Shown piece by piece: positions 1-64,000 of a DNA stretch of 64,000 bases. Numbering within the stretch: the first letter of the stretch is position 1; each line of letters opens with the position of its first letter. The notes beneath the pieces were generated by a model that saw only the letters and a list, made by a program, of their open reading frames with translations, was not told where the DNA came from and ran no database searches. The stretch comes from Eubacterium sp. AB3007 (GTDB lineage: Bacteria > Bacillota > Clostridia > Peptostreptococcales > Anaerovoracaceae): the NCBI RefSeq assembly GCF_000688015.1, contig NZ_JIAD01000001.1, forward strand, positions 1,116,001 through 1,180,000, in the 5' to 3' direction. The position numbers and the translations under genes were made by a program.

Positions 1-275
1 CGGATCCGGCTGATGCGCAGCTGCTTCTGGTTCTGCCACTCCGTAACCTGTGCCTTTACCTTGATCACATCGCCTTCCTTGATCTTCTTCAGGCTCTCCG
101 CTTCCGCCTCAGACACGTCCCATTTCTTTCCGTTAACCTCTCCGGTCCTGTCGCCCAGAGTCAGATCCAGGTATAGCTTGTGGTTCGCCCCCATGCGGAC
201 AGCGATGCTCTTCACCATGAAAAAACTCATGAACTCCAGCCCGGTTTCCAGTTCATTTACAAATATTTCCTTCAC
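1..275 (-). CDS. YhaM-like 3'-5' exoribonuclease, N-terminal part (cut by window edge)
   Basis: Only the first 91 codons are in the window; the gene runs off the left edge. The visible part is an OB-fold-like domain with a run reading LTLGDRTGEVNGKKWDV, typical of the N-terminal nucleic-acid binding domain of YhaM-family exonucleases, which carry an HD nuclease domain further on (outside the window). The start is GTG at 275, chosen because a GAGG ribosome binding site lies eight bases upstream and no ATG fits. In the family the enzyme trims RNA and single-stranded DNA from the 3' end. The assignment rests on the OB domain alone, so another OB-fold protein remains possible. Confidence 0.6.
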   Translation of the reverse strand, partial: MKEIFVNELETGLEFMSFFMVKSIAVRMGANHKLYLDLTLGDRTGEVNGKKWDVSEAEAESLKKIKEGDVIKVKAQVTEWQNQKQLRISRI

Positions 276-389
276 TCGTTTCGCCTCAATTCCTGTAAAG
301 ATAACTCCACATCATTGTACCACAAAGCCCTCTCCGTGGCAACCGAGAGCACACAAATAATTGGGTATATTTTCCATATATGGTAATTG

Positions 390-1280
390 TCAGTCTTCTA
401 CCTCACGGGAGGACATCCACACGCCTACCAGCGTCAGAAGCATGCCCACCACGGTGAACCAGCCGGCCGGATCCCGGTTGAACAGGATTCCCCCTGCCAC
501 CCCCACTGCAGTGGTCAGATTCCCTACCAGGTTGTTGGCCATTGCAGCGTCGATGTGGGCAATGATCTTGTTGAAAGCGATGTAGCACAGACTGGAGCAA
601 CAGATCCCCAGAAAAAGGATCGCCGCCAGCAGCTTCCCATTGCTCAGGCAGATGGTATAGGTATCCATGCCGTGGCCCCGCAGCAAACACACCAGGTTGA
701 ACACGATCGTCCCTACGAACGCCATCACCGCTGTGATCTCCAGCGGGCCATAGGCTCGGCTGGCCGCCTTGCTGGCAAACGTGTAGACAGCACCGGCTAC
801 CACTGCCCCCATCATATAAGCATAGCCTCTCATACTCCCGCCCAGTTGAAACGCCGGCGAAAACACGGTAAACACCATCACGCCAAAAAAAGCCAGAAGA
901 ATGCTCCCCACACTCCGCCTGCTCAACCTGGCACGCCAGATCACCGCCTCCATCAGCAGCGTCATGGTAGGGATCGTCGCAATGAAGATCGAACTCACAG
1001 ACGGGGACGTATGGCTCAGTCCAAAGATCTCAAACACAGAGTAGATCCCAGGCTCCAGGATTCCTGTGAGGAGCAGGTACTTCCACTCCGGCTGGCGGAG
1101 GTCGATCCGAATCACCCGAAAAACAATCAGTCCGCCAAAGAGCAGAGACGCCAGTGTCCAGCGCAAGGCCAGTACCTGAAACTCATCCACATAATCCAGG
1201 GCTTTGTTCAGCACAACAAACGACAGCCCCCAGAAAAGGGCTGTCATCGCAGTCAGCAGATAAGCGACGCCTCGGTTCAT
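390..1280 (-). CDS. DMT-superfamily (EamA) transporter
   Basis: A 296-residue protein of about ten hydrophobic segments, arranged as two EamA-type halves. The first half begins near residue 1 (LLTAMTALFWGLSFVV) and the second near residue 150. Family members export amino acids, metabolites or drugs across the cytoplasmic membrane; the substrate cannot be read from sequence. Its ATG overlaps the stop codon of the upstream glutamate-cysteine ligase by four bases (ATGA), so the two are almost certainly translated together. From that coupling I infer that a thiol or gamma-glutamyl compound is a possible substrate, but this is only context. Confidence 0.85.
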   Translation of the reverse strand: MNRGVAYLLTAMTALFWGLSFVVLNKALDYVDEFQVLALRWTLASLLFGGLIVFRVIRIDLRQPEWKYLLLTGILEPGIYSVFEIFGLSHTSPSVSSIFIATIPTMTLLMEAVIWRARLSRRSVGSILLAFFGVMVFTVFSPAFQLGGSMRGYAYMMGAVVAGAVYTFASKAASRAYGPLEITAVMAFVGTIVFNLVCLLRGHGMDTYTICLSNGKLLAAILFLGICCSSLCYIAFNKIIAHIDAAMANNLVGNLTTAVGVAGGILFNRDPAGWFTVVGMLLTLVGVWMSSREVED

Positions 1281-2626
1281 CCTCTCTCCTTCCCTTCTGC
1301 CTCCCTGGAGGCTTTCTGAAGGAGCTGCCTCTGCCGCTTCTGGGCGAGGCTGAGTCCCCGCCGCACAAAGCCTTCGCCGTACTCGCGCCGCACCTGCACC
1401 GCATAGCGCTTGCTCTCATCGGTCATCTTGTCCATCTGGTACTCCACGTTGTCCCGCACTTCTATGGAAAACTCTCCAAAAAACGCGCGCATGCTCTCCA
1501 GGATACAGATGGCGGTCTCCCGCACAGATCCTGAGAAGCGCTTGGGCATGCCACAGATCTCGTTCTCACAGATACATCCCGGTACCGTCACCTTGGCCGC
1601 ATCCAGATCATAATGCGCCGCGTTTTTGAAATTCTGGACCGCCTGAACCTGCATGCCACCGCTCATGCGCTCGATCCGGAAGGAAGCAAGCCATACCAGA
1701 AACAGTTGGGCGAACTTCACATCCCGCAGATTCAACCCAAGGGGCGAGAAGGGATGCAGGTCATACATCCGGAACTCGATGTGGTCCACTCCCTGTTCCC
1801 GCAATGCCTCCAGGCTGTATTTCCCGGCAGGCTTGATGCGGATCGGATAATAGAGTTCTCTGGCTGCCACCAGCATCTCCTCATCAACGTAGGATTGGAT
1901 CTTGTCCACATAAGCATCCAGATCTGTATAGTCAAACATGGGCGAAAACTGATTCCAATACCCAAGCTCGCTGCAGCGTGGAGAGGCCATCCCGCAGAAG
2001 TCTGTTCCATCGTAGACGCCCTGCTGGAAGAAAGAACTGTCCATCACCGGACTGGCCGCCATCAGCGCCACCAGCACCCATCCATAGGCAGCCGCTTTTT
2101 CCGCAAGATCCACATAGAACCTGTCCTTATAAGCACGATCGTAAGGGACTCCATCGATCTCAGCGTTTCGGGCCAGCAACTCATCCGCAAAAGAATAGTT
2201 GACGTGGATCCCCGAGTAGGTCATCAGATACCGCCCGTACCGATCGCTGAGAAATTCCCGGTAAGTGGTATTCTCTCGCTCCTCTCCATAGTACTGGGCG
2301 ATGCGGATGTCCCTCTCATTCTTGATGTACGGTGGATTAGAAAACGGCCACAGACACTCCTGCCGGTCTTTCCGGCACAAAGCCTCCTGCACCTGCGCCA
2401 TATACCCTTCCATCGCATCGATTGCTTCCTCTGCCGTGTCGTAGGGAGAGGTGTTGATCTCTATCTGATCTTCACTGAAATCTCTGGAAATATGAGGATC
2501 TCCAGGGAAAGGATGGGCGGTATGTGCCAGATGCCCATCCATGGTGATCCTGTGGGACTCCAGTTCAAATCCGAACTTTCCCTTCAGTAGTAGTTTCTTG
2601 ATCGTATCATCTTCAATATGTAACAT
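1277..2626 (-). CDS. gshA: Glutamate-cysteine ligase family protein
   Basis: A 449-residue ATP-dependent ligase that would join glutamate and cysteine to gamma-glutamylcysteine, the first step of glutathione synthesis. The N-terminal stretch FGFELESHRITMDGHLA and the later DQIEINTSP are typical of the GshA/GshAB ligase fold. It is the stand-alone ligase: no ATP-grasp glutathione synthetase domain follows and none is nearby, so the product may be used as such. A GTG at 2632 is in frame, but the AGAAAGGAAG ribosome binding site overlaps it, so ATG 2626 is preferred. It is transcribed away from arcA, with a large hairpin repeat between the two genes. Confidence 0.8.
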   Translation of the reverse strand: MLHIEDDTIKKLLLKGKFGFELESHRITMDGHLAHTAHPFPGDPHISRDFSEDQIEINTSPYDTAEEAIDAMEGYMAQVQEALCRKDRQECLWPFSNPPYIKNERDIRIAQYYGEERENTTYREFLSDRYGRYLMTYSGIHVNYSFADELLARNAEIDGVPYDRAYKDRFYVDLAEKAAAYGWVLVALMAASPVMDSSFFQQGVYDGTDFCGMASPRCSELGYWNQFSPMFDYTDLDAYVDKIQSYVDEEMLVAARELYYPIRIKPAGKYSLEALREQGVDHIEFRMYDLHPFSPLGLNLRDVKFAQLFLVWLASFRIERMSGGMQVQAVQNFKNAAHYDLDAAKVTVPGCICENEICGMPKRFSGSVRETAICILESMRAFFGEFSIEVRDNVEYQMDKMTDESKRYAVQVRREYGEGFVRRGLSLAQKRQRQLLQKASREAEGKERG

Positions 2627-2682
2627 AGTCACTTCCTTTCTTCCCGTCTATCTTACCATATATGTCAATGGGTGTGTAAAGG

Positions 2683-2774
2683 TGTGTCAAAGGTGTGTCA
2701 AAGGGGACGGTTCTTTTTGACACACTTTTCGGTGTGTCAAAAAGAACCGTCCCCTTTGACACACCTTTGACACA
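2683..2774. repeat. Dispersed GGGGACGG repeat, inverted pair (locus 1)
   Basis: Two arms of a dispersed repeat face each other: GTGTGTCAAAGGGGACGG plus TTCTTTTTGACACAC at 2693-2725, and its exact reverse complement at 2732-2764. A six-base spacer separates them. The pairing extends outwards through extra GTGTGTCAAAG units, giving arms of about 43 bases. It lies between the divergent starts of gshA and arcA, directly upstream of the arcA promoter. The same core recurs near 23.98, 24.42, 25.74, 50.56 and 50.66 kb. Confidence 0.95.
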
Positions 2775-2806
2775 TTTGACACCCTTTGGTGCACATCCAA
2801 AACAAG

Positions 2807-2835
2807 TGGACAATCCGTCCTATTCGGATTATAAT
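2807..2835 (+). promoter_or_regulatory. arcA (copy 1) promoter
   Basis: TGGACA (2807-2812), a 17-base spacer and a perfect TATAAT (2830-2835), about 48 bases before the arcA start. It lies just downstream of the hairpin repeat. A ribosome binding site AAGGAAGG precedes the ATG at 2884. Confidence 0.75.
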
Positions 2836-2883
2836 GAGAGTGTAATAGACACTGTTATCAATTGGAAAGGAAGGTAATGGAAG

Positions 2884-4083
2884 ATGAAATTAGCAGCTCA
2901 TAATTTTTCCGAAATCGGAAAGCTGAATACCGTCATCATGCACCGTATCGGGCATGAGGTTGAGGGACTCGTTCCGGAAAATTTCGAGCGTCTGCTCTTT
3001 GACGATATCCCGTATCTGAAGGTGGCACAGGAGGAGCACGATCGTTTCGTGGAGATCCTCGGCGAGAATGGTGTAGACGTGATCTACTTCGCTGACCAGA
3101 TGGCAGAGGCACTGACTGATAACGCCGTCAGGAAACAGTTCGTAGCCGACTATTTGAGTGAGAGCAATATTTATTCCGAGGGAGTGAAAGAGGCGATCAC
3201 CGAGCACCTCATGTCTCTGGACGCCAAGACTATGGTCGACACCCTCATCGGCGGACTGAAGAAGGAAGATGTGAAGGAAATCCCTGCCAAGACACTGGCC
3301 GACATCATCACTTCTACCTATCCGTTCTATCTGGATCCTCTGCCCAACATGTACTTCACCAGAGACCCACTGGCGTTCATCGGTGACAAACTCTCCATCC
3401 ACCATATGAGCACAGAGACCAGAAGAAGAGAAGCCTTGATGTTCAAGTATCTCTACAAGGACACCGCTGAGCTTTTGTACGATTATGACGGTCCTTATTC
3501 CGTAGAGGGTGGCGACATCCACGTCCTCAGCGACAAGGTCATCGCCATCGGCCTTTCTCAAAGAACCAGCGCCAAGGGTGTTGAGACTTTGGCCAAGAAC
3601 ATCCTGGACAAGACAGATTTCGAGAAGATCCTGATTTTCGATATCCCCAAGACCCGTGCTTACATGCATCTGGATACCATCATGACCATGGTCGATAAGG
3701 ACAAGTTCGCTATCCACCACGATGTAGAGGACATTCCTAACAAGTTCATCGTCACCAGAGGCAAGGGCGGTGAACCGAAACTCACTACCGTTACCGATTC
3801 TCTGTCTGATATGCTCAGGAAAGCTCTGGATCTGCCTGCTATCCAGCTGTTGCGCTGCGGAGGAGACGACTTCCTCGCCGCACAGAGAGAACAGTGGGGC
3901 GATGCCGCCAACCTGCTGGCCATCGCTCCGGGCAAGGTCATTGCATACAGACGGAACACCATCACCAATGATATTCTGGACAAGGTGGGAGTAGAGGTCA
4001 TCACCATCCCGGGATCCGAACTATCCCGCGGAAGAGGCGGCACACGCTGCATGGTCTGCCCAGTGAACAGAGAGGATCTGTAA
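2884..4083 (+). CDS. arcA: Arginine deiminase (copy 1, stand-alone)
   Basis: A 399-residue cytoplasmic enzyme that hydrolyses arginine to citrulline and ammonia, the first step of the arginine deiminase pathway. It shows the family signatures FTRD (substrate region), the MHLDT stretch near residue 260, RCGGDD, and the C-terminal [10 protein letters not shown] with the catalytic cysteine at about 389. It has full family length. Unlike the second copy at 19.9-21.1 kb it stands alone on the plus strand with its own promoter and terminator. It has no arcB or arcC neighbour, so the two copies are probably expressed under different conditions. Confidence 0.95.
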
Positions 4084-4106
4084 GGTTTTCCGACATCAAC
4101 AAAGCA

Positions 4107-4139
4107 AGAGGTCGCTGCAAATGCAGCGACCTCTTTTTC
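4107..4139 (+). terminator. Rho-independent terminator after arcA copy 1
   Basis: A 13-base-pair stem (AGAGGTCGCTGCA / TGCAGCGACCTCT) with a two-base loop is followed by TTTTT, 24 bases after the arcA stop codon. Confidence 0.9.
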
Positions 4140-4179
4140 TCTGGGTGTGCGCAGGCCAGCCTGACCCTTGCGCACATAT

Positions 4180-5514
4180 CTATTCTGTTTCCTCAGATTC
4201 CGCAGCGGCAGGCACCTGGTCCGCACCCTGGTCGGTCGCAGGTTGTGCTGTTTCTTCCGGTGCCGCCTTCAGAGCCTTCTGTGTTGAGGGCTGCTGTGCT
4301 TTCTGCTCTGGCTGTTCCGGCTGCTGCGGTTCCGGTGCCACTTCCTTCGCCTTCACCGTATAGGTCGCCACCTTGCTGACCACCTTCTTCGGGTACGGAT
4401 TGGTGACAGCATACGTCACCTTGTAGGCATCCGCCTGGTCAAACAGGAAATTCTTCGCCTCTGTGGCAGACAGGATTCTCTGTGACCCATCTGGTTTTGT
4501 GATCGTCACCTTGATGGTACTGGTCAGGTCGCGGCTCAGGGCCTTGGCGCTGACACCAGCCAGAAGGTTCGCCCTATCATCCTGGTTCAGAGCTTTGTTC
4601 GTCACACCGCTGATAGTGCTCTGATCGATGACCCGGAAGGTGAAGGTCTGGCTCGTTCCTTTGCCGCCTTTCTTGATGCAGTACTTATCCTTGATGTAGT
4701 AAGTGACCCTGTATTCTCCCAGGCTTCTGGTAGAGAATTTTTTGATGGACATGGAGGCGCCGTTCCTGGTCAGTTTGGTGATCTTCATGTTTCCGGTCAG
4801 GTTCTGGATGGCGTTGGTGTTCATCACTTTGACCCCTGCCCGCAGAGCGTAGTTCTTTCCGTAAAGCACGTTGGTTGCCTTGTTGATGGTGAACTTAGGC
4901 TTGCGCATACGGAAGACCGGGTTCTTCTTGTCAGGGTCGGTAGGATCCCAGGCGCGGCCGTGCTTCTTCACGTACTTCACCGGGGCCGGTTTCCCAAGCG
5001 GCCCTGCGTGGCTGCTGCTGTAGATGGTGACTCTGGTCCCGCGGGCACAGTTCTCATAGATCCACTTGGCATCCATCACCGCAAAACGGATGCATCCGTG
5101 GGTGACATGCTTGCCGATGGTATAGTAAGTATGCGCTTTCTGGCGGTTCTTCTTCGGCTTGGCGTAGCAGGGAGAGTGCAGGTAATACTCTCCGTGGAAG
5201 CGGGTGGTATACTGCTCATAGGTCGTCACGCCCTCGGTAACCATGCGGATCCAGCGGAACTTTCCACCCAGGCGGAAGGTCCCCGATGGTGTCGGTGTGC
5301 TCCGCTTCCCCACGGAACAAAGCATGGCGCGGTACGGTTTCCACTTCCCCCCGGAATGCTTGTAGACGGTGGCAACACACTTCTGTTTGTTGACCTTGAT
5401 CCAATACTTGCCGGAAGCGGCACTGGATGGCGTCTCCGTCATTGCAAGCATGGCTGCTGCCACTGCGATGATCAGGATCAGCGAAGCCGCCTTTCTTTTC
5501 AACAGGTTGCTCAT
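4180..5514 (-). CDS. Secreted L,D-transpeptidase (YkuD domain)
   Basis: A 444-residue exported protein. A signal peptide (basic start, hydrophobic stretch at residues 11-25) is followed by a YkuD domain at about residues 36-175. Its catalytic motif is HVTHGCIRF, with Cys near 141 and a partner His near 113. Such enzymes make 3-3 crosslinks in peptidoglycan or attach proteins to it. The C-terminal half looks like two Ig-like modules, followed by a low-complexity tail rich in Pro, Gln, Glu and Ala that probably spans the wall. The D-Ala-D-Ala carboxypeptidase at 57.6 kb could supply its tetrapeptide donor, but the genes are not linked. Confidence 0.9.
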   Translation of the reverse strand: MSNLLKRKAASLILIIAVAAAMLAMTETPSSAASGKYWIKVNKQKCVATVYKHSGGKWKPYRAMLCSVGKRSTPTPSGTFRLGGKFRWIRMVTEGVTTYEQYTTRFHGEYYLHSPCYAKPKKNRQKAHTYYTIGKHVTHGCIRFAVMDAKWIYENCARGTRVTIYSSSHAGPLGKPAPVKYVKKHGRAWDPTDPDKKNPVFRMRKPKFTINKATNVLYGKNYALRAGVKVMNTNAIQNLTGNMKITKLTRNGASMSIKKFSTRSLGEYRVTYYIKDKYCIKKGGKGTSQTFTFRVIDQSTISGVTNKALNQDDRANLLAGVSAKALSRDLTSTIKVTITKPDGSQRILSATEAKNFLFDQADAYKVTYAVTNPYPKKVVSKVATYTVKAKEVAPEPQQPEQPEQKAQQPSTQKALKAAPEETAQPATDQGADQVPAAAESEETE

Positions 5515-5531
5515 CTTTCACTTTCCCTTTC

Positions 5532-7982
5532 TCATATATCTGTTCTGCTCAATATCTCCGCCGGTGTCTTCCGCATGGTGCGGAACACCGGAATCAGACC
5601 GATCACAAGGTTGAACAGGAGCTCTGCCCCCAGCGTGATGCCGGCGATGGCCGGATTCACCATGTACATATCCTGATAATAGTAACTGAGCTTCACCACG
5701 TTGGACATGATGTAATACATTACTCCGATGCCGATCACAGAGGTAACCAGTGTGATCGCCACGATCTCCCCGGCGAACATCCGGTAGATGTCCCCCTTCT
5801 TGACACCGATTGCCCGCAGGATACCAATCTCCCGGATCCGGGACAGGAAGGAGGAACGCAGCATCAGATAGATCTCGATCAGAGAGATCAGGAGGATCAC
5901 CGCTGCAAGCACCAGCGAGGTGCGCAGTTTTCCTTTGATGGACTCCACATAGGCCGCCCGCTCCCGGTCGAAGTTGATAGTGGAAGCGATGTCCGCCATC
6001 TCCAGGTCCGTCTTGGTCATGTCCACATCGGCTGCGTAGACGGAAAGTTTGCGGTTTCGACTCAGATTGTCCAGCTCGATCATGTGATCTGTGACATAAT
6101 AAGTGTCTGCCCCGTAACGGTTGGTGGTATAGTAGCCCACTACCGTAAGCTTCTTTCCGTTCATGGTCTTCTCCACCTTCTTGTTCAGAGGCATGTCGTC
6201 CTTGAACTCGATGTTCACGATGGTCTCGTAATCATCCTTGGGGAGTCTGCCCTGCTTGAGTTTCACGGACTTAGGTGCCAAAGACCAGGGCCTTACTGCC
6301 TGCGCAAGCTCCTCCCCAACCTCTGACACGTTGTTTCCCATCGCCTGATCCGACTCCAGCACCTCCGGTGCGTTGGCGATAATGTTGGTGAACTGATCCG
6401 GTTGAGCAAAGATGGACGGCGACTGCGTGTCCACGATCGCTGTGATCACATAAGGATCCAGGTTCGGCACCCGTATGCTCCTCCCCAGGAACTGTCTGTA
6501 GGAGTGCAGATTCACAGCGCCCCCGGCTTTGTTCCTCAGAAACCTCGTGAGGATGCTGAGATCCACCGCAACTTCGTCGGACTTCTCCGGCAATTTGCCC
6601 ATATAGATGTTGGCCTCGTTCAGAGTCTCTGCTGAGACCAGCGATCCGGGCAGGTCTGCATTCAGCGTCGTGGTCTGGTAGTAGTCATCCAGCGGAAGCA
6701 CAAAATTCACTTCCGAGGTTCCGGGGATCACATACTCCACCCCTTCCATCTTGCTGATGTCCTTCAGGAGTTTCTCACTCTTTCCGGGATCCGGCACCGT
6801 AATGTAGTGATCGTTGGTCTGCATGAAATCCGTCCGTTGGATATCCCTCACCCCCGCGATATGGCTGACCGCAAAGAACATGAAGGCCGCCGCCAGCACA
6901 AAGCCCAGCAGCAGGAGTTTCTTCAGCATCCGGAAACTCCGAATCCGTCCAAATCCCCGCACTATGGATCCGATCAGTCCGTAGATGGACTTGTACCGCA
7001 CCCTGTAACGCCGTGGCAAAAAAGCGTTATAGTCGAACTTGTTTTCCTCAAAAAAGCTCTTGTCATAGGCGGTGTAGTGCTCATCCACCAGTTCTATATC
7101 GCTGTTCTCGTCCACCACCGTGTACTTTCCGCCGGTATCGATGAACAGGTTGCCTCCCCGCAGAACCAACTTGATGTCTGCCTCTCGTGGTCTGTCCGCA
7201 TAAAGATCGACGATCACGTCGCCTGCGCCCAGATAGTCCGCATAAGGCATGTCCTTCAGGTAAATCTTGTTCTCTAACTGATAATCCAGTTTTCCTTCCG
7301 TATCGTTGGTCACATCGCTGACCACCTTGCCGTCCATTATCCGGATCGTCCTGTCAGAGTAGAACTCTGCCAGTTCCTCCTCGTGGGTGACCAGGAGAAC
7401 CAGCCTTTCCTCAGAGATCCTCTTGATGATGTTCATGACCTCCAGAGTATTGGCAGAATCCAGATTCCCGGTAGGTTCATCGGCGATGATGATTCTGGGG
7501 TTCTTCACGATCGCTCTGGCGATGGCCACCCGCTGACGCTGTCCACCGGAGATGCTCCCCGCCAATCTGTTTCGGTAAGCATAGATCCCCACTGCCTTCA
7601 GGCAGTAGTTGACGCGCTCCTGTACCACTCTCTTGTTGCGGATGCCGATCATCCGCAGCGCCAGGGCCACGTTATCAAACACCGTACGGTCGTCCAGCAA
7701 GTTGAAGTTCTGGAATATATATCCGATCTTGGCGTTGCGGAGACGGTCGAACCGTCCGCTGCGATGCCGTCCGATTCTCTTTCCCTCGATGGTCATCTTG
7801 CCCCGATTGAACCGATCCAGCCCGCCCACCACGTTCAGCAATGTGGTCTTACCGGACCCGGATGGCCCCAGAAGCGTCACAATTCCCGATTCCGGAAGCT
7901 CCAGGGTGGTGTTGTTGATCACATGGATCTCGTTGGCCTTTCCCTTGTTGAAATACTTGTCAACCTTCTCCAGTCTGATCAT
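5532..7982 (-). CDS. ABC transporter, ATPase fused to FtsX-type permease (second of a pair)
   Basis: An 816-residue protein. Residues 1-220 form a MacB/LolD-type ATPase: Walker A GPSGSGKTT, signature SGGQRQRVAIARAI, Walker B IIIADEPTGNLD. After a soluble linker there is a membrane segment near residue 350 and a large extracytoplasmic domain. Three C-terminal membrane segments follow, with the FtsX-like permease motif (IREIGILRAIGVKKGDIYRM). Its start overlaps the stop of the upstream homologue by four bases. The two probably form one heterodimeric complex. Relatives act as mechanotransmission exporters or in antimicrobial-peptide and lipid stress; the substrate is unknown. No two-component system is adjacent. 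Confidence 0.88.
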   Translation of the reverse strand: MIRLEKVDKYFNKGKANEIHVINNTTLELPESGIVTLLGPSGSGKTTLLNVVGGLDRFNRGKMTIEGKRIGRHRSGRFDRLRNAKIGYIFQNFNLLDDRTVFDNVALALRMIGIRNKRVVQERVNYCLKAVGIYAYRNRLAGSISGGQRQRVAIARAIVKNPRIIIADEPTGNLDSANTLEVMNIIKRISEERLVLLVTHEEELAEFYSDRTIRIMDGKVVSDVTNDTEGKLDYQLENKIYLKDMPYADYLGAGDVIVDLYADRPREADIKLVLRGGNLFIDTGGKYTVVDENSDIELVDEHYTAYDKSFFEENKFDYNAFLPRRYRVRYKSIYGLIGSIVRGFGRIRSFRMLKKLLLLGFVLAAAFMFFAVSHIAGVRDIQRTDFMQTNDHYITVPDPGKSEKLLKDISKMEGVEYVIPGTSEVNFVLPLDDYYQTTTLNADLPGSLVSAETLNEANIYMGKLPEKSDEVAVDLSILTRFLRNKAGGAVNLHSYRQFLGRSIRVPNLDPYVITAIVDTQSPSIFAQPDQFTNIIANAPEVLESDQAMGNNVSEVGEELAQAVRPWSLAPKSVKLKQGRLPKDDYETIVNIEFKDDMPLNKKVEKTMNGKKLTVVGYYTTNRYGADTYYVTDHMIELDNLSRNRKLSVYAADVDMTKTDLEMADIASTINFDRERAAYVESIKGKLRTSLVLAAVILLISLIEIYLMLRSSFLSRIREIGILRAIGVKKGDIYRMFAGEIVAITLVTSVIGIGVMYYIMSNVVKLSYYYQDMYMVNPAIAGITLGAELLFNLVIGLIPVFRTMRKTPAEILSRTDI

Positions 7983-10396
7983 GCCTGCTCACCTCCTCTG
8001 TAGACGCGCATGGCGCTCTGTGAAAAGATCCGCTTGGAGTAGCGCGAGGCGATCAAAAGCGACATGAACAGCATCACCAGGAACAAGACCGCGTAATGGA
8101 CCGGCTCCACGTAGTTCAGATATGTCTTCAACATCGGCAGATCGATCATTCCCCTCTCCACCAACACCAGGAAGCCGGAACTGATTCCTACCGCGATGGT
8201 CATGATCACCAGCAGCTCGATCCGCAGGATGTTACGGGTGTTCCTCTGGGTCGCTCCCAGGATCCTCAGTATGGAGAAGTACTCGTTACGGGATCGCATG
8301 ATCAACCGGATCACCGTGTAAGCAATGAAGAACAGTACCAGGAACATCAGGATCAGCACACACGCACTGATCATTCTGCTGGCAAACTGCAGGTCACCTG
8401 TCTCATTCTCCAGTATATCCTTCATGGCCAAAGCCTCATATCCGCTCTTCCTCAGGGCGCCTGCCACGTCCTGCGCGTCCCTGTCGTCCTTCACAAAGGC
8501 ACTGACCTGGTAATTTCCCTGGTCATAGAGTTTGGCATAATCGGCAGCACTGATGAACACACAGCCCACATAGGTATCGTAGGCATCTCTCTTGTAGCCC
8601 AGGTCTTCCTTGATGGTCTTGGGAGTGACGACCTTGGCGATGGTGAACTTGCCTCTGGACTTGAAATAGTGGTTGGTCACCCGGATCTGCATGGGTTTCC
8701 CCACCGCCTTTCCTTCCACAAAATAGGACTGGGCGTCCTCATCCAGTATGATCGCCTGTCCGGCCTTCAGCTTATCTGTCACGTAGACCTTCTGCCCGGT
8801 GCCTGCAGAGATGATCTTGTCTCCGAATTTCAGTTCCGTCTTGGAAGAGATCGCCACACTGGCGATCAGCATCTTGTTGGCCAGATTCTCCCTGACGTAG
8901 AACCTGGAGTATCCATAATCTCTGATCTTCTGCGCTTCTGCCTTCTTGAAGGTGATGCCGGATATGATGCATTTCTTCTCACTGATCCTGCCGCTTTCAC
9001 CCTGCTGATTATCATAAGAAGTAACGTAATACTTCTTGCCGATGATCTTCTGCCCCATGTCCTTCAGTGTCTCGTAGGAATCCGAGGTGTCATCCACACC
9101 GATGACAATCTCCCGGTCTGTCCTGGGCAACGATCCATAGGCCAGGTCCTTCTCCTCCAACATATCCACACTGTATACAGGCCCTTCCACATAGACCTTC
9201 TCAGATTCCAGAGAGGCGATCCGATCTAGCGCCAGGTCGTTCAGCACCACATGATCTACCTGCTCCATCCTGCGGATCGAGGCCACGTCTTCATCGGTGA
9301 TGACACTCCTGTCCGCCTTCCGCAGCACGATCCGCTCCGGAGAAGAGTCGAAAAAGTACTCTGCCTCGCCCACATTGTTCTGCTCGTGCTGCGCCGTCTG
9401 CATAGAGGTAAACACCCCTACCACGGCCGCTGTGACGAACAGATAGATGAACAGAAGGAGCAGGAACTTGGTCGGAAGATTGAAGGCATTGCGTATCCCC
9501 AGTCTGAGCTGAGAACGTTTCCGAAGCCTGGTCAGTCTCTTCCGCCTGCGCCGTTCCTCCCGACGCTCCCGTTCCAGGCGCGCCTCCTCCCGGAGGCGTT
9601 CTTTCTCGGCTTTGTCAGCGGCGATGATGGCTTCTGCCGTCGATTTCTCTTCCGCGTCCTCAGACTTTTCTTGTTCTCGGTCATCGGAGCCTTCCTGCTC
9701 GACAAAAGGTGGCCGGATCCGATTGTCTTCGATAATCCTTCCATCCCGCATCATGATCTTGCGGGTGGCATATGGCTCTGCCTGCTCATAATTATGGGTA
9801 ACCACGATCACCAGTCTATCCCTGGCCATAGCAGCCAGGATCTCCATCACTTTCACCGCAGATTCACTGTCGAGATTCCCCGTCGGTTCGTCCGCGACGA
9901 TGATCGGTGAGTTCTTGGCAAACGCTCTTGCGATGGCCACTCGCTGTTTCTGCCCGCCGGACAGCTTGGAGACTTTGGTTCTGGCGTATTTCTTCAGACC
10001 TACCCAGTCCAGGATCTTCATGATCCCACCTTTCAGATTCCCACCCTTATGTCCGTTCAGAAGCAAAACAAGCTCCACGTTCTGATAGACCGTGTAGCTG
10101 TTGATCAGGTTGAAGTCCTGGAAGATGTTCCCGATATAGGTCTTCCGGTAGTCCTCGTATTCTTCTGTAGTGAAGGCGCTGATGTCCTCGCCGTTTACGA
10201 ACATCTCACCCTCTTCATAGGTATCCAGTCCGGAGATCACGTTCAGCAGGGTAGACTTCCCCCCGCCGCTCTCTCCGGTGATCACCACAAAATCTCCCAC
10301 GTCAAGATCGAGGCTCACCCTGGAAAATCCGGTGCTGACAGTATTATTCTGTGAATAAAACTTCGACACCTTGCGCATCTCTATCATATGTGCCAC
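7979..10396 (-). CDS. ABC transporter, ATPase fused to FtsX-type permease (first of a pair)
   Basis: An 805-residue protein with the same plan as its downstream partner. The N-terminal ATPase has Walker A GESGGGKST, signature LSGGQKQRVAIA and Walker B PIIVADEPTGNLD. A highly charged linker at about residues 235-300 (runs of Glu, Arg, Lys) precedes the first membrane segment. A large extracytoplasmic region and three C-terminal membrane segments complete the permease. The start is GTG at 10396, placed seven bases after a GGGGGA ribosome binding site. Fusing both subunits on one chain, twice in tandem, is less usual than the YknYZ or BceAB arrangement. Confidence 0.88.
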   Translation of the reverse strand: MAHMIEMRKVSKFYSQNNTVSTGFSRVSLDLDVGDFVVITGESGGGKSTLLNVISGLDTYEEGEMFVNGEDISAFTTEEYEDYRKTYIGNIFQDFNLINSYTVYQNVELVLLLNGHKGGNLKGGIMKILDWVGLKKYARTKVSKLSGGQKQRVAIARAFAKNSPIIVADEPTGNLDSESAVKVMEILAAMARDRLVIVVTHNYEQAEPYATRKIMMRDGRIIEDNRIRPPFVEQEGSDDREQEKSEDAEEKSTAEAIIAADKAEKERLREEARLERERREERRRRKRLTRLRKRSQLRLGIRNAFNLPTKFLLLLFIYLFVTAAVVGVFTSMQTAQHEQNNVGEAEYFFDSSPERIVLRKADRSVITDEDVASIRRMEQVDHVVLNDLALDRIASLESEKVYVEGPVYSVDMLEEKDLAYGSLPRTDREIVIGVDDTSDSYETLKDMGQKIIGKKYYVTSYDNQQGESGRISEKKCIISGITFKKAEAQKIRDYGYSRFYVRENLANKMLIASVAISSKTELKFGDKIISAGTGQKVYVTDKLKAGQAIILDEDAQSYFVEGKAVGKPMQIRVTNHYFKSRGKFTIAKVVTPKTIKEDLGYKRDAYDTYVGCVFISAADYAKLYDQGNYQVSAFVKDDRDAQDVAGALRKSGYEALAMKDILENETGDLQFASRMISACVLILMFLVLFFIAYTVIRLIMRSRNEYFSILRILGATQRNTRNILRIELLVIMTIAVGISSGFLVLVERGMIDLPMLKTYLNYVEPVHYAVLFLVMLFMSLLIASRYSKRIFSQSAMRVYRGGEQA

Positions 10397-10472
10397 GATG
10401 TATCCCCCTTTTGATTTAAATGGAGCAAAGCTCCTGACGTGCTTGTAAGCTCGTCACAAATCCCTAATATAT

Positions 10473-10481
10473 AGTATACCA
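10473..10481 (-). promoter_or_regulatory. Extended -10 promoter for the ABC pair
   Basis: On the minus strand the sequence reads TGGTATACT, an extended -10 element without a good -35 box. The predicted leader of about 70 bases contains GGAGC-AAA-GCTCC and GACG/CGTC inverted repeats before the GTG start. Confidence 0.5.
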
Positions 10482-10528
10482 GACGAATTGTTTTAGGGGA
10501 ACCCCGAAATTTAAGGTCTCTACCATAT

Positions 10529-10557
10529 GAAAAAGGCTGTCTTCTTCAGACAGCCTT
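10529..10557 (-). terminator. Terminator of the cofE-like gene
   Basis: A ten-base-pair stem (AAGGCTGTCT paired with AGACAGCCTT) with a five-base loop is followed on the minus strand by TTTTT. It starts 14 bases after the stop codon at 10571. Confidence 0.9.
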
Positions 10558-10570
10558 CGCATTTTCAAAA

Positions 10571-11785
10571 TCAGTTGGTGTAGTTATCGAAGTATCCCTG
10601 TACCAATACCACCGGTGTTCCCTTGTCGCCGGAACCAGAGGTCAGGTCGCAGAGCGAACCGATCAGGTCGGTGAGCTGACGGGGGGTAGTCCCTTCAGAG
10701 GCCATGTTGCCTACCAGGTTGTCGTCCTTCTGGCGGATGCTGTCGGAGATCGCCTGTTTCAGAGCCTCACCGGACAGCTCACTGAAGTCGTTATCGGCCA
10801 GATACTTCAGTTTCAACTCGTTGGGTGTTCCGATCAGACCATCTGTAAAGGCCGGGGATACCACGGGATCAGCCAGTTCCCAGATCTTTCCCTGAGGATC
10901 CTTGAAGGCGCCGTCACCATAGACCATCACCTCGACATGCTTGCCAGTCTTCTCCAGGATCTTCGCCTGGATATCCAACACCAGATCCTTGCACTCCCGC
11001 GGGAAAAGCTTGACCTTGTCTTCCGTGGACTTGTTGGAGCCCAGCAAACCGTAACGTTCATTGCAGCCGCTGCCGCCTACCGGTGCAGTCATGATGTCAT
11101 CCAGTCCCATCACCACGGCGGCGCCTGCATCCTTCAGGATGCGCTTGGTCCGCTTGCGGGTATGGATATCACAGGTCAGCACATGATCAGCATAAGGCAG
11201 TACCGACTGAGCATGGTTGGCAAAGATGATCTCCGCCTCCGCTCCGCAATCCTCGATCAGTTTCTTATAGTAGTCCACATAGTCAACGCCCGTGAACTCA
11301 TGCTTATTCTCTCCGAAAAGTTCTCTGTATTTCTCCAGGGTCAGCACATCACTGTAGGGATTGATCCCTGCAGCATCGATTTTGTCCAGGCTGACCAGCT
11401 CGTTCCCCACCTCATCCGAAGGATAACTCAGCATCAGGACGACCTTTCTGGCACCCTTGGCAATGCCTCTCAGGCAGATGGCAAAACGGTTTCTGGACAG
11501 GATCGGGAAGATAACACCGATGGTATCTCCCCCCAACTTGGCGCGTACATCCTCTGCGATGTCGTCCACACTGCAATAATTCCCCTGAGATCTTGCGACA
11601 ATGGATTCTGTGATGGAGATGACATCTCTGTCCCGAAGTGAAAATCCCTCGGCCTCCGCTGCTCCCAACACGCTGTCTGTTACGATCTCCACCAGGTCAT
11701 CGCCCTCTCTGATGATAGGGCAACGGATTCCTCTGGAAACAGTGCCTACTCTTCTCTCATTGTCGCTCATTGCTATATCCTCCAT
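10571..11785 (-). CDS. cofE: Coenzyme F420-0:L-glutamate ligase family protein
   Basis: A 404-residue protein matching the F420-0:gamma-glutamyl ligase (CofE) fold. Evidence includes RGIRCPIIREGDDLVEIV near the start, RDRDVISITESIVARSQG, HTRKRTKRIL and a glycine-rich TAPVGGSGCNERYG. In methanogens and actinobacteria CofE adds glutamates to F420. Many Clostridia carry a homologue without an obvious F420 pathway, and none of the other cof genes is in this window, so the true substrate is uncertain. Two starts are plausible: ATG 11785, used here with an upstream GGAGGAG, and ATG 11770 with GGAGG inside the coding sequence. It has its own promoter and terminator. Confidence 0.8.
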   Translation of the reverse strand: MEDIAMSDNERRVGTVSRGIRCPIIREGDDLVEIVTDSVLGAAEAEGFSLRDRDVISITESIVARSQGNYCSVDDIAEDVRAKLGGDTIGVIFPILSRNRFAICLRGIAKGARKVVLMLSYPSDEVGNELVSLDKIDAAGINPYSDVLTLEKYRELFGENKHEFTGVDYVDYYKKLIEDCGAEAEIIFANHAQSVLPYADHVLTCDIHTRKRTKRILKDAGAAVVMGLDDIMTAPVGGSGCNERYGLLGSNKSTEDKVKLFPRECKDLVLDIQAKILEKTGKHVEVMVYGDGAFKDPQGKIWELADPVVSPAFTDGLIGTPNELKLKYLADNDFSELSGEALKQAISDSIRQKDDNLVGNMASEGTTPRQLTDLIGSLCDLTSGSGDKGTPVVLVQGYFDNYTN

Positions 11786-11844
11786 TAACTTCTCCTCCGA
11801 GTATACCCCGGAAGACTATAACGTATGCAAAAAAATACACATCT

Positions 11845-11873
11845 ATTATACGTCCATTCCTCACAGGATGCAA
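11845..11873 (-). promoter_or_regulatory. Promoter of the cofE-like gene
   Basis: TTGCAT, a 17-base spacer and TATAAT on the minus strand, 60 bases before the start codon. In the leader, CTTCCG can pair with the CGGAGG of the ribosome binding site. Confidence 0.75.
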
Positions 11874-11882
11874 GTTTTTTCA

Positions 11883-12734
11883 TCATTGATTTGCTTTGTC
11901 CTCTTCCACCGCCAGATTCAGCGCTTCGCCGGCGAAGAGGATCATGATCACGAATCGCAACCACAAGAGCACCAGAAACAGCGAAGCCAGCGACCCGTAC
12001 AGACTGGAAGCATGGTAAAAACGCGGGATGAAGAAGGCGAATAACCTGGTAAAAGCATACCAGCCGACACCTGTTAACAACGCACCTGGGATTTGACTTT
12101 TCAGAGACTTTTGGGAAGCAGGCAGCTTTGCGTAGATCTGCAGGATCACCAGAAACGCCAGCAGCGCAACAACCAGAGCACTGATGTGAAAGAAGGATCT
12201 GATGCCTTCTTCCATCGCTTCCAGTCCCTTTGGATCCAGTTTCTCCAGTGCGCCAAACAGGATTCCTTCGATAGAATCCCCCAACATCTCGAACACCAGC
12301 AGTGCCGGAAACAGCACGACCAGGGTCAAAGTAAATACCAACTGTTTCAGGAGGCCCCGTATCTTGCTCGTCTCCTCCACCTGGTTCAGCTGATTCAGTC
12401 CCTTCTGGATCGCAGAAACCCCCTTGCTGGCTGACCAGAGAGTGGTCAGGGCGGAAACAGAGGCCAGCAGACCCCCGGACTGACTCTTCAGGTTTGCGAC
12501 CATGGACTCAACCAGGCCCCGAATAGAGTCCAGGTTCGGCAGCAACTGAAAAAACACCGCCGTCACATCCTTCGGGGAATACCCCGGGAGCAGATTGACG
12601 ATGGCGATGATCAACATGAGAAAAGGTGCCGCCGCCGTCACCATGAACAAAGTCGCATTCCCTGCATACACCGAAACATTGTTTTCCCGGTAGATCTCAA
12701 GTGCTCGCTTACCCCGATCGATCCAACGACTCAT
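11883..12734 (-). CDS. YihY/BrkB family inner-membrane protein
   Basis: A 283-residue protein with about six hydrophobic segments and the family pattern: an N-terminal GNATLFMVTAAAPFLMLIIA segment, a middle region with STLWSASKG-like residues (TTLWSASKGVSAI), and a C-terminal LYGSLASLFLVLLWL stretch. The family was once called ribonuclease BN but is now regarded as a membrane protein of unknown, possibly transport, function. Length is typical. Its promoter region has been invaded by a TnpB element, so expression may differ from that in relatives. Confidence 0.88.
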   Translation of the reverse strand: MSRWIDRGKRALEIYRENNVSVYAGNATLFMVTAAAPFLMLIIAIVNLLPGYSPKDVTAVFFQLLPNLDSIRGLVESMVANLKSQSGGLLASVSALTTLWSASKGVSAIQKGLNQLNQVEETSKIRGLLKQLVFTLTLVVLFPALLVFEMLGDSIEGILFGALEKLDPKGLEAMEEGIRSFFHISALVVALLAFLVILQIYAKLPASQKSLKSQIPGALLTGVGWYAFTRLFAFFIPRFYHASSLYGSLASLFLVLLWLRFVIMILFAGEALNLAVEEDKANQ

Positions 12735-12771
12735 AACAACACCCTCTTTCCTGCAATTGTCTTTTGCCCTT

Positions 12772-12777
12772 ATTATA
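12772..12777 (-). promoter_or_regulatory. -10 box of yihY, next to the transposon end
   Basis: TATAAT on the minus strand, 37 bases before the yihY start. The place for a -35 box (12795-12800) falls inside the right-end hairpin of the TnpB element and reads only TTAAGT, so the native -35 box appears to have been displaced. Confidence 0.5.
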
Positions 12778-12789
12778 CCTTGAACGCTC

Positions 12790-12940
12790 CCACCACTTAA
12801 TACACTGACGCGTATTTGAAGTGGGGGATTCCTGCTTCATCGAGAACTGCAGGTTCCCTTGGAAACTCCGTCTTACACTCTCTCCACAGGCTTTACTTCC
12901 CGTGCGACCCACGGTACGATATTTCGTCCCAGAGGCTCTA
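12790..12940 (-). ncRNA. Probable omega RNA (reRNA) of the TnpB element
   Basis: In this family the guide RNA is made from the 3' end of tnpB and the right end of the element. The roughly 150 bases between the tnpB stop and the right-end hairpin are GC-rich and non-coding, and fold locally. The 3' guide would continue past the hairpin into AGCGTTCAAGGTATAATAAG, which is the yihY promoter. This is inferred from family knowledge; no expression evidence can be seen. Confidence 0.5.
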
Positions 12941-14041
12941 TGCCGCCAGGATCTCCTTCCCTTTCTTCAGTATATTGATCGCTGCATTCACATCTCTGTC
13001 ATGCAGCGCTCCACACACCGGGCACTTCCATCTCCTGACCGAAAGATCCTTGACCCCCGTGTTTCTCTTTCCACAGCACGAACATTGCTGGCTTGACGGG
13101 AATGTCCGCGGTACCTTCACCAGTACCCCGCCATGATCTGCCAGCTTGTATTCCAGCATCCGGTAGAACTCCCCCCACGACGCGTCTCCGATGGACCTGG
13201 CGAGCCTGTGGTTTTTCATCATCCCTTTTACATTCAGATCCTCTACGCAGACGACTTGGTTCTCGTTCGCCAGCCGACAGGTCTCCTTATGCAAATAGTC
13301 TCTTCTGATGTCTGCTACCTTCTCCTGTTCTCTCGCAAGTTTCTTCCTTGCCTTCTCCCGGTTCTTCGATCCTCTCTTCTTTCTCGACAGCTTCTTCGCA
13401 AGTCTTGCGATCTTCTTCTCGTGCTTCTTCTGTGTCCTTGGGTTCGGAACGCTCTTCCCGGATGAATCAGTATACAGGACCGTCAGCCCAGCATCCAGCC
13501 CCGTTTCTCCTCCTTTGTTCGGAAGCACTTCTGCCTCCTCCTCTACCTGCAGCGTGATGTAATACCTCCCGCTGGCTGTCATGGATACCGTGGCCGACAG
13601 GATCCTTCCGTCAAAGACTCTTGTATTTCGGATCTTAACTTCTCCTGCTTTCGGTACCCGGATCCGGTCTCCTCCGATCCGGATGCTGCCATTTACATTC
13701 ATCGTTCGGTAACTCTGAGCATGCCGTTTGCTTTTGAACTTCGGATACCCTCCTCGCTTCTGAAAAAAGTTCTCATATGCTTGTTCCAGGTGTCTCAGGG
13801 CTTGCTGCAGCGCGATGCTGTCAGCTTCTTTCAGCCATGGTGCCTCCTTTTTCAGGTGATGGGACAGATCTCTGCTTTCTTCTGTGTATTTCAGCGTGTC
13901 ATGACACTCCTCCCAAAACGTTTTCTTCTGTTCAAGATAGTAGTTATATACAAAACGACAGGCCCCAAAGGTCCGTGCGAAGAACGCCTGCTGTTTCCGG
14001 TCTGGATATGCGCGATACCGGTATCCTCTGATACGCTTCAT
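12938..14041 (-). CDS. tnpB: RNA-guided endonuclease TnpB
   Basis: A 367-residue TnpB with an intact split RuvC site: Asp in [14 protein letters not shown] (about 183), Glu in [12 protein letters not shown] (about 267) and Asp in [12 protein letters not shown] (about 350). A four-cysteine zinc finger (CSCCG...CPVCG) lies between the last two. The N-terminal region ([15 protein letters not shown]) matches the family. ATG 14041 is chosen because GGAGG precedes it at the right distance; an upstream in-frame ATG at 14095 has none. TnpB cuts DNA matching its omega RNA guide and helps retain the element at the donor site. All catalytic residues are present, so it may be active. Confidence 0.93.
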
Positions 14042-14302
14042 GATACACCTCCGAACGTATGTTCTTATCGTATCACATGTCATCCGTTTATGCAATATCG
14101 AAACAGGAAGTTCCTGGCATTTTACTCAGAAATGGCTCTCCTGCAGAGCGACACTCGAGGGTATAGCCGTATAGCATCCTTTGGCCCATCCCGAACGATT
14201 CATCCCTCCACTTGCAGAAGTGGGGGTTTTCTCGTTAAGCTTTTAGATAAACGGCAGGGATTGGACTTCCCCAAACCTTTGGACCGGGAAACAAAAACAG
14301 CG

Positions 14303-15418
14303 TTATTCAAACACGATCTTCACGTTCTCGGAACTGGCAGCATACACCAGTGTGGAATAGGTCAGATCGAAGGAGATCACATCACCGGTGTGAATCTCGC
14401 TGCCGGCTTCCATCGCCTCCTGCACATCTGCAATGGTGTGGTCGCTGGACGCCCCCAACACTTCTACACCAGATACTCGCGGAAGCAGGTCCGCAGGATC
14501 GCCGTAATCCACCTTGCCCAAGGCCAGTAACGCCCGGTGTCTGATCCCCCGGTCCTCATACTGCACGGTATGCCCAAACGCATCCACCGAGCCGATCTCC
14601 CCTACTGGAAAGGTGGGCTTGTCCCTCACCTCAATCACCTCAGCCTCCAGACTGAACACATCCCGGTGAAGGTGTACTCCAAGTTCTTCCAAGGCAGGTC
14701 CATACCCTTCCATATCCAGCATGTACTCCGCAAGCAGGATCCCCTCGCCGACCCGAAGCAGATTGACGCGTGCAGGCATATTCCCCTCCACCACCCGTGG
14801 CAGAGAGGTCGTCGCCCCACCGGAAATCCACTCCAACGGTCGGCCAATCTGTGCTTCGATCTGCTCCGCCAACACCACAAGTTCCTCCAGTTTTTTCGGC
14901 GTTGCCACGATGGATCCGTAGCAGCCAAGGTTGGTTCCGATGCCCGCCAGATGCAGATGCGGAAGGTCCTTCTCCACCCACAAAGCCGCCTGTACAAAGC
15001 TCTCCTTGTCCCACCAGCCTTCTCGCAGGTCCCCCAGATCCGCCATCAGGATCACAGAATGCTCCACATTGGCCGCCGCCGCTGCCTGCTCCATCGCCTC
15101 CAGTACCACTGGATCGCTTTGAAGGCTGATGGAGCAGAGTCGCACGACCTCATCGACCTCCGACAGCATGGGCACCCGGAGCATCATCCTCTCCGTTTCG
15201 ATACCCGCGTCCCATACATGGGCAAGCTGCTCCAACCGGGAACTCGCCAGAAACCGTACGCCCGCTTCCGCCATCGCCCGGGCGCAGGGAACAAGTCCGT
15301 TCGCCCCCTTGATCACGCCAGCCAGTTGAATACCGCGGGTGTCGCAGAGTTGCCGGAGCTGATATGCATTTTCCCTCAGTTTTCTCAGGTCAATGGTCAG
15401 TCTCGGATAGTTACTCAT
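14303..15418 (-). CDS. orr: Ornithine/alanine racemase family PLP enzyme
   Basis: A 371-residue PLP enzyme of the alanine-racemase TIM-barrel type. AGVIKGANG at residues 33-41 contains the PLP lysine, and GGATTSLPRVVEG and GEIGSVDAFGHTV fit the ornithine racemase subfamily (Orr of Clostridium sticklandii). It would interconvert L- and D-ornithine, the entry to D-ornithine fermentation. It lies downstream of arcD in the same orientation, 73 bases apart, so it would act on ornithine released by ArcB. Strong ribosome binding site AAGGAGGAGG. Alanine or another amino acid as substrate cannot be excluded, but the context favours ornithine. Confidence 0.8.
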   Translation of the reverse strand: MSNYPRLTIDLRKLRENAYQLRQLCDTRGIQLAGVIKGANGLVPCARAMAEAGVRFLASSRLEQLAHVWDAGIETERMMLRVPMLSEVDEVVRLCSISLQSDPVVLEAMEQAAAAANVEHSVILMADLGDLREGWWDKESFVQAALWVEKDLPHLHLAGIGTNLGCYGSIVATPKKLEELVVLAEQIEAQIGRPLEWISGGATTSLPRVVEGNMPARVNLLRVGEGILLAEYMLDMEGYGPALEELGVHLHRDVFSLEAEVIEVRDKPTFPVGEIGSVDAFGHTVQYEDRGIRHRALLALGKVDYGDPADLLPRVSGVEVLGASSDHTIADVQEAMEAGSEIHTGDVISFDLTYSTLVYAASSENVKIVFE

Positions 15419-15440
15419 GCCTCCTCCTTACTACAGCCAA

Positions 15441-15463
15441 GGCGCGGCCATTGCGGCCGCGCC
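15441..15463 (-). terminator. GC-rich hairpin between arcD and orr
   Basis: A nine-base-pair stem GGCGCGGCC / GGCCGCGCC with a five-base loop, 28 bases after arcD. There is no U-tract on the minus strand, so it is more likely a partial terminator or mRNA-stabilising hairpin inside the operon. Confidence 0.5.
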
Positions 15464-15491
15464 AGTATACTCGGTAAATATTGCTTTGTGC

Positions 15492-16979
15492 TTATGCCAG
15501 GATACCTGTGACCATCTCGTTGCCACTGGCGACCAGATAGATCGCGACGACGAACAGGACAGCCATAGCCGCTGCAATGACCGCATCGTAGGTCTTGGGG
15601 AAGATCTTCTCGCCCGCTCCCTTCCGCTTGATGACATACACGATGATACCAGGGAAGAACAGCAGTGCCGCGATCAGTACATACGGATCAGAAATACAGG
15701 TTGCGTAGAACATCCAGCAGCCATAAGCGCCGCCCAGGAGGGCAAAGGCCCAGGTGAAGACCTTGGTGATCCCGCTCTGTCCAACGGTCAGTTCTCCCCT
15801 GACAGCTGTCTTCACTGCGAAGAACATGGACAGCATGTACGGGATAACGATAGCCACGGTGGACAGGTAGTAGCAGTTCTGGAACGAAGAGTTCGCGAAG
15901 GTTGCGATGACGATGAACACCTGAATGACCACTGCACTTCCGATGATGGACATGGTCGGTGCATTGTTCTTGTTACGCTCGTTGAACTTCGCCGGGAAGC
16001 AGTCGTTCTCCGCCGGACCTGCCAGTGAGTCAACGCAGAGGATGACATAGGTGAACAGGGCCAGACCGATGGAGATGATGGCTGCCACGTTGACCAGGAC
16101 AGCACCCCAGTGGCCGACGATCTGCTCCATGACACCTGCCATGGAGAAGGTGTAGTTCTCTGTGTAGGAGGCCAGGGTATCGTGATCTGCCACTCCCATA
16201 GACAGGAAGGAGATCAGGAAGTACAGACCAAGCAGGCACAGGAAAGAGATCGTTGCGCCGGCACCGGCAGTTCTTGTGGTTTTGGCGCGGTGGGAGATAA
16301 CCACAGCACCCTCAATTCCGATGAAGCACCATACGGTCACGAAACAGGTAGATACGACCTGCTTCAGCACCGGTGTGCCGCTGGGATCATTCCAGTTCGC
16401 CATGAAGGTCTCAAAGCTGAACGCGTTTCCAACGATGGCGGCGATGACCATGAACAGGATCGGCAGCGCCTTGGCAATGACGATGATCACGTTCAGGACG
16501 ACCGCCTGGTTGACGCCCCGAAGTACCAGCAGCACCAGCAACCATAGGATGATGGAGCCCAGGATCAGGGACTTGATAGAAGAACCGCTCTCCAGCCAGG
16601 GAATAACTTCGCTCAGGGAGCCAAACAGACCCACCTGGAAGGTAACGTACGCCAGGATCGCAGAAAGCCAGTAGCCCCATGCCGCATTGAATCCCACATA
16701 CTCACCGAATCCGGCTTTGGAGTAAGTATACAGACCGGAAGTCAGTTCCGGCTTGGCGATACTCAGATTGAAGTAGCTCATCATCAGAGAGAGCATACCC
16801 ACGCCAGCTACCAGCCAGCCCAGCAAGGATGCCAGGGTGTACGCTCCGGAATTGGCAAAATCGCCAGGGATGGCGAACACACCGGAGGCAAGACAGCAGC
16901 CTACCGAGAAGGCCACCATCGGAATCAGGCCAAGTGAACGTTCCTGATTCAGGTTTGCTTCGTTTGTATTATTTTCCAT
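15492..16979 (-). CDS. arcD: Arginine/ornithine antiporter (APC superfamily)
   Basis: A 495-residue protein with about 12 membrane segments and the APC-family opening motif VAFSVGCCLASGVFAIPGDF. Other family features are CFIGIEGAVVISHRAKTT and the ENDCFPAKFNERN loop near residue 325. In the arginine deiminase pathway ArcD exchanges external arginine for internal ornithine at no energy cost. Its place between a DDAH-type hydrolase and an ornithine racemase fits that role, although lysine or agmatine antiporters of the same family look similar. GAGAGG precedes the ATG. Confidence 0.88.
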   Translation of the reverse strand: MENNTNEANLNQERSLGLIPMVAFSVGCCLASGVFAIPGDFANSGAYTLASLLGWLVAGVGMLSLMMSYFNLSIAKPELTSGLYTYSKAGFGEYVGFNAAWGYWLSAILAYVTFQVGLFGSLSEVIPWLESGSSIKSLILGSIILWLLVLLVLRGVNQAVVLNVIIVIAKALPILFMVIAAIVGNAFSFETFMANWNDPSGTPVLKQVVSTCFVTVWCFIGIEGAVVISHRAKTTRTAGAGATISFLCLLGLYFLISFLSMGVADHDTLASYTENYTFSMAGVMEQIVGHWGAVLVNVAAIISIGLALFTYVILCVDSLAGPAENDCFPAKFNERNKNNAPTMSIIGSAVVIQVFIVIATFANSSFQNCYYLSTVAIVIPYMLSMFFAVKTAVRGELTVGQSGITKVFTWAFALLGGAYGCWMFYATCISDPYVLIAALLFFPGIIVYVIKRKGAGEKIFPKTYDAVIAAAMAVLFVVAIYLVASGNEMVTGILA

Positions 16980-17062
16980 TCTTTTTACAACCTCTCAAAT
17001 AATTTCGATCAAGATCAGTCCGGCCGGCAGCCAGGGCCACCGGCGCAGACATGGGACATACG

Positions 17063-17848
17063 TTACTCAGCCCAAAAACGCAGGGACAGGCAGGAAAGTC
17101 CTCCATCGATCTTTCTGAATTCAGATGTGTCAACGATCAGAGTCTCATAACCCAGATCCTGTACAGCCTTCAGTACAGAAGGATAGCCTTCCGGAACGAT
17201 GACAGTCTCGTTGACCCAGATGCAGTTGGCGCCGTAAGCTTCCTCTTCCGGAACCTCGACTCTGTTGTATTTCTCGAACACCGGCTTGGTGACGAACTCG
17301 CCGGCAACCAGCATGTTGTTGTGCTCCAGATAGTTTACACCGGTCTTCAGGTGCAGCACCTTCTCCAGAGGAACCTCAACGCATTCCATGCCGTACTTGT
17401 TCAGGATCTCTGTCAGCTGGCGGATACCTTCCTTGTTGGTTCTTGCGGACAGACCTACATAGAAAGTGTCATCTACCATCATGACATCGCCGCCCTCCAG
17501 GGTGCCGGGGTCCTTGATGTACTCGATCTTGTCTTCCGGGAAGAACTTCTTCACGGCATCGATGATCTCGTTCTTCTCACCGTTTCTGGACTCTGCGCCC
17601 GGGTTGGTGATGATGGCGCAAGCTCTGGTGATCAGCGCAGGATCCTCCACAAAGCAAGAGTCCGGATATCTCTCGTCAGCCGGAAGGACGGTGACGTCCA
17701 CACCGCACTTCTTCAGAGCCTCGATGTACGCGTCGTGCTGCTCCAGAGCCTTCTCATAGATAGGCTGTCCCAGCTCCGGTGCGGAAGTGATCCCGTCACA
17801 AACTGCCTTGCACGGTCTTCTGACGATGACATTGTTGAATTTTTTCAT
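17063..17848 (-). CDS. DDAH-family amidinohydrolase (copy 1)
   Basis: A 261-residue guanidino-group-modifying enzyme of the dimethylarginine dimethylaminohydrolase family. The catalytic triad is visible: Glu near 118 (TLEGGDV), His near 166 (VLHLKTG) and Cys near 253 (GGLSCLSLRF). SCFVEDPA at residues 64-71 is the substrate-binding loop. DDAH converts mono- or dimethylarginine to citrulline and an amine; other family members act on arginine itself. It is 22 bases downstream of a paralogue and 83 bases upstream of arcD, clearly one transcription unit. GGGAGG ribosome binding site. Confidence 0.85.
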   Translation of the reverse strand: MKKFNNVIVRRPCKAVCDGITSAPELGQPIYEKALEQHDAYIEALKKCGVDVTVLPADERYPDSCFVEDPALITRACAIITNPGAESRNGEKNEIIDAVKKFFPEDKIEYIKDPGTLEGGDVMMVDDTFYVGLSARTNKEGIRQLTEILNKYGMECVEVPLEKVLHLKTGVNYLEHNNMLVAGEFVTKPVFEKYNRVEVPEEEAYGANCIWVNETVIVPEGYPSVLKAVQDLGYETLIVDTSEFRKIDGGLSCLSLRFWAE

Positions 17849-17870
17849 GATAAAAACCTCCCTAGTTGCA

Positions 17871-18644
17871 TTAGAATCTAAGAGACAGGCAGGTGAGACT
17901 GCCGTCGATCAGACGAAATTCATTGGTATCCATCAGTTTGATGGGATAGCCCAGTTTCTCGATCAGGGCTGCGGTCTTGGGGAACCCTTTGGGAACCAGC
18001 ACCGTACCATTGATGTTCATGCTGTTGATAGCGTACAGCTCATCCTGATCGATGACGTAGCGCTCATACTCCGCAAAGGCCGGCTGCTCGTTCATGGCGG
18101 CGGAAACCAGCATCTGTCCATTGTCCAGGTAAATCACAAAATCCTTCAGATGCAGTCCCTCGGTCACAGGAACCGCTGTAGCTTCGTATCCGAACTGGCC
18201 AACGATCTCTGCGAACTGACGGAAAGCCTCTTCGTTGGTCCTGTCGGACATCCCGACGTAGAAGTGCCTGTCCACCAGCATAACATCGCCACCCTCCATG
18301 GTGCCCGGTGCCTCGATGTGGAAAACTCTGTCCTCCTCATAGAATCTCTTCAGGACCTCCTCCATCTCGATCTTTTCATCTCTTCTGGAGTCGGTGGCAG
18401 GGTTGGTAACGATGGCACACTCTTCCATAACGACCGCAGGATCCTCCACAAAGCAGGAATCCGGAAAACGTTCGTCCCCTTCCAGTACGGTCACATCCAG
18501 GCCCAGACCCTTCAGCGTCTCCACGTACGCTGCGTGCTGGGCGATGGCTGCCTCGTAATCCGGCTTACCCTCACCAAACATGGCAGTAGAAATCCCATCG
18601 ATCAAAGCCCTGCAGGGTTTTCTGGTAATCGCTCTTGTAAACAT
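17871..18644 (-). CDS. DDAH-family amidinohydrolase (copy 2)
   Basis: A 257-residue paralogue of the next gene with the same triad: Glu near 117 (TMEGGDV), His near 165 (LHLKD) and Cys near 252 (GSLTCLSLRF). The two differ at many positions, including around the active site (ERYPDSCF versus ERFPDSCF; EFRKIDGG versus EFRLIDGS). They may therefore have different substrates or be co-assembled. It is the first gene after the arcBAC terminator and has its own promoter. The citrulline formed would be used by ArcB. Excellent AAGGAGG ribosome binding site. Confidence 0.85.
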   Translation of the reverse strand: MFTRAITRKPCRALIDGISTAMFGEGKPDYEAAIAQHAAYVETLKGLGLDVTVLEGDERFPDSCFVEDPAVVMEECAIVTNPATDSRRDEKIEMEEVLKRFYEEDRVFHIEAPGTMEGGDVMLVDRHFYVGMSDRTNEEAFRQFAEIVGQFGYEATAVPVTEGLHLKDFVIYLDNGQMLVSAAMNEQPAFAEYERYVIDQDELYAINSMNINGTVLVPKGFPKTAALIEKLGYPIKLMDTNEFRLIDGSLTCLSLRF

Positions 18645-18716
18645 GCTCGATACCTCCTTGTATCCTCGTTATGTGCTTGCCGGTGAACCGGTCATTTTTC
18701 ACTAATATTTGTATAT

Positions 18717-18745
18717 AATATATAATATATTTAAAAGCCCGTCAA
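18717..18745 (-). promoter_or_regulatory. Promoter of the ddah-ddah-arcD-orr unit
   Basis: TTGACG, a 17-base spacer and TATATT on the minus strand, 73 bases before the start codon. The spacer is very AT-rich. It separates this unit from the arcBAC unit upstream. Confidence 0.75.
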
Positions 18746-18809
18746 GGGAATATCTATAAGGAAACACGAAAAAAGCATCATCACCAACCCCTCTTCGCAG
18801 TAAAGAAAT

Positions 18810-18839
18810 GGCGGCAACACTGTATGCCTTGTTGCCGCC
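18810..18839 (-). terminator. Terminator after arcC
   Basis: A nine-base-pair stem GGCGGCAAC / GTTGCCGCC with a 12-base loop begins 24 bases after the arcC stop. On the minus strand ATTTCTTT follows. It marks the end of the arcB-arcA-arcC unit. Confidence 0.75.
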
Positions 18840-18862
18840 GTTGTCATTATAAGAGTATTCAG

Positions 18863-19807
18863 TTATGCGAAGGTGATCGTAGTACCGGTCTTCCCTTCCA
18901 GAGCTTCTACAGCTTTGTCAAGAGAGGTGATGATCGCCTTCTTGTTCGGGTACTTTCTGACGAACTTCATGGCAGCCTCTACCTTCGGCAGCATGCTTCC
19001 CGGGGCGAACTGTCCCTCCTCGATGTAGCGGGCAGCGTCCTCCAGTGTCAGGTTGGACAGGTTCTCCTGGTTGGGCTTGTTGAAGTTGATGGCGACCTTC
19101 TCCACCTCAGTGAGGATCATGAGAACATCTGCTTCGACCTTCTCGGCCAGCAGCTCAGCACCGAAGTCCTTGTCGATCACGGCTGCGATGCCCTCCAGGG
19201 TACCATCCGGGTTCTCAACGACCGGGATGCCGCCTCCGCCGACGGAAACGGTGATGGTGGAAGGCCACAGCTTGCGGATCGCATCGATTTCAACGATCTT
19301 ACGCGGCATGGGGGAAGGAACCACTCTTCTCCAGCCTCTTCCGGCATCTTCCTTCATGGTGTAGCCCTTCTCCTCCTGCAGAACCTTAGCTTCTTCCTCG
19401 GTATAGAAAGGACCGATGGGCTTGGTGGGGTTCTGGAAAGCAGGGTCCTGCTTCTCGACCACGACCTGGGTCACGATGGTGGCCACCGGGACGTTTCTGT
19501 TGCGCTTGGACAGGGCGTATTTCAGGGCCTCCTGAATGTGATAGCCGATGTAGCCCTGAGACATAGCACCGCAGACGTCGAAAGGCATCGCCGGAGTCAC
19601 GTCCTTGGCGGTCTCGGAAGCCAGCAGGATGCGGCCAACCTGAGGACCGTTGCCGTGAACGATACCGATCTCATAGCCCTTCTCGCTGATGTCAGCCAGA
19701 TGTTCACAGGTTTTCTTTACTACGTTAAGCTGGGCTTCTGCGGTAGCCTCGCCCTTACCGGACTGCAGCGCATTTCCGCCCAGTGCGATTACGATTTTCT
19801 CTGCCAT
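18863..19807 (-). CDS. arcC: Carbamate kinase
   Basis: A 314-residue kinase that transfers phosphate from carbamoyl phosphate to ADP, the ATP-yielding last step of the arginine deiminase pathway. It opens with KIVIALGGNALQ and contains VVPSPMPRKIVE, SVGGGGIPVVE and VIDKDFGAELLAEKV, all typical of the family. A longer frame starts at 19828, but GGAGAAG six bases before ATG 19807 marks the true start and gives the usual length. It is the third gene of arcBAC, 90 bases after arcA copy 2. Confidence 0.95.
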   Translation of the reverse strand: MAEKIVIALGGNALQSGKGEATAEAQLNVVKKTCEHLADISEKGYEIGIVHGNGPQVGRILLASETAKDVTPAMPFDVCGAMSQGYIGYHIQEALKYALSKRNRNVPVATIVTQVVVEKQDPAFQNPTKPIGPFYTEEEAKVLQEEKGYTMKEDAGRGWRRVVPSPMPRKIVEIDAIRKLWPSTITVSVGGGGIPVVENPDGTLEGIAAVIDKDFGAELLAEKVEADVLMILTEVEKVAINFNKPNQENLSNLTLEDAARYIEEGQFAPGSMLPKVEAAMKFVRKYPNKKAIITSLDKAVEALEGKTGTTITFA

Positions 19808-19854
19808 TGTTTCTTCTCCATTTCTCATCTAATAGTAGGGATTTCCGTAAGTAT

Positions 19855-19879
19855 CCCTCGCTGCAAAAGACAGCGAGGG
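19855..19879 (-). promoter_or_regulatory. Intra-operon hairpin between arcA copy 2 and arcC
   Basis: CCCTCGCTG / CAGCGAGGG with a seven-base loop. No U-tract follows, so it is probably a processing or stability element that sets the arcA:arcC ratio. A smaller hairpin (GCAGAA / TTCTGC at 21140-21155) lies in the same position between arcB and arcA. Confidence 0.5.
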
Positions 19880-19897
19880 GAAGGCTTTGTGCACGTA

Positions 19898-21118
19898 TTA
19901 CAGGTCGTCTCTGTTGACCGGACAGCTCATGCAGCGCGGGCCGCCTCTTCCTCTGGAGAGTTCTGCGCTGGGGATGGTCAGGACCTTGATGCCCTTCTTG
20001 TCCAGCAGATCGTTGGTCACGTAGTTACGCTCGTAGGTGATGACAGTGGCTGGTGCGATGCAAAGGGTGTTGGAACCATCGTTCCACTGCTCTCTCTGTG
20101 CAGCCATAAAGTCATCGCCTCCGCAGCGGATCAGATCTACAGCAGGTACGTTCAATACCCTTGCCAGCAGACGATCAAGCTGGTCAGTAACAGACTCAAA
20201 TCTCGGTTTCCCGTCCGGTCCCAGTGTGATCTCGAACAGCTGAAGCGGTCCTTCGATCTCCGGGTGGATGGTGAACTTGTCAAAGTCAACCATGGTAAAT
20301 ACGGTATCCAGGTGCATGAATGCTCTGCTCTTGGGAATATCGAACACCAGCACTCTCTTGAAGGTGGACTTGTGCAGCAGGTTCTCCGCCAGCTTCTCGA
20401 TGCCGATGGCGGTGGTTCTCTGGGACAGGCCGATGGCCACGGTCTCAGCGTTCAGGACCAGAACGTCTCCGCCCTCGATGGAAGCGGGATCGTTGTAGTC
20501 GTACCACTGCTGGGTTCCTTCTGGAGCGAAGTCCTTGTTGTATTTCAGCATGTACTGAAGCAGCAGGCACTCGCGTCTCCTGGTAGCGGTGCTCATATGG
20601 TGTACATTCAGACCGTTGCCTACACAGGCACCGGGATCTCTGGTGAAGTACAGGTTCGGCATAGGATCCATGTAGAACGGATATGCCGAAGAGATCATGT
20701 CTGCCAGGTTGGTGGAAGCCACGTTCTCAATATCTGTCTTGCGGACACCGGCGATGATCTTGGCGACCATTTCCTCGGCCGGCATCTCGAACAGATAGTT
20801 AAAGATGGCCTCTCTGACCGCCTGGGAGTTCAGATTGCTCTCATCCAGAATGTCGTTCAGGAATGCTTTCTTGACCTGCGGGTCTGCGATGGCCTTTGCG
20901 GTCTCTTCTACATAGTAGACGACCTCTACGCCATTCTCTCTCAGCACTTCCGCGAAGCGGTCGTGCTCCTTCTGCGCAACCTCCAGGAACGGGATGTCGT
21001 CGAACAGAAGTCTCTCGAAGTTGTCAGGTACCAGACCTTCCACTTCCTTGCCAATGCGATGCAGCAAAACCTTGTTCAGTTTGCCGATTTCTGAATAGTT
21101 ATGGATTCCGGGATACAT
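19898..21118 (-). CDS. arcA: Arginine deiminase (copy 2, operon copy)
   Basis: A 406-residue arginine deiminase with the same signatures as copy 1: NLYFTRDPG, the MHLDTVFTMVD stretch, RCGGDDFMAAQREQW and SRGRGGPRCMSCP with the catalytic cysteine near 396. It is clearly diverged from the copy at 2.9-4.1 kb while keeping all key residues. It sits between arcB and arcC, the usual place for the catabolic enzyme. A good GGAGG precedes ATG 21118. Copy 2 probably supplies the bulk flux and copy 1 a separately controlled activity such as acid or ammonia response; the latter is inference. Confidence 0.95.
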   Translation of the reverse strand: MYPGIHNYSEIGKLNKVLLHRIGKEVEGLVPDNFERLLFDDIPFLEVAQKEHDRFAEVLRENGVEVVYYVEETAKAIADPQVKKAFLNDILDESNLNSQAVREAIFNYLFEMPAEEMVAKIIAGVRKTDIENVASTNLADMISSAYPFYMDPMPNLYFTRDPGACVGNGLNVHHMSTATRRRECLLLQYMLKYNKDFAPEGTQQWYDYNDPASIEGGDVLVLNAETVAIGLSQRTTAIGIEKLAENLLHKSTFKRVLVFDIPKSRAFMHLDTVFTMVDFDKFTIHPEIEGPLQLFEITLGPDGKPRFESVTDQLDRLLARVLNVPAVDLIRCGGDDFMAAQREQWNDGSNTLCIAPATVITYERNYVTNDLLDKKGIKVLTIPSAELSRGRGGPRCMSCPVNRDDL

Positions 21119-21176
21119 AATAATCCTCCTTGCTTGCCTGCAGAAAACCTTCTGCGCAACTTGCGTTTCGATTCGA

Positions 21177-22172
21177 TTAGCCGATGGTGGCTACGATCAC
21201 AGCCTTGATGGTGTGCATTCTGTTCTCAGCCTCGTCGAATACCACACTGTTTCTGCTCAGGAATACCTCATCGGTGACCTCGCGGATGTCATAGCCCTGC
21301 TCTTTCTGCTCTGATGCCATGGTGGTGTCGAAATCATGGAAGGAAGGCAGGCAGTGCAGGAACAGGCAATCCGGGTTGCCGGTCGCCTCGATCATCTCTC
21401 TGGTGACCTTGAACGGGGTCAGCAGTCTGACTCTCTCAGGAATCTCAGCCTCTTCGCCCATGGAAGCCCAAACGTCTGCGTAGATAGCATCTGCGCCCTT
21501 CAGGCACTCAGGATCGCTGCTAATCTCGATGCATCCGCCGTTCTCCTCAGCGATGGCACGAGCAGCCTCCACCTTCTCCATGTCGATCTCTGCAGCCAGT
21601 TCCTTCGGACCATAAGCCACGTAGTGCATGCCCATCTTGGCAGCACCGTACATCCATGCATAGGACATGTTGTTTCTGACGTCTCCGGAGAAGACGATCT
21701 TCACCTTGTTCAGCGGCTTCGCGCAGTGCTCCTCGATGGTGAGCATGTCAGCCAGGATCTGGGTCGGGTGGTCAACGTCGGTCAGGCCGTTCCAGACAGG
21801 AACACCAGCGTTCTCAGCCAGCTCTTCAACAACGCTCTGCTTGAAGCCTCTGTACTCGATTCCATCGTAGAATCTACCCAGAACCTTGGCGGTATCTGCG
21901 ATGGTTTCCTTCTTGCCCATCTGGGAGCTCTTGCTGTCCAGGAAGGTGACACCGGCACCCTCATCCATAGCGGCTACCTCGAACGCGCATCTGGTTCTGG
22001 TGGAAGTCTTCTCAAACAGCAGAACGATGTTCTTGCCCTTCAGCACGTGGTTCACGATACCGGCTCTTTTCTTTGCCTTCAGGTCGTGAGCCAGGTCCAG
22101 CATGTAGCGGATCTCAGCCGGTGTAAAGTCCATGAGTGTCAGAAAATGTCTACCCTTCAGATTAACTGCCAT
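21177..22172 (-). CDS. arcB: Ornithine carbamoyltransferase, catabolic
   Basis: A 331-residue transcarbamoylase with the carbamoyl-phosphate motif STRTR at residues 57-61, DHPTQ near 134 and the ornithine-loop motif HCLPSFHD near 272. As the first gene of an arcBAC unit it is expected to run in the catabolic direction, splitting citrulline into ornithine and carbamoyl phosphate. It has no anabolic arg neighbours. A direct-repeat operator lies about 100 bases upstream, next to the MocR gene. Ribosome binding site AAAGGAGAG. Confidence 0.95.
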   Translation of the reverse strand: MAVNLKGRHFLTLMDFTPAEIRYMLDLAHDLKAKKRAGIVNHVLKGKNIVLLFEKTSTRTRCAFEVAAMDEGAGVTFLDSKSSQMGKKETIADTAKVLGRFYDGIEYRGFKQSVVEELAENAGVPVWNGLTDVDHPTQILADMLTIEEHCAKPLNKVKIVFSGDVRNNMSYAWMYGAAKMGMHYVAYGPKELAAEIDMEKVEAARAIAEENGGCIEISSDPECLKGADAIYADVWASMGEEAEIPERVRLLTPFKVTREMIEATGNPDCLFLHCLPSFHDFDTTMASEQKEQGYDIREVTDEVFLSRNSVVFDEAENRMHTIKAVIVATIG

Positions 22173-22272
22173 AATGAATCTCTCCTTTTCTCATTACAGA
22201 ATGGTTGTAACGTACCTGTATTGCTATCGTTATTGACACTTTTATTCTATATCATTTAGGCAGAAATAAAAA

Positions 22273-22308
22273 GTACCAGTACTCTATTAATTCAAGGTAC
22301 CAGTACTC
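22273..22308 (-). promoter_or_regulatory. Direct-repeat operator, probable MocR site upstream of arcB
   Basis: Two exact copies of GTACCAGTACTC lie at 22273-22284 and 22297-22308, 24 bases apart, so on one face of the helix. Each is followed by a similar AT run (TATTAA, GATTTA). Direct repeats containing TACC-like cores are typical of MocR/GabR regulators. The site lies between the end of the mocR gene and arcB. Confidence 0.65.
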
Positions 22309-22314
22309 GATTTA

Positions 22315-23940
22315 TCAGATATATTCAAAAAGATTCACCGATTCCATATACATCGTCCGAAGGAGCTTTGTGAATCGGTGCACTCCCTCGAGGAGCCACT
22401 CCGTGGACTCATAGGAGTAGTTGAGGCGGACATGATCCCGTCCCGCATTGCGAAGGGGATAGAATACATTCCCTGGGACCACCGCAAGCTTTTCCTTCGC
22501 CGCTCGGCGTACGACCTGCTCCGCATCCAATCCGTCCGGGAGTTTCACCCAGATATAAACACCACCACGAGGTTTGGTATACTCTACACCGATATCCCTA
22601 AGCTCGTCCAGTGCCGCGCACATGATATCCCTGTTCTGCCGGTTGTGGACCACCATCTCATCGATCTTCGCCCGGTACTTCCCATTCTTCAGATATCTGG
22701 CCACCAGTCGCTGGGTGAGCCAGCCGATGGAGATGACCCGAACGGACACCAGATACTGCATGGCATGTATGAGCACCGGGTCTCCCACCACCACCGCCAC
22801 AGATATCCCCGGCACAAACGTGAGCGCGAAAGAATAAATATAGACCACGTTATTATGTTCATCCATGGACTTGAGCGTGGGAAACTCGCTGTCTTCGTAG
22901 TAGAGCTCGGATGCCCCATCCTCCTCGATGATGGGCACCCCAAAACGCGCGGAAACATCCAGCAGGTTTCGACGCCGCTCCACCGTCATGACATTCCCGG
23001 TGGGATCCTGATAACTGGAGTTGACGTAGATAAACTTGGGACGCCTCTTCTCTACGATATCCGCCAGTCCCTCTGTCATCATGCCGTCCCCGTCTACCGG
23101 CATGGTGATGGGGAAGCACCCGGCAAGCTCGATCCCCCGGTACACATCCGGGGAGCACGGCTCCTCGATGATCACGCAGTCGCCTGGTTCCAGCAGCGTT
23201 GTCACGATGAAATCCAGTACCTGGTTGGTCTCCGACAGCACCTGGATCTCGGAGGCCTTGCAACGTATCCCCTTGGTGCGAAGAAATTCTCTGCACTGCT
23301 TACGGAGGTCCGGATCTCCCTGATACGGCGCTGCGTACGCAGGGAGCATCTCACTCTCCTTCAGCAGGTCCGCAATATCCGTAGCCAGTTCCTCCTCGGT
23401 GTACACAAAAGGCGGCATCCCTGCAGAGAAGGAGATCCCCTCTCCTTCATAGAACTTGCTGAAGATGGCATCAAATTCTTCCTTCATGTCCAGGTAGTCA
23501 TCCTTGATCATGTGGCGCCAGTTCACTGGACGGGGACGTGACCTATGTCTCCCGCTTCCTGCTGCACGCACATTGCTGCGGCTCACTTCTTCGCTAGATC
23601 GATCGTGCTCTTCTGCGGGCTCCTCTCCCGAGAAATGTACCTGCTTCCATCCCCTCCGCGGTGCTACCGCCTGGTGGGCGGCGTCTCCCCAGTGATGCTC
23701 CGTCCCTCGCGCCACCATGTAACCGACCCCCTGCCGGGCCACGACCAATTCCATCTCCTCCAGGCAGTGGTACGCCCTGATCACTGTGTTTCGATGCACC
23801 TCAAGCTGCCCTGCCAGTCCTCGCTCCGATGGGAGCACTACACCGTCTGCCAGTTCTCCGTTCAGGATCGCCCGCTTGATAGCGTCCGCGATCTGCCAGT
23901 ACATCGGCTGTCTGCTTTTTCTGTCAATCTTGATCCTCAT
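22315..23940 (-). CDS. MocR-type regulator (GntR HTH fused to aminotransferase fold)
   Basis: A 541-residue regulator. A GntR winged helix occupies about residues 1-75 (LPSERGLAGQLEVHRNTVIRAYHCLEEM). A fold-type-I aminotransferase domain starts near 140, with YVNSSYQDPTGNVM and SFALTFVPGISVAVVVGDP. At the usual PLP-lysine position the visible SFALTFVPG has no lysine, so cofactor binding is doubtful. The linker (about 76-140) is long, charged and rich in Arg, Ser and His, explaining the extra length over the usual 470. It lies immediately upstream of arcB and is the obvious candidate to control the arc genes. The -10 box lies only six bases before its ATG. Confidence 0.85.
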   Translation of the reverse strand: MRIKIDRKSRQPMYWQIADAIKRAILNGELADGVVLPSERGLAGQLEVHRNTVIRAYHCLEEMELVVARQGVGYMVARGTEHHWGDAAHQAVAPRRGWKQVHFSGEEPAEEHDRSSEEVSRSNVRAAGSGRHRSRPRPVNWRHMIKDDYLDMKEEFDAIFSKFYEGEGISFSAGMPPFVYTEEELATDIADLLKESEMLPAYAAPYQGDPDLRKQCREFLRTKGIRCKASEIQVLSETNQVLDFIVTTLLEPGDCVIIEEPCSPDVYRGIELAGCFPITMPVDGDGMMTEGLADIVEKRRPKFIYVNSSYQDPTGNVMTVERRRNLLDVSARFGVPIIEEDGASELYYEDSEFPTLKSMDEHNNVVYIYSFALTFVPGISVAVVVGDPVLIHAMQYLVSVRVISIGWLTQRLVARYLKNGKYRAKIDEMVVHNRQNRDIMCAALDELRDIGVEYTKPRGGVYIWVKLPDGLDAEQVVRRAAKEKLAVVPGNVFYPLRNAGRDHVRLNYSYESTEWLLEGVHRFTKLLRTMYMESVNLFEYI

Positions 23941-23946
23941 ATCGTT

Positions 23947-23955
23947 ATTATACCA
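23947..23955 (-). promoter_or_regulatory. Extended -10 promoter of mocR, leaderless geometry
   Basis: TGGTATAAT on the minus strand, then AACGAT, then the ATG. Transcription normally starts six to eight bases after the -10 box, so the mRNA would begin at or near the start codon. A possible TTGACA lies 19 bases further upstream. No ribosome binding site is present. Confidence 0.6.
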
Positions 23956-23978
23956 CTTCCCAGCCCCAAAGTGTCAAA

Positions 23979-24010
23979 GTGTGTCAAAGGGGACGGTTCT
24001 TTTTGACACA
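23979..24010 (+). repeat. Dispersed GGGGACGG repeat, single arm (locus 2)
   Basis: A single arm (GTGTGTCAAAGGGGACGG then TTCTTTTTGACACA) lies between the divergent mocR and padR genes. A partial GTGTCAAA unit precedes it. No facing arm is present, so it cannot form the large hairpin seen at other loci. Confidence 0.95.
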
Positions 24011-24045
24011 TTTCCTAAACACAAAACCATCCTTTCTTGTTCCAC

Positions 24046-24103
24046 TTGACAATATCGACCATCGATATTATAATGATAGCAGAAAATATCGACCATCGAT
24101 ATT
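24046..24103 (+). promoter_or_regulatory. padR promoter with two palindromic operators
   Basis: A consensus promoter TTGACA (24046-24051), 17-base spacer, TATAAT (24069-24074). The spacer holds AATATCGA-CCA-TCGATATT (24051-24069), an exact palindrome around a three-base centre. An identical copy at 24085-24103 covers the expected transcript start. Both are placed to block RNA polymerase, so PadR probably represses its own transcription. Confidence 0.85.
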
Positions 24104-24119
24104 ATAAGGGGATACCATC

Positions 24120-24443
24120 ATGCCCAAGAAGACTTTTGACAATCTGACGGAGCCTATGTTCTATGTGCTTCTCTGTTTCTACCAGCAGGACATGTGCGGA
24201 GCGGAGATCGCGGCTCGCGTCACAGAACTGACCGCGGGCCGCGTCCGCATCGGACCTGGTACACTCTACACCCTTCTGGGCAGTTTTCAGAAGAACGATC
24301 TGATCCATGAGACCGGACGAACGGGCCGGCGGATCACCTATGCGATAACAGAGAAAGGCAGACAGATCTATCTGAATGAGATCTTTCGTCTGGAGCAGTG
24401 CCTCCGGGATGCAAGGTGTGTCAAAGGGGACGGTTCTTTTTGA
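24120..24443 (+). CDS. PadR-family transcriptional regulator with repeat-encoded tail
   Basis: A 107-residue PadR winged-helix protein (LTEPMFYVLLCFYQQDMCGAE; VRIGPGTLYTLLGSFQKNDLI; GRRITYAITEKGRQIYLNEI). PadR proteins repress transporter or stress genes and respond to ligands. Two palindromes in its promoter suggest autorepression. The last eight codons (CVKGDGSF) and the stop come from a dispersed repeat that starts at 24416, so the native C-terminus has been replaced or extended. It is followed by a DUF2812 protein, the common partner of PadR in Firmicutes. Confidence 0.9.
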   Translation: MPKKTFDNLTEPMFYVLLCFYQQDMCGAEIAARVTELTAGRVRIGPGTLYTLLGSFQKNDLIHETGRTGRRITYAITEKGRQIYLNEIFRLEQCLRDARCVKGDGSF

Positions 24444-24485
24444 CACACCCGAATGTGTCGAAAAGAACCGTCCCCTTTGACACAC
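24416..24485. repeat. Dispersed GGGGACGG repeat, inverted pair (locus 3)
   Basis: Arm 1 at 24416-24448 and an inverted arm 2 at 24454-24485, separated by five bases. Arm 2 has one mismatch (TGTCGAAAAG instead of TGTCAAAAAG). The pair overlaps the padR stop codon and ends 21 bases before the DUF2812 gene, so the strong hairpin could limit read-through between the two. Confidence 0.95.
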
Positions 24486-24506
24486 TTAGGTCAGAAAGGA
24501 TATGGA

Positions 24507-25739
24507 ATGAGAAAACGAGACAGCAACACACTATGGAAGCTGAAACTGCTGGGTTCCTGGAGCTTCGATCGGCTGGAGTCCTGGTTCACCGATATGGCCT
24601 CCAAGGGCTGGTATCTGGAGGACTTTGGTCCCTTCAGAGCCAGGTTTCGACGCGCTGAGCCCACGGAGCAACCCATACCAGCACGCCGTTATCGTGCTGC
24701 CCTTCAGTTTGACGGGGAGATAGAAGAGGAAGAGAAGAGTATTTACGAAGAGTGCGGCTGGCATTTCGTCAGCCATTGGAATGGCGTCAACATGTTTTGT
24801 AGCGATGATTCGAACGCTCCGGAGTTTTTCTCCGACGATGTCAGTTTTCGAAAGCGCTCGCGAGGATTCTTTCTCAACCTGGTATTCTGGCTGGTCCTTT
24901 ATCTTTCCTACCTCTGGAACACTTTCATTTATGGAATCGGCAAAGATATAACCACCGGCCCTCTTCACCTGTTGAATGAGCCTTTATTCCCACTGTTTCT
25001 TCTGTCACTGGTCATCGTGGCGGTTTTCTGGCTGTTTACCAGTTATCAGATAATCAGGGCTTTGTACCTGCTTCGGCGAAGACACTATCGTCACGATGTG
25101 CCCTACAGGAAAACACTGCACGCCGGCAATGTTCTCATGATTTCTCTGGTACTGATGCTGTTGCTGTCGCTGGCAGTCGTGGCACTGGACAACTCCAGCC
25201 TGTGGCACAAAGATCCTCTTAACTGGCAATCCCCCCACCCGGTGACCCTTGCAGAGTTCAACAAACCCCTGCACGAGGAATATCGCAAGCGCAAGGATGA
25301 CGCTGTCTACACCCAGTTTACTGATTATTGGGGCGATACGCGCCGGTCGATCTTGTTTCACGATGCTCGCCGCATTTATTATGCGGGCAGATCGGTCGAA
25401 CACCTCCCCTTCGACGATACAAGGTTATCCACCAAATACTACTATGCCGCTCAATACTACGAAGCTCGCTCGAAGACCATCGCCCGTAAGTATATGGAAG
25501 AGGAGATCAGGCAAAACGACTGGCTGAATGAGACCACAGACCCAGATTCTATCCGCATCCCATGTGCCGGAGTCGACTACGCCGGCTACTATCAGGAATA
25601 TGAGGATGCCGAGCAGTACCTCTACCTGCGAAAAGGCTCTCGCCTGGAGATCATCGTATTGAAGACAGAGGGAAAGGATCTACGGGACAGCCTGACGCTT
25701 TTTGTCCGAGATCTCAACGAGCAGGCCAATGGGGTGTGA
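24507..25739 (+). CDS. DUF2812 membrane protein (PadR partner)
   Basis: A 410-residue protein. An N-terminal DUF2812 region (LWKLKLLGSWSFDRLESWFTDMASKGWYL) carries the usual pattern of a short amphipathic domain. Hydrophobic segments follow near residues 120-140, 155-180 and 215-235, and then a long soluble C-terminal domain. The function of DUF2812 is unknown; such proteins are usually coded next to PadR regulators. ATG 24507 is chosen because AGAAAGGA precedes it by six bases; an upstream in-frame ATG at 24453 lies inside the repeat hairpin. The stop codon is two bases before another repeat arm. Confidence 0.8.
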   Translation: MRKRDSNTLWKLKLLGSWSFDRLESWFTDMASKGWYLEDFGPFRARFRRAEPTEQPIPARRYRAALQFDGEIEEEEKSIYEECGWHFVSHWNGVNMFCSDDSNAPEFFSDDVSFRKRSRGFFLNLVFWLVLYLSYLWNTFIYGIGKDITTGPLHLLNEPLFPLFLLSLVIVAVFWLFTSYQIIRALYLLRRRHYRHDVPYRKTLHAGNVLMISLVLMLLLSLAVVALDNSSLWHKDPLNWQSPHPVTLAEFNKPLHEEYRKRKDDAVYTQFTDYWGDTRRSILFHDARRIYYAGRSVEHLPFDDTRLSTKYYYAAQYYEARSKTIARKYMEEEIRQNDWLNETTDPDSIRIPCAGVDYAGYYQEYEDAEQYLYLRKGSRLEIIVLKTEGKDLRDSLTLFVRDLNEQANGV

Positions 25740-25741
25740 AG

Positions 25742-25774
25742 GTGTGTCAATAAGAACCGTCCCCTTTGACACAC
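25742..25774 (-). repeat. Dispersed GGGGACGG repeat, single arm (locus 4)
   Basis: One arm in the opposite orientation (GTGTGTCAATAAGAACCGTC then CCCTTTGACACAC) with one mismatch. It lies in the 44 bases between the convergent ends of the DUF2812 gene and the RNA methyltransferase gene. Confidence 0.93.
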
Positions 25775-25783
25775 TCAGACACA

Positions 25784-26908
25784 CTACCTCTTTCCATGGT
25801 ACTGGTAATAGGTGGTCTCGATGTTGCCGTTGAAGAGCTTGCGGCGCCGGTCTGCCTTTCGGCGGAGGGCCTTCTCCAGCCCCTTGTCCGAGGTTAGGAG
25901 GAAGAAAGACCATCGCGGCGATTCCTTCATCAGTCTGCTCAGGATCTTGTAGACTTTCTGGATCCCCGTTTCTGACCCGATGCGCTTTCCATAGGGCAGG
26001 TTGCTGATCATAATCCCGCCCTCTTCCGGCAGATTCTCCCTGAGAGACAGGTCAGCACGGGAGAAGCGGATGCAGTCCTCCACACCAGCGGCGGCGGCAT
26101 TGGTGCGTGTGGCCGCCGCCGCCCTTGGGTCGATGTCGGAGGCGTAGATCTCCAGCGGCGTTTCCGTTTGGATGGCGGCGTAGGCTGCTCGCCTCTCCTC
26201 CTTCCAGATGGACGAATCCATCAAGTCCCAGTCCTCTGCCGCAAAATGCCGAGACAATCCCGGAGCGATGTTACGCCCTATCAGTGCTGCCTCGATCGGA
26301 ATCGTGCCGCTGCCGCAGCAGGGGTCCAAAAGGACACGGCCCGGTTTCCAGAAAGACAACTGGATTAGGGCGGCCGCCATGGTTTCCTTGATAGGGGCGG
26401 CCACGTCAGCTTCCCGGTATCCTCGCTTGTGCAGCGCGGTACCACTTGTATCCACGGTGAGCAAGGCTTTGTCCTTCAGAAGGGATACCTTGATGCGGTG
26501 CTCCGCGCCTGTTTCCGGGAGCACGTCCATGCCATAGCATTCGCCCAGGCGTTCCGCCACCGCCTTTTTCACGATGCTCTGGCAGGCAGGGACGCTATGG
26601 AGCCGGGATTTCACCGAGGAGCCGATCACCGTAAACTTTCCATCCGGTGGGATCAGTTCCTCCCATGCGATCCCCTTGGTCTGCTGGAACAGATCCTCGA
26701 ACGTCTCCGCCGGGAATTGTCCCATCACCAGCAGCACCCGGTCCGCACACCGAAGCCACAGATTGCAACGAGCAATCGCCCGCTCGTCCCCCAGGAAGGC
26801 CACGTGTCCGTTCTCCGTGCCGATGATCTCATACCCCAATGCCTGGATCTCCCGCTTGACGCAGGCCTCCAGACCAAATGTCGCTGTCGCCATCAATTCC
26901 CTTTTCAT
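25784..26908 (-). CDS. THUMP-domain class I methyltransferase, RlmL/YpsC-like
   Basis: A 374-residue SAM-dependent RNA methyltransferase. The N-terminus (MATATFGLEACVKREIQALGYE) and a THUMP domain at about residues 60-155 bind RNA. The catalytic part contains VLLDPCCGSGTIPIEAALIG (SAM site), YASDIDPRAAAATRTNAAAAG and the target-base motif SNLPYGKR. In E. coli the homologous part of RlmL makes m2G2445 in 23S rRNA; YpsC is the Bacillus relative. It is convergent with the DUF2812 gene; only a repeat arm lies between them. Confidence 0.88.
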   Translation of the reverse strand: MKRELMATATFGLEACVKREIQALGYEIIGTENGHVAFLGDERAIARCNLWLRCADRVLLVMGQFPAETFEDLFQQTKGIAWEELIPPDGKFTVIGSSVKSRLHSVPACQSIVKKAVAERLGECYGMDVLPETGAEHRIKVSLLKDKALLTVDTSGTALHKRGYREADVAAPIKETMAAALIQLSFWKPGRVLLDPCCGSGTIPIEAALIGRNIAPGLSRHFAAEDWDLMDSSIWKEERRAAYAAIQTETPLEIYASDIDPRAAAATRTNAAAAGVEDCIRFSRADLSLRENLPEEGGIMISNLPYGKRIGSETGIQKVYKILSRLMKESPRWSFFLLTSDKGLEKALRRKADRRRKLFNGNIETTYYQYHGKR

Positions 26909-26981
26909 ACCATCGTCCTTTCAGTTTTTAATTATTCTACTCTCTTTCTCTATTTTTTGCTACCTTTTTCCGATCCTCCCC

Positions 26982-27010
26982 TTGCTACAAGTGAGATTTC
27001 CATATATAAT
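26982..27010 (+). promoter_or_regulatory. mscL promoter
   Basis: TTGCTA, a 17-base spacer and TATAAT, 46 bases before the mscL start. Confidence 0.75.
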
Positions 27011-27055
27011 AGAGGGCAGCAATGATTAAATATTTATTATATGGAGGCGTTAATT

Positions 27056-27481
27056 ATGAAGAGTTTTATCAATGAATTCAAGGAATTTGCAATGCGCGGC
27101 AACGTGATGGACATGGCCATCGGTGTCATCATCGGAGGAGCGTTCGGAGCCATCATCACTGCATTGGTAGACAAAATCATCACACCGATCATCGGCGCCA
27201 TCTGCGGCGGTCAGAACTTCGCCAAGCTGGCCATCACCATCGGTGAAGCCAAGATCGGCTACGGTGCATTCATCCAGGCAGTCATCGATTTCCTGATTGT
27301 AGCTTTCGTCCTGTTCCTGATGCTGAAGGCAATCAACAAGGCCATGAACAACGTCAAGAAGCAGGAGGAAGAGGAAGCTCCTACCACCAAGGTCTGCCCC
27401 TTCTGCAAGAGCGAGATCGACATCGAGGCTACCAGATGCCCACACTGCACATCCGAGCAGCCGGAGGTTGCCGAGGCGTAA
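27056..27481 (+). CDS. mscL: Large-conductance mechanosensitive channel MscL with zinc-ribbon tail
   Basis: A 141-residue channel subunit. The conserved N-terminus [24 protein letters not shown] leads into the pore helix TM1. TM2 spans about residues 68-95 ([19 protein letters not shown]). The pore opens under membrane tension to release solutes during osmotic downshock. After the usual cytoplasmic helix there is a CPFC...CPHC zinc-ribbon-like tail at about 116-133, absent from E. coli MscL but seen in some Firmicutes. Start ATG 27056 has GGAGG eight bases upstream; a nominal ATG at 27041 contains that ribosome binding site. Confidence 0.95.
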
Positions 27482-27492
27482 TCAATTCTGTC

Positions 27493-27521
27493 AAAAAAGA
27501 GGCTTTCACAGCCTCTTTTTT
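27493..27521 (+). terminator. Terminator of mscL
   Basis: AAAAAAGAGGC / GCCTCTTTTTT stem with a seven-base loop, 11 bases after the stop codon. The A- and T-tracts would also allow it to work for the convergent gene on the minus strand. Confidence 0.92.
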
Positions 27522-27543
27522 CATCCAACAATTACCTCTGTAG

Positions 27544-28662
27544 TTACCATTTCTTCGCACGGTAATCATCGGTACGGTTTCCATCCTCGTCATAGGTGTC
27601 CGTTCCGGAGAACTTATATCTCCCCAGAATCTTCTCCACTCGCTCATTGCGTCCCAGTTCATAAGCCCGGCGTTCCTGCTCATAAGGGGTCAGCTTGTCG
27701 ATGTCTTTCATGTGGGCGGCTACCGGCTTGGGCACCACCAGGAAATACATCAGCGGGCTGATCAACAGAAGATGCAACAAGGTCACCAGACAAAGGGCAA
27801 TGACCCACTCAACACCTCGCAGGTGCACAGCGGCGCACAGTGCGATGAGGAGCAACACCTCCAGACAGTAGGCCAAATCCGCCAGATAGAATCGATTGAT
27901 CTTCCTGATCCCATCCTGCAGTTCCTCATCATACCACAGCCTCTTAAGCTTCTTGTTGGTATACTTGGAGAACCGATACTGGGTGTTCGCTATGAACACG
28001 CACTCCCGGAAATCCGCCAGCGTAGCCGGCTTGGACTCGATCACTGTCGGACCCATCTGCCCCTGTTCATAGTTGTAGTAAATGCTGCAGTGTACCGCAG
28101 TTCCCTCTCCCATAATGCGGATATAGGGACGCTCTCTGCGATCGTAATTGATCACCAGCTGTTCCCCGGCCTGTACCATGAGGGTTTCCTTGTCGATGCT
28201 CACGGTGGCAAATCCTTCCCGCACAAAGATCGCCTGGGTCCCCATCTGGTATCTGCCGCAATCGTCATATTCTAACTTGGTACTCTCCGAAACAAGAGGG
28301 ATCACCCTGGCACTCCCCTTGTTCCCCTTGCGAACCATCAGGTTGTAATCTGTGATCTTGCCGAAACTCTTGGTCCTGTAACCACCATCGAAAGAATCCT
28401 GCTCCAGTTCTGCCAGCCTGGCAACCCGGACTCCCTCGTGGGCGAGTACAACGCTCCCCTTGAGAACGATCAGCGTCCGATCAAAATCCGGAAGTTTGGA
28501 GAACGCTGACTCATCAAGTTCACAAGTCGCGGAGCTGAGCCGCCACACGAACCGACGCTCCAGATAGTCCCCGTCCTGCGGGTAGATCGCAAGCTGTGTG
28601 GTTTTCCCCCCGGTCCAGCGGGATGTCTTCTGATCTTCACTGCGATAGATCTTACATTCCAT
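27544..28662 (-). CDS. HutD/Ves-like cupin fused to a membrane domain
   Basis: A 372-residue protein. Residues 1-190 resemble the HutD/Ves family (SRWTGGKTTQLAIYPQDGDY, RLSSATCELDESAFSKLPDF, DRTLIVLKGSVVLAHEG), a bicupin of unknown function linked to histidine use or stress. Two hydrophobic segments follow at about residues 270-320 (YCLEVLLLIALCAAVHL; VIALCLVTLLHLLLISPLMYFLVV), and then a charged C-terminal tail. Start ATG 28662 fits the GGGAG ribosome binding site; in-frame GTG/ATG codons up to 28671 are alternatives. The HutD-membrane fusion is unusual, and the role may be sensing at the membrane. Confidence 0.65.
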   Translation of the reverse strand: MECKIYRSEDQKTSRWTGGKTTQLAIYPQDGDYLERRFVWRLSSATCELDESAFSKLPDFDRTLIVLKGSVVLAHEGVRVARLAELEQDSFDGGYRTKSFGKITDYNLMVRKGNKGSARVIPLVSESTKLEYDDCGRYQMGTQAIFVREGFATVSIDKETLMVQAGEQLVINYDRRERPYIRIMGEGTAVHCSIYYNYEQGQMGPTVIESKPATLADFRECVFIANTQYRFSKYTNKKLKRLWYDEELQDGIRKINRFYLADLAYCLEVLLLIALCAAVHLRGVEWVIALCLVTLLHLLLISPLMYFLVVPKPVAAHMKDIDKLTPYEQERRAYELGRNERVEKILGRYKFSGTDTYDEDGNRTDDYRAKKW

Positions 28663-28705
28663 AATCATCACTCCCGCTTATGATTATAACATGTTTCCAT
28701 GCAAA

Positions 28706-28730
28706 GAAAAAGGGGGGAGTATCCCCCCCT
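28706..28730 (-). terminator. Terminator of the SARP-like regulator gene
   Basis: AGGGGGG / CCCCCCT stem with a short loop, followed on the minus strand by TTTTTC. It lies 22 bases after the stop codon at 28752. Confidence 0.85.
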
Positions 28731-28751
28731 CACAAGAATAACTATACACCC

Positions 28752-29387
28752 TTACTCCGCTTCAGATAACTTCTCTACTCGTTCCCTGAGCACATCGCTC
28801 AACGGATTAGTAATGTATGCTTTCTCGCACAAAGCCTTCGCTTCCTTCTCCCTGCCACTCTGACTGAGAATGTCCATCTTCAGGAGAACGACTCTCTCAA
28901 ACAGCTCTGCATAATGCTGCCGGATCACCTTCTGCCAGTAGCAATCTTCGTCCATCAGGATTACATTTCCCTTGTAGAGGTCAATTGCCTCGTCCAGCAG
29001 GTCCTCCCGCTGACTCTCCTCATCCAGTTTTCCGGTAGCGCGCAACGCAGCCTTTTCAAAATTCTCTGCGTCCGACTCGAATTGGAAGGCATCGCTCAAT
29101 CGGTAAGCACCGTTGATGTTCTGGATGATCGCCTTCCCGAAATCCTTCTCAAACTCATCCAGCCTGTTGCGAAGCTCAAACACCAAGACCTTGATGGAAT
29201 TGGCTGGGTTCGCCATCGTCTTCCCGCTCCAAAGAACTCGTGTGATCTCGTCCATGCTCACGTATCTGTCTCTATTCACATAGAGGCACTCAAAAAGGAT
29301 CCATACCTTTCTGGGGGCGTCCCCAATTACGTGATCGCCGTAGCGGATCGTACAGTTCCCGAGCAATTCTAACTGTAATTTCTTCAT
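28752..29387 (-). CDS. Small SARP-like regulator (winged helix plus BTAD)
   Basis: A 211-residue protein. The N-terminal 90 residues resemble an OmpR/SARP winged helix (APRKVWILFECLYVNRDRYVSMDEI; NSIKVLVFELRNRL). The C-terminal part is a helical BTAD-type region with a TPR-like repeat (DLYKGNVIL...LLKMDILSQSGREKEAKALCEKAYITNP). Full SARP proteins activate secondary metabolism in actinobacteria. Short forms in Clostridia are uncharacterised. It lies upstream of the HutD-membrane gene, but a terminator separates them. GGGAGAG precedes the ATG. Confidence 0.78.
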   Translation of the reverse strand: MKKLQLELLGNCTIRYGDHVIGDAPRKVWILFECLYVNRDRYVSMDEITRVLWSGKTMANPANSIKVLVFELRNRLDEFEKDFGKAIIQNINGAYRLSDAFQFESDAENFEKAALRATGKLDEESQREDLLDEAIDLYKGNVILMDEDCYWQKVIRQHYAELFERVVLLKMDILSQSGREKEAKALCEKAYITNPLSDVLRERVEKLSEAE

Positions 29388-29543
29388 TTCTCTACTCTCC
29401 CGTCAACAAGTACATTCAGACGTATCGTTAGAAAAAACTCAACCATTTTGTATATTTTTTAATACACATGAATCATTCTAACAAATAGGTACTTTTTTGT
29501 CAATTGATAATTTGGAATATCTATACCTTTCCAGTAAAAAAAG

Positions 29544-29552
29544 TGGTATAAT
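29544..29552 (+). promoter_or_regulatory. Extended -10 promoter of the C-GCAxxG-C-C gene
   Basis: TGGTATAAT, 27 bases before the start codon, without a recognisable -35 box. The region 29388-29543 between the two divergent genes is AT-rich and otherwise empty. Confidence 0.6.
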
Positions 29553-29579
29553 AGTCCAAATAACTTACGGGAGGGAATT

Positions 29580-29990
29580 ATGAACAGAAAAGAACTTGCT
29601 TACAAACTTCATCACCAGGGGTTTAATTGCGCACAGGCGGTCGCCTGTTCCTACTGCAATGTTCTGGGATTCGATCCGGAGACCGTCTTTCGAATGATGG
29701 AAGCCTTTGGTTTTGGGATGGGATGTATGGATACCTGTGGTGCCGTCACCGGTATGGCTGCCGTCATCGGCATGAAAACCTCCGATGGCAACATGGACAA
29801 GCCCGGCACCAAGCGGGAGTGCTATGCGCTGATGCGTCAGGCACACGACGAGTTTCTGTCCATGAACGGCTCTGTCATCTGCCGGGAAATCAAGGGCGTG
29901 GATACAGGCAAGGTGCTCCGCAGCTGCGATGGCTGTATCGAGGATGCCGTCACCATACTGGACAAGCTTCTGCTTGGAATCGAGGACTGA
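29580..29990 (+). CDS. C-GCAxxG-C-C family redox-type protein
   Basis: A 136-residue protein with the family pattern of conserved cysteines and glycines: NCAQAV near 17, FGFGMGCMDTCGAVTGMAAVIG at about 44-65, and CREIKG...CDGCIEDAV near the C-terminus. These proteins are thought to be redox-active or metal-binding and are common in anaerobes, but the biochemical role is not known. It is a single-gene unit with GGGAGGG before the ATG. A bidirectional terminator separates it from the convergent dynamin gene. Confidence 0.8.
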   Translation: MNRKELAYKLHHQGFNCAQAVACSYCNVLGFDPETVFRMMEAFGFGMGCMDTCGAVTGMAAVIGMKTSDGNMDKPGTKRECYALMRQAHDEFLSMNGSVICREIKGVDTGKVLRSCDGCIEDAVTILDKLLLGIED

Positions 29991-30025
29991 CCTACAGAAC
30001 TCACAAGTTCACCTCGTAGAAAACA

Positions 30026-30065
30026 GGGACTGTCATACACCGTTGTGTACGACAGTCCCGTTTTT
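30026..30065. terminator. Bidirectional terminator between convergent genes
   Basis: A 15-base-pair stem (GGGACTGTCATACAC / GTGTACGACAGTCCC, one mismatch) with a four-base loop. T5 follows on the plus strand. It touches the stop codon of the dynamin gene, whose TAA uses part of that T-tract. Confidence 0.9.
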
Positions 30066-31314
30066 AGAGAGTATCTGCGATCCGCCTGAGCTCTCTGGCC
30101 AACCGATTGATGGCGTTGATCCGGTGGCAGACCTTGTAGGCGTTCTCCTCCCGGTAGAGAAGGATCCGGTCTAACGTCGATTTCAGATCACCGCACAGAG
30201 ACTCTGCCTGTGCCAGGAAATCCTCCTGCTCCATTTCCGTCAGGCCGATCCTGAGCATATCGATATCGTAGTGGTACTCCATCCCAAACTGCTCCCGCAC
30301 GCAATCTGAGAGTTCCATCTTGTATTCGTTCAGGTGGAGCATGTAATCCCCCTCGCACTCCCTCGCCCGCTGGCGCACCTCGGAGAGCTTCTCATCCACC
30401 TGAGCAAACCGTTCGTCCAGTTCCTTGTATTCCAGATTCATTGCCTTCCAATAGAAATCCAGCTGGGTGACCGCGCTGTGGATCAAATCCCCAAGTTTCT
30501 TGGCACAGGAGTCCTCCATGATCTCCCTGGCGTGTGCACTGCAGTCAGCCAGGATCTGCTGTTTCAACACCTCCACGCCGGCGCCAGTTCTGGCACTAAC
30601 GGGAAAGAGTCTGATCTCCTCCATACCCATCAGTTTCTGCAGGAGCATCCTGCAGTAGTCCATATATACCTTCAATTCTTCCTCACTGACGGTATCGACC
30701 TTATTCACCGCAAAATAGAACCGGGCGGCAAAATCCTTTGTGCTCCGCAGAAAATCGATCTCAATCTGGTTGATGGGGCTGTCCACCGACAGAAGGAAGA
30801 TCACTGCGTCGCTCTCCTTCATGTGGTCATACGCCACCTCGGTGTTATTCTTGTGGAAAGATCCTACACCCGGTGTATCGACAAAGGTCAATCCTCTTTC
30901 CAGGAACTCGGAGGGTGTGTGGAGCACCACTTCTGCAACGCCCTTGGCATTGTTTTGATTCTCCTGCTCACTGATGTATCCGGAGAGTTCCTGAAAAGGG
31001 ATCTCAGTGACCACACCATTGCGAAAGTGAACCTCCGCCATGGGAGCACCGTATTTCACCTTGGTCACCGCAGAAGTGATAGGCACGATTCCCACCGGCA
31101 GCACGTCGGCTCCCAGAATCCTGTTAGACAAAGCACTCTTCCCGCGCTTGAACTGTCCAATCACGGTCACGTTCATATCCGCATCATCCAGTCGGGCCAG
31201 CAGGCTCTCCACCTGGGCGGCCTGTCCTGAGGTCGCCTCCTCTCCAGAGAGAAGTTCCAGTGCTCTGGCGGTCTTCTCACGTATCGTCATTTCTCTGATC
31301 AGTCTCGGTAACAT
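30064..31314 (-). CDS. Dynamin-like GTPase
   Basis: A 416-residue large GTPase of the dynamin superfamily. G1 is GQFKRGKSALSN, switch I contains the invariant Thr in VPITSAVTKV, G3 is DTPGVGS and G4 is NKVD. The C-terminal half is helical and includes coiled-coil-like segments (ELDERFAQVDEKLSEVRQRARE). Bacterial dynamins bind and remodel membrane. ATG 31314 is preferred to an in-frame TTG at 31326 because TGAGGAGA precedes it. It lies downstream of fbp with a hairpin between, probably in the same transcript. Confidence 0.88.
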   Translation of the reverse strand: MLPRLIREMTIREKTARALELLSGEEATSGQAAQVESLLARLDDADMNVTVIGQFKRGKSALSNRILGADVLPVGIVPITSAVTKVKYGAPMAEVHFRNGVVTEIPFQELSGYISEQENQNNAKGVAEVVLHTPSEFLERGLTFVDTPGVGSFHKNNTEVAYDHMKESDAVIFLLSVDSPINQIEIDFLRSTKDFAARFYFAVNKVDTVSEEELKVYMDYCRMLLQKLMGMEEIRLFPVSARTGAGVEVLKQQILADCSAHAREIMEDSCAKKLGDLIHSAVTQLDFYWKAMNLEYKELDERFAQVDEKLSEVRQRARECEGDYMLHLNEYKMELSDCVREQFGMEYHYDIDMLRIGLTEMEQEDFLAQAESLCGDLKSTLDRILLYREENAYKVCHRINAINRLARELRRIADTL

Positions 31315-31331
31315 GGTTCTCCTCAATAATT

Positions 31332-31356
31332 CACGGGCGCCTTCAGGACGCCCGTG
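31332..31356 (-). terminator. GC-rich intergenic hairpin between fbp and the dynamin gene
   Basis: CACGGGCG / CGCCCGTG with a nine-base loop, just after the fbp stop codon. No proper U-tract follows. Similar CGGGCGC hairpins occur at 56.63 and 61.45 kb. Confidence 0.5.
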
Positions 31357-31360
31357 CTCC

Positions 31361-33313
31361 TTAGTATCTTTCCTTGATGAGGCCGCGCCTGTAGGCAGCC
31401 ACCAGATCCTTCAGCTGTTCCACCTGATCCACCAGTTCCGCACCCTGATCGGTATCGATGATCATCATTCGTTCTGGCAGCGTCTCCACCACCTTGATCA
31501 CCGGAGAATGGAACTCCTGGGTGCCGTCCGGCTGCAGTGGGGAATACGGCTTATGCTCCGCCAGAGCCATGAAACGGGAATTGAAGATGAAGGTATACCC
31601 GGCAATGCCCGTCTGCTTCTGATAGGCCTTGGAGATGCCTCCGTCAATGACGTACAGCAGGCCTCCGCCCTTGATGGGACTCTCACCGTCCTTGATCTTC
31701 ACGGGGACGTGACCGTTCAGGATCTTCCCGCGGTGAGGATCCAGACCGAATTCCACCAGGATCTTCTCGCAGGGCCACTTCTCCTTGATCAGCGTATAGT
31801 AGGCTCCTGTATGCTCCTTGTGGGCAGCCTTGTCCGCGATAAAGAGACGCTCAAAAGTCGTCATCTTGTCTTTCAGGAAGAAGGGAGATTTCTTCCCTTC
31901 CCAGAGATACCACATCAGATCTCCCGACCGGCCGGACTCCTTCGCCTCATCGGGGTAGAAGTAGGCGGCGCGCACCTGCTCGTCCAGATAGTCAAACAAA
32001 GCCTTGCCGCTATAGCTCTTCCCGTCCAGATTGACCTCTGTAAAGGAACCGTCCGGTTCCATGGGAACTGCGCCATGATAGAGCAGGTTCCCGTTGATCT
32101 TCGCATACATCGCGCCGTTGTCGAGCAGGAAGCGGATATGCTTCTGGAGCTTGTCTGACTTGACTACCGAGGCCTCCAGTGCCTCCAGCACGGCCTCCTC
32201 CTCTGGAGTCAGTTCATAAGGATGCTCCGGATCTACGGTAGGCAGATTCATGTCTGCCATCTCGTATTCCGTCCCTTCGATAGTGACCGTCCCCTTCTCC
32301 CAGTTGATCTTGTCCAGCAGCAGACGGTGCTCCATCTCGTATTCCGGATGTGCCATGATCCTCTGTCCCTCGCACTTGAACTGCATGATCGCGATAGCCT
32401 TGTGCATCTTGGCTGCCAGTTCCAGCTCGATGGGATCGTCCTTGTTCACATCGTATACCTTGGGGACGAACTTAGTGCAGGGATCATCACCGTAAACGTC
32501 CGCTGCAAACACTGCCAGCGGACGCAGGTTGATCCCATAGCCCACTTCCAGCATGTCGAAGTTGTTGTACCCCATGTTCAGTCGGAGGATATTGGTAATA
32601 CAAGCCCAGTTTCCGGTGGCAGCTCCCATCCACACAATGTCATGGTTCCCCCACTGGAAGTCGACCTTGTTGGGGTAATCGAGGAGAAAATCAAGAATGT
32701 CATCCGGGTGTGCCCCTCTGTCAAAGATATCTCCGATGATATGCAGTTGATCCACTGCCAGCGCACCGATGGTGTCCGCCATCTTGATGATGAATTCCTC
32801 TGCGATGCCGCAGTCCACAACCGACCGTATGATAGATTCGTAGTAGTGGTTCTTGTTGGCCTCATCGTCTGCGTGCAGTAGCTCGTCCATGGCGTAAGCC
32901 AGGTACTTGGGCAGGCGTTTCCTGACCTTGGATCTGGTGTACTTGGTGGATACGGACCGGCAGATGGTGATCAGCCGATAGATCACCGTCGTGCACCACT
33001 GGTCAAAGTCTGCCTCAGACCTCTTGCGCCGCTTGATCTCGTTCTTGGCGTCGTAGATCAGCGCGGCCAGATCATCCCTGTCCTGTTCACTGAGCACTCC
33101 CCCGTAGTGTTCATCGATCTTACTCTTGATGGTGCCGGAAGCACTCTTCAGCATGTGGATGAATGCTTTGTGCTCGCCGTGCAGATCGCTTAGAAAGTAC
33201 TCTGTTCCCTTGGGCAGGTTCAGGATCGCGTTCAGGTTGATGATCTCTGCAGATGCTGCCTCGATGTTTGGAAACTCCTTGGAAAGAAGCTCCAGATACT
33301 TGATATCGGCCAT
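31361..33313 (-). CDS. fbp: Fructose-1,6-bisphosphatase, class III
   Basis: A 650-residue metal-dependent phosphatase of the Firmicutes-type class III family, which removes the 1-phosphate from fructose 1,6-bisphosphate in gluconeogenesis. Motifs of the calcineurin-like metal site are visible: YFLSDLHGEHKAF (about 40-52), GDIFDRG (near 194), WGNHDIVWMG (near 220) and a late FIFNSRFMALAEHKPY. Length matches the family. GGAGGGG precedes the ATG. It suggests growth on amino acids with sugar synthesis by gluconeogenesis. Confidence 0.95.
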   Translation of the reverse strand: MADIKYLELLSKEFPNIEAASAEIINLNAILNLPKGTEYFLSDLHGEHKAFIHMLKSASGTIKSKIDEHYGGVLSEQDRDDLAALIYDAKNEIKRRKRSEADFDQWCTTVIYRLITICRSVSTKYTRSKVRKRLPKYLAYAMDELLHADDEANKNHYYESIIRSVVDCGIAEEFIIKMADTIGALAVDQLHIIGDIFDRGAHPDDILDFLLDYPNKVDFQWGNHDIVWMGAATGNWACITNILRLNMGYNNFDMLEVGYGINLRPLAVFAADVYGDDPCTKFVPKVYDVNKDDPIELELAAKMHKAIAIMQFKCEGQRIMAHPEYEMEHRLLLDKINWEKGTVTIEGTEYEMADMNLPTVDPEHPYELTPEEEAVLEALEASVVKSDKLQKHIRFLLDNGAMYAKINGNLLYHGAVPMEPDGSFTEVNLDGKSYSGKALFDYLDEQVRAAYFYPDEAKESGRSGDLMWYLWEGKKSPFFLKDKMTTFERLFIADKAAHKEHTGAYYTLIKEKWPCEKILVEFGLDPHRGKILNGHVPVKIKDGESPIKGGGLLYVIDGGISKAYQKQTGIAGYTFIFNSRFMALAEHKPYSPLQPDGTQEFHSPVIKVVETLPERMMIIDTDQGAELVDQVEQLKDLVAAYRRGLIKERY

Positions 33314-33345
33314 AGTTCCCCTCCATTAATCGTCATTAACTGTGA

Positions 33346-34623
33346 TCAATCGTCGATTCTAAGTATGCTTGCGCCCAGCGCTTTGAATTTGTTGATAAAC
33401 TTCTCGTATCCGCGCTCCACGTGGTAGATCTCTGAGATCTCGGTGGTGCCATCTGCCACCAGGCCGGCCAACACAAGTGCCGCGCCTGCGCGCAGGTCTG
33501 TCGCGATGACCTGAGCACCCTCCAGATGCCTGCCGCCGTGGATGATGGCCTTGTTGCCGGATGTCTTGATGTTTGCACCCATACGGTTCAGTTCTGCTAC
33601 GTGCATGAACCGGTTCTCGAACACGGTCTCGATGACAGTGCTGGATCCTTCCACGGTGGTCAGAAAAGCCATAAACGGGGACTGGATGTCCGTGGGGAAT
33701 CCCGGATAGGGAAGCGTCTTGATATCGGTAGCCCGCAGTGGCTTCTGGTCGGCCACCACGTACATACCTTCATCTCCCATCTCTACGATTACGCCACACT
33801 CCCGAAGCTTGGCGGTGATGGGCTTGACGTGATCTGGCACGATGTTATGGATCAGAATCTGCCCTCGTGTGATCGCGCCTGCCAGCATAAACGTACCGGC
33901 CTCGATCCTGTCCGGAATCACCGTATGGTAAGCGCCCTTCATGGACGTGACTCCCTCGATCTTGATGGTATCGGTACCTGCGCCCTTGATCCTGGCCCCC
34001 ATCTTGTTCAGGAAGTTGGCCAGGTCAACGATCTCAGGTTCCTCTGCTGCATTGACGATGTAGGTCGTGCCCTGCGCCAGTGCCGCACACATCATGATGT
34101 TCTCCGTGGCTCCGACACTTGGGAAATCCAGGTAGACACTCTCCCCTACCAAACCGCCTTCCGGAGCGATAGCCTCTACATAGTTATCCTTCTGTATGAT
34201 CTCCGCCCCCAGAGCTCGAAAGCCCTTCAGATGCAGGTCGATAGGCCTGGCGCCGATGGTGCATCCTCCCGGCATATGAACCTTGGCTCTTCCCGTGCGG
34301 GACAGGAGAGGTCCCATCACCAGGAAGGAGGCCCGCATCTTGCTGACCAGGTCGTAATCCGCCTCGTTCTCTATCACATCCGGAAAACTGATATCCAGAA
34401 TATCTTCTTCCACTTCCTCGATCGTTGCTCCCAGGGAGATCAGAATATCCTTCATGACCTCCACGTCCTTCAGCTGAGGGACCTCCATGATCCTACAGGT
34501 CCCCTCACTCAGGAGTGCCGCTGCCATCAGGGGAAGCACAGCGTTCTTGGCGCCGCTTATCTTCACCTCACCGTTCAACGGCTCGCTTTTCTGTACCAGA
34601 AATCTTGCCACAATATCCTCCAT
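33346..34623 (-). CDS. murA: UDP-N-acetylglucosamine 1-carboxyvinyltransferase
   Basis: A 425-residue enolpyruvyl transferase, the first committed step of peptidoglycan synthesis and the target of fosfomycin. LNGEVKISGAKNAVLPLMAA marks the N-terminus, and the active-site cysteine lies in MPGGCTIGARPIDLHLKGF near residue 119, so the fosfomycin-sensitive residue is present. ATG 34623 has no clear ribosome binding site; GTG 34611, five bases after GGAGG, may be the real start (four residues shorter). It has its own promoter and is followed by fbp after 32 bases. Confidence 0.93.
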   Translation of the reverse strand: MEDIVARFLVQKSEPLNGEVKISGAKNAVLPLMAAALLSEGTCRIMEVPQLKDVEVMKDILISLGATIEEVEEDILDISFPDVIENEADYDLVSKMRASFLVMGPLLSRTGRAKVHMPGGCTIGARPIDLHLKGFRALGAEIIQKDNYVEAIAPEGGLVGESVYLDFPSVGATENIMMCAALAQGTTYIVNAAEEPEIVDLANFLNKMGARIKGAGTDTIKIEGVTSMKGAYHTVIPDRIEAGTFMLAGAITRGQILIHNIVPDHVKPITAKLRECGVIVEMGDEGMYVVADQKPLRATDIKTLPYPGFPTDIQSPFMAFLTTVEGSSTVIETVFENRFMHVAELNRMGANIKTSGNKAIIHGGRHLEGAQVIATDLRAGAALVLAGLVADGTTEISEIYHVERGYEKFINKFKALGASILRIDD

Positions 34624-34725
34624 CTATCTTCTGCTTCGCGCTCTGCAAAGTATCTCGACTTCGTATCCAGGGCCATGCCCTTCAAAAACGGGCACAACAA
34701 AAAATTGCGCTCTACGCTTGATAGT

Positions 34726-34754
34726 ATTATACCTGTAATCTGCTGTTCGTGCAA
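34726..34754 (-). promoter_or_regulatory. murA promoter
   Basis: TTGCAC, a 17-base spacer and TATAAT on the minus strand, giving a leader of about 95 bases before murA. It begins just after the abrB terminator. Confidence 0.75.
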
Positions 34755-34763
34755 GTTCCACAC

Positions 34764-34789
34764 AAAAAAACCTGCCCCAAAGACAGGTT
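34764..34789 (-). terminator. Terminator of the tmk-abrB operon
   Basis: On the minus strand AACCTGTC and GGCAGGTT pair around a short loop and are followed by TTTTTTT. It lies 36 bases after the AbrB stop codon. Confidence 0.88.
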
Positions 34790-34824
34790 AATAATTCTTA
34801 AGATTTGGACTTGATGCCCTTCAC

Positions 34825-35067
34825 CTATAGTTTCTTCATTTCCTCAATGCATTTCCCACACACGTTCTTCCCGTGAATCTGTCTGATATCATCCATCTCT
34901 CCGCAGAATATGCAGGAAGGCTCATACTTTTTCAGCATGATGTACTGACCATCCACAAAGATCTCCAAGGAGTCATCTGTATTGATCGACAGATTTCTCC
35001 TGAGTTCCACCGGAATCACCACTCTTCCCAGGGCATCTACGGGTCTAACTATCCCAGTTGCCTTCAT
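34825..35067 (-). CDS. AbrB/SpoVT-type regulator with zinc-finger tail
   Basis: An 80-residue DNA-binding protein. Residues 1-47 are a swapped-hairpin AbrB domain (GIVRPVDALGRVVIPVELRRNL). The rest is a compact CxxC...CxxC motif (SCIFCGE...VCGKCIEEM) that likely binds zinc or helps oligomerise. AbrB regulates the shift from growth to stationary phase in Bacillus. In B. subtilis abrB also ends this gene neighbourhood. Clear TAGGAGG ribosome binding site, 10 bases after the preceding gene. Confidence 0.92.
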   Translation of the reverse strand: MKATGIVRPVDALGRVVIPVELRRNLSINTDDSLEIFVDGQYIMLKKYEPSCIFCGEMDDIRQIHGKNVCGKCIEEMKKL

Positions 35068-35077
35068 GACCTACCTC

Positions 35078-35437
35078 CTATTTCCTTTCTTTCCTTCTCT
35101 GCTTATGCCCTTCTTCCTTATTCTTGCTGCCACGGCTTACGCCTGCGACTGAAGACACTGCCTTAGCCACATTGCTGACTGCACCAAATACGCCCACATC
35201 AGAGGTTCCGGACCGTAACTGTCCTGCCGTTGCGCTCACATCTGCAACGATCCCATCCACCTGATTCGCTGTGTTGGCAGCTACCTCCGATACAACAGAG
35301 GCATCATCCAGTACCTTATTCAGTTCCTTTACTGTCTTGATCAGATTCACCGCAACAATACAAAGAACAACAAGCAGCACAAGCAATGCAAGCAAAACAA
35401 GACAAATCAAAGTATATTTCACACTAATCGTAATCAT
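35078..35437 (-). CDS. Small membrane-anchored coiled-coil protein (DUF948-like)
   Basis: A 119-residue protein with one N-terminal membrane segment (CLVLLALLVLLVVLCIVAVNLI) and then a helical region of heptad character (TVKELNKVLDDASVVSEVAANTANQV). A Gly/Ser-rich stretch and a very basic tail (KNKEEGHKQRRKERK) end it. It resembles DUF948-type proteins, whose function is unknown. It occupies the place that yazA/rsmI hold in the B. subtilis cluster. AAGGAGG precedes the ATG. Confidence 0.7.
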   Translation of the reverse strand: MITISVKYTLICLVLLALLVLLVVLCIVAVNLIKTVKELNKVLDDASVVSEVAANTANQVDGIVADVSATAGQLRSGTSDVGVFGAVSNVAKAVSSVAGVSRGSKNKEEGHKQRRKERK

Positions 35438-35501
35438 ACGGACCTCCTTTGGTACATTATATTATTATTTCCAAAAAATAGCAACCTCTAAAACGAAATT
35501 T

Positions 35502-36311
35502 TCAAAAAATTCCGTAAACTTTTTTCATCCAAGGAGAATACTCCCCTGTGTCTTCTTCTCTGGTATACTGCTGAGGCAGTACTCGCAATTCCCTTCCTCC
35601 GTTTCGTACACAGTGGAGAAGCATGATATTCGGAACATCCTTCGGTTTCCCGCTCACCAGCTGCAATGTTTTCGGCTCCAACTGAAATGCTCTGCATGTG
35701 TACATCACATCCACCATACGGGAAGGACGGTGAACCAGGAAAAGATCCCCCTTGTCTGCCAAAAGCAAGGATGCTCCCCGCAAGAAATCCTCCAGACTCC
35801 CAAGTACTTCATGCCTTGCGATCATGCGAGCATCGTCCTCACACTTCATGCCCCCATGGTTCTCGGTGTACGGTGGGTTGGATATCACCACATCGTAACT
35901 GTGCTCCCCTCCCATGGCTTCCAGTAACGGAGAGTCTTTCGTAAGTTCCGCCACATTCCCTTCCAGGAATCGCAGCTTGTCCTCCAGCCCGTTCATTTCG
36001 GTGCTCCGCCTGGCGAGTTCAATGCTCCGTGCCTGTACATCCAGCCCTGTGAACTCTGCGATCCCGGTTTTGTGCGAGAGGATCAGTGGGATGATCCCGT
36101 TCCCCGTGCCCAAATCGCAAAGCCTTCGCGGCCAATTTCTGGTTCTTCCCAGAATCTCTGCCGCAAACCATGCAACCATCACCGCATCCGCACCGTAGCA
36201 GAATCCACAAGGATCCTGCAGAATCCTTATGTTACCGAACCCGATCTCATCAACACGCAGCCCCGTGTGCTCGGAATCATTCAGCCTGCGGCTGTGCAGG
36301 TTTACTTCCAT
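35502..36311 (-). CDS. tRNA1(Val)-type N6-adenine methyltransferase (YabB/TrmN6 family)
   Basis: A 269-residue class I methyltransferase: RRLCDLGTGNGIIPLIL is the SAM-binding motif, GLDVQARSIELARRS motif II, and VVISNPPYTENHGG the NPPY motif of N6-adenine methylation. E. coli TrmN6 modifies A37 of tRNA-Val. ATG 36311 is preferred: AGAGGAAA precedes it and the protein begins just before the conserved region. A much longer open frame to 36539 merely reads through ricT. Its start overlaps the end of ricT by 35 bases. Confidence 0.85.
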   Translation of the reverse strand: MEVNLHSRRLNDSEHTGLRVDEIGFGNIRILQDPCGFCYGADAVMVAWFAAEILGRTRNWPRRLCDLGTGNGIIPLILSHKTGIAEFTGLDVQARSIELARRSTEMNGLEDKLRFLEGNVAELTKDSPLLEAMGGEHSYDVVISNPPYTENHGGMKCEDDARMIARHEVLGSLEDFLRGASLLLADKGDLFLVHRPSRMVDVMYTCRAFQLEPKTLQLVSGKPKDVPNIMLLHCVRNGGRELRVLPQQYTREEDTGEYSPWMKKVYGIF

Positions 36312-37293
36312 TCTTTTTTCCTCTGCGACGTCTTCTTCTATTCCTGTTCCGGCTCTTTCCACCGGCCTCCTCTGCTCCAGCGGAGGCTCCTTCCTCTTCA
36401 GATGCTCCAGCCTTTTGTTTAGGCGGCTCCTCCGGTTTTGGTTTTCGTGCTCCCTTCTTATTGATCCTCTCAACCTCATCCTTGCCGAACACGAACACAT
36501 CAGAGCCCAGTTTGAGCTCGCCGTTATCCCCCTTCTCATCGCTGTAAATACGCACCTTCACCCGTCCCTGCATCACATCGGACTCGATGACCTTGCCCAG
36601 ACCTTCTGAAGTCATGACTCTCTCGTTCTGGTCTGGCATATCTTTTCGAAGTTCCAGATACATATCGTTCTCGTACTTCAGACAACACATAAGTCTGCCA
36701 CAGACCCCGGAAATCTTGGAAGGATTCAGGGATAGGTTCTGCACCTTCGCCATCTTGATGGAAACAGGCTCAAAAGCCTTCAGCCACGTAGCACAGCACA
36801 GTCCCTTTCCACAGGAACCCACGCCCCCCAGGATCTTTGCCTCATCTCTGACCCCTACCTGACGCAGTTCAATGCGCATACGGAAGGTGCTGGCCAGATC
36901 CTTCACCAACTCGCGAAAGTCCACCCGGCCCTCCGCTGTAAAATAGAAGATCACCTTGTTGTTATCAAAGGTGTACTCCACGTCGATCAGTTTCATTTCC
37001 AGACCATGCTTGTGTATCTTCTCCTGGCATATGGCCATGGCCTTAGATTTCTTTTTCTCGTTCTCCTCGTGTCTGGCGATATCCTTCTCGTCTGCGATTC
37101 GGACGATCTTTTTCAGGGGTTTGGAGATGTCCTTCCGGTTGACGGCTGTGATCCCCATGGTCACCGTGCCAAACTCAAGCCCCCGGGCTGTCTCAACGAT
37201 CACCCCGGCCCCTGGTTCAGGTACAAACTCTCCCGGATCGAAATAATAAACCTTTCCGCCTGTCTTGAACCTGACTCCAACAACATTAACCAT
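36277..37293 (-). CDS. ricT: RicT (YaaT) PSP1-domain protein
   Basis: A 338-residue PSP1-family protein. Conserved cysteines lie in LGGVGSCGKGLCCATWL (about 155-171) and ISGVCGRLMCCLKYEND (about 193-209); these bind an iron-sulfur cluster in the RicAFT complex, which stimulates RNase Y-dependent mRNA maturation in B. subtilis. The C-terminal tail (270-338) is low-complexity, acidic then strongly basic (NRNRRRRRRGKKNG), possibly RNA-binding. RicA and RicF genes are not in the window. It lies between holB and yabB as in Bacillus; start and stop touch its neighbours. Confidence 0.93.
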   Translation of the reverse strand: MVNVVGVRFKTGGKVYYFDPGEFVPEPGAGVIVETARGLEFGTVTMGITAVNRKDISKPLKKIVRIADEKDIARHEENEKKKSKAMAICQEKIHKHGLEMKLIDVEYTFDNNKVIFYFTAEGRVDFRELVKDLASTFRMRIELRQVGVRDEAKILGGVGSCGKGLCCATWLKAFEPVSIKMAKVQNLSLNPSKISGVCGRLMCCLKYENDMYLELRKDMPDQNERVMTSEGLGKVIESDVMQGRVKVRIYSDEKGDNGELKLGSDVFVFGKDEVERINKKGARKPKPEEPPKQKAGASEEEGASAGAEEAGGKSRNRNRRRRRRGKKNGSKPAQPQAE

Positions 37294-38120
37294 TAAAATT
37301 CCTCCAATTTTAAAATCAGACTTCTGATTGCATATTTCTGATTTACATTTCTCCGGATATCCATCCTCGCCTGTTCCACAAGGGAGATCGCTTCTGCTAT
37401 GGCGCCGCGACTGAAGCTGCTGCCACCATCCTTCATTGCCTGGCTCAGAACGACCTCCAGCGCATCCAGAAATGCGTCTGCGCTCTGTCTATCCTTAACT
37501 CGCTTATCCAGCGCCTTCTGTATATCAAAGAAAAAGGACTTCTGGCTCACTTGCTCCAGAATCTCTGCAGCAAACCGTCCCATCTCGTGTTCCACCGATG
37601 ATGTCGGTGCTCCCAAACGAAGAATTATGCACCGAGATCGAATGGTCGGCAGAAGATTTTCCACGTTCTCCGAAAGAAGCATGATCACCGTCCCTTCGGA
37701 CGGCTCCTCCAGGGTCTTCAGAAAACGATTCTGTGCGCGCACCGTCATATGATCAGCGCCTTCCACTATGGCGATATTTCTGTCCCCACCCGTCGGCTTG
37801 AGCCGCAACCGGTTCTGCAGATCCTCTGCTGCCTGATCACGAATAGAAGCAACACTGCCTGAACGGCTTGCCTCAGGACCAATGCAGTAGAGATCCTCGT
37901 AGTTTCCACTGTCGATCCTCCGGCAGGTCCTGCACTGATCACAACCTTCGCCCGGCGCCTCGGCACAAAGCAATGCTTTCGCAAAGGCTCGCGCAAACCC
38001 AGACTTGTCCGTATTGTGATCGCCCTCTATGATATATGCGTGCGGAACCATCCCATGCAAGATCGCGCTGGAGACAGTGTCCGCTGCATTTCCAAGATCT
38101 CTGTAGGCGGAGAGACTCAT
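37293..38120 (-). CDS. holB: DNA polymerase III delta-prime subunit
   Basis: A 275-residue clamp-loader subunit: HAYIIEGDHNTDKSGFARAFAKALLC (degenerate P-loop), a zinc-binding CDQCRTCRRIDSG segment and KTLEEPSEGTVIMLLSENVENLLPTIRSRC, the sensor-1 and SRC region. It acts with delta and tau/gamma to load the beta clamp. The first base of ricT overlaps its stop codon and its own start overlaps tmk, so the genes are translationally coupled. The P-loop lacks the classic GKT, usual for delta-prime. Confidence 0.93.
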   Translation of the reverse strand: MSLSAYRDLGNAADTVSSAILHGMVPHAYIIEGDHNTDKSGFARAFAKALLCAEAPGEGCDQCRTCRRIDSGNYEDLYCIGPEASRSGSVASIRDQAAEDLQNRLRLKPTGGDRNIAIVEGADHMTVRAQNRFLKTLEEPSEGTVIMLLSENVENLLPTIRSRCIILRLGAPTSSVEHEMGRFAAEILEQVSQKSFFFDIQKALDKRVKDRQSADAFLDALEVVLSQAMKDGGSSFSRGAIAEAISLVEQARMDIRRNVNQKYAIRSLILKLEEF

Positions 38121-38749
38121 AGCATCCCCCGTTCTTTAAGGACAACAGTGAGATGTTCCATAATGAAATCTCGCATCTCCTCTCGGGTACCTGAACCATC
38201 CACGGTGACGATTCGATCAGGATCCTTCTCTGCCATAGCAATATATCCCTGATAGACCTTTCTGTGGAAACGGATCTTTTCACTCTCCAACCGATCACGC
38301 TCGCCAGAAGAAATACGCCTCTTCCCGACCTTAGGATCTACATCGATAAAAAAAGTAATATCTGGCAACAGGTTTCCGGTGGCATAACGGTTGATTTCTT
38401 CCACCAGGTCACCCAGACCTCTGGCATATCCCTGATAAGCGATGGAGGAATCCACAAAGCGGTCACAAACCACCACCTTGCCTGCCTCTAGGGCCGGCTG
38501 GATCACCTGCTCCACGTGTTGACTTCTGCTGGCAGCATAAAGAAAAGCCTCTGTCAGATCTGTCATATCGTTATTCTGCTTATCCAGGATGATCTCCCGA
38601 ATCTCCTCACCAATGTGAGTACCACCTGGCTCCCGTGTAAAAACACAGGCAATCTCCCTCTCCAGAAAATATTCCTTCAGATACTCAATCTGTGTCGATT
38701 TGCCGGAACCATCCGGTCCCTCAAAGCTAATGAATAGTCCTCTCTCCAT
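38117..38749 (-). CDS. tmk: Thymidylate kinase
   Basis: A 210-residue kinase making dTDP from dTMP. P-loop FISFEGPDGSGKSTQIEYL, the DR(F/Y) motif VVVCDRFVDSSIAYQGYARGLG, and the lid region near residue 145. ATG 38749 gives the standard N-terminus; the frame extends upstream to 38848 but has no fitting start there. GGGAGA precedes it. It overlaps holB by four bases and is preceded by a small membrane-protein gene 10 bases away. Confidence 0.95.
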   Translation of the reverse strand: MERGLFISFEGPDGSGKSTQIEYLKEYFLEREIACVFTREPGGTHIGEEIREIILDKQNNDMTDLTEAFLYAASRSQHVEQVIQPALEAGKVVVCDRFVDSSIAYQGYARGLGDLVEEINRYATGNLLPDITFFIDVDPKVGKRRISSGERDRLESEKIRFHRKVYQGYIAMAEKDPDRIVTVDGSGTREEMRDFIMEHLTVVLKERGML

Positions 38750-38759
38750 GTAGATCTCC

Positions 38760-38870
38760 CTATTGACCTTTCCTTCTTCCTTCCGACAAGAGGTTGGTAT
38801 AAAGGATGTATCCAACAAAACCAAAGGGTACGGTAACCATGATAGCAAATATGATTTTTAATACGAACAT
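38760..38870 (-). CDS. Small membrane peptide upstream of tmk (36 residues)
   Basis: A short open frame starting MFVLKIIFAIMVTVPFGFVG and ending SEGRRKGQ: one membrane-spanning helix with a basic C-terminus. It is supported by an ideal GGAGGG ribosome binding site five bases before the ATG and by a good promoter. It also lies only 10 bases from tmk, so it is the first gene of the tmk operon. No function is recognised. The main doubt is its small size. Confidence 0.6.
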   Translation of the reverse strand: MFVLKIIFAIMVTVPFGFVGYILYTNLLSEGRRKGQ

Positions 38871-38908
38871 GTCCACCCTCCAGTCCTTTAAATATAACTC
38901 GACATATT

Positions 38909-38937
38909 ATTGTATCACGAAACCTCAGAGTTTTCAA
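38909..38937 (-). promoter_or_regulatory. Promoter of the tmk-abrB operon
   Basis: TTGAAA, a 17-base spacer and TACAAT on the minus strand, 39 bases before the small membrane-peptide gene. Confidence 0.75.
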
Positions 38938-39071
38938 TGTTTTCAGCTTATCCTGCGATCGCAAAGAAGAGAATGTTTTCACAAAACATATCCGTCCAAA
39001 CCTGCGGGCATGCGGCAGGTTCCCTGGGATGCCGGCTTACGATTGGTGAGAGGTATCCCAAGGAATCGGGA

Positions 39072-39170
39072 AGCATCGTTCCATGGGATCATTGTTCAGG
39101 AGGAGCATCGTTCCAGGCGAGCATTTTCAGGACGAGCTTTCGGGAAGCATTGTTTCAGGCGAGCATTTTC
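39072..39170. repeat. Degenerate direct repeats (AGCATCGTTCCAGGCGAGCA)
   Basis: A 25-base unit starting AGCAT(C/T)GTT(C/T)CAGGCGAGC and ending ATTTTC occurs at 39104-39128 and 39146-39170 with two mismatches. A partial copy, AGCATCGTTCCA, lies at 39072-39083. Irregular spacing and drift point to an old tandem duplication rather than a CRISPR array. Confidence 0.75.
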
Positions 39171-39416
39171 CGTCATCCTGTGCACATCGAATAATTGACG
39201 GAAACGGACACCCGGTTTTTACCATGTTCTGCTAATTACTTTCCTCAGAAAGGCGCAATATGCATCTCTGCAAGGAAAAACGAGCCCCAGTGGTACCTTT
39301 TCCCTTTCAAATGGCCCACTCTCTGGCACAACAGACGGTGTTTCGAACTCGAATCAACCAATAATCTCCCTTTGAATTCCGTCAGAATACGAGTAAGATA
39401 CTTTTGACGGAAACGG
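39167..39416. repeat. Paired TTGACGGAAACGG palindromic elements
   Basis: TTGACGGAAACGG occurs exactly at 39195-39207 and 39404-39416, 209 bases apart. Each is preceded by its inverted partner (TTTCCGTCA at 39167-39175; TTCCGTCA at 39377-39384), so each forms a hairpin with about 20 bases of loop. The arrangement is like a small non-autonomous element or a duplicated regulatory palindrome; neither can be proven. Confidence 0.6.
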
Positions 39417-39504
39417 CTTCCGGCAGCATCCCCCAGGCAACGGAGCGCAAGGAAAATCCATGGTCACGCAACGGCCTTCTCAAAGGTCCGCGCGCCTCCA
39501 GCCT

Positions 39505-39533
39505 AAAAAAAACAGACCGCCGTAGCGATCTGT
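39505..39533 (-). terminator. Terminator of the rRNA operon
   Basis: On the minus strand ACAGATCGC and GCGGTCTGT pair around TACG and are followed by eight T. It starts 12 bases after the 5S 3' end. Confidence 0.92.
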
Positions 39534-39544
39534 CTTCTGTCGAA

Positions 39545-39661
<117 letters not shown>

Positions 39662-39742
39662 TCAATCATTTTTCTGAGAGTTGGTACCCTCAAATCCGAA
39701 TAACCTTGCAAGTCCGCTCACTCACCTTCTTTGCCATTTGCT

Positions 39743-42619
<2,877 letters not shown>

Positions 42620-42870
42620 CAATTGAGTTCCTCTCGGTTCTCTTAGCTTGCCATACATGGCGCTCATGTATGGTCTTTCTTGCTTTGTCAAAGAACATAC
42701 TGTTACGTTGTTCTTCTCCTGGCTTCTCGGTTGAAATCGTAGATTCATACCCTCTTGCTTAGTCTTTACTTACTAATACCTTTCAGATATTGATCTCGAT
42801 CTCTTACTGTGATGCATTTCTTGCAAGTTATTCGGTTTTCAAGGTACATATTAACTTCCGCAGAAGTTAA
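42620..42870 (-). other. tRNA-Ala to 23S spacer with boxA
   Basis: A 251-base transcribed spacer. On the minus strand it contains TGTTCTTTGA at 42688-42697, a boxA-like antitermination site, and the outer parts of the 23S processing stem. AACTTC...GAAGTT (42854-42867) forms a small hairpin just after tRNA-Ala. Confidence 0.65.
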
Positions 42871-42946
42871 TGGTGGAGAATAAGGGATTCGAACCCTTGA
42901 CCCCCTGCGTGCAAAGCAGGTGCTCTCCCATCTGAGCTAATTCCCC
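42871..42946 (-). tRNA. tRNA-Ala (anticodon UGC)
   Basis: A 76-base tRNA on the minus strand: acceptor GGGGAAT...ATTCTCC with one G-T pair, D-arm GCTC...GAGC, anticodon stem CCTGC-TTTGCAC-GCAGG giving TGC, T-arm AAGGGTTCGAATCCCTT, and an encoded CCA. It lies in the 16S-23S spacer, only 35 bases from 16S; no tRNA-Ile accompanies it. Confidence 0.97.
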
Positions 42947-42978
42947 ATAAAACCCATAGACAGTATCCAGTGTCTCCC

Positions 42979-44502
<1,524 letters not shown>

Positions 44503-44738
44503 ATGGTATGTTAACGCTCTCGCGTTATCATCTCTTTCCGTTTGTATCCGGTCAGACGCTTGCGTCTCTTGTTACCGTATTACTGTTTTGGAAATCTTGG
44601 GGATCATTCATGTCTCAATGATCCAGGTTGGTTAACATGTAACCTGTAATTGTCTTGTTTGACTACTAGATTTCTGTCTATGGAGTTTTCAATGTTCAGC
44701 GGACTTTCGCCCGCGCCCGCTTACCGCGAACAGTAAAT

Positions 44739-44767
44739 ACTATACCACTCTCCGACACTCATGTCAA
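44739..44767 (-). promoter_or_regulatory. rRNA operon promoter P2
   Basis: TTGACA (44762-44767), 17-base spacer, TATAGT (44739-44744) on the minus strand. A run of A and T bases upstream (44768-44811) resembles an UP element. The leader to 16S is about 230 bases. Confidence 0.85.
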
Positions 44768-44966
44768 CAACTTTTTTTGGTTTTCTGAAAGTTTTTTTTC
44801 GGTTCTCCCTCCCCCGCCTCTGTATGGCTGCGCACCCTTCCGAATCTCCTACCTCATATGCTGACTTCCCGGAACCATCCCGTTTGATGGAATCGAACTC
44901 TTCTTCTGGTCAGGGTATACATCCCTCAACACTTTCTTCCCTCGAAAACCAACCTGTTCCTACATT

Positions 44967-44995
44967 ATTATATATTATATACATTGCACAACCAA
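44967..44995 (-). promoter_or_regulatory. Possible upstream rRNA promoter P1
   Basis: TTGGTT, a 17-base spacer and TATAAT on the minus strand, about 230 bases upstream of P2. The -35 box is weak; tandem rRNA promoters are common in Firmicutes. Confidence 0.45.
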
Positions 44996-45123
44996 CCGAT
45001 ACCTGTTCCTCTTTACCCTCCCCCTAAGGGTATACTTTGGTATCACATTAAAGCGCAAAAGTATCCTCCGCAAATATTGAAATTCCAACAATACCGACCC
45101 TTTTTCACATAATTCCCACAATC

Positions 45124-45152
45124 TTGACAAAAACCCAATAATAATCTATAAT
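45124..45152 (+). promoter_or_regulatory. Consensus promoter of nhaC
   Basis: Perfect TTGACA-17-TATAAT, about 66 bases before the start codon. One of the two fully consensus promoters in the window. Confidence 0.9.
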
Positions 45153-45217
45153 AATAGATGCAATTAGCATTGGTTTTATTTTATTACAAAACTTGTCTTA
45201 TTTTAGGAGGACTTATT

Positions 45218-46849
45218 ATGGGTAAAAAGATACCTCTATGGCAAGCATACGTGGTGTTTCTCGTAACCATCATCGTACTTATGTATTGCCTGGGCATCCT
45301 CGGAATGCTTTTGGGGGATGCGTTCGCCTGTGACTATGGCGAAGTACACATCGCACTTTTAACGTCAGCGACATTCGCTGCAATTGTAGCCGCGGCTAAC
45401 GGCTACAAATGGTCATTCCTCGAGGCCGGCATGCTGGCCTCCATCAACCGTTCCATGCAGGCTATGCTGATCCTGGCAGAAGTCGGTCTGATGATCGGCG
45501 CCTGGGTCGCTGCCGGTGTGGTCCCGGCTATGATCTACTACGGACTGCTCATCCTGAAGCCGTCCATCTTCCTGTTTGCTGCCTGCCTGCTGTGCTGCAT
45601 CGTAGCACTGGCTACCGGTTCTTCCTGGACCACCGCAGGCACCATCGGCGTTGCGCTGATCGGTGTTGCTACCGGTCTGGGCATCCCGACCGGTATGGCA
45701 GCAGGCGCAGTCGTATCCGGCGCTTACTTCGGTGACAAGATGTCCCCGCTGTCGGATACCACCAACCTAGCTCCTGCTATGGCAGGAGCCACCCTGTTCG
45801 ACCATATCAGCCACATGATCTACACTGTTACTCCATCTCTGCTCATCGCGCTGATCCTGTACCTGATCCTGGGATTCAAGAACATAAGCGGATCCGGCAC
45901 CATGGATATCGTTGAGCCGATGAGAGCAGCTTGCCAGATCAACTTCAACATCAATCTGTTCATGCTGATCCCACCGATCCTGGTTATCCTGATCGTCGCC
46001 CTGAAGATCCCTGCGATCCCGGGCTTGACAGCAGGCATCATCGCCGGATTGATCATCGGATCCATCTTCAACGGAGTAACTCTGGCAGAGTGGCCGGGAA
46101 TCATGCACTATGGATATGAGGTTCCGTCCTACACTGACACCTTCACCAACTGGGAGACCACCAACGCAGATGCCATCGCATCCATCAATCCGGATGCGGG
46201 CGGTTTGATGGATCTGTCCAACGACGAGTTTGCAGCCCTGCAGGCAGCTACTACCGTACCTCCTGAGATTGCCGGTGAGTACAACGTAGAGCAGCTGCTG
46301 GACGGCAGAGGCGGTATGGACGGCATGATGTGGACCATCAACCTGATCCTCTGCGCTATGTGCTTCGGCGGTATCATGGACGCTTCCGGAATGCTGGGCG
46401 CGATCGCACAGTCCTTCCTGAAGGTGGCCAAGGGCCGCGGCGGACTGGTTACCGCAACCGTATTCTCCTGCATCCTGATGAACGTCATCGCAGGAGACCA
46501 GTACCTGGCTATCGTACTTCCGGGAAGAATGTACAAGACCACTTACGAGGATATGAAGCTTGCTCCGCGTAACCTGTCCAGATGTCTGGAGGACTCCGGA
46601 ACGATCACATCCTCCCTCGTACCATGGAACACCTGCGGTGCTACCATGCAGAAGTTCCTGGGCGTCCCGACATGGGGCAAGGGCGGATATGGTTACTTCG
46701 CTTTCCTGAACCTCATCAATCCTCTGGTATCCATCTTCTACGGATTCACCGGTATCACCATGATGAAGATGACCGACGAAGAATACGAGCACATCCTGAG
46801 AGAAAGAGAGAGAGAGAAGGAAGAGGCTCTGGGAGAACTGGATGCATAA
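45218..46849 (+). CDS. nhaC: NhaC-family Na+/H+ antiporter
   Basis: A 543-residue membrane protein with about 11-12 segments. GTIGVALIGVATGLGIPTGMAAGAVVSGAYFGDKMSPLSDTTNLAP is the NhaC signature region, and a second one lies in LEDSGTITSSLVPWNTCGATM. An extracytoplasmic loop of about 80 residues (SYTDTFTNWETT...) splits the halves. It exchanges sodium for protons; some NhaC-type proteins instead exchange organic acids or arginine/ornithine, so the substrate is not certain. ATG 45218 follows TTAGGAGG; the frame extends to 45158 without a better start. The C-terminus is a charged helix. Confidence 0.88.
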   Translation: MGKKIPLWQAYVVFLVTIIVLMYCLGILGMLLGDAFACDYGEVHIALLTSATFAAIVAAANGYKWSFLEAGMLASINRSMQAMLILAEVGLMIGAWVAAGVVPAMIYYGLLILKPSIFLFAACLLCCIVALATGSSWTTAGTIGVALIGVATGLGIPTGMAAGAVVSGAYFGDKMSPLSDTTNLAPAMAGATLFDHISHMIYTVTPSLLIALILYLILGFKNISGSGTMDIVEPMRAACQINFNINLFMLIPPILVILIVALKIPAIPGLTAGIIAGLIIGSIFNGVTLAEWPGIMHYGYEVPSYTDTFTNWETTNADAIASINPDAGGLMDLSNDEFAALQAATTVPPEIAGEYNVEQLLDGRGGMDGMMWTINLILCAMCFGGIMDASGMLGAIAQSFLKVAKGRGGLVTATVFSCILMNVIAGDQYLAIVLPGRMYKTTYEDMKLAPRNLSRCLEDSGTITSSLVPWNTCGATMQKFLGVPTWGKGGYGYFAFLNLINPLVSIFYGFTGITMMKMTDEEYEHILREREREKEEALGELDA

Positions 46850-46895
46850 TCCAACCTACCCAAATACTCTTCACCAAGAATAAAATCCATGCTAA

Positions 46896-46923
46896 AAGAG
46901 GCGGCCACAATCGGCCGCCTTTT
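46896..46923 (+). terminator. Terminator of nhaC
   Basis: AGGCGGCC / GGCCGCCT stem with a six-base loop and TTTT after it, 47 bases beyond the stop codon. It can also serve the convergent U32 gene. Confidence 0.82.
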
Positions 46924-46958
46924 GCATATCTTGCTTACGCTTACCAACTCTGATCAAT

Positions 46959-49127
46959 TCATATTCCATATACCCTTCGCACACCGCTTCGGTACAGGTT
47001 TCCGCGCACGACAGCACACTCGCCCTCTTCGGGTACCAGCAACGTCTGGTCTGAATCCGGCCTCCGAAGGATACGAAGTGCCTCGTGTCTTTTCGCCAGA
47101 AGCCGTTCGCCATCCGGCGTATGCTGCAGTGTCATAAGTGGGACTTTCCCCGCTTCTCGGAAATCTACAGCTTCCAGACTGTCCACACAATGCTCCACCC
47201 CCAGGGAGGCCAGCGCCGCTTCTGCCTGACTATTGTACACGTTCAATCCGAAGTCGCCGTAAACCGGCACCCCAGCTTCGCGAAAGGGTGCGATCCACGA
47301 GAGATTCCCCACATAGACGCCTGTCTCCCGGCATGCTTCCACCACCTGATCAAAGTGTTCTTCCAACCAGTTCGATTCTTCTCCTCTGGTCACATTGGAT
47401 ATCCACGGGATTACTGTTTTCCCCTCACAAAGCTGGACATCCTTCTCCACGAAATACTTCACCGGCACCACCAGAACTTCCTTTTGGTCTTGCTTTCTGT
47501 ACAAATCCTCGGGATCCGTTGTCCTCTCAACGTCTGGCAACTCCCAGAGATATCGCTCCGTAATCTGCCCTTCTCTTCTGGTTTCCATAGGCTGGTACCA
47601 ACAGGTTGGTTTCAGCCGTCTCACTCGCAGCGCATCCTCCAGCACAGCCATTCCCTGCCTGCGCAGAGCATTCATCTCCGCCACGCGCAGACCTCCCAGA
47701 AAACGCCCTCGTATATCAACTTTGGTCACCGTAAACGCCGTTGCGCCGGTTTTTCGAAGGGCAGCAGCCAGCCGTTCCTCGTCCAGTTCCATATCACCGT
47801 GAAGAGCAGCAGGTACCTGAACCGTGCGCCCGCTCTCATGCTTCAGTACCAGTTCCAGATTCTCTCCCTTCCCGATCACACGGGCAGACACCCTGGTACG
47901 GCAGGCGGTAGGCTTTGTGCTATCGCCACTCAGCGAAAACCCTTGAAAAGTTCGTCGCACCGACACGAGCTGTGACTTGGAGAAGAGGCGATAGACCTTG
48001 TCCCCCGGATGTACCTCCCCATCGATGTCTCCGATCCGCCAGAGCGGCCCGCGTTTCTCCAGCCAGGTCACAAAGCAGCCTTCCACCGATCGCCCGCGGA
48101 TCTCGATACTGTCCCCCTTCGCAAGGGGCTTGGACAAAGCCATGTCGACCAATGCCGTTCCCTTAATGCGGGCCTTCACCGTGCCGACGAAGATCCCCTG
48201 GTGCTTCGGGATATCTCCGGCCATGAGTTCCATCCCATCATTCCCTCGCAGATACCCATCCGTGAAGCCGCCCCGGTTGAATATCTGGGCCAACGCTTCT
48301 CTATCCTCTTCAGAAACGCGACAGTGACCGCTTCTATAGTAGTTGTCAATATACTTTCGGTAGATTGCCACTACTGTGCCAACATACTCAGGAGATTTCA
48401 TGCGCCCTTCGATCTTCAACGAGCGGACACCGGCTTCGATCAACTCCCCCAGGTGGTCGATCAGACACTGATCCTTGGGACTCAGCGGATAGCGCACATT
48501 CCCCTGGCCTCCTACCGTCTCATAAGGAAGGCGACAGGGCTGAGCGCAGGCACCGCGGTTACCGCTCCGGCCACCGAAAAAACGGCTAAGTTGACACTGG
48601 CCAGAATAGCATACACAAAGCGCGCCGTGACAAAAGACTTCGATCTCTACGTCTGTTCCCTTACAAATCTGTCGAATCTCAGTCAGGGACAGCTCCCTCG
48701 CCAGCACGACCCGAGAAAACCCTAACCGGACAGCCGCCTCGACTCCACGCAGATCGTAAGTCGTCCCTTGCGTAGAAAAATGAAGCGGCAGATCTGGCAT
48801 GAACTGATGAATGAGTTTCGCCAGCCCCAGATCCTGAATGATCAGCGCATCCACCCCTGCTGCGTACAGAAAAGCCGCGTACTTAAGCGCCTCCGGGAGC
48901 TCTTCCTCCCGGAGAAGCGTATTCAGTGTCACATGGACCGCGACCCCATGCTGATGGGCGTAGTCAATGGCTTGCTGCATAGTCTCGTCGTCAAAATTCC
49001 CGGCGTTCATCCTGGCATTGAACAGTCGTCCCCCCAGGTACACCGCATCCGCACCGTTTTCCACGGCAGCGATCAATTGCGTTACGCCGCCGGCTGGTGC
49101 CAGCAGCTCGATCCTTTGTTTACTCAT
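46959..49127 (-). CDS. U32 family protein with DUF3656-type extension
   Basis: A 722-residue protein. The first 330 residues are a U32 domain (IELLAPAGGVTQLIAAVENGADAVYLG; FCHGALCVCYSGQCQLSRFFGGRSGNRGACAQPCRLPY, with the cysteines thought to bind an iron-sulfur cluster). DUF3656-like and further U32 segments follow. Despite the name 'collagenase', studied relatives hydroxylate RNA: RlhA modifies 23S C2501 and TrhP modifies tRNA. I infer an RNA-hydroxylation role from family. ATG 49127 is the conserved start; it has no ribosome binding site and a TATAAT six bases upstream. An in-frame ATG at 49196 is the alternative. Confidence 0.85.
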   Translation of the reverse strand: MSKQRIELLAPAGGVTQLIAAVENGADAVYLGGRLFNARMNAGNFDDETMQQAIDYAHQHGVAVHVTLNTLLREEELPEALKYAAFLYAAGVDALIIQDLGLAKLIHQFMPDLPLHFSTQGTTYDLRGVEAAVRLGFSRVVLARELSLTEIRQICKGTDVEIEVFCHGALCVCYSGQCQLSRFFGGRSGNRGACAQPCRLPYETVGGQGNVRYPLSPKDQCLIDHLGELIEAGVRSLKIEGRMKSPEYVGTVVAIYRKYIDNYYRSGHCRVSEEDREALAQIFNRGGFTDGYLRGNDGMELMAGDIPKHQGIFVGTVKARIKGTALVDMALSKPLAKGDSIEIRGRSVEGCFVTWLEKRGPLWRIGDIDGEVHPGDKVYRLFSKSQLVSVRRTFQGFSLSGDSTKPTACRTRVSARVIGKGENLELVLKHESGRTVQVPAALHGDMELDEERLAAALRKTGATAFTVTKVDIRGRFLGGLRVAEMNALRRQGMAVLEDALRVRRLKPTCWYQPMETRREGQITERYLWELPDVERTTDPEDLYRKQDQKEVLVVPVKYFVEKDVQLCEGKTVIPWISNVTRGEESNWLEEHFDQVVEACRETGVYVGNLSWIAPFREAGVPVYGDFGLNVYNSQAEAALASLGVEHCVDSLEAVDFREAGKVPLMTLQHTPDGERLLAKRHEALRILRRPDSDQTLLVPEEGECAVVRGNLYRSGVRRVYGI

Positions 49128-49133
49128 GGTCTT

Positions 49134-49163
49134 ATTATATAACGGCCTTGCAGGATGCGTCAA
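49134..49163 (-). promoter_or_regulatory. Promoter of the U32 gene, leaderless geometry
   Basis: TTGACG, an 18-base spacer and TATAAT on the minus strand, then AAGACC and the ATG. The mRNA would begin at about the start codon. A second, extended -10 element (TGGTATAAT at 49229-49237) could drive a longer transcript. Confidence 0.55.
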
Positions 49164-49276
49164 CGCCAACGCTCCGCTCATTGTACTTTTATTCATACAA
49201 TGTATAAAAAATGTGTGTTTTGTATCAAATTATACCATTATTTTTGAGAATATTTGGATTTTATCACAAAATCCCC

Positions 49277-49330
49277 TTGCCTCTTGCTTATTTATGTGAT
49301 ATAGTAGTTATGCACTTTAATATTTATTAA
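49277..49330 (+). promoter_or_regulatory. argG promoter and possible arginine-box
   Basis: TTGCCT, a 17-base spacer and TATAGT (49300-49305). Just after the expected start is TTAATATTTATTAA (49317-49330), a palindrome around a TT centre that resembles an AhrC/ArgR half-box pair. The promoter is fair; the operator is weak and only suggestive. Confidence 0.45.
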
Positions 49331-49366
49331 TTTTTAGATTTTTTTATTCAGAAAGGAAGTCTGACC

Positions 49367-50587
49367 ATGTCAAAAGAAAAGGTGATCCTTGCTTATTCCG
49401 GTGGACTCGATACCTCCGTCATCCTGAAATGGCTGATCAACGAGTATGACTATGAAGTTATCGCAGCCTGCTGCGATGCCGGACAGAGAGAAGACTTCGA
49501 TGCCGTAGAGAAGAAAGCGATCGCTACCGGCGCATCGAAGGCCGTTACGATCGATATCAGAGAAGAATTCATCACAGATTATATCTACCCGACTCTGAAA
49601 GCAGGCGCCATCTACGAGGGAGACTACCTATTGGGCACCTCCATGGCAAGACCTCTGATGGCTCAGAAACTGGTGGAGCTGGCGCATGCGGAGGGTGCCT
49701 CTGCCCTGTGTCACGGTTGCACCGGCAAGGGAAATGACCAGGTTCGGTTTGAGACGTCCGCACATGCCATCGATCCTTCTCTGAAGATCATCGCCCCCTG
49801 GCGGTTCTGGGACTTCCAGTCCAGAGAGGATCTGATCGAGTACGCCTCCGCAAATGGCATTCCCATCGAACAGACCACCGAGAAGATCTACTCCAGGGAT
49901 GAAAACATCTGGCATATCAGCCATGAAGGCGGGGAGCTTGAGGACCCCTGGAATCTCCACAAGGATACCATCCATGTTCTGTCCTGCACACCGGAGGAAG
50001 CGCCGGATGTGCCGACGTTCGTGGATATCACCTTCGAGAAAGGTGTGCCTGTCGCCATTGATGATCAGGCGATGGATCCCATCGCCCTCCTCACCAGGCT
50101 CAACGAGCTGGGCAGCCAGAACGGTGTCGGGACCATCGACATTATCGAGAACCGGCTGGTAGGGATGAAATCCAGAGGGGTCTATGAGACGCCGGGCGGC
50201 ACCATCTTGTTTGCTGCCCATAGAGATCTAGAGAAACTGATTCTGGACCGAGACACCATGCAATACAAGTCCATCGTGGCCCAGAAGTTCGCCCAGCTCT
50301 GCTATGACGGACTCTGGTATACGCCTCTCCGTGAGGCTATCTCCGCTTTCGTGGATGTTACCCAGGAGAAGGTGACCGGCAAGGTGAAAATGAAACTCTA
50401 CAAGGGCACTGCATGGCCTGTGGCCAGTCAGTCCCCCTACTCGCTCTACAACGAAGAGTTCGCCACTTTCAGTGCAGATGATGTCTATGATCAGAGCGAT
50501 GCGGAAGGATTCATCAACCTCTTCTCCCTGCCCCTGAAAATCCGGGCACTGCAGAAAGGGTGTGTCAAAGGGGACGGTTCTTTTTGA
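49367..50587 (+). CDS. argG: Argininosuccinate synthase with repeat-encoded tail
   Basis: A 406-residue ligase forming argininosuccinate from citrulline and aspartate with ATP. The PP-loop YSGGLDTSVILKWL is at residues 10-23, HGCTGKGNDQVRFE near 120 and the SSREDLI-like SREDLIEYA near 164. It lies alone; no argH follows, so either argH is elsewhere or argininosuccinate is not used for arginine here. The last codons (CVKGDGSF) and the stop come from a dispersed repeat beginning at 50560. The native end, just after PLKIRALQ, is thus extended. Ribosome binding site AGAAAGGAAG. Confidence 0.95.
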   Translation: MSKEKVILAYSGGLDTSVILKWLINEYDYEVIAACCDAGQREDFDAVEKKAIATGASKAVTIDIREEFITDYIYPTLKAGAIYEGDYLLGTSMARPLMAQKLVELAHAEGASALCHGCTGKGNDQVRFETSAHAIDPSLKIIAPWRFWDFQSREDLIEYASANGIPIEQTTEKIYSRDENIWHISHEGGELEDPWNLHKDTIHVLSCTPEEAPDVPTFVDITFEKGVPVAIDDQAMDPIALLTRLNELGSQNGVGTIDIIENRLVGMKSRGVYETPGGTILFAAHRDLEKLILDRDTMQYKSIVAQKFAQLCYDGLWYTPLREAISAFVDVTQEKVTGKVKMKLYKGTAWPVASQSPYSLYNEEFATFSADDVYDQSDAEGFINLFSLPLKIRALQKGCVKGDGSF

Positions 50588-50693
50588 CACACTTCTATAA
50601 TACGTAAAAAATGCACAAGAGGGGGCGCATCCCCCTCTTGTGCATTTTCTCCTCACGAAAGTGTGTCAAAAAGAACCGTCCCCTCTGACACAC
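50560..50693. repeat. Dispersed GGGGACGG repeat pair enclosing a terminator (locus 5)
   Basis: Arm 1 (50560-50592) and an inverted arm 2 (50661-50693, one mismatch) face each other across 68 bases that contain a perfect bidirectional terminator. The 3' ends of two convergent genes lie inside the arms: argG stops in arm 1 and the acyl-CoA ligase in arm 2. Extra partial units (CTCTGACAC) flank arm 2. Confidence 0.95.
50608..50648. terminator. Bidirectional terminator between argG and the acyl-CoA ligase gene
   Basis: An 18-base-pair perfect stem from AAAATGCACAAGAGGGGG to its complement with a five-base loop, A-tract on the left and T-tract on the right. It stops both convergent transcripts. 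Confidence 0.93.
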
Positions 50694-52513
50694 CCTCTGA
50701 CACGCTCGTCAACATACATATTGTCCTGTCGTTTGATCTTCCTCGTGGTGGTCCGGACAAAGTCTTCTTTCCTTACGAACACCTTACGAATCCGCTTGTA
50801 GACAGCCAACTCCTGGTTTTTCTCCTTGATCAGCTCCGTCATAAAATCGCCAAGTTCTTCTTCCGATAGTTCTCTTTCGAACTTCTCCCGGAGTTCTTCC
50901 TTCTGGGGAAGAATCTGGATGCCCACCAGTTCCTCTCCGTTGTCGTTATAAGGAAAGACCATACAGTCTTCCACAAAGGGACTGGCACCGATCACTTCCT
51001 CGACCTCTTCCGGATACACGTTCTCGCCTGTCTTGGTGACGATCACGTTCTTGCAGCGCCCCGTCAGGAAGAGCCATCCGTCTTTCATGTAGCCCAGATC
51101 GCCGGTATGCAGCCAACCATCCTGGTCGATGACCTCCGCTGTCTCCTCCGGCATTTTATAATAGCCCATCGTTACGTTCGGTCCGCGGAACAACACCTCG
51201 CCGATGCCATCCTCATCCTTGTTGATGATCCGAAGTTCACCTGTATGCACCGGCACACCCACAGATCCCGCTTTCTGATAGCGTTCTTTTGGGGCGCTCA
51301 TAGGCGTGCCCGAGATCAACGGAGTGCACTCCGTCATGCCGTAGCCCTGCAGGACGATGATGCCGAAATCCTCAAAAGCCCGGTTGATCTCAGGTGACAG
51401 CGCTGCCGCCCCGGTAATAACGATCCGAAGGTTTCCTCCCAGCTCATCGATGATCTGATGGAAAATCCGGCGGCTCACATTGATCCCCATGCGCCGCAAC
51501 CTGCGGTTCAGCCTCATGATCCGTCCAAACATCTTCTCCTTGCCACCCTTGGCCACGCTCTTCTGGATACGCCCGTAGATCATCTCCAGCACCCTGGGCA
51601 CCACGATGATCACCGTGTTATGCACCTCCTGCATATTCTTGGAGATGTACTTGAAGCCTTCGCAGAACGCTGTACTGGCCCCTCGATAGAGCACCAGCAG
51701 CATCCCCAGCGTACACTCATAGGTGTGATGGATAGGCAGCAGCGACAAAGTCTTATCCTCCGGAGTGATATAAGCGATCCGGCACACATCCATGATATTC
51801 ATCGTAATGTTCCGGTGACAAAGCATGACTCCCTTTGGATTTCCTGTGGTTCCAGAGGTAAACAGGATCGCCGCCAGCGCGTCCGGATCGATCACAGTAT
51901 CCACGTAATCCCTACGGCCCTCCGCCAGCAGCACCTCTCCTTCTGCCAAAAGCTCCCGCCAGGCCCATACCTGCACCGGTGGTTCACCTTCTTCCCGAAG
52001 CATATCCCGGTATTTTCCGATGTCATCGACTCCCGAGACCGGCTTCTGATCAACCTCCGCCCGGTCGCCGTAAAACTCCATGACCACCGCTTGCTTCACC
52101 GCCGGCAGACCCCGCAGCTTGCGAAACTCTTCCTTGGTACAAAAGATGGTATCACATTCCGCCGTTTCCATAAGGTTTCCCACCTCTGGTCCGGTCAGTT
52201 CCTTGTCAATTGGCACGACCACCCCTATGCCGTTTATCACCGCCAGATAGGTGGCGATCCACTCGTAGCAGTTCTGTCCCATGACCGCGACCGGCTTGCC
52301 GGCAAGGCCCATTGCCGATAGCTTTGTGCCCAGCGCGTTCACGTCATGCTGCAGCAGTGCGTAGCTGATGGGCCGATATGCTGCCCCGCGCTTTTCCTTC
52401 ACCCAGAAGGCAGGACGATCCGCGTAGAGCTCTACGCTTCCTGCCAGCATGTCCTTCAGAGTGACCATCTCCCTGATATCAGTATACCAATAGTGATCGT
52501 ATTGCTGTGCCAT
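50666..52513 (-). CDS. AMP-dependent acyl-CoA ligase (copy 1) with repeat-encoded tail
   Basis: A 615-residue ligase of the long-chain acyl-CoA synthetase type that activates a carboxylic acid through an acyl-AMP. AILFTSGTTGNPKGVMLCHRN is the ATP motif, GYGMTECTPLISG the adenylation motif, and HTGDLGYMKDGWLFLTGRCKNVIVTKTGENVYPEEVEE the hinge region. The conserved C-terminal lysine region is about RTTTRKIKRQDN. The last residues (RVRGCVRGDGSF) come from a dispersed repeat. A paralogue lies at the right edge of the window. AAGGAGAG precedes the ATG. Confidence 0.9.
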   Translation of the reverse strand: MAQQYDHYWYTDIREMVTLKDMLAGSVELYADRPAFWVKEKRGAAYRPISYALLQHDVNALGTKLSAMGLAGKPVAVMGQNCYEWIATYLAVINGIGVVVPIDKELTGPEVGNLMETAECDTIFCTKEEFRKLRGLPAVKQAVVMEFYGDRAEVDQKPVSGVDDIGKYRDMLREEGEPPVQVWAWRELLAEGEVLLAEGRRDYVDTVIDPDALAAILFTSGTTGNPKGVMLCHRNITMNIMDVCRIAYITPEDKTLSLLPIHHTYECTLGMLLVLYRGASTAFCEGFKYISKNMQEVHNTVIIVVPRVLEMIYGRIQKSVAKGGKEKMFGRIMRLNRRLRRMGINVSRRIFHQIIDELGGNLRIVITGAAALSPEINRAFEDFGIIVLQGYGMTECTPLISGTPMSAPKERYQKAGSVGVPVHTGELRIINKDEDGIGEVLFRGPNVTMGYYKMPEETAEVIDQDGWLHTGDLGYMKDGWLFLTGRCKNVIVTKTGENVYPEEVEEVIGASPFVEDCMVFPYNDNGEELVGIQILPQKEELREKFERELSEEELGDFMTELIKEKNQELAVYKRIRKVFVRKEDFVRTTTRKIKRQDNMYVDERVRGCVRGDGSF

Positions 52514-52528
52514 GTTCTCTCCTTCTCT

Positions 52529-52753
52529 TCAGTCTATATCGTCTTCAAACGGATCTTCTTCGATCTGCGAAAGCCGGCGCCCCTTCTCGTCATACTGATC
52601 AGCCTTTTGCTTTGCCGTCTTTTGAATGCTCTCCTCGTACCCTGTAAGCGCCGCAAAGGGAGCGAACTGCGCCGCTCGATTTTCAATGGACATCGGCTTG
52701 TGCTTTCGGGAAACAGGTCTGTCTCTGTAGATCAGGTCATCATACTCTGTCAT
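52529..52753 (-). CDS. YolD-like small partner of the Y-family polymerase
   Basis: A 74-residue protein with the conserved RAAQFAPFAALTGYEE motif, common in small genes beside UmuC/DinB-type polymerases in Firmicutes. It overlaps the polymerase stop codon by four bases, so they are co-translated. It may replace UmuD as polymerase accessory factor, but this is inferred from context. The C-terminus is acidic. Confidence 0.75.
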   Translation of the reverse strand: MTEYDDLIYRDRPVSRKHKPMSIENRAAQFAPFAALTGYEESIQKTAKQKADQYDEKGRRLSQIEEDPFEDDID

Positions 52754-54291
52754 GCCTTGTGCCCTCCGATGGTCTTGTTCCGTTCTATGGTAGTGGCGCC
52801 ATCCTCCAGGTTGGTCCCCTTCAGGATGGCGTTCTTGCCGAATTTCTGTTGGATATCCAGAATCGCCTTCTGAACGTGGCGCTCCTGTTTCCTGCCTTCT
52901 GCCGCCTCCTTCTCTGCCCTCTCCCTGGCTGCGTAATCCGTAAAGAAATCCAGCTGTTCACCAGTCAGATCCGGTTCTGTTGCAGCAGGTGGCTCCGGCT
53001 GCACGTGGTTTGCCGTGATGTAGATACGGCGCACCAGAAGTGCCGGGTTCACGATGCGGTCAAACAGCGCCACAGCGCCCTCAACGATTTCTTTGGTAGA
53101 AGATGTCAGGCGTGGGAAGTTCGTCGTTCCATGGGCGTGTTTCGGCGTTTTACGGCCATAATAGTCTGTGGTCACAGGTCCATGGTAGCTGGCAGTGATC
53201 GCTGGATCCTTCAGGTTCTCGATGTCGTACATCACTGTCAGCACGATCTGATCTGTGACGAGCCCCTTTCTCACCAGATCCAGCACCAGCAGATCGATCA
53301 TCTCCCTGAGAACGATCCTGGCGCTATGGACCTCGTAGGGATGGGCGAGGACCTGCCCGGAACCAAGACTGTTTGAGGCTGGCCGATAGGCTTTCACATC
53401 AGCGATGGTACAGGGCTCGTATCCCCATGCGTGATCGATGAGCAGCTCCGCATTCACACCGAACAGCCGGTACAGAAGATCCTCGTTGTAGAACTCTTCC
53501 GGCCGACCCACCGAGCAGCGAGCCACGTCCCCCATGGTGTAAATGCCCACCGCGGCCAGTCGTCTGGCATACCCCCGGCCGATACGCCAGAAATCCGTGA
53601 TAGGCCGATGGCTCCAGAGCTGCTGCCGGTAGCTGATCTCATCCAATTCCGCCATGCGCAGGCCATCCTCGTCTGCCGGCTGATGCTTGGCATAGATATC
53701 CATGGCGATCTTGGCCAGATACAGGTTAGATCCGATCCCTACCGTAGCCGTGATCCCGGTTTCTGCCAGAACCTCGCCTACCATCCTCCGGGCCAGCTCC
53801 CGTGCAGTACATCCATAGGTCTTCAGGTAATCCGTTACGTCCATGAACACCTCATCGATGGAATACACATGGATGTCCTCCGGCGCCACGAACCGCAGAT
53901 AGATATCGTAGATCTTGTTGCTGAACTCCATGTACAAAGCCATCCTGGGCGGCGCAGCGATGTAGCTGAGTTTCCTGGAAGGGTCCGCTCGCAGCTCATC
54001 GTCATCATAAGACTCCCCGCTGAAGGGCTTCCCTCCATTCTCAGCCTGCCGGACGGCGTTGATCTCCTTCACACGCTGGACCACCTCGAAAAGCCGGGCC
54101 CTTCCGGAGATATTCCATGCCTTCAGCGACGGAGACACCGCCAGGCAGATGGTCTTCTCTGTCCTGCTGGCATCCGCCACCACCAGATTGGTCTTCAACG
54201 GATCCAGCCCTCTCTCCCTGCACTCCACCGAGGCATAAAAAGATTTCAGGTCGATGGCAACGTAGACCCTCTTCTTCTTTCTCTCCACCAT
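52750..54291 (-). CDS. Y-family DNA polymerase (UmuC/DinB-like)
   Basis: A 513-residue translesion polymerase. YVAIDLKSFYASVECRERG is motif I, YSIDEVFMDVT contains the catalytic Asp-Glu pair, and GIGSNLYLAKIAMDIYAKH follows. A little-finger region begins near 330, and a C-terminal tail (RAEKEAAEGRKQERHVQKAILDIQQKFGKNAIL) resembles UmuC-type beta-clamp-binding ends. It copies past damaged bases with low fidelity. The preceding thioesterase gene shares one base with its start. I see no clear SOS box upstream of the unit. Confidence 0.9.
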   Translation of the reverse strand: MVERKKKRVYVAIDLKSFYASVECRERGLDPLKTNLVVADASRTEKTICLAVSPSLKAWNISGRARLFEVVQRVKEINAVRQAENGGKPFSGESYDDDELRADPSRKLSYIAAPPRMALYMEFSNKIYDIYLRFVAPEDIHVYSIDEVFMDVTDYLKTYGCTARELARRMVGEVLAETGITATVGIGSNLYLAKIAMDIYAKHQPADEDGLRMAELDEISYRQQLWSHRPITDFWRIGRGYARRLAAVGIYTMGDVARCSVGRPEEFYNEDLLYRLFGVNAELLIDHAWGYEPCTIADVKAYRPASNSLGSGQVLAHPYEVHSARIVLREMIDLLVLDLVRKGLVTDQIVLTVMYDIENLKDPAITASYHGPVTTDYYGRKTPKHAHGTTNFPRLTSSTKEIVEGAVALFDRIVNPALLVRRIYITANHVQPEPPAATEPDLTGEQLDFFTDYAARERAEKEAAEGRKQERHVQKAILDIQQKFGKNAILKGTNLEDGATTIERNKTIGGHKA

Positions 54292-54746
54292 CAGTCTCTC
54301 AACCCCGGTGGCTTGTTATCAAACGCCATGAACGATGCCATGGAGGTTGCCATGAGCTTCCCCGTGTCCTCGTCGTAGATCTTCCCCATACAGCGGATCA
54401 GTGTACGCCCGATATGGGTGTAGTCCACATGGATGCGGAAATGAGTCCCTGCCATAGCCCGAATGAAGCTCATATGCAGGTCTGTGGTGGTCACATAGCA
54501 GCCGGTCAGAGCCACCGCTCCCATGCCGCTGCAGGTATCCGCCAGGGCACTGATGATTCCTCCATGGATACCCCCATACGGATTGCGGTGTGCTTCTGTT
54601 CCCTTGTAGCGAAACTCGATCCACGGTACATCCTCTCCGCAACAGTCCAACAGTTCCAGCCCCAGCTGACGATTGAACCTGCCCTCCTGCTCATTGCTCA
54701 ATGCAAGCACTTTATATATATTCGACTTAAAAACAGATTTCTCCAT
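54291..54746 (-). CDS. PaaI-type hotdog thioesterase
   Basis: A 151-residue hotdog-fold protein with HRNPYGGIHGGIISALADTCSGMG (the HGG active-site motif) and a later DLHMSFIRAM strand. Such enzymes hydrolyse acyl-CoA, often phenylacetyl- or aromatic-acyl-CoA; the substrate is unknown here. It is the first gene of a unit with the Y-family polymerase and its small partner. GAGGAGG precedes the ATG. Confidence 0.85.
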   Translation of the reverse strand: MEKSVFKSNIYKVLALSNEQEGRFNRQLGLELLDCCGEDVPWIEFRYKGTEAHRNPYGGIHGGIISALADTCSGMGAVALTGCYVTTTDLHMSFIRAMAGTHFRIHVDYTHIGRTLIRCMGKIYDEDTGKLMATSMASFMAFDNKPPGLRD

Positions 54747-54783
54747 ATTTACCTCCTCTCATTATTGTACCACAAACGGCGTA

Positions 54784-54812
54784 TTGCGAAAGAGTAATTT
54801 CTATGGTATTAT
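54784..54812 (+). promoter_or_regulatory. Promoter of the flippase-like gene, leaderless geometry
   Basis: TTGCGA, a 17-base spacer and TATTAT (with TGG before it), then TATCTGG and the ATG. The transcript would start at or near the ATG. There is no ribosome binding site. Confidence 0.55.
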
Positions 54813-54819
54813 TATCTGG

Positions 54820-55878
54820 ATGAAAAAGGAAACCGAAGGACTGAAACTTAACAGAAAAATCCTCTGGGCTATCGTTTCCGCGGTCATCGCTGTCTGCACG
54901 ATCTATACAGTCATCCAGGAATCCGGCGAGATCTCCCTCGCCTCCCTGTGGGCCATGATCCGTGGCGGCGACCCGTGTTTTCTTGTGCTAGCCATTCTTG
55001 GGATGTTCGGATATGTGTTCTTCGAAGGCGCAGCTCTGCGCTGTATCGTCAACCGAATAGAAGCAGGCGCTGGCATGACCCAGCTGCATGGCTTTCTCTA
55101 CGCCGCTGCGGACGTCTACTTTTCTGCGATCACGCCCTCGGCCACAGGCGGACAACCCGCTTCCCTGTACTTCATGAAGAAAGACGGGCTGCCCTTCTAC
55201 CTGAGCAGTGCAGCGCTGGTCCTGAACCTGGCCATGTATAACGCTGCCATCGTACTGATCGGAATAGTCTGCATGGTTTTGTGCCCGGGACTGTTCCTGC
55301 AGTTCAACCTGCCCTGCAAGGTCCTGATCCTCATCGGCTACGTGGCCCTGACCGGACTCATGGCAGGATTCCTTCTTCTTCTGCGCAAAGGCGACTGGAT
55401 CAAGGCCATCGGTGGGGCTCTGATCCTCCTGTTTCATAAGCTGCATCTCCTCCGAAAGCCAGACCGGCTCATCCAACGGCTGGATCGGCTCGTGAAGAAC
55501 TACGGCGAATGCGCCGCCCTCTTCCTGGGAGACAAAGCCCTGCTCCGGAACGCCTTCTTCTATAATCTGGCGCAACGGGCATGCCAGATCGCGGTTTCCT
55601 CCTGTATATTCGTATGTATCGGCGGAAACCCCGCAATGTTTTTCCAGATCTTCGCCTTGCAGAGTTTTGCGGTCATTGGGTCAAATTGCATTCCTATCCC
55701 TGGTGCCATGGGGGTCGTGGACTATCTGATGTTGTCCGGCTTCTCCATGCTCATGCCTCGCAACATGGCGGCACATCTGGAGCTTCTCAGTCGCGGTATC
55801 AGCTTCTACTTTTGCGTAGTCATCTGTCTGCTGATCATCGCCGGAGGCTATCTGCGCCGGCGAGCTTCTGAGACCTGA
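54820..55878 (+). CDS. MprF/UPF0104-type lysylphosphatidylglycerol synthase membrane region
   Basis: A 352-residue protein with about eight membrane segments and the family motifs GYVFFEGAALRCIVNRI, YAAADVYFSAITPSATGGQPASLYFM and PIPGAMGVVDYLML. It corresponds to the N-terminal flippase part of MprF without the synthase domain. Such proteins may move lipids or isoprenoid-linked molecules. It begins a run with pssA and psd, so it could act on a phospholipid made by them. ATG 54820 starts the conserved region; the frame reaches 54673, but that part is antisense to the thioesterase gene. Confidence 0.8.
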   Translation: MKKETEGLKLNRKILWAIVSAVIAVCTIYTVIQESGEISLASLWAMIRGGDPCFLVLAILGMFGYVFFEGAALRCIVNRIEAGAGMTQLHGFLYAAADVYFSAITPSATGGQPASLYFMKKDGLPFYLSSAALVLNLAMYNAAIVLIGIVCMVLCPGLFLQFNLPCKVLILIGYVALTGLMAGFLLLLRKGDWIKAIGGALILLFHKLHLLRKPDRLIQRLDRLVKNYGECAALFLGDKALLRNAFFYNLAQRACQIAVSSCIFVCIGGNPAMFFQIFALQSFAVIGSNCIPIPGAMGVVDYLMLSGFSMLMPRNMAAHLELLSRGISFYFCVVICLLIIAGGYLRRRASET

Positions 55879-55900
55879 ACCATACCTGAAGGAGTCATAT

Positions 55901-56602
55901 ATGATAGGTGTTTACAATTATACAGTAGTATTGACATATCTGTCACTGATCTCTGCCATCACAGGGATCTTTACATCTCTGCACGGCAACGGGCATCCGT
56001 TCCTCGGGGTCTTCTTCCTGATGATCTGTGGCTGTTGCGATGCCTTTGACGGCAAGGTGGCACGCACCAAGAAAAACCGTTCCGATCTGGAGAAGAACTA
56101 TGGCATCCAGATCGATTCTCTGGCGGATATCGTCGCCTTCGGGGTCCTTCCCGCCTGTATCGGCGACTCCATGCTCTGGAATTACCCCAAGCTGGACGGG
56201 ATCCCCCATCTGATCACAGACTGGGGCAAGGAATCCTGGATGACGGTTCTTATCCTGGCAGTGATCATCTTCTACGCCATGGCAGCACTGATCCGCCTGG
56301 CTTATTTCAACGTAACGGAGGAGGAACGCAGCCGAAAGGAAGGTGGAGTGCGCAAGTATTACGAAGGGCTGCCTGTCACCGGTGCCGCCCTGATCTTCCC
56401 TTTTGTCATGCTGCTCCAGTACATCATCGTCATCGATCTGACCCCTGTGTATTTCCTGGTCATGTTCATCGTCGGCGTGTGCTTCATCGTTCCCATAAAG
56501 ATCCCCAAGCCTTCTTTCCGAATGGTTCTGGTCCTGGTTGCCATCGGCGCCATCGAGGCTTTCGTCTTGGGCTACTTCCACGACGCCATCAACGTCCTGT
56601 AG
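55901..56602 (+). CDS. pssA: CDP-diacylglycerol-serine O-phosphatidyltransferase
   Basis: A 233-residue membrane enzyme with the CDP-alcohol phosphatidyltransferase motif from CDAFDGKVAR to GIQIDSLAD (the four aspartates at about 43-71). It makes phosphatidylserine from CDP-diacylglycerol and serine. Six to eight hydrophobic segments. It is 22 bases after the flippase-like gene and 95 before psd, which removes the carboxyl group to give phosphatidylethanolamine. GAAGGAG precedes the ATG. Confidence 0.92.
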   Translation: MIGVYNYTVVLTYLSLISAITGIFTSLHGNGHPFLGVFFLMICGCCDAFDGKVARTKKNRSDLEKNYGIQIDSLADIVAFGVLPACIGDSMLWNYPKLDGIPHLITDWGKESWMTVLILAVIIFYAMAALIRLAYFNVTEEERSRKEGGVRKYYEGLPVTGAALIFPFVMLLQYIIVIDLTPVYFLVMFIVGVCFIVPIKIPKPSFRMVLVLVAIGAIEAFVLGYFHDAINVL

Positions 56603-56633
56603 GATGGGCGCCGTTCACACCTTAGAATCAATC

Positions 56634-56655
56634 GCGGGCGCTTGCAGGCGCCCGC
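56634..56655 (+). terminator. GC-rich hairpin between pssA and psd
   Basis: GCGGGCGC-TTGCAG-GCGCCCGC followed by TTTCC. A weak terminator or an operon-internal stability hairpin; it resembles those at 31.33 and 61.45 kb. Confidence 0.55.
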
Positions 56656-56697
56656 TTTCCACATCCCCGCGGCTGTGCCGCAGAAAGGATCTCTGTC

Positions 56698-57519
56698 ATG
56701 GCTGATACTGGTCTGAAGTTTCTGTACGAAACCGTTCCTGGACGCCTCCTTCTGCGCGTCCTGACTACCCCCGGACTGTCTGCCGCCTGCGGTCGTTTTC
56801 TGGACGGCCCACTGTCCAGACGGTTGGTTCCCGGATTCATCCGGCGAAATCACATCGATATGGCAGACTACGAGCCAGGCCCCTTTCCTTCTTTTAATGC
56901 GTTTTTCTCCCGCCACCTTCGCGAGGCAGATCGGCGCCCCTTTGCTGCAGACCCATCGACACTGGCAGCCCCCTGCGATGGGCTACTGACTTGTATCCCC
57001 ATCGAAGGAGAGACGATCCTGCCTGTCAAGCAATCCCACTATGATCTCTCCACTCTGTTGGATGATCCTGCCCTGGCGGCGGAGTTTTCCGGCGGAATGT
57101 GCCTGGTATACAGACTGTGTGTGGACAACTACCATCGGTATGCCTTCTTCGATGGCGGCACCTGTGTCTCCACTCGCAGGATCCCGGGGCGTCTTCACAC
57201 GGTGCGTCCCATCGCCCTGCGAAACGTTCCCGTATTCACCGAAAACACCCGGGAATACGCAGTTCTGAACACAGAGAGGTTTGGACGTGCCATCCAGATG
57301 GAAGTCGGCGCCCTGCTGGTGGGAAAGATCGTCAACCACCCCATCACCCGATTCCAGCGCGGCCAGGAAAAAGGCTGTTTCCTCTATGGAGGATCCACCA
57401 TCATAGTCCTTCTGCAAGCAGGCCGAGCTGTCATTGAGCCCCCCCTGATGGAAGCCTCCGCTGCTGGCAGGGAGACGCCCGTGCGTATGGGCCAGACAGT
57501 TGGACACGCAGTCCTGTAA
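56698..57519 (+). CDS. psd: Phosphatidylserine decarboxylase
   Basis: A 273-residue proenzyme that converts phosphatidylserine to phosphatidylethanolamine. PSFNAFFSRHLREADRRPFA and DNYHRYAFFDGG (His of the catalytic site) match the family. The self-cleavage site is FLYGGSTIIVLL near 231-234, where the Ser becomes the pyruvoyl group; the usual LGST reads GGST here, as in many short bacterial forms. With pssA it gives a complete PE branch. AGAAAGGA precedes the ATG. Confidence 0.92.
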   Translation: MADTGLKFLYETVPGRLLLRVLTTPGLSAACGRFLDGPLSRRLVPGFIRRNHIDMADYEPGPFPSFNAFFSRHLREADRRPFAADPSTLAAPCDGLLTCIPIEGETILPVKQSHYDLSTLLDDPALAAEFSGGMCLVYRLCVDNYHRYAFFDGGTCVSTRRIPGRLHTVRPIALRNVPVFTENTREYAVLNTERFGRAIQMEVGALLVGKIVNHPITRFQRGQEKGCFLYGGSTIIVLLQAGRAVIEPPLMEASAAGRETPVRMGQTVGHAVL

Positions 57520-57577
57520 CGTTCGCTTTACCTGGCCGGAGGCGACACCGTTCAACCACATGAAAGGATATTGCACC

Positions 57578-58762
57578 ATGATCATACGTAATCGTACACG
57601 TCGGGTCCTTCTGCTTCTGACTCTGGTCGTTTTGCTTTGTGCCACCGCAGCTCACGCGGATGCCGACACAAAGTCTTCTATCACGGGAGTCAATGGGAGC
57701 ATCACCGAGAACTACAAACACACTGCCTCGGACACCGTCACCATCTCTCCCGCCTATGGGCGACCAGTGGAGCTTTATCTCTACGACGAGGACAACAGGC
57801 AGTGGCTCCTGAAGAAGACCTTCCTCACATCGAACGACCAGCAATCCAAGGTGACGATCAAGTACCCGGACAACTGGAAGGCTCACGCGGAATCCAGGTG
57901 GAAGATCCTGGTCCCCGCCGCGGACGCTTCCAACTCAGGCAATCTGACACCGGCAGAAGCTGCAGAGACCACCACCACGTTGCACAACAAGTTTCTGAGT
58001 TGCAAGACCGCGGTGGCTATGCCAGCCGCTTCCGGTGAGATCCTTTACGATTTCAAGATGGACAAGAAGCGCAAGGTCGCCTCTCTGACCAAGCTGATGA
58101 CGGCTGTCCTTCTGGTCGAAAACAAGAAGCTCTCCTCCAAGGTCAAGATCAGGAAATCCTCCATCAAGGAGGTCCGTCCATGGCAATACGGGTTCAAGCC
58201 CAAGGACTCCATGAGCGCAAAAAAAGCGCTCTATGCCATGATGCTGGTCAGCGCCAACGAGGTAGCAGATGGCGCAGGCAAGGCTGTCTCCGGTTCCCGG
58301 AAGGCGTTCGTCCGAAAGATGAACCGACGCGCCCGCGCGCTTGGAATGTACCGGACAGAATACAAGAACGCACATGGTCTGGATGTAGGAAAAAAGCAAA
58401 GGAGCGGCAACTATTCCACGGCCTATGATCAAGCGCTCCTGGCCAGGTTTATCATGACGAATGGCCGCATGGCACCTGTACGCAAGGCCATGAAAAAGAA
58501 AAGCAAAACAATCAAGACCCGGAAGGGCCGCTACGCCCTCACTACTACCAACGAGCTCCTGGGGCAGAAAGGGTGCATCGGCATGAAAACGGGCACGGAA
58601 AAACGGGCAGGCTATTGTTTCGCCGGGGCCTTTCACTACAAGGGAAAGACCTACATCACTGTAGTTCTTGGCGCTGGCTCAGAATCCGCCCGTTGGTCCA
58701 ACACTCGCAAGCTGTTCGACTATGTAAAATACGCCGTAGATCACAGGATCACGGCGTACTGA
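57578..58762 (+). CDS. D-alanyl-D-alanine carboxypeptidase (S11 family)
   Basis: A 394-residue exported penicillin-binding protein. A signal peptide (RRVLLLLTLVVLLCATAAHA) leads to an N-terminal Ig-like region of about 100 residues absent from classic PBP5. The S11 domain follows: SLTK at about 169-172, SAN at 225-227 and KTG at 337-339. It removes the terminal D-Ala from peptidoglycan stems. There is no C-terminal amphipathic anchor, so attachment is unclear. ATG 57578 follows AAAGGA; earlier in-frame ATGs at 57500 and 57560 have none. It is convergent with the alanine symporter. Confidence 0.9.
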   Translation: MIIRNRTRRVLLLLTLVVLLCATAAHADADTKSSITGVNGSITENYKHTASDTVTISPAYGRPVELYLYDEDNRQWLLKKTFLTSNDQQSKVTIKYPDNWKAHAESRWKILVPAADASNSGNLTPAEAAETTTTLHNKFLSCKTAVAMPAASGEILYDFKMDKKRKVASLTKLMTAVLLVENKKLSSKVKIRKSSIKEVRPWQYGFKPKDSMSAKKALYAMMLVSANEVADGAGKAVSGSRKAFVRKMNRRARALGMYRTEYKNAHGLDVGKKQRSGNYSTAYDQALLARFIMTNGRMAPVRKAMKKKSKTIKTRKGRYALTTTNELLGQKGCIGMKTGTEKRAGYCFAGAFHYKGKTYITVVLGAGSESARWSNTRKLFDYVKYAVDHRITAY

Positions 58763-58785
58763 TCGACAACAGAAATCGGAATCAA

Positions 58786-58820
58786 AGACCCCGTATTCTC
58801 GATGTGAGGATACGGGGTCT
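58786..58820. terminator. Hairpin between convergent genes
   Basis: An 11-base-pair stem (AGACCCCGTAT / ATACGGGGTCT) with a 13-base loop, 24 bases after the carboxypeptidase stop. T-tracts are poor on both strands. Confidence 0.65.
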
Positions 58821-58830
58821 ATTGCTGTCG

Positions 58831-60261
58831 TTATCTCCAGAAATCGGTTTTTTCTTTCAGCCCGATATCGGTTGCATGGAACTCCGGATTCTTTCCTTCC
58901 TCCTTCTGCTTCTGATAATCTCTCAAACACTTGATGGCGATACCTCCAAGGATCAGGATAGACGGTACGTTAGTGACTACCATCAGAGCCTGCATCAAAT
59001 CCGCAGTATGCCATACAAGACCGGCACTTGCGACAGCCCCTACGAACACCAGAGCGGTGGCAGCCAGTCGGAACACCAGAAGTCCAGTCGGGCTTGCTTC
59101 TCTATTCAGGATGAACCGCAGACAGCCCTCGCAGTAGGAGTAGTTACCGATCAGCGTGGTAAAGGCGAACATAGACATAGCCACTGCCAGGAATACCGGA
59201 CCGAACCCTCCCAAGGTGGAGCCGATGGAACTCTGTACATAGCCTGCCGCATCTGCCGTACCATCCGCGTTCAGGAAATCCTTAGGCACTACGTTGGTGC
59301 ACAGGCACATCAGGGCGGTAGCAGAACAGATCAGCAATGTATCGATGAACACGGACAGCATCTGCACCAGACCCTGCTTGACCGGATGAGATACATCCGC
59401 AGTAGCCGCCGCATTCGGAGCGGAACCCATACCAGCCTCATTGGAGTACAGGCCTCTCTTGATACCGTACATGATACAGGAACCGGCGAATCCACCGAAG
59501 ATCGCCTTGAAATCAAAGGCACTCTTGAAGATAAGCACGAACATGTGCGGAATATTTGTGATGTTCAGAATCAGTACCAGCACAGCTATCAGCACGTACA
59601 TTACACCCATAACAGGCACCATGACGCCGGTAACATGCACCAGTCTCCTGGCACCACCGATAACGATGATACCGAACAGCACCGCCAGAATGATGCCGAT
59701 GATCGCTGGTGTGGTACCTTCCTTGTAGAAACTGAACACCGCGAACGTAGACTGTAGGTTATACGCCGCCAGCATATTGTATCCAACCGCATACGTCAGG
59801 ATGATGAAGATGGAAAACAGCACACCCAGCCATCTCTGGCCCAGCGCATCTCTCATGTAGTAGGCCGGTCCACCGTAGCTGGATCCGTCCGGGTTCTTTC
59901 TCTTGTAGACCTGCGCCAATGTGGACTCCACGAACGCTGTAGCACCACCGATGAAAGCGGTCACCCACATCCAGAAGATCGCCCCGGGACCACCACTCAC
60001 AATGGCTGTGGCTACACCAATGATGTTTCCGGTTCCGACACGGGATGCCGTGGAAACCATCAGAGCTCCAAAGGAACTGATACCGTTCTCATTCTTCGGT
60101 TTTTCCATGACCACCCGGATGCTTTCCCGGAAAAACTTCACCTGCATAAGACCGCTTCTGCCGGTAAAATAAAGCCCGCCTGCTAACAGCAGCAGTGGAA
60201 CGAACCATGGCTGGTAAAGGAAATCGCCGATCTTTAGGATCACACTATCGATTGCCTGCAT
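58831..60261 (-). CDS. Sodium:alanine (AGCS) symporter
   Basis: A 476-residue membrane protein of about 11 segments with AGCS motifs: SASRVGTGNIIGVATAI-like TASRVGTGNIIGVATAIVSGGPGAIFWMW, GGPAYYM and GLYSNEAGMGSAPNAAATA. It imports alanine or glycine with sodium. D-alanine released outside by the neighbouring carboxypeptidase is a possible substrate, but the genes are convergent, so this is only suggestive. GGAGG precedes the ATG, and a good promoter lies 56 bases upstream. No glycine riboswitch core is visible. Confidence 0.92.
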   Translation of the reverse strand: MQAIDSVILKIGDFLYQPWFVPLLLLAGGLYFTGRSGLMQVKFFRESIRVVMEKPKNENGISSFGALMVSTASRVGTGNIIGVATAIVSGGPGAIFWMWVTAFIGGATAFVESTLAQVYKRKNPDGSSYGGPAYYMRDALGQRWLGVLFSIFIILTYAVGYNMLAAYNLQSTFAVFSFYKEGTTPAIIGIILAVLFGIIVIGGARRLVHVTGVMVPVMGVMYVLIAVLVLILNITNIPHMFVLIFKSAFDFKAIFGGFAGSCIMYGIKRGLYSNEAGMGSAPNAAATADVSHPVKQGLVQMLSVFIDTLLICSATALMCLCTNVVPKDFLNADGTADAAGYVQSSIGSTLGGFGPVFLAVAMSMFAFTTLIGNYSYCEGCLRFILNREASPTGLLVFRLAATALVFVGAVASAGLVWHTADLMQALMVVTNVPSILILGGIAIKCLRDYQKQKEEGKNPEFHATDIGLKEKTDFWR

Positions 60262-60316
60262 AACAAAACCTCCGTTAACTTTTCAAAATAAATATAACGT
60301 GATAAAACCGAATACA

Positions 60317-60345
60317 ATTTTAACACAATTTGTACCGTTTGTCTA
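60317..60345 (-). promoter_or_regulatory. Promoter of the AGCS symporter gene
   Basis: TAGACA, a 17-base spacer and TAAAAT on the minus strand. Confidence 0.75.
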
Positions 60346-60592
60346 CTAGGTTCACTGGATGCGTGTAAACACGCCAACCGTTTCCAAAAATCAATATTAC
60401 TCGGTTCTTGTTCCCATTTTGCTTCATAATGGTTACCTGGATACCAAAAAACGTTTTTCAAAGGAAAACAGTATCCCAAGGCCTTTTGCTACGTACATAG
60501 GAGACAGAAACGCCGTTTTTTTAAATTTAGGCAACCGTTGTCGGGGTTTCAGGCAACCGCTCCATTACGAAAGAACGAGGATACTTCTTCCG
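60346..60592. other. AT-rich interval between rsmJ-like and symporter genes
   Basis: About 250 bases with no credible gene. It contains GGCAACCG twice (60532-60557), a run of AAAAAACGTTTTT (60449-60462) and several T-runs. The open frame at 60359-60622 has no ribosome binding site. Confidence 0.6.
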
Positions 60593-61384
60593 TTAAAGTA
60601 CGATACAGTCGTACCGGATTGATTTCCCCTTCAGGACAAAGCTGGGTTTTCTACCTGCCAGAGCAGGCCCTTTCAGGGGTCGCTTGATCACGATGCGGAT
60701 CGGCTTCGCGGCAATGGCCGCCGCCAACAAATCCTCTTCATCAGCGCAGGGACTCTCCAGCCTCTGTAGCAACTGAAACTTTTTTTTGATCTTTCCACTC
60801 TTTTGCCGTTCCGGGAACATGGGATCCAGGTAGATCACATCTGGTGGTGCAGATGCAGTCATGGGCTCGTCACCGATCGCCCGCATAGCCGCGACACTGT
60901 CCCCTTCTACCACGTCCATCCTGGAAACGATCTCTGCAAGCGCCGGATGTCCGGCAGCACGGCGTACACCATCCCCCAGCAGTGCCGCAATCACAGGATC
61001 ACTCTCGTACATAGTCACCTGAAACCCTGCTGCCGCCAACAGCAGAGAATCCTCCCCCAGCCCGGCAGTGGCATCCAGCACCCGAATGGGGCGCGGGCCA
61101 TAGGCAGAGGGGGAAGTTCCATTGTGAGCCCTGTTCCTCCGTTCAGCAGCCTCCAACTGTGCGGGCTTGATTCTGCATGCCCGCACCAGCAACTCTCGCT
61201 GCAGATTTTGTGGACGAAGGCGTGGCAGCATCTCGCCAAAATCCGCCCGAACGACCATTCCGTCGCCTTCCAGCGCCAATCCCTCTTCATCCCTATATAG
61301 TTCCAGCCCCACTGCCCTGACCAAACGTATCAACTCGTCTGCAACGAGTCGTTCTACACTATTTTTGCTCATTTTAACGATCAT
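60593..61384 (-). CDS. rsmJ: RsmJ-like 16S rRNA methyltransferase
   Basis: A 263-residue class I methyltransferase. VLDATAGLGEDSLLLAAAGF is the SAM motif, VTMYESDPVIAALLGDGVRRA motif II, and DVIYLDPMFPERQKSGKIKKKFQ the catalytic DPM(F/Y)P segment, all characteristic of RsmJ, which makes m2G1516 in E. coli 16S rRNA. The C-terminal VIKRPLKGPALAGRKPSFVLKGKSIRYD also fits. No clear ribosome binding site is seen before ATG 61384; the next ATG is at 61372. Confidence 0.85.
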   Translation of the reverse strand: MIVKMSKNSVERLVADELIRLVRAVGLELYRDEEGLALEGDGMVVRADFGEMLPRLRPQNLQRELLVRACRIKPAQLEAAERRNRAHNGTSPSAYGPRPIRVLDATAGLGEDSLLLAAAGFQVTMYESDPVIAALLGDGVRRAAGHPALAEIVSRMDVVEGDSVAAMRAIGDEPMTASAPPDVIYLDPMFPERQKSGKIKKKFQLLQRLESPCADEEDLLAAAIAAKPIRIVIKRPLKGPALAGRKPSFVLKGKSIRYDCIVL

Positions 61385-61449
61385 TATTCAACTGTATTGA
61401 TTCCCTTGAAGCCCCCACTATTTGATATCCTGAAAGTACAGTATGACAA

Positions 61450-61481
61450 GCGGGCGCCCAACATAGACCATGGGCGCCCGC
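61450..61481 (-). terminator. GC-rich hairpin after the SPFH gene
   Basis: GCGGGCGCCCA / TGGGCGCCCGC, an 11-base-pair stem with a 10-base loop, 13 bases after the stop codon. The following minus-strand sequence TTGTCAT is a poor U-tract. Confidence 0.6.
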
Positions 61482-61493
61482 AGCTGCAACATA

Positions 61494-62543
61494 CTAATGG
61501 TTTACTTTTTCGGTCTCCACTTCTTTCTTGACCCGCTGGGCACAGGCAGAGGCCGCTGCGCTCTCCATAGAGTTGGATGGTTTCAGCAGTGGATCCGGAT
61601 CCGGGACGGACGGCGCCTTGGGGGCTTTGTCCACCGGTGTCGCATCCCCGATCCCCAGCGACTCGCTGGCAACACCGAGGGCAGCCACCGCCGAAGCGAT
61701 GTCAGAAGGCATGTAGATCTTGGTGGCACGGCCATCGGCCACATCGCGAAGTGCATCCAGCCCCTTCAACCGAAGCACGGACTCATTGATATTGGCATCC
61801 TTCAGCATTTCCAGACCCTGCGCCTGCGCCTCGTAGACAAGGCGGATCGACTCCGCTTCACCCTGTGCCAGCGCGATCTTGGCTTCTCGCTCCGCCTGCG
61901 CTGCCAGGACCTTTGCTTCCTTATCACCGGTGGCACGAGCGACCACAGCCTCCTTATGGGCCTGCGCCTCCAGCACCGTCTGCCGGCGTTCACGCTCAGC
62001 ACGCATCTGCTTGGTCATGACTTCCTCAATCTCCGAAGGAGGCTGAATGTTCTTCAGTTCCACGCGGGTGACCGTCAGCCCCCAGGGATCTGTGGCATCG
62101 TCCAGTATAGTCTTCATCTGAGCGTTGATCTGGTCACGGGAGGTCAGTGTCTGATCCAACTCCAGCTCACCGATGATATTACGCAGCGTGGTGGCGGACA
62201 GGTTCTGCAGACCACGAATGGGATCCTCCACCCCGTAGGTGTACAGTTTTGGATCGAACACCTTGGCAAAGATGACCGCATCGATATCCATAGATACATT
62301 GTCCTTGGTGATCACAGGCTGAGGTGGAAAGTCCAGTACCTGCTCCTTCAGCGAGATCTTCCGGGAAACCCTCTGCAAGACAGGAATCTTGAAGTGCAGC
62401 CCCGCCTCCCAGGTGGAGTAGTACTTCCCAAGGAATTCCGTGATGTAGGTGTGTGCCTGTGGCACGATGCGCACGCAGCTAACCAGCAGCAATACCACGA
62501 TGATCAGCAAGATCAATTTGATGATAGCTCCAAAATATAACAT
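61494..62543 (-). CDS. SPFH/band 7 (stomatin-like) membrane protein
   Basis: A 349-residue protein: one N-terminal membrane segment (IIKLILLIIVVLLLVSCVRIV), an SPFH domain at about 25-200 (AHTYITEFLGKYYSTWEAGLHFKIP; LRNIIGELELDQTL), and a long helical Ala/Glu/Arg-rich coiled coil (ERRQTVLEAQAHKEAVVARATGDKEAKVLAAQ). A Pro/Asp-rich tail ends it. Such proteins form large membrane rings and organise lipid microdomains. No NfeD partner is adjacent. AAGGAGG precedes the ATG. Confidence 0.92.
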   Translation of the reverse strand: MLYFGAIIKLILLIIVVLLLVSCVRIVPQAHTYITEFLGKYYSTWEAGLHFKIPVLQRVSRKISLKEQVLDFPPQPVITKDNVSMDIDAVIFAKVFDPKLYTYGVEDPIRGLQNLSATTLRNIIGELELDQTLTSRDQINAQMKTILDDATDPWGLTVTRVELKNIQPPSEIEEVMTKQMRAERERRQTVLEAQAHKEAVVARATGDKEAKVLAAQAEREAKIALAQGEAESIRLVYEAQAQGLEMLKDANINESVLRLKGLDALRDVADGRATKIYMPSDIASAVAALGVASESLGIGDATPVDKAPKAPSVPDPDPLLKPSNSMESAAASACAQRVKKEVETEKVNH

Positions 62544-62589
62544 ATAAAACCTCCTTAGAATCTATTGCGAAAGCCCTCTTTGGGGGCAA

Positions 62590-64000
62590 TCATGCCAGTC
62601 CCTTCGACGCCATTTCCTCCTCGATCTGGCGGATCTCGTCGTGGCGTCTTGTCTTCTGTGTGGTGGTCTTGATGGTGGGCTGCTCCGAGAGGAACCAGTG
62701 TTTCACCATCTTGTATGCAGGCAACTCTCGGTTGATCTCCTCCATATCCTGGTCCAGCCGCTGCGAGAGTTCCTCCAGGGAGCATCCGTGCTCCCTCATA
62801 TACTCTCCATCGACGACGACCTTCGCCCAGAGCACCAGATCGTTGGCTTTGTGCCGGGTGAACAGCATACTTTCCGATACGTAGGGGAGCATGTTCAGCA
62901 CATTCTCGATCTCCTCAGGAAATACGTTCTTCCCGTTCTTCATGACGATCACGTTCTTCTTGCGGCCACAGATGAACACGTATCCGTCGCTGTCGATACG
63001 AGCCAGGTCGCCGGTATGGAACCAGTCGCCCTCCATGACCTCTGCCGTGGCTTCCGGATCGTTGTAGTAACCCAGCATCACATTCTCTCCCCGGACCACC
63101 AGTTCTCCAACCCCGTGCTCATCCGGATCATCGATCCTCGCCTCCACGTTAGGCATGAGTTTTCCTGTGCTCCCGGGACGCAGGTAGCGATATGTCTCGC
63201 TGGCAATGGTAGGCGAGGTCTCCGTCAGACCGTAACCCTGCACCGTCAGGATCCCGAACTCGTTGAGTCCCTTCTGCACCTCTGGATCCAGCGCCGCTGC
63301 TCCATTGATGAAGAACCGCATTCGGCCGCCCATCTGGTCGATGATGCTCCTGAAAAGTCTCTTCCGCAGGTTGATATGCACTCGATCTGCTGCCGCACAA
63401 AGCCTTCTGGCGACCGCCACCTTCCGCTGGGCGCCCTGCTTCTCGATGGCCTTGTTGATTTTCTTGTACATGTTCTCCAGTAGCAGAGGCACACTCATGA
63501 TCACCGACACCCCGTACTCCTGCATATTCTTTGCGATATACTTCAGTCCATCGCAGAAGCAGTTGGTCAGCCCCTGGGACAGGAAGGTCAACAATCCCGA
63601 GAACCCATAGATGTGATGAAGTGGTAGGATCATCATGTTGATGTCCTCCGGGAAGAAGAGTTCCTCGCAGTTCATGCCGAAGTTGCAGCTCATCAGGTTC
63701 CTGTGGGAAAGCATGACCGCCTTGGACTGGGATGTGGTACCCGAAGTGAACAGCAGGAAGGACATGGCATCCGGATCGATCTCTGCGTCCAGGTAATCCC
63801 GTGCTCCCGCCTCCACCAGCGCTCTGCCTTCTTCCAGCAACGCCTCCTCAGTCACAAAGCCTTCCTCGAGCGCCGGGAGCATCTCCTCGCCGGCGAATGG
63901 ATCCATCAATACATATAACCGTATGTTTGTCTCTCCGGACTCAGCGATCTCCCTCACCAGTCCCTCGTGCTTCTTGTCGTAAAACAGGCACCGAAGGTCC
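62590..64000 (-). CDS. AMP-dependent acyl-CoA ligase (copy 2, cut by window edge)
   Basis: The last 470 codons of a ligase paralogous to the gene at 50.7-52.5 kb; its N-terminus lies beyond the window. The ATP motif reads FTSGTTSQSKAVMLSHRNL, differing from the usual GxPKG by lacking the Pro and second Gly, a pattern seen in a distinct clostridial subgroup. GYGLTETSPTIAS and HTGDLARIDSDGYVFICGRKKNVIVMKNGKNVFPEEIENV are present, and the C-terminal KTTTQKTRRHDEI holds the conserved lysine region. A GTG at 63957 is internal, not the start. The SPFH gene follows after 46 bases. Confidence 0.88.
   Translation of the reverse strand, partial: DLRCLFYDKKHEGLVREIAESGETNIRLYVLMDPFAGEEMLPALEEGFVTEEALLEEGRALVEAGARDYLDAEIDPDAMSFLLFTSGTTSQSKAVMLSHRNLMSCNFGMNCEELFFPEDINMMILPLHHIYGFSGLLTFLSQGLTNCFCDGLKYIAKNMQEYGVSVIMSVPLLLENMYKKINKAIEKQGAQRKVAVARRLCAAADRVHINLRKRLFRSIIDQMGGRMRFFINGAAALDPEVQKGLNEFGILTVQGYGLTETSPTIASETYRYLRPGSTGKLMPNVEARIDDPDEHGVGELVVRGENVMLGYYNDPEATAEVMEGDWFHTGDLARIDSDGYVFICGRKKNVIVMKNGKNVFPEEIENVLNMLPYVSESMLFTRHKANDLVLWAKVVVDGEYMREHGCSLEELSQRLDQDMEEINRELPAYKMVKHWFLSEQPTIKTTTQKTRRHDEIRQIEEEMASKGLA

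What the first reader, a model, noticed from the sequence alone, without database searches (positions are those of the whole stretch)
24416..50693. The repeat supplies the C-terminal octapeptide and stop codon of three unrelated proteins
PadR (stop 24441-24443), ArgG (stop 50585-50587) and an acyl-CoA ligase (stop 50666-50668) all end C-V-(K/R)-G-D-G-S-F. In each case these codons and the TGA are the repeat itself. From outside, only one of the three frames of an arm contains a stop, which explains why all three share one frame. The element thus acts as a portable gene end, appending the same tail to a regulator, a biosynthetic enzyme and a lipid enzyme. Whether the tail is neutral, a degradation tag or an interaction motif is unknown.
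Basis: seen in the sequence. Interest (0 to 1): 0.75.

Follow-up and report, generated by a model that had tools for sequence, protein, structure and literature searches.

The report
Repeat element supplying gene ends
A short mobile-type DNA repeat sits at the ends of many genes in this bacterium, and in eleven of them its own stop codon ends the protein, leaving a small repeat-made tail on unrelated proteins; similar stop-codon donation by other repeats has been reported before.

Summary
PadR, ArgG and the acyl-CoA ligase end in CV(K/R)GDGSF*, and those codons are the repeat. The genome holds 55 arms at 41 sites. Eleven called genes end on an arm's TGA: ten in CV(K/R)(G/R)DGSF and one, through the arm's other face, in CVKKNRPL. 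All eleven are in one phase; no called gene reads through an arm. None of 58 compared homologues (7 of the 11 proteins) has the tail. ArgG relatives carry 23-25 residues beyond the junction, so ArgG was cut as well as tailed.

The repeat is best read as a REP/TIR-type element: arms flank a RAYT-like transposase gene, sites cluster around it, and 31 of 38 gene ends within 40 nt of an arm lie within 15 nt of it or inside it. The tail is most likely a tolerated by-product of insertion at gene ends. The stop then lies in a hairpin, which may affect translation (untested). REPs that give genes their stop codon, and 3'-end MITEs that change C-termini, are in print, so I file this as a new member of a known kind.

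The parts
24416..24448 (+). repeat unit (arm) ending PadR; tail codons plus TGA 24417-24443
24453..24485 (-). second, inverted arm of the pair downstream of PadR; the pair folds as one hairpin, -61.3 kcal/mol, z -13
24120..24443 (+). PadR-family regulator ending CVKGDGSF
   Evidence: homologues
49367..50587 (+). argininosuccinate synthase ArgG, shorter than genus orthologues and ending CVKGDGSF
50560..50592 (+). arm ending ArgG; tail codons plus TGA 50561-50587
50617..50639 (.). terminator-like hairpin, found on both strands, between the two arms
50661..50693 (-). arm ending the acyl-CoA ligase; tail codons plus TGA 50692-50666
50666..52513 (-). AMP-binding acyl-CoA ligase ending RVRGCVRGDGSF, the last twelve residues read as repeat-derived
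2693..2764 (.). inverted pair of arms (2693-2725, 2732-2764) between genes, no tail; folds at -69.9 kcal/mol
23979..24011 (+). single arm upstream of PadR
25742..25774 (-). single arm with one change in its core; the gene on the left stops 2 nt before the unit (TGA at 25737-25739)

Best explanation
The arm, RTGTGTCAAARGGGACGGTTCTTTTTGACACAY, is a short imperfect palindrome of REP/TIR type, found singly or as inverted pairs, most likely spread by the RAYT-like transposase whose gene is flanked by arms in this genome. It lands, or survives, at the 3' ends of genes. Where it lands just inside the last codons and in phase with its own first codon (TGT), the TGA in its right palindromic end replaces the native stop and the protein gains eight residues (twelve if an outer unit is included). 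Insertions in the other two phases would add longer, more hydrophobic tails and are not seen among called genes. The tail is therefore a tolerated by-product, not a tag. Shown: positions, phase, absence from compared homologues, the flanked RAYT-like gene, clustering around it. Inferred: insertion itself, mobilisation by that protein, and selection as the cause of the phase bias.
For: 55 arms in 41 sites, 14 inverted pairs and 27 singles. The RAYT-like gene (ORF G000:C1:1110923-1111660, Pfam match 1111295-1111624) has arms on both sides; its only NCBIfam match is REP_Tyr_transpos, profile positions 4-146 of 146. 12 of the other 39 sites lie within 130 kb of it against 4.4 expected, KS p 0.0018. 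38 called gene ends lie within 40 nt of an arm core or inside it: 11 tails and 27 with their own stop, 20 of the latter within 15 nt. 11 of 11 tails in one phase, binomial 5.6e-6 at 1/3. No tail in 58 compared homologues of 7 of the 11 proteins. In a second genus, G064 has 3 arms at up to 2 mismatches, all at gene 3' ends: one ends a cytidine deaminase in CVKGDGSD, two follow native stops directly.
Against: No empty site at DNA level was found, so insertion is inferred. The RAYT-like protein scores below NCBIfam's cut-off (51.3 against 80 bits), and its closest relative found (L063, 51% identity) has no GGGGAC motif in the 4.7 kb held. Tail length alone does not explain the phase bias well: at 5 of 11 sites another frame would give only 11-12 residues, which by my arithmetic leaves about 0.016 for 11 of 11. 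The peptidase M19 gene in L028 ends VCR* on a TAG inside what looks like a decayed outer unit read in another frame (10 of 12 bases; best of 192 control gene ends 9), so other phases can occur. The 27 gene ends with own stops show no excess of decayed units overall (p 0.48). In G268 a 126-codon frame, doubtful as a gene, reads through an arm.
Confidence: 0.72

Rival explanations
1. Post-transcriptional control element: the arm is kept at gene ends because a stop codon in or just before a stable hairpin slows termination, lowers translation or protects the mRNA 3' end, as reported for E. coli REPs near stops.
For: 31 of 38 gene ends within 40 nt of an arm lie within 15 nt of it or inside it. 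Of 7 tailed gene ends folded (of 11), the two pairs give -61.3 and -70.3 kcal/mol (z -13.1, -11.9) and four singles -20 to -33 (z -2.6 to -6.5). PMC12306157 (passages) says REPs fewer than 16 nt from a stop can down-regulate translation.
Against: No expression data. The seventh folded end, L026, is not much better than its shuffles (z -1.6, 16 of 200 as good). 8 of 41 sites lie between divergent genes, where no gene end is served. Arms are absent at up to 2 mismatches from the three other genus genomes searched, so this is no conserved control.
Confidence: 0.2
2. Targeted insertion: the transposase prefers TGA stop codons (or sequence at stops), so that TG of a native TGA joins the unit and the phase is set by targeting, not selection.
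For: Own stops just before arms are short of TGA (4 of 27 against 74 of 227 called genes, two-sided p 0.063); adding the 11 tails gives 15 of 38, near background (p 0.39). All 11 junctions coincide with the unit's first codon.
Against: ArgG lacks 23-25 and PadR about nine native residues beyond the junction, so the junction is not at their native stop; the stop-codon statistic is weak.
Confidence: 0.12
3. The octapeptide is a functional tag (degradation signal, localisation or interaction motif).
For: Nearly the same peptide sits on 10 proteins of different families.
Against: One of 11 tails has a different sequence (CVKKNRPL) from the other face of the same arm; the proteins (two regulators, biosynthetic enzymes, a transporter, a sugar kinase, a peroxidase, an EF-G-like protein) share no theme that I see; 31 of 41 sites make no tail.
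Confidence: 0.04

Closest known systems
TIR repeats of TIRtrons (Di Nocera et al. 2013, PMC3733652; abstract, sections 15 and 16 and passages seen)
   Same: Inverted repeats flanking a RAYT-related gene, unrelated to GTAG REPs, in some genomes also scattered as singles and dimers
   Different: The motif GGGGWSAS shared by some TIRs is not exactly met (GGGGACGG); this family and a common octapeptide are not in the parts I read
GTAG REPs / BIMEs with RAYTs (Nunvar 2010, PMC2817692, passages; REPINs, PMC3116915, listing only)
   Same: Short palindromes, inverted pairs, near gene 3' ends, copies near the RAYT gene; GTAG REP ends often give the TAG stop (PMC3733652, section 15)
   Different: No GTAG head at the arm; the stop is a TGA inside the palindrome, eight codons in
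QMITE1/QMITE2 of Coxiella (PMC5896051, passages)
   Same: MITE copies at gene 3' ends that change C-termini with little change in protein mass
   Different: Larger MITEs; no common octapeptide and no RAYT link in the passages seen
Rickettsia palindromic elements (as described in PMC3733652)
   Same: Palindromic repeats that code in frame inside proteins
   Different: Described there as insertions within ORFs, not chiefly as gene ends

Membership tests
TIR repeat of a TIRtron (RAYT-related gene with non-GTAG inverted repeats) | Inverted repeats flank a Y1/IS200-type transposase gene of the RAYT kind | tested here: met
   Inverted pair 33 nt after the gene's stop, single arm about 88 nt before its start; Y1_Tnp over Pfam's cut-off (44 against 23 bits)
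TIR repeat of a TIRtron (RAYT-related gene with non-GTAG inverted repeats) | Same repeat dispersed in the genome, also as dimers | tested here: met
   55 arms, 14 inverted pairs
TIR repeat of a TIRtron (RAYT-related gene with non-GTAG inverted repeats) | Motif GGGGWSAS (reported for some TIRs, not all) | tested here: not met
   GGGGACGG differs at one position
RAYT (NCBIfam NF047646) | Score above the curated cut-off | tested here: inconclusive
   51.3 bits against 80, though matched over nearly the whole profile and the only NCBIfam hit
GTAG REP | GTAG/GT(A/G)G head beside the palindrome | tested here: not met
   Consensus of 55 arms with 16 nt flanks shows no such head
Mobile element moved by this RAYT-like protein | Binding, cutting or movement of arms by the protein | not testable with these tools
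   needs biochemistry

The most novel reading that the evidence does not exclude
The element has evolved, or been sorted, to land harmlessly at gene ends: its palindrome carries a TGA in the same phase from both faces, so an insertion in the last codons gives a new stop at once and a short hydrophilic tail, and a related arm in another genus keeps the phase (CVKGDGSD). It would be a repeat whose coding phase is part of its survival strategy, with gene 3' ends as its niche.
Probability: 0.25. Interest if true: 0.6.

Novelty: new member of a known kind. Interest (0 to 1): 0.38.

Why it matters
It is a clean, countable case of a mobile-type repeat remodelling protein C-termini across one genome, with a strict phase that can be tested for selection versus targeting. 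It also warns that a shared C-terminal peptide in unrelated proteins can be repeat DNA and not a protein motif. Biosynthetic enzymes that carry the tail (ArgG, RibH, FolK) are natural test cases for how much a C-terminus can change.

Tried and rejected
Chance: rejected by reversed-pattern controls, 0 matches in the own genome and in the samples. Decayed outer units hidden in many gene ends: no general excess (27 gene ends against 192 controls, p 0.48); only L028 (10 of 12) exceeds the best control (9), and three of the 27 reach 9. Outer units before the arm in RibH and the ligase (11 of 12 each, 2 of 11 tails) were scored on another stretch without their own control. The arms' outward TTGACA as a promoter -35 box: 2 of 33 exits facing a gene start have a -10-like box at 16-18 nt, shuffle mean 0.58, 54 of 500 shuffles reach it; 0 of 40 exits facing a gene end; not supported in general. 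Known RNA families: the 4 Rfam matches in the window at gathering score are three rRNAs and a tRNA, none at an arm. Plasmid copies: no match. Exact 27-nt copies in viral contigs: none. Papers holding the core DNA or VKGDGSF: one unrelated fungal paper and none.

Not tested: relatives of 4 of the 11 tailed proteins (TetR, FGGY kinase, NAD(P)H-hydrate epimerase, EF-G-like protein) beyond profile ends; the repeat pattern in 13 of the 16 other genus genomes (only G004, G093, G142 were). Homologue ends compared were those of fetched loci: ArgG 9 of 13, ligase the 9 best from other genomes, PadR 7 of 7 (three are paralogues of this genome), glutathione peroxidase 9 of 9, RibH 11 of 15, transporter the 5 best from other genomes, FolK 8 of 8. 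The EF-G-like protein matches only 140 of 166 positions of the NYN_YacP profile, so it may be cut too; not followed.
Full report
Observation. The three ORFs named in the finding end where stated, and their last eight codons plus TGA are the repeat arm. The arm is 33 nt, RTGTGTCAAARGGGACGGTTCTTTTTGACACAY, from 55 oriented arms; beyond the 27-nt core the first two flanking positions pair in 55 and 53 of 55, the third in 36 of 55, and pairing fades further out. There are 55 arms at up to 3 mismatches in the 2.30 Mb genome, reversed control 0, in 41 sites: 14 inverted pairs and 27 singles.

Gene ends. I called genes with an ORF and codon-score script on 26 fetched stretches and the window. Eleven called genes stop on an arm's TGA: an EF-G-like protein with a NYN domain (L007...CVKRDGSF), a TetR regulator (L012), lumazine synthase RibH (L013), FolK (L021...CVKKNRPL, the other face), an FGGY kinase (L021...CVRRDGSF), a glutathione peroxidase (L023), an NAD(P)H-hydrate epimerase (L026), a BASS-type transporter (L027), and PadR, ArgG and the ligase in the window; family names. 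The EF-G-like protein scores far below the curated cut-off of its best NCBIfam match, tetracycline ribosomal protection (408 against 775 bits), so I do not call it a resistance gene. Another 27 gene ends have their own stop within 40 nt before an arm core, 20 of them within 15 nt. Site contexts: 23 co-directional, 9 convergent, 8 divergent, 1 undetermined.

Phase. All 11 tails start at the unit's first codon, TGT. No called gene covers an arm in another frame. With random phase this has p 5.6e-6. The other two frames would give tails of 11 to 128 residues; at 5 of 11 sites one of them is only 11-12 residues, so length alone is a weak filter (my arithmetic: about 0.69 to the 11th power, 0.016). 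The usual alternatives read VCQRGRFFLTH and VSKGTVLFDT, more hydrophobic than CVKGDGSF; selection against them is inference. One probable exception in phase: the peptidase M19 gene of L028 ends VCR* in what looks like a decayed outer unit.

Homologues. In 58 compared homologues of seven of the eleven tailed proteins, none ends in the tail. Glutathione peroxidase and RibH relatives end within a few residues of the junction; so do the closest relatives of FolK and the transporter, while others of those two run on for up to about 20. The ligase junction follows ...NMYVDE, where one relative ends ...NMDVE, so about twelve residues are added; other relatives end a few residues earlier or up to 17 later than the aligned part. 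PadR's two closest homologues have about nine other residues there. All nine ArgG orthologues compared have 23-25 more native residues beyond the junction (...EGVPE...KG(G)xF..). The general ArgG profile ends near the junction (398 of 401 positions matched), and no matched PDB chain aligns past residue 397 of 406 (10 distinct sequences), so the lost part looks like a lineage-specific extension.

Origin. A RAYT-like ORF lies at G000:C1:1110923-1111660, with an inverted pair 33 nt after its stop and another arm about 88 nt before its start. Pfam calls it Y1_Tnp and NCBIfam's only hit is REP_Tyr_transpos, below cut-off. Sites cluster around it: 12 of the other 39 within 130 kb, 4.4 expected, KS p 0.0018; Nunvar et al. 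report REP copies near the rayt gene (PMC2817692, passages). Of 8 related loci found, the closest (L063, 51% identity, record titled uncultured Chloroflexi) has no GGGGAC motif in the stretch held; one distant relative (L069) has GGGGACGTT-type motifs on both sides of the gene. Membership of the RAYT family is thus likely but not settled.

Distribution. In a family sample, 2 of 148 genomes (this one included) have arms at up to 2 mismatches; the other is G064 with three. All three are at gene 3' ends: a cytidine deaminase ends ...CVKGDGSD*, an SLH-domain protein and an AAA-ATPase-like protein have their stops directly before the arm. An exact 19-nt core occurs in 3 of 398 phylum genomes, this one included. 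In G221 an inverted pair lies a few bases after the stop of a long ORF that I recognise from memory as UvrB-like; on the other strand a 94-codon frame, doubtful as a gene, ends VVKGDGSF. In G268 a doubtful 126-codon frame reads through the single arm.

RNA. Three pairs folded give -61.3, -69.9 and -70.3 kcal/mol, with the tail's stop codon in the stem in the two that have a tail; seven stretches with a single arm give -14.8 to -33.3. One tested tail end (L026) is little better than shuffles (z -1.6). PMC12306157 (passages) states that REPs fewer than 16 nt from a stop can reduce translation; whether this applies here is untested.

What is in print. PMC3733652 (abstract, sections 15 and 16, passages; [quoted passage not shown] PMC5896051 (passages): Coxiella MITEs sit at gene 3' ends and alter C-termini, in one case giving 33 residues. 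PMC2229807 (passages): MITE reading frames fused to genes, one at a C-terminus. My searches for this repeat's core and for VKGDGSF found no relevant paper; the library holds open-licence papers only.

Verdict. A new member of the REP/TIR kind whose stop phase makes it a gene end; the shared tail is most likely a by-product.

Noticed in passing
24453-24508: Arms that begin with ATG can give an ORF start: the longest frame of the gene after PadR opens at an ATG inside the second arm, though its likely start is further on.
   Followed up: no
G000:C1:1460390 (L019) and 1183452 (L016): Most arms carry an outward TTGACA on both sides; at these two sites a TATAAT-like box follows at promoter spacing. 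Not clearly more than expected over all sites.
   Followed up: partly
50593-50660: Two arms stand on either side of a terminator-like hairpin between the convergent argG and ligase genes; G000:C1:790105-790227 (L009) looks to have the same layout by eye.
   Followed up: partly
L002:383-1132: The ORF next to the RAYT-like gene could read through the arm pair at its N-terminus, but a start after the pair (MDLLFPPSLY) looks more natural.
   Followed up: no
L001: A second Y1_Tnp gene (E 3e-42, 140-codon frame); no arm lies near it in the genome-wide arm list.
   Followed up: partly
50993-51082 and 62899-62988: Direct repeat of 71% identity, the second copy in another ligase-like ORF of the window (62590-63957; one search matches a relative there at 40%).
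   Followed up: no
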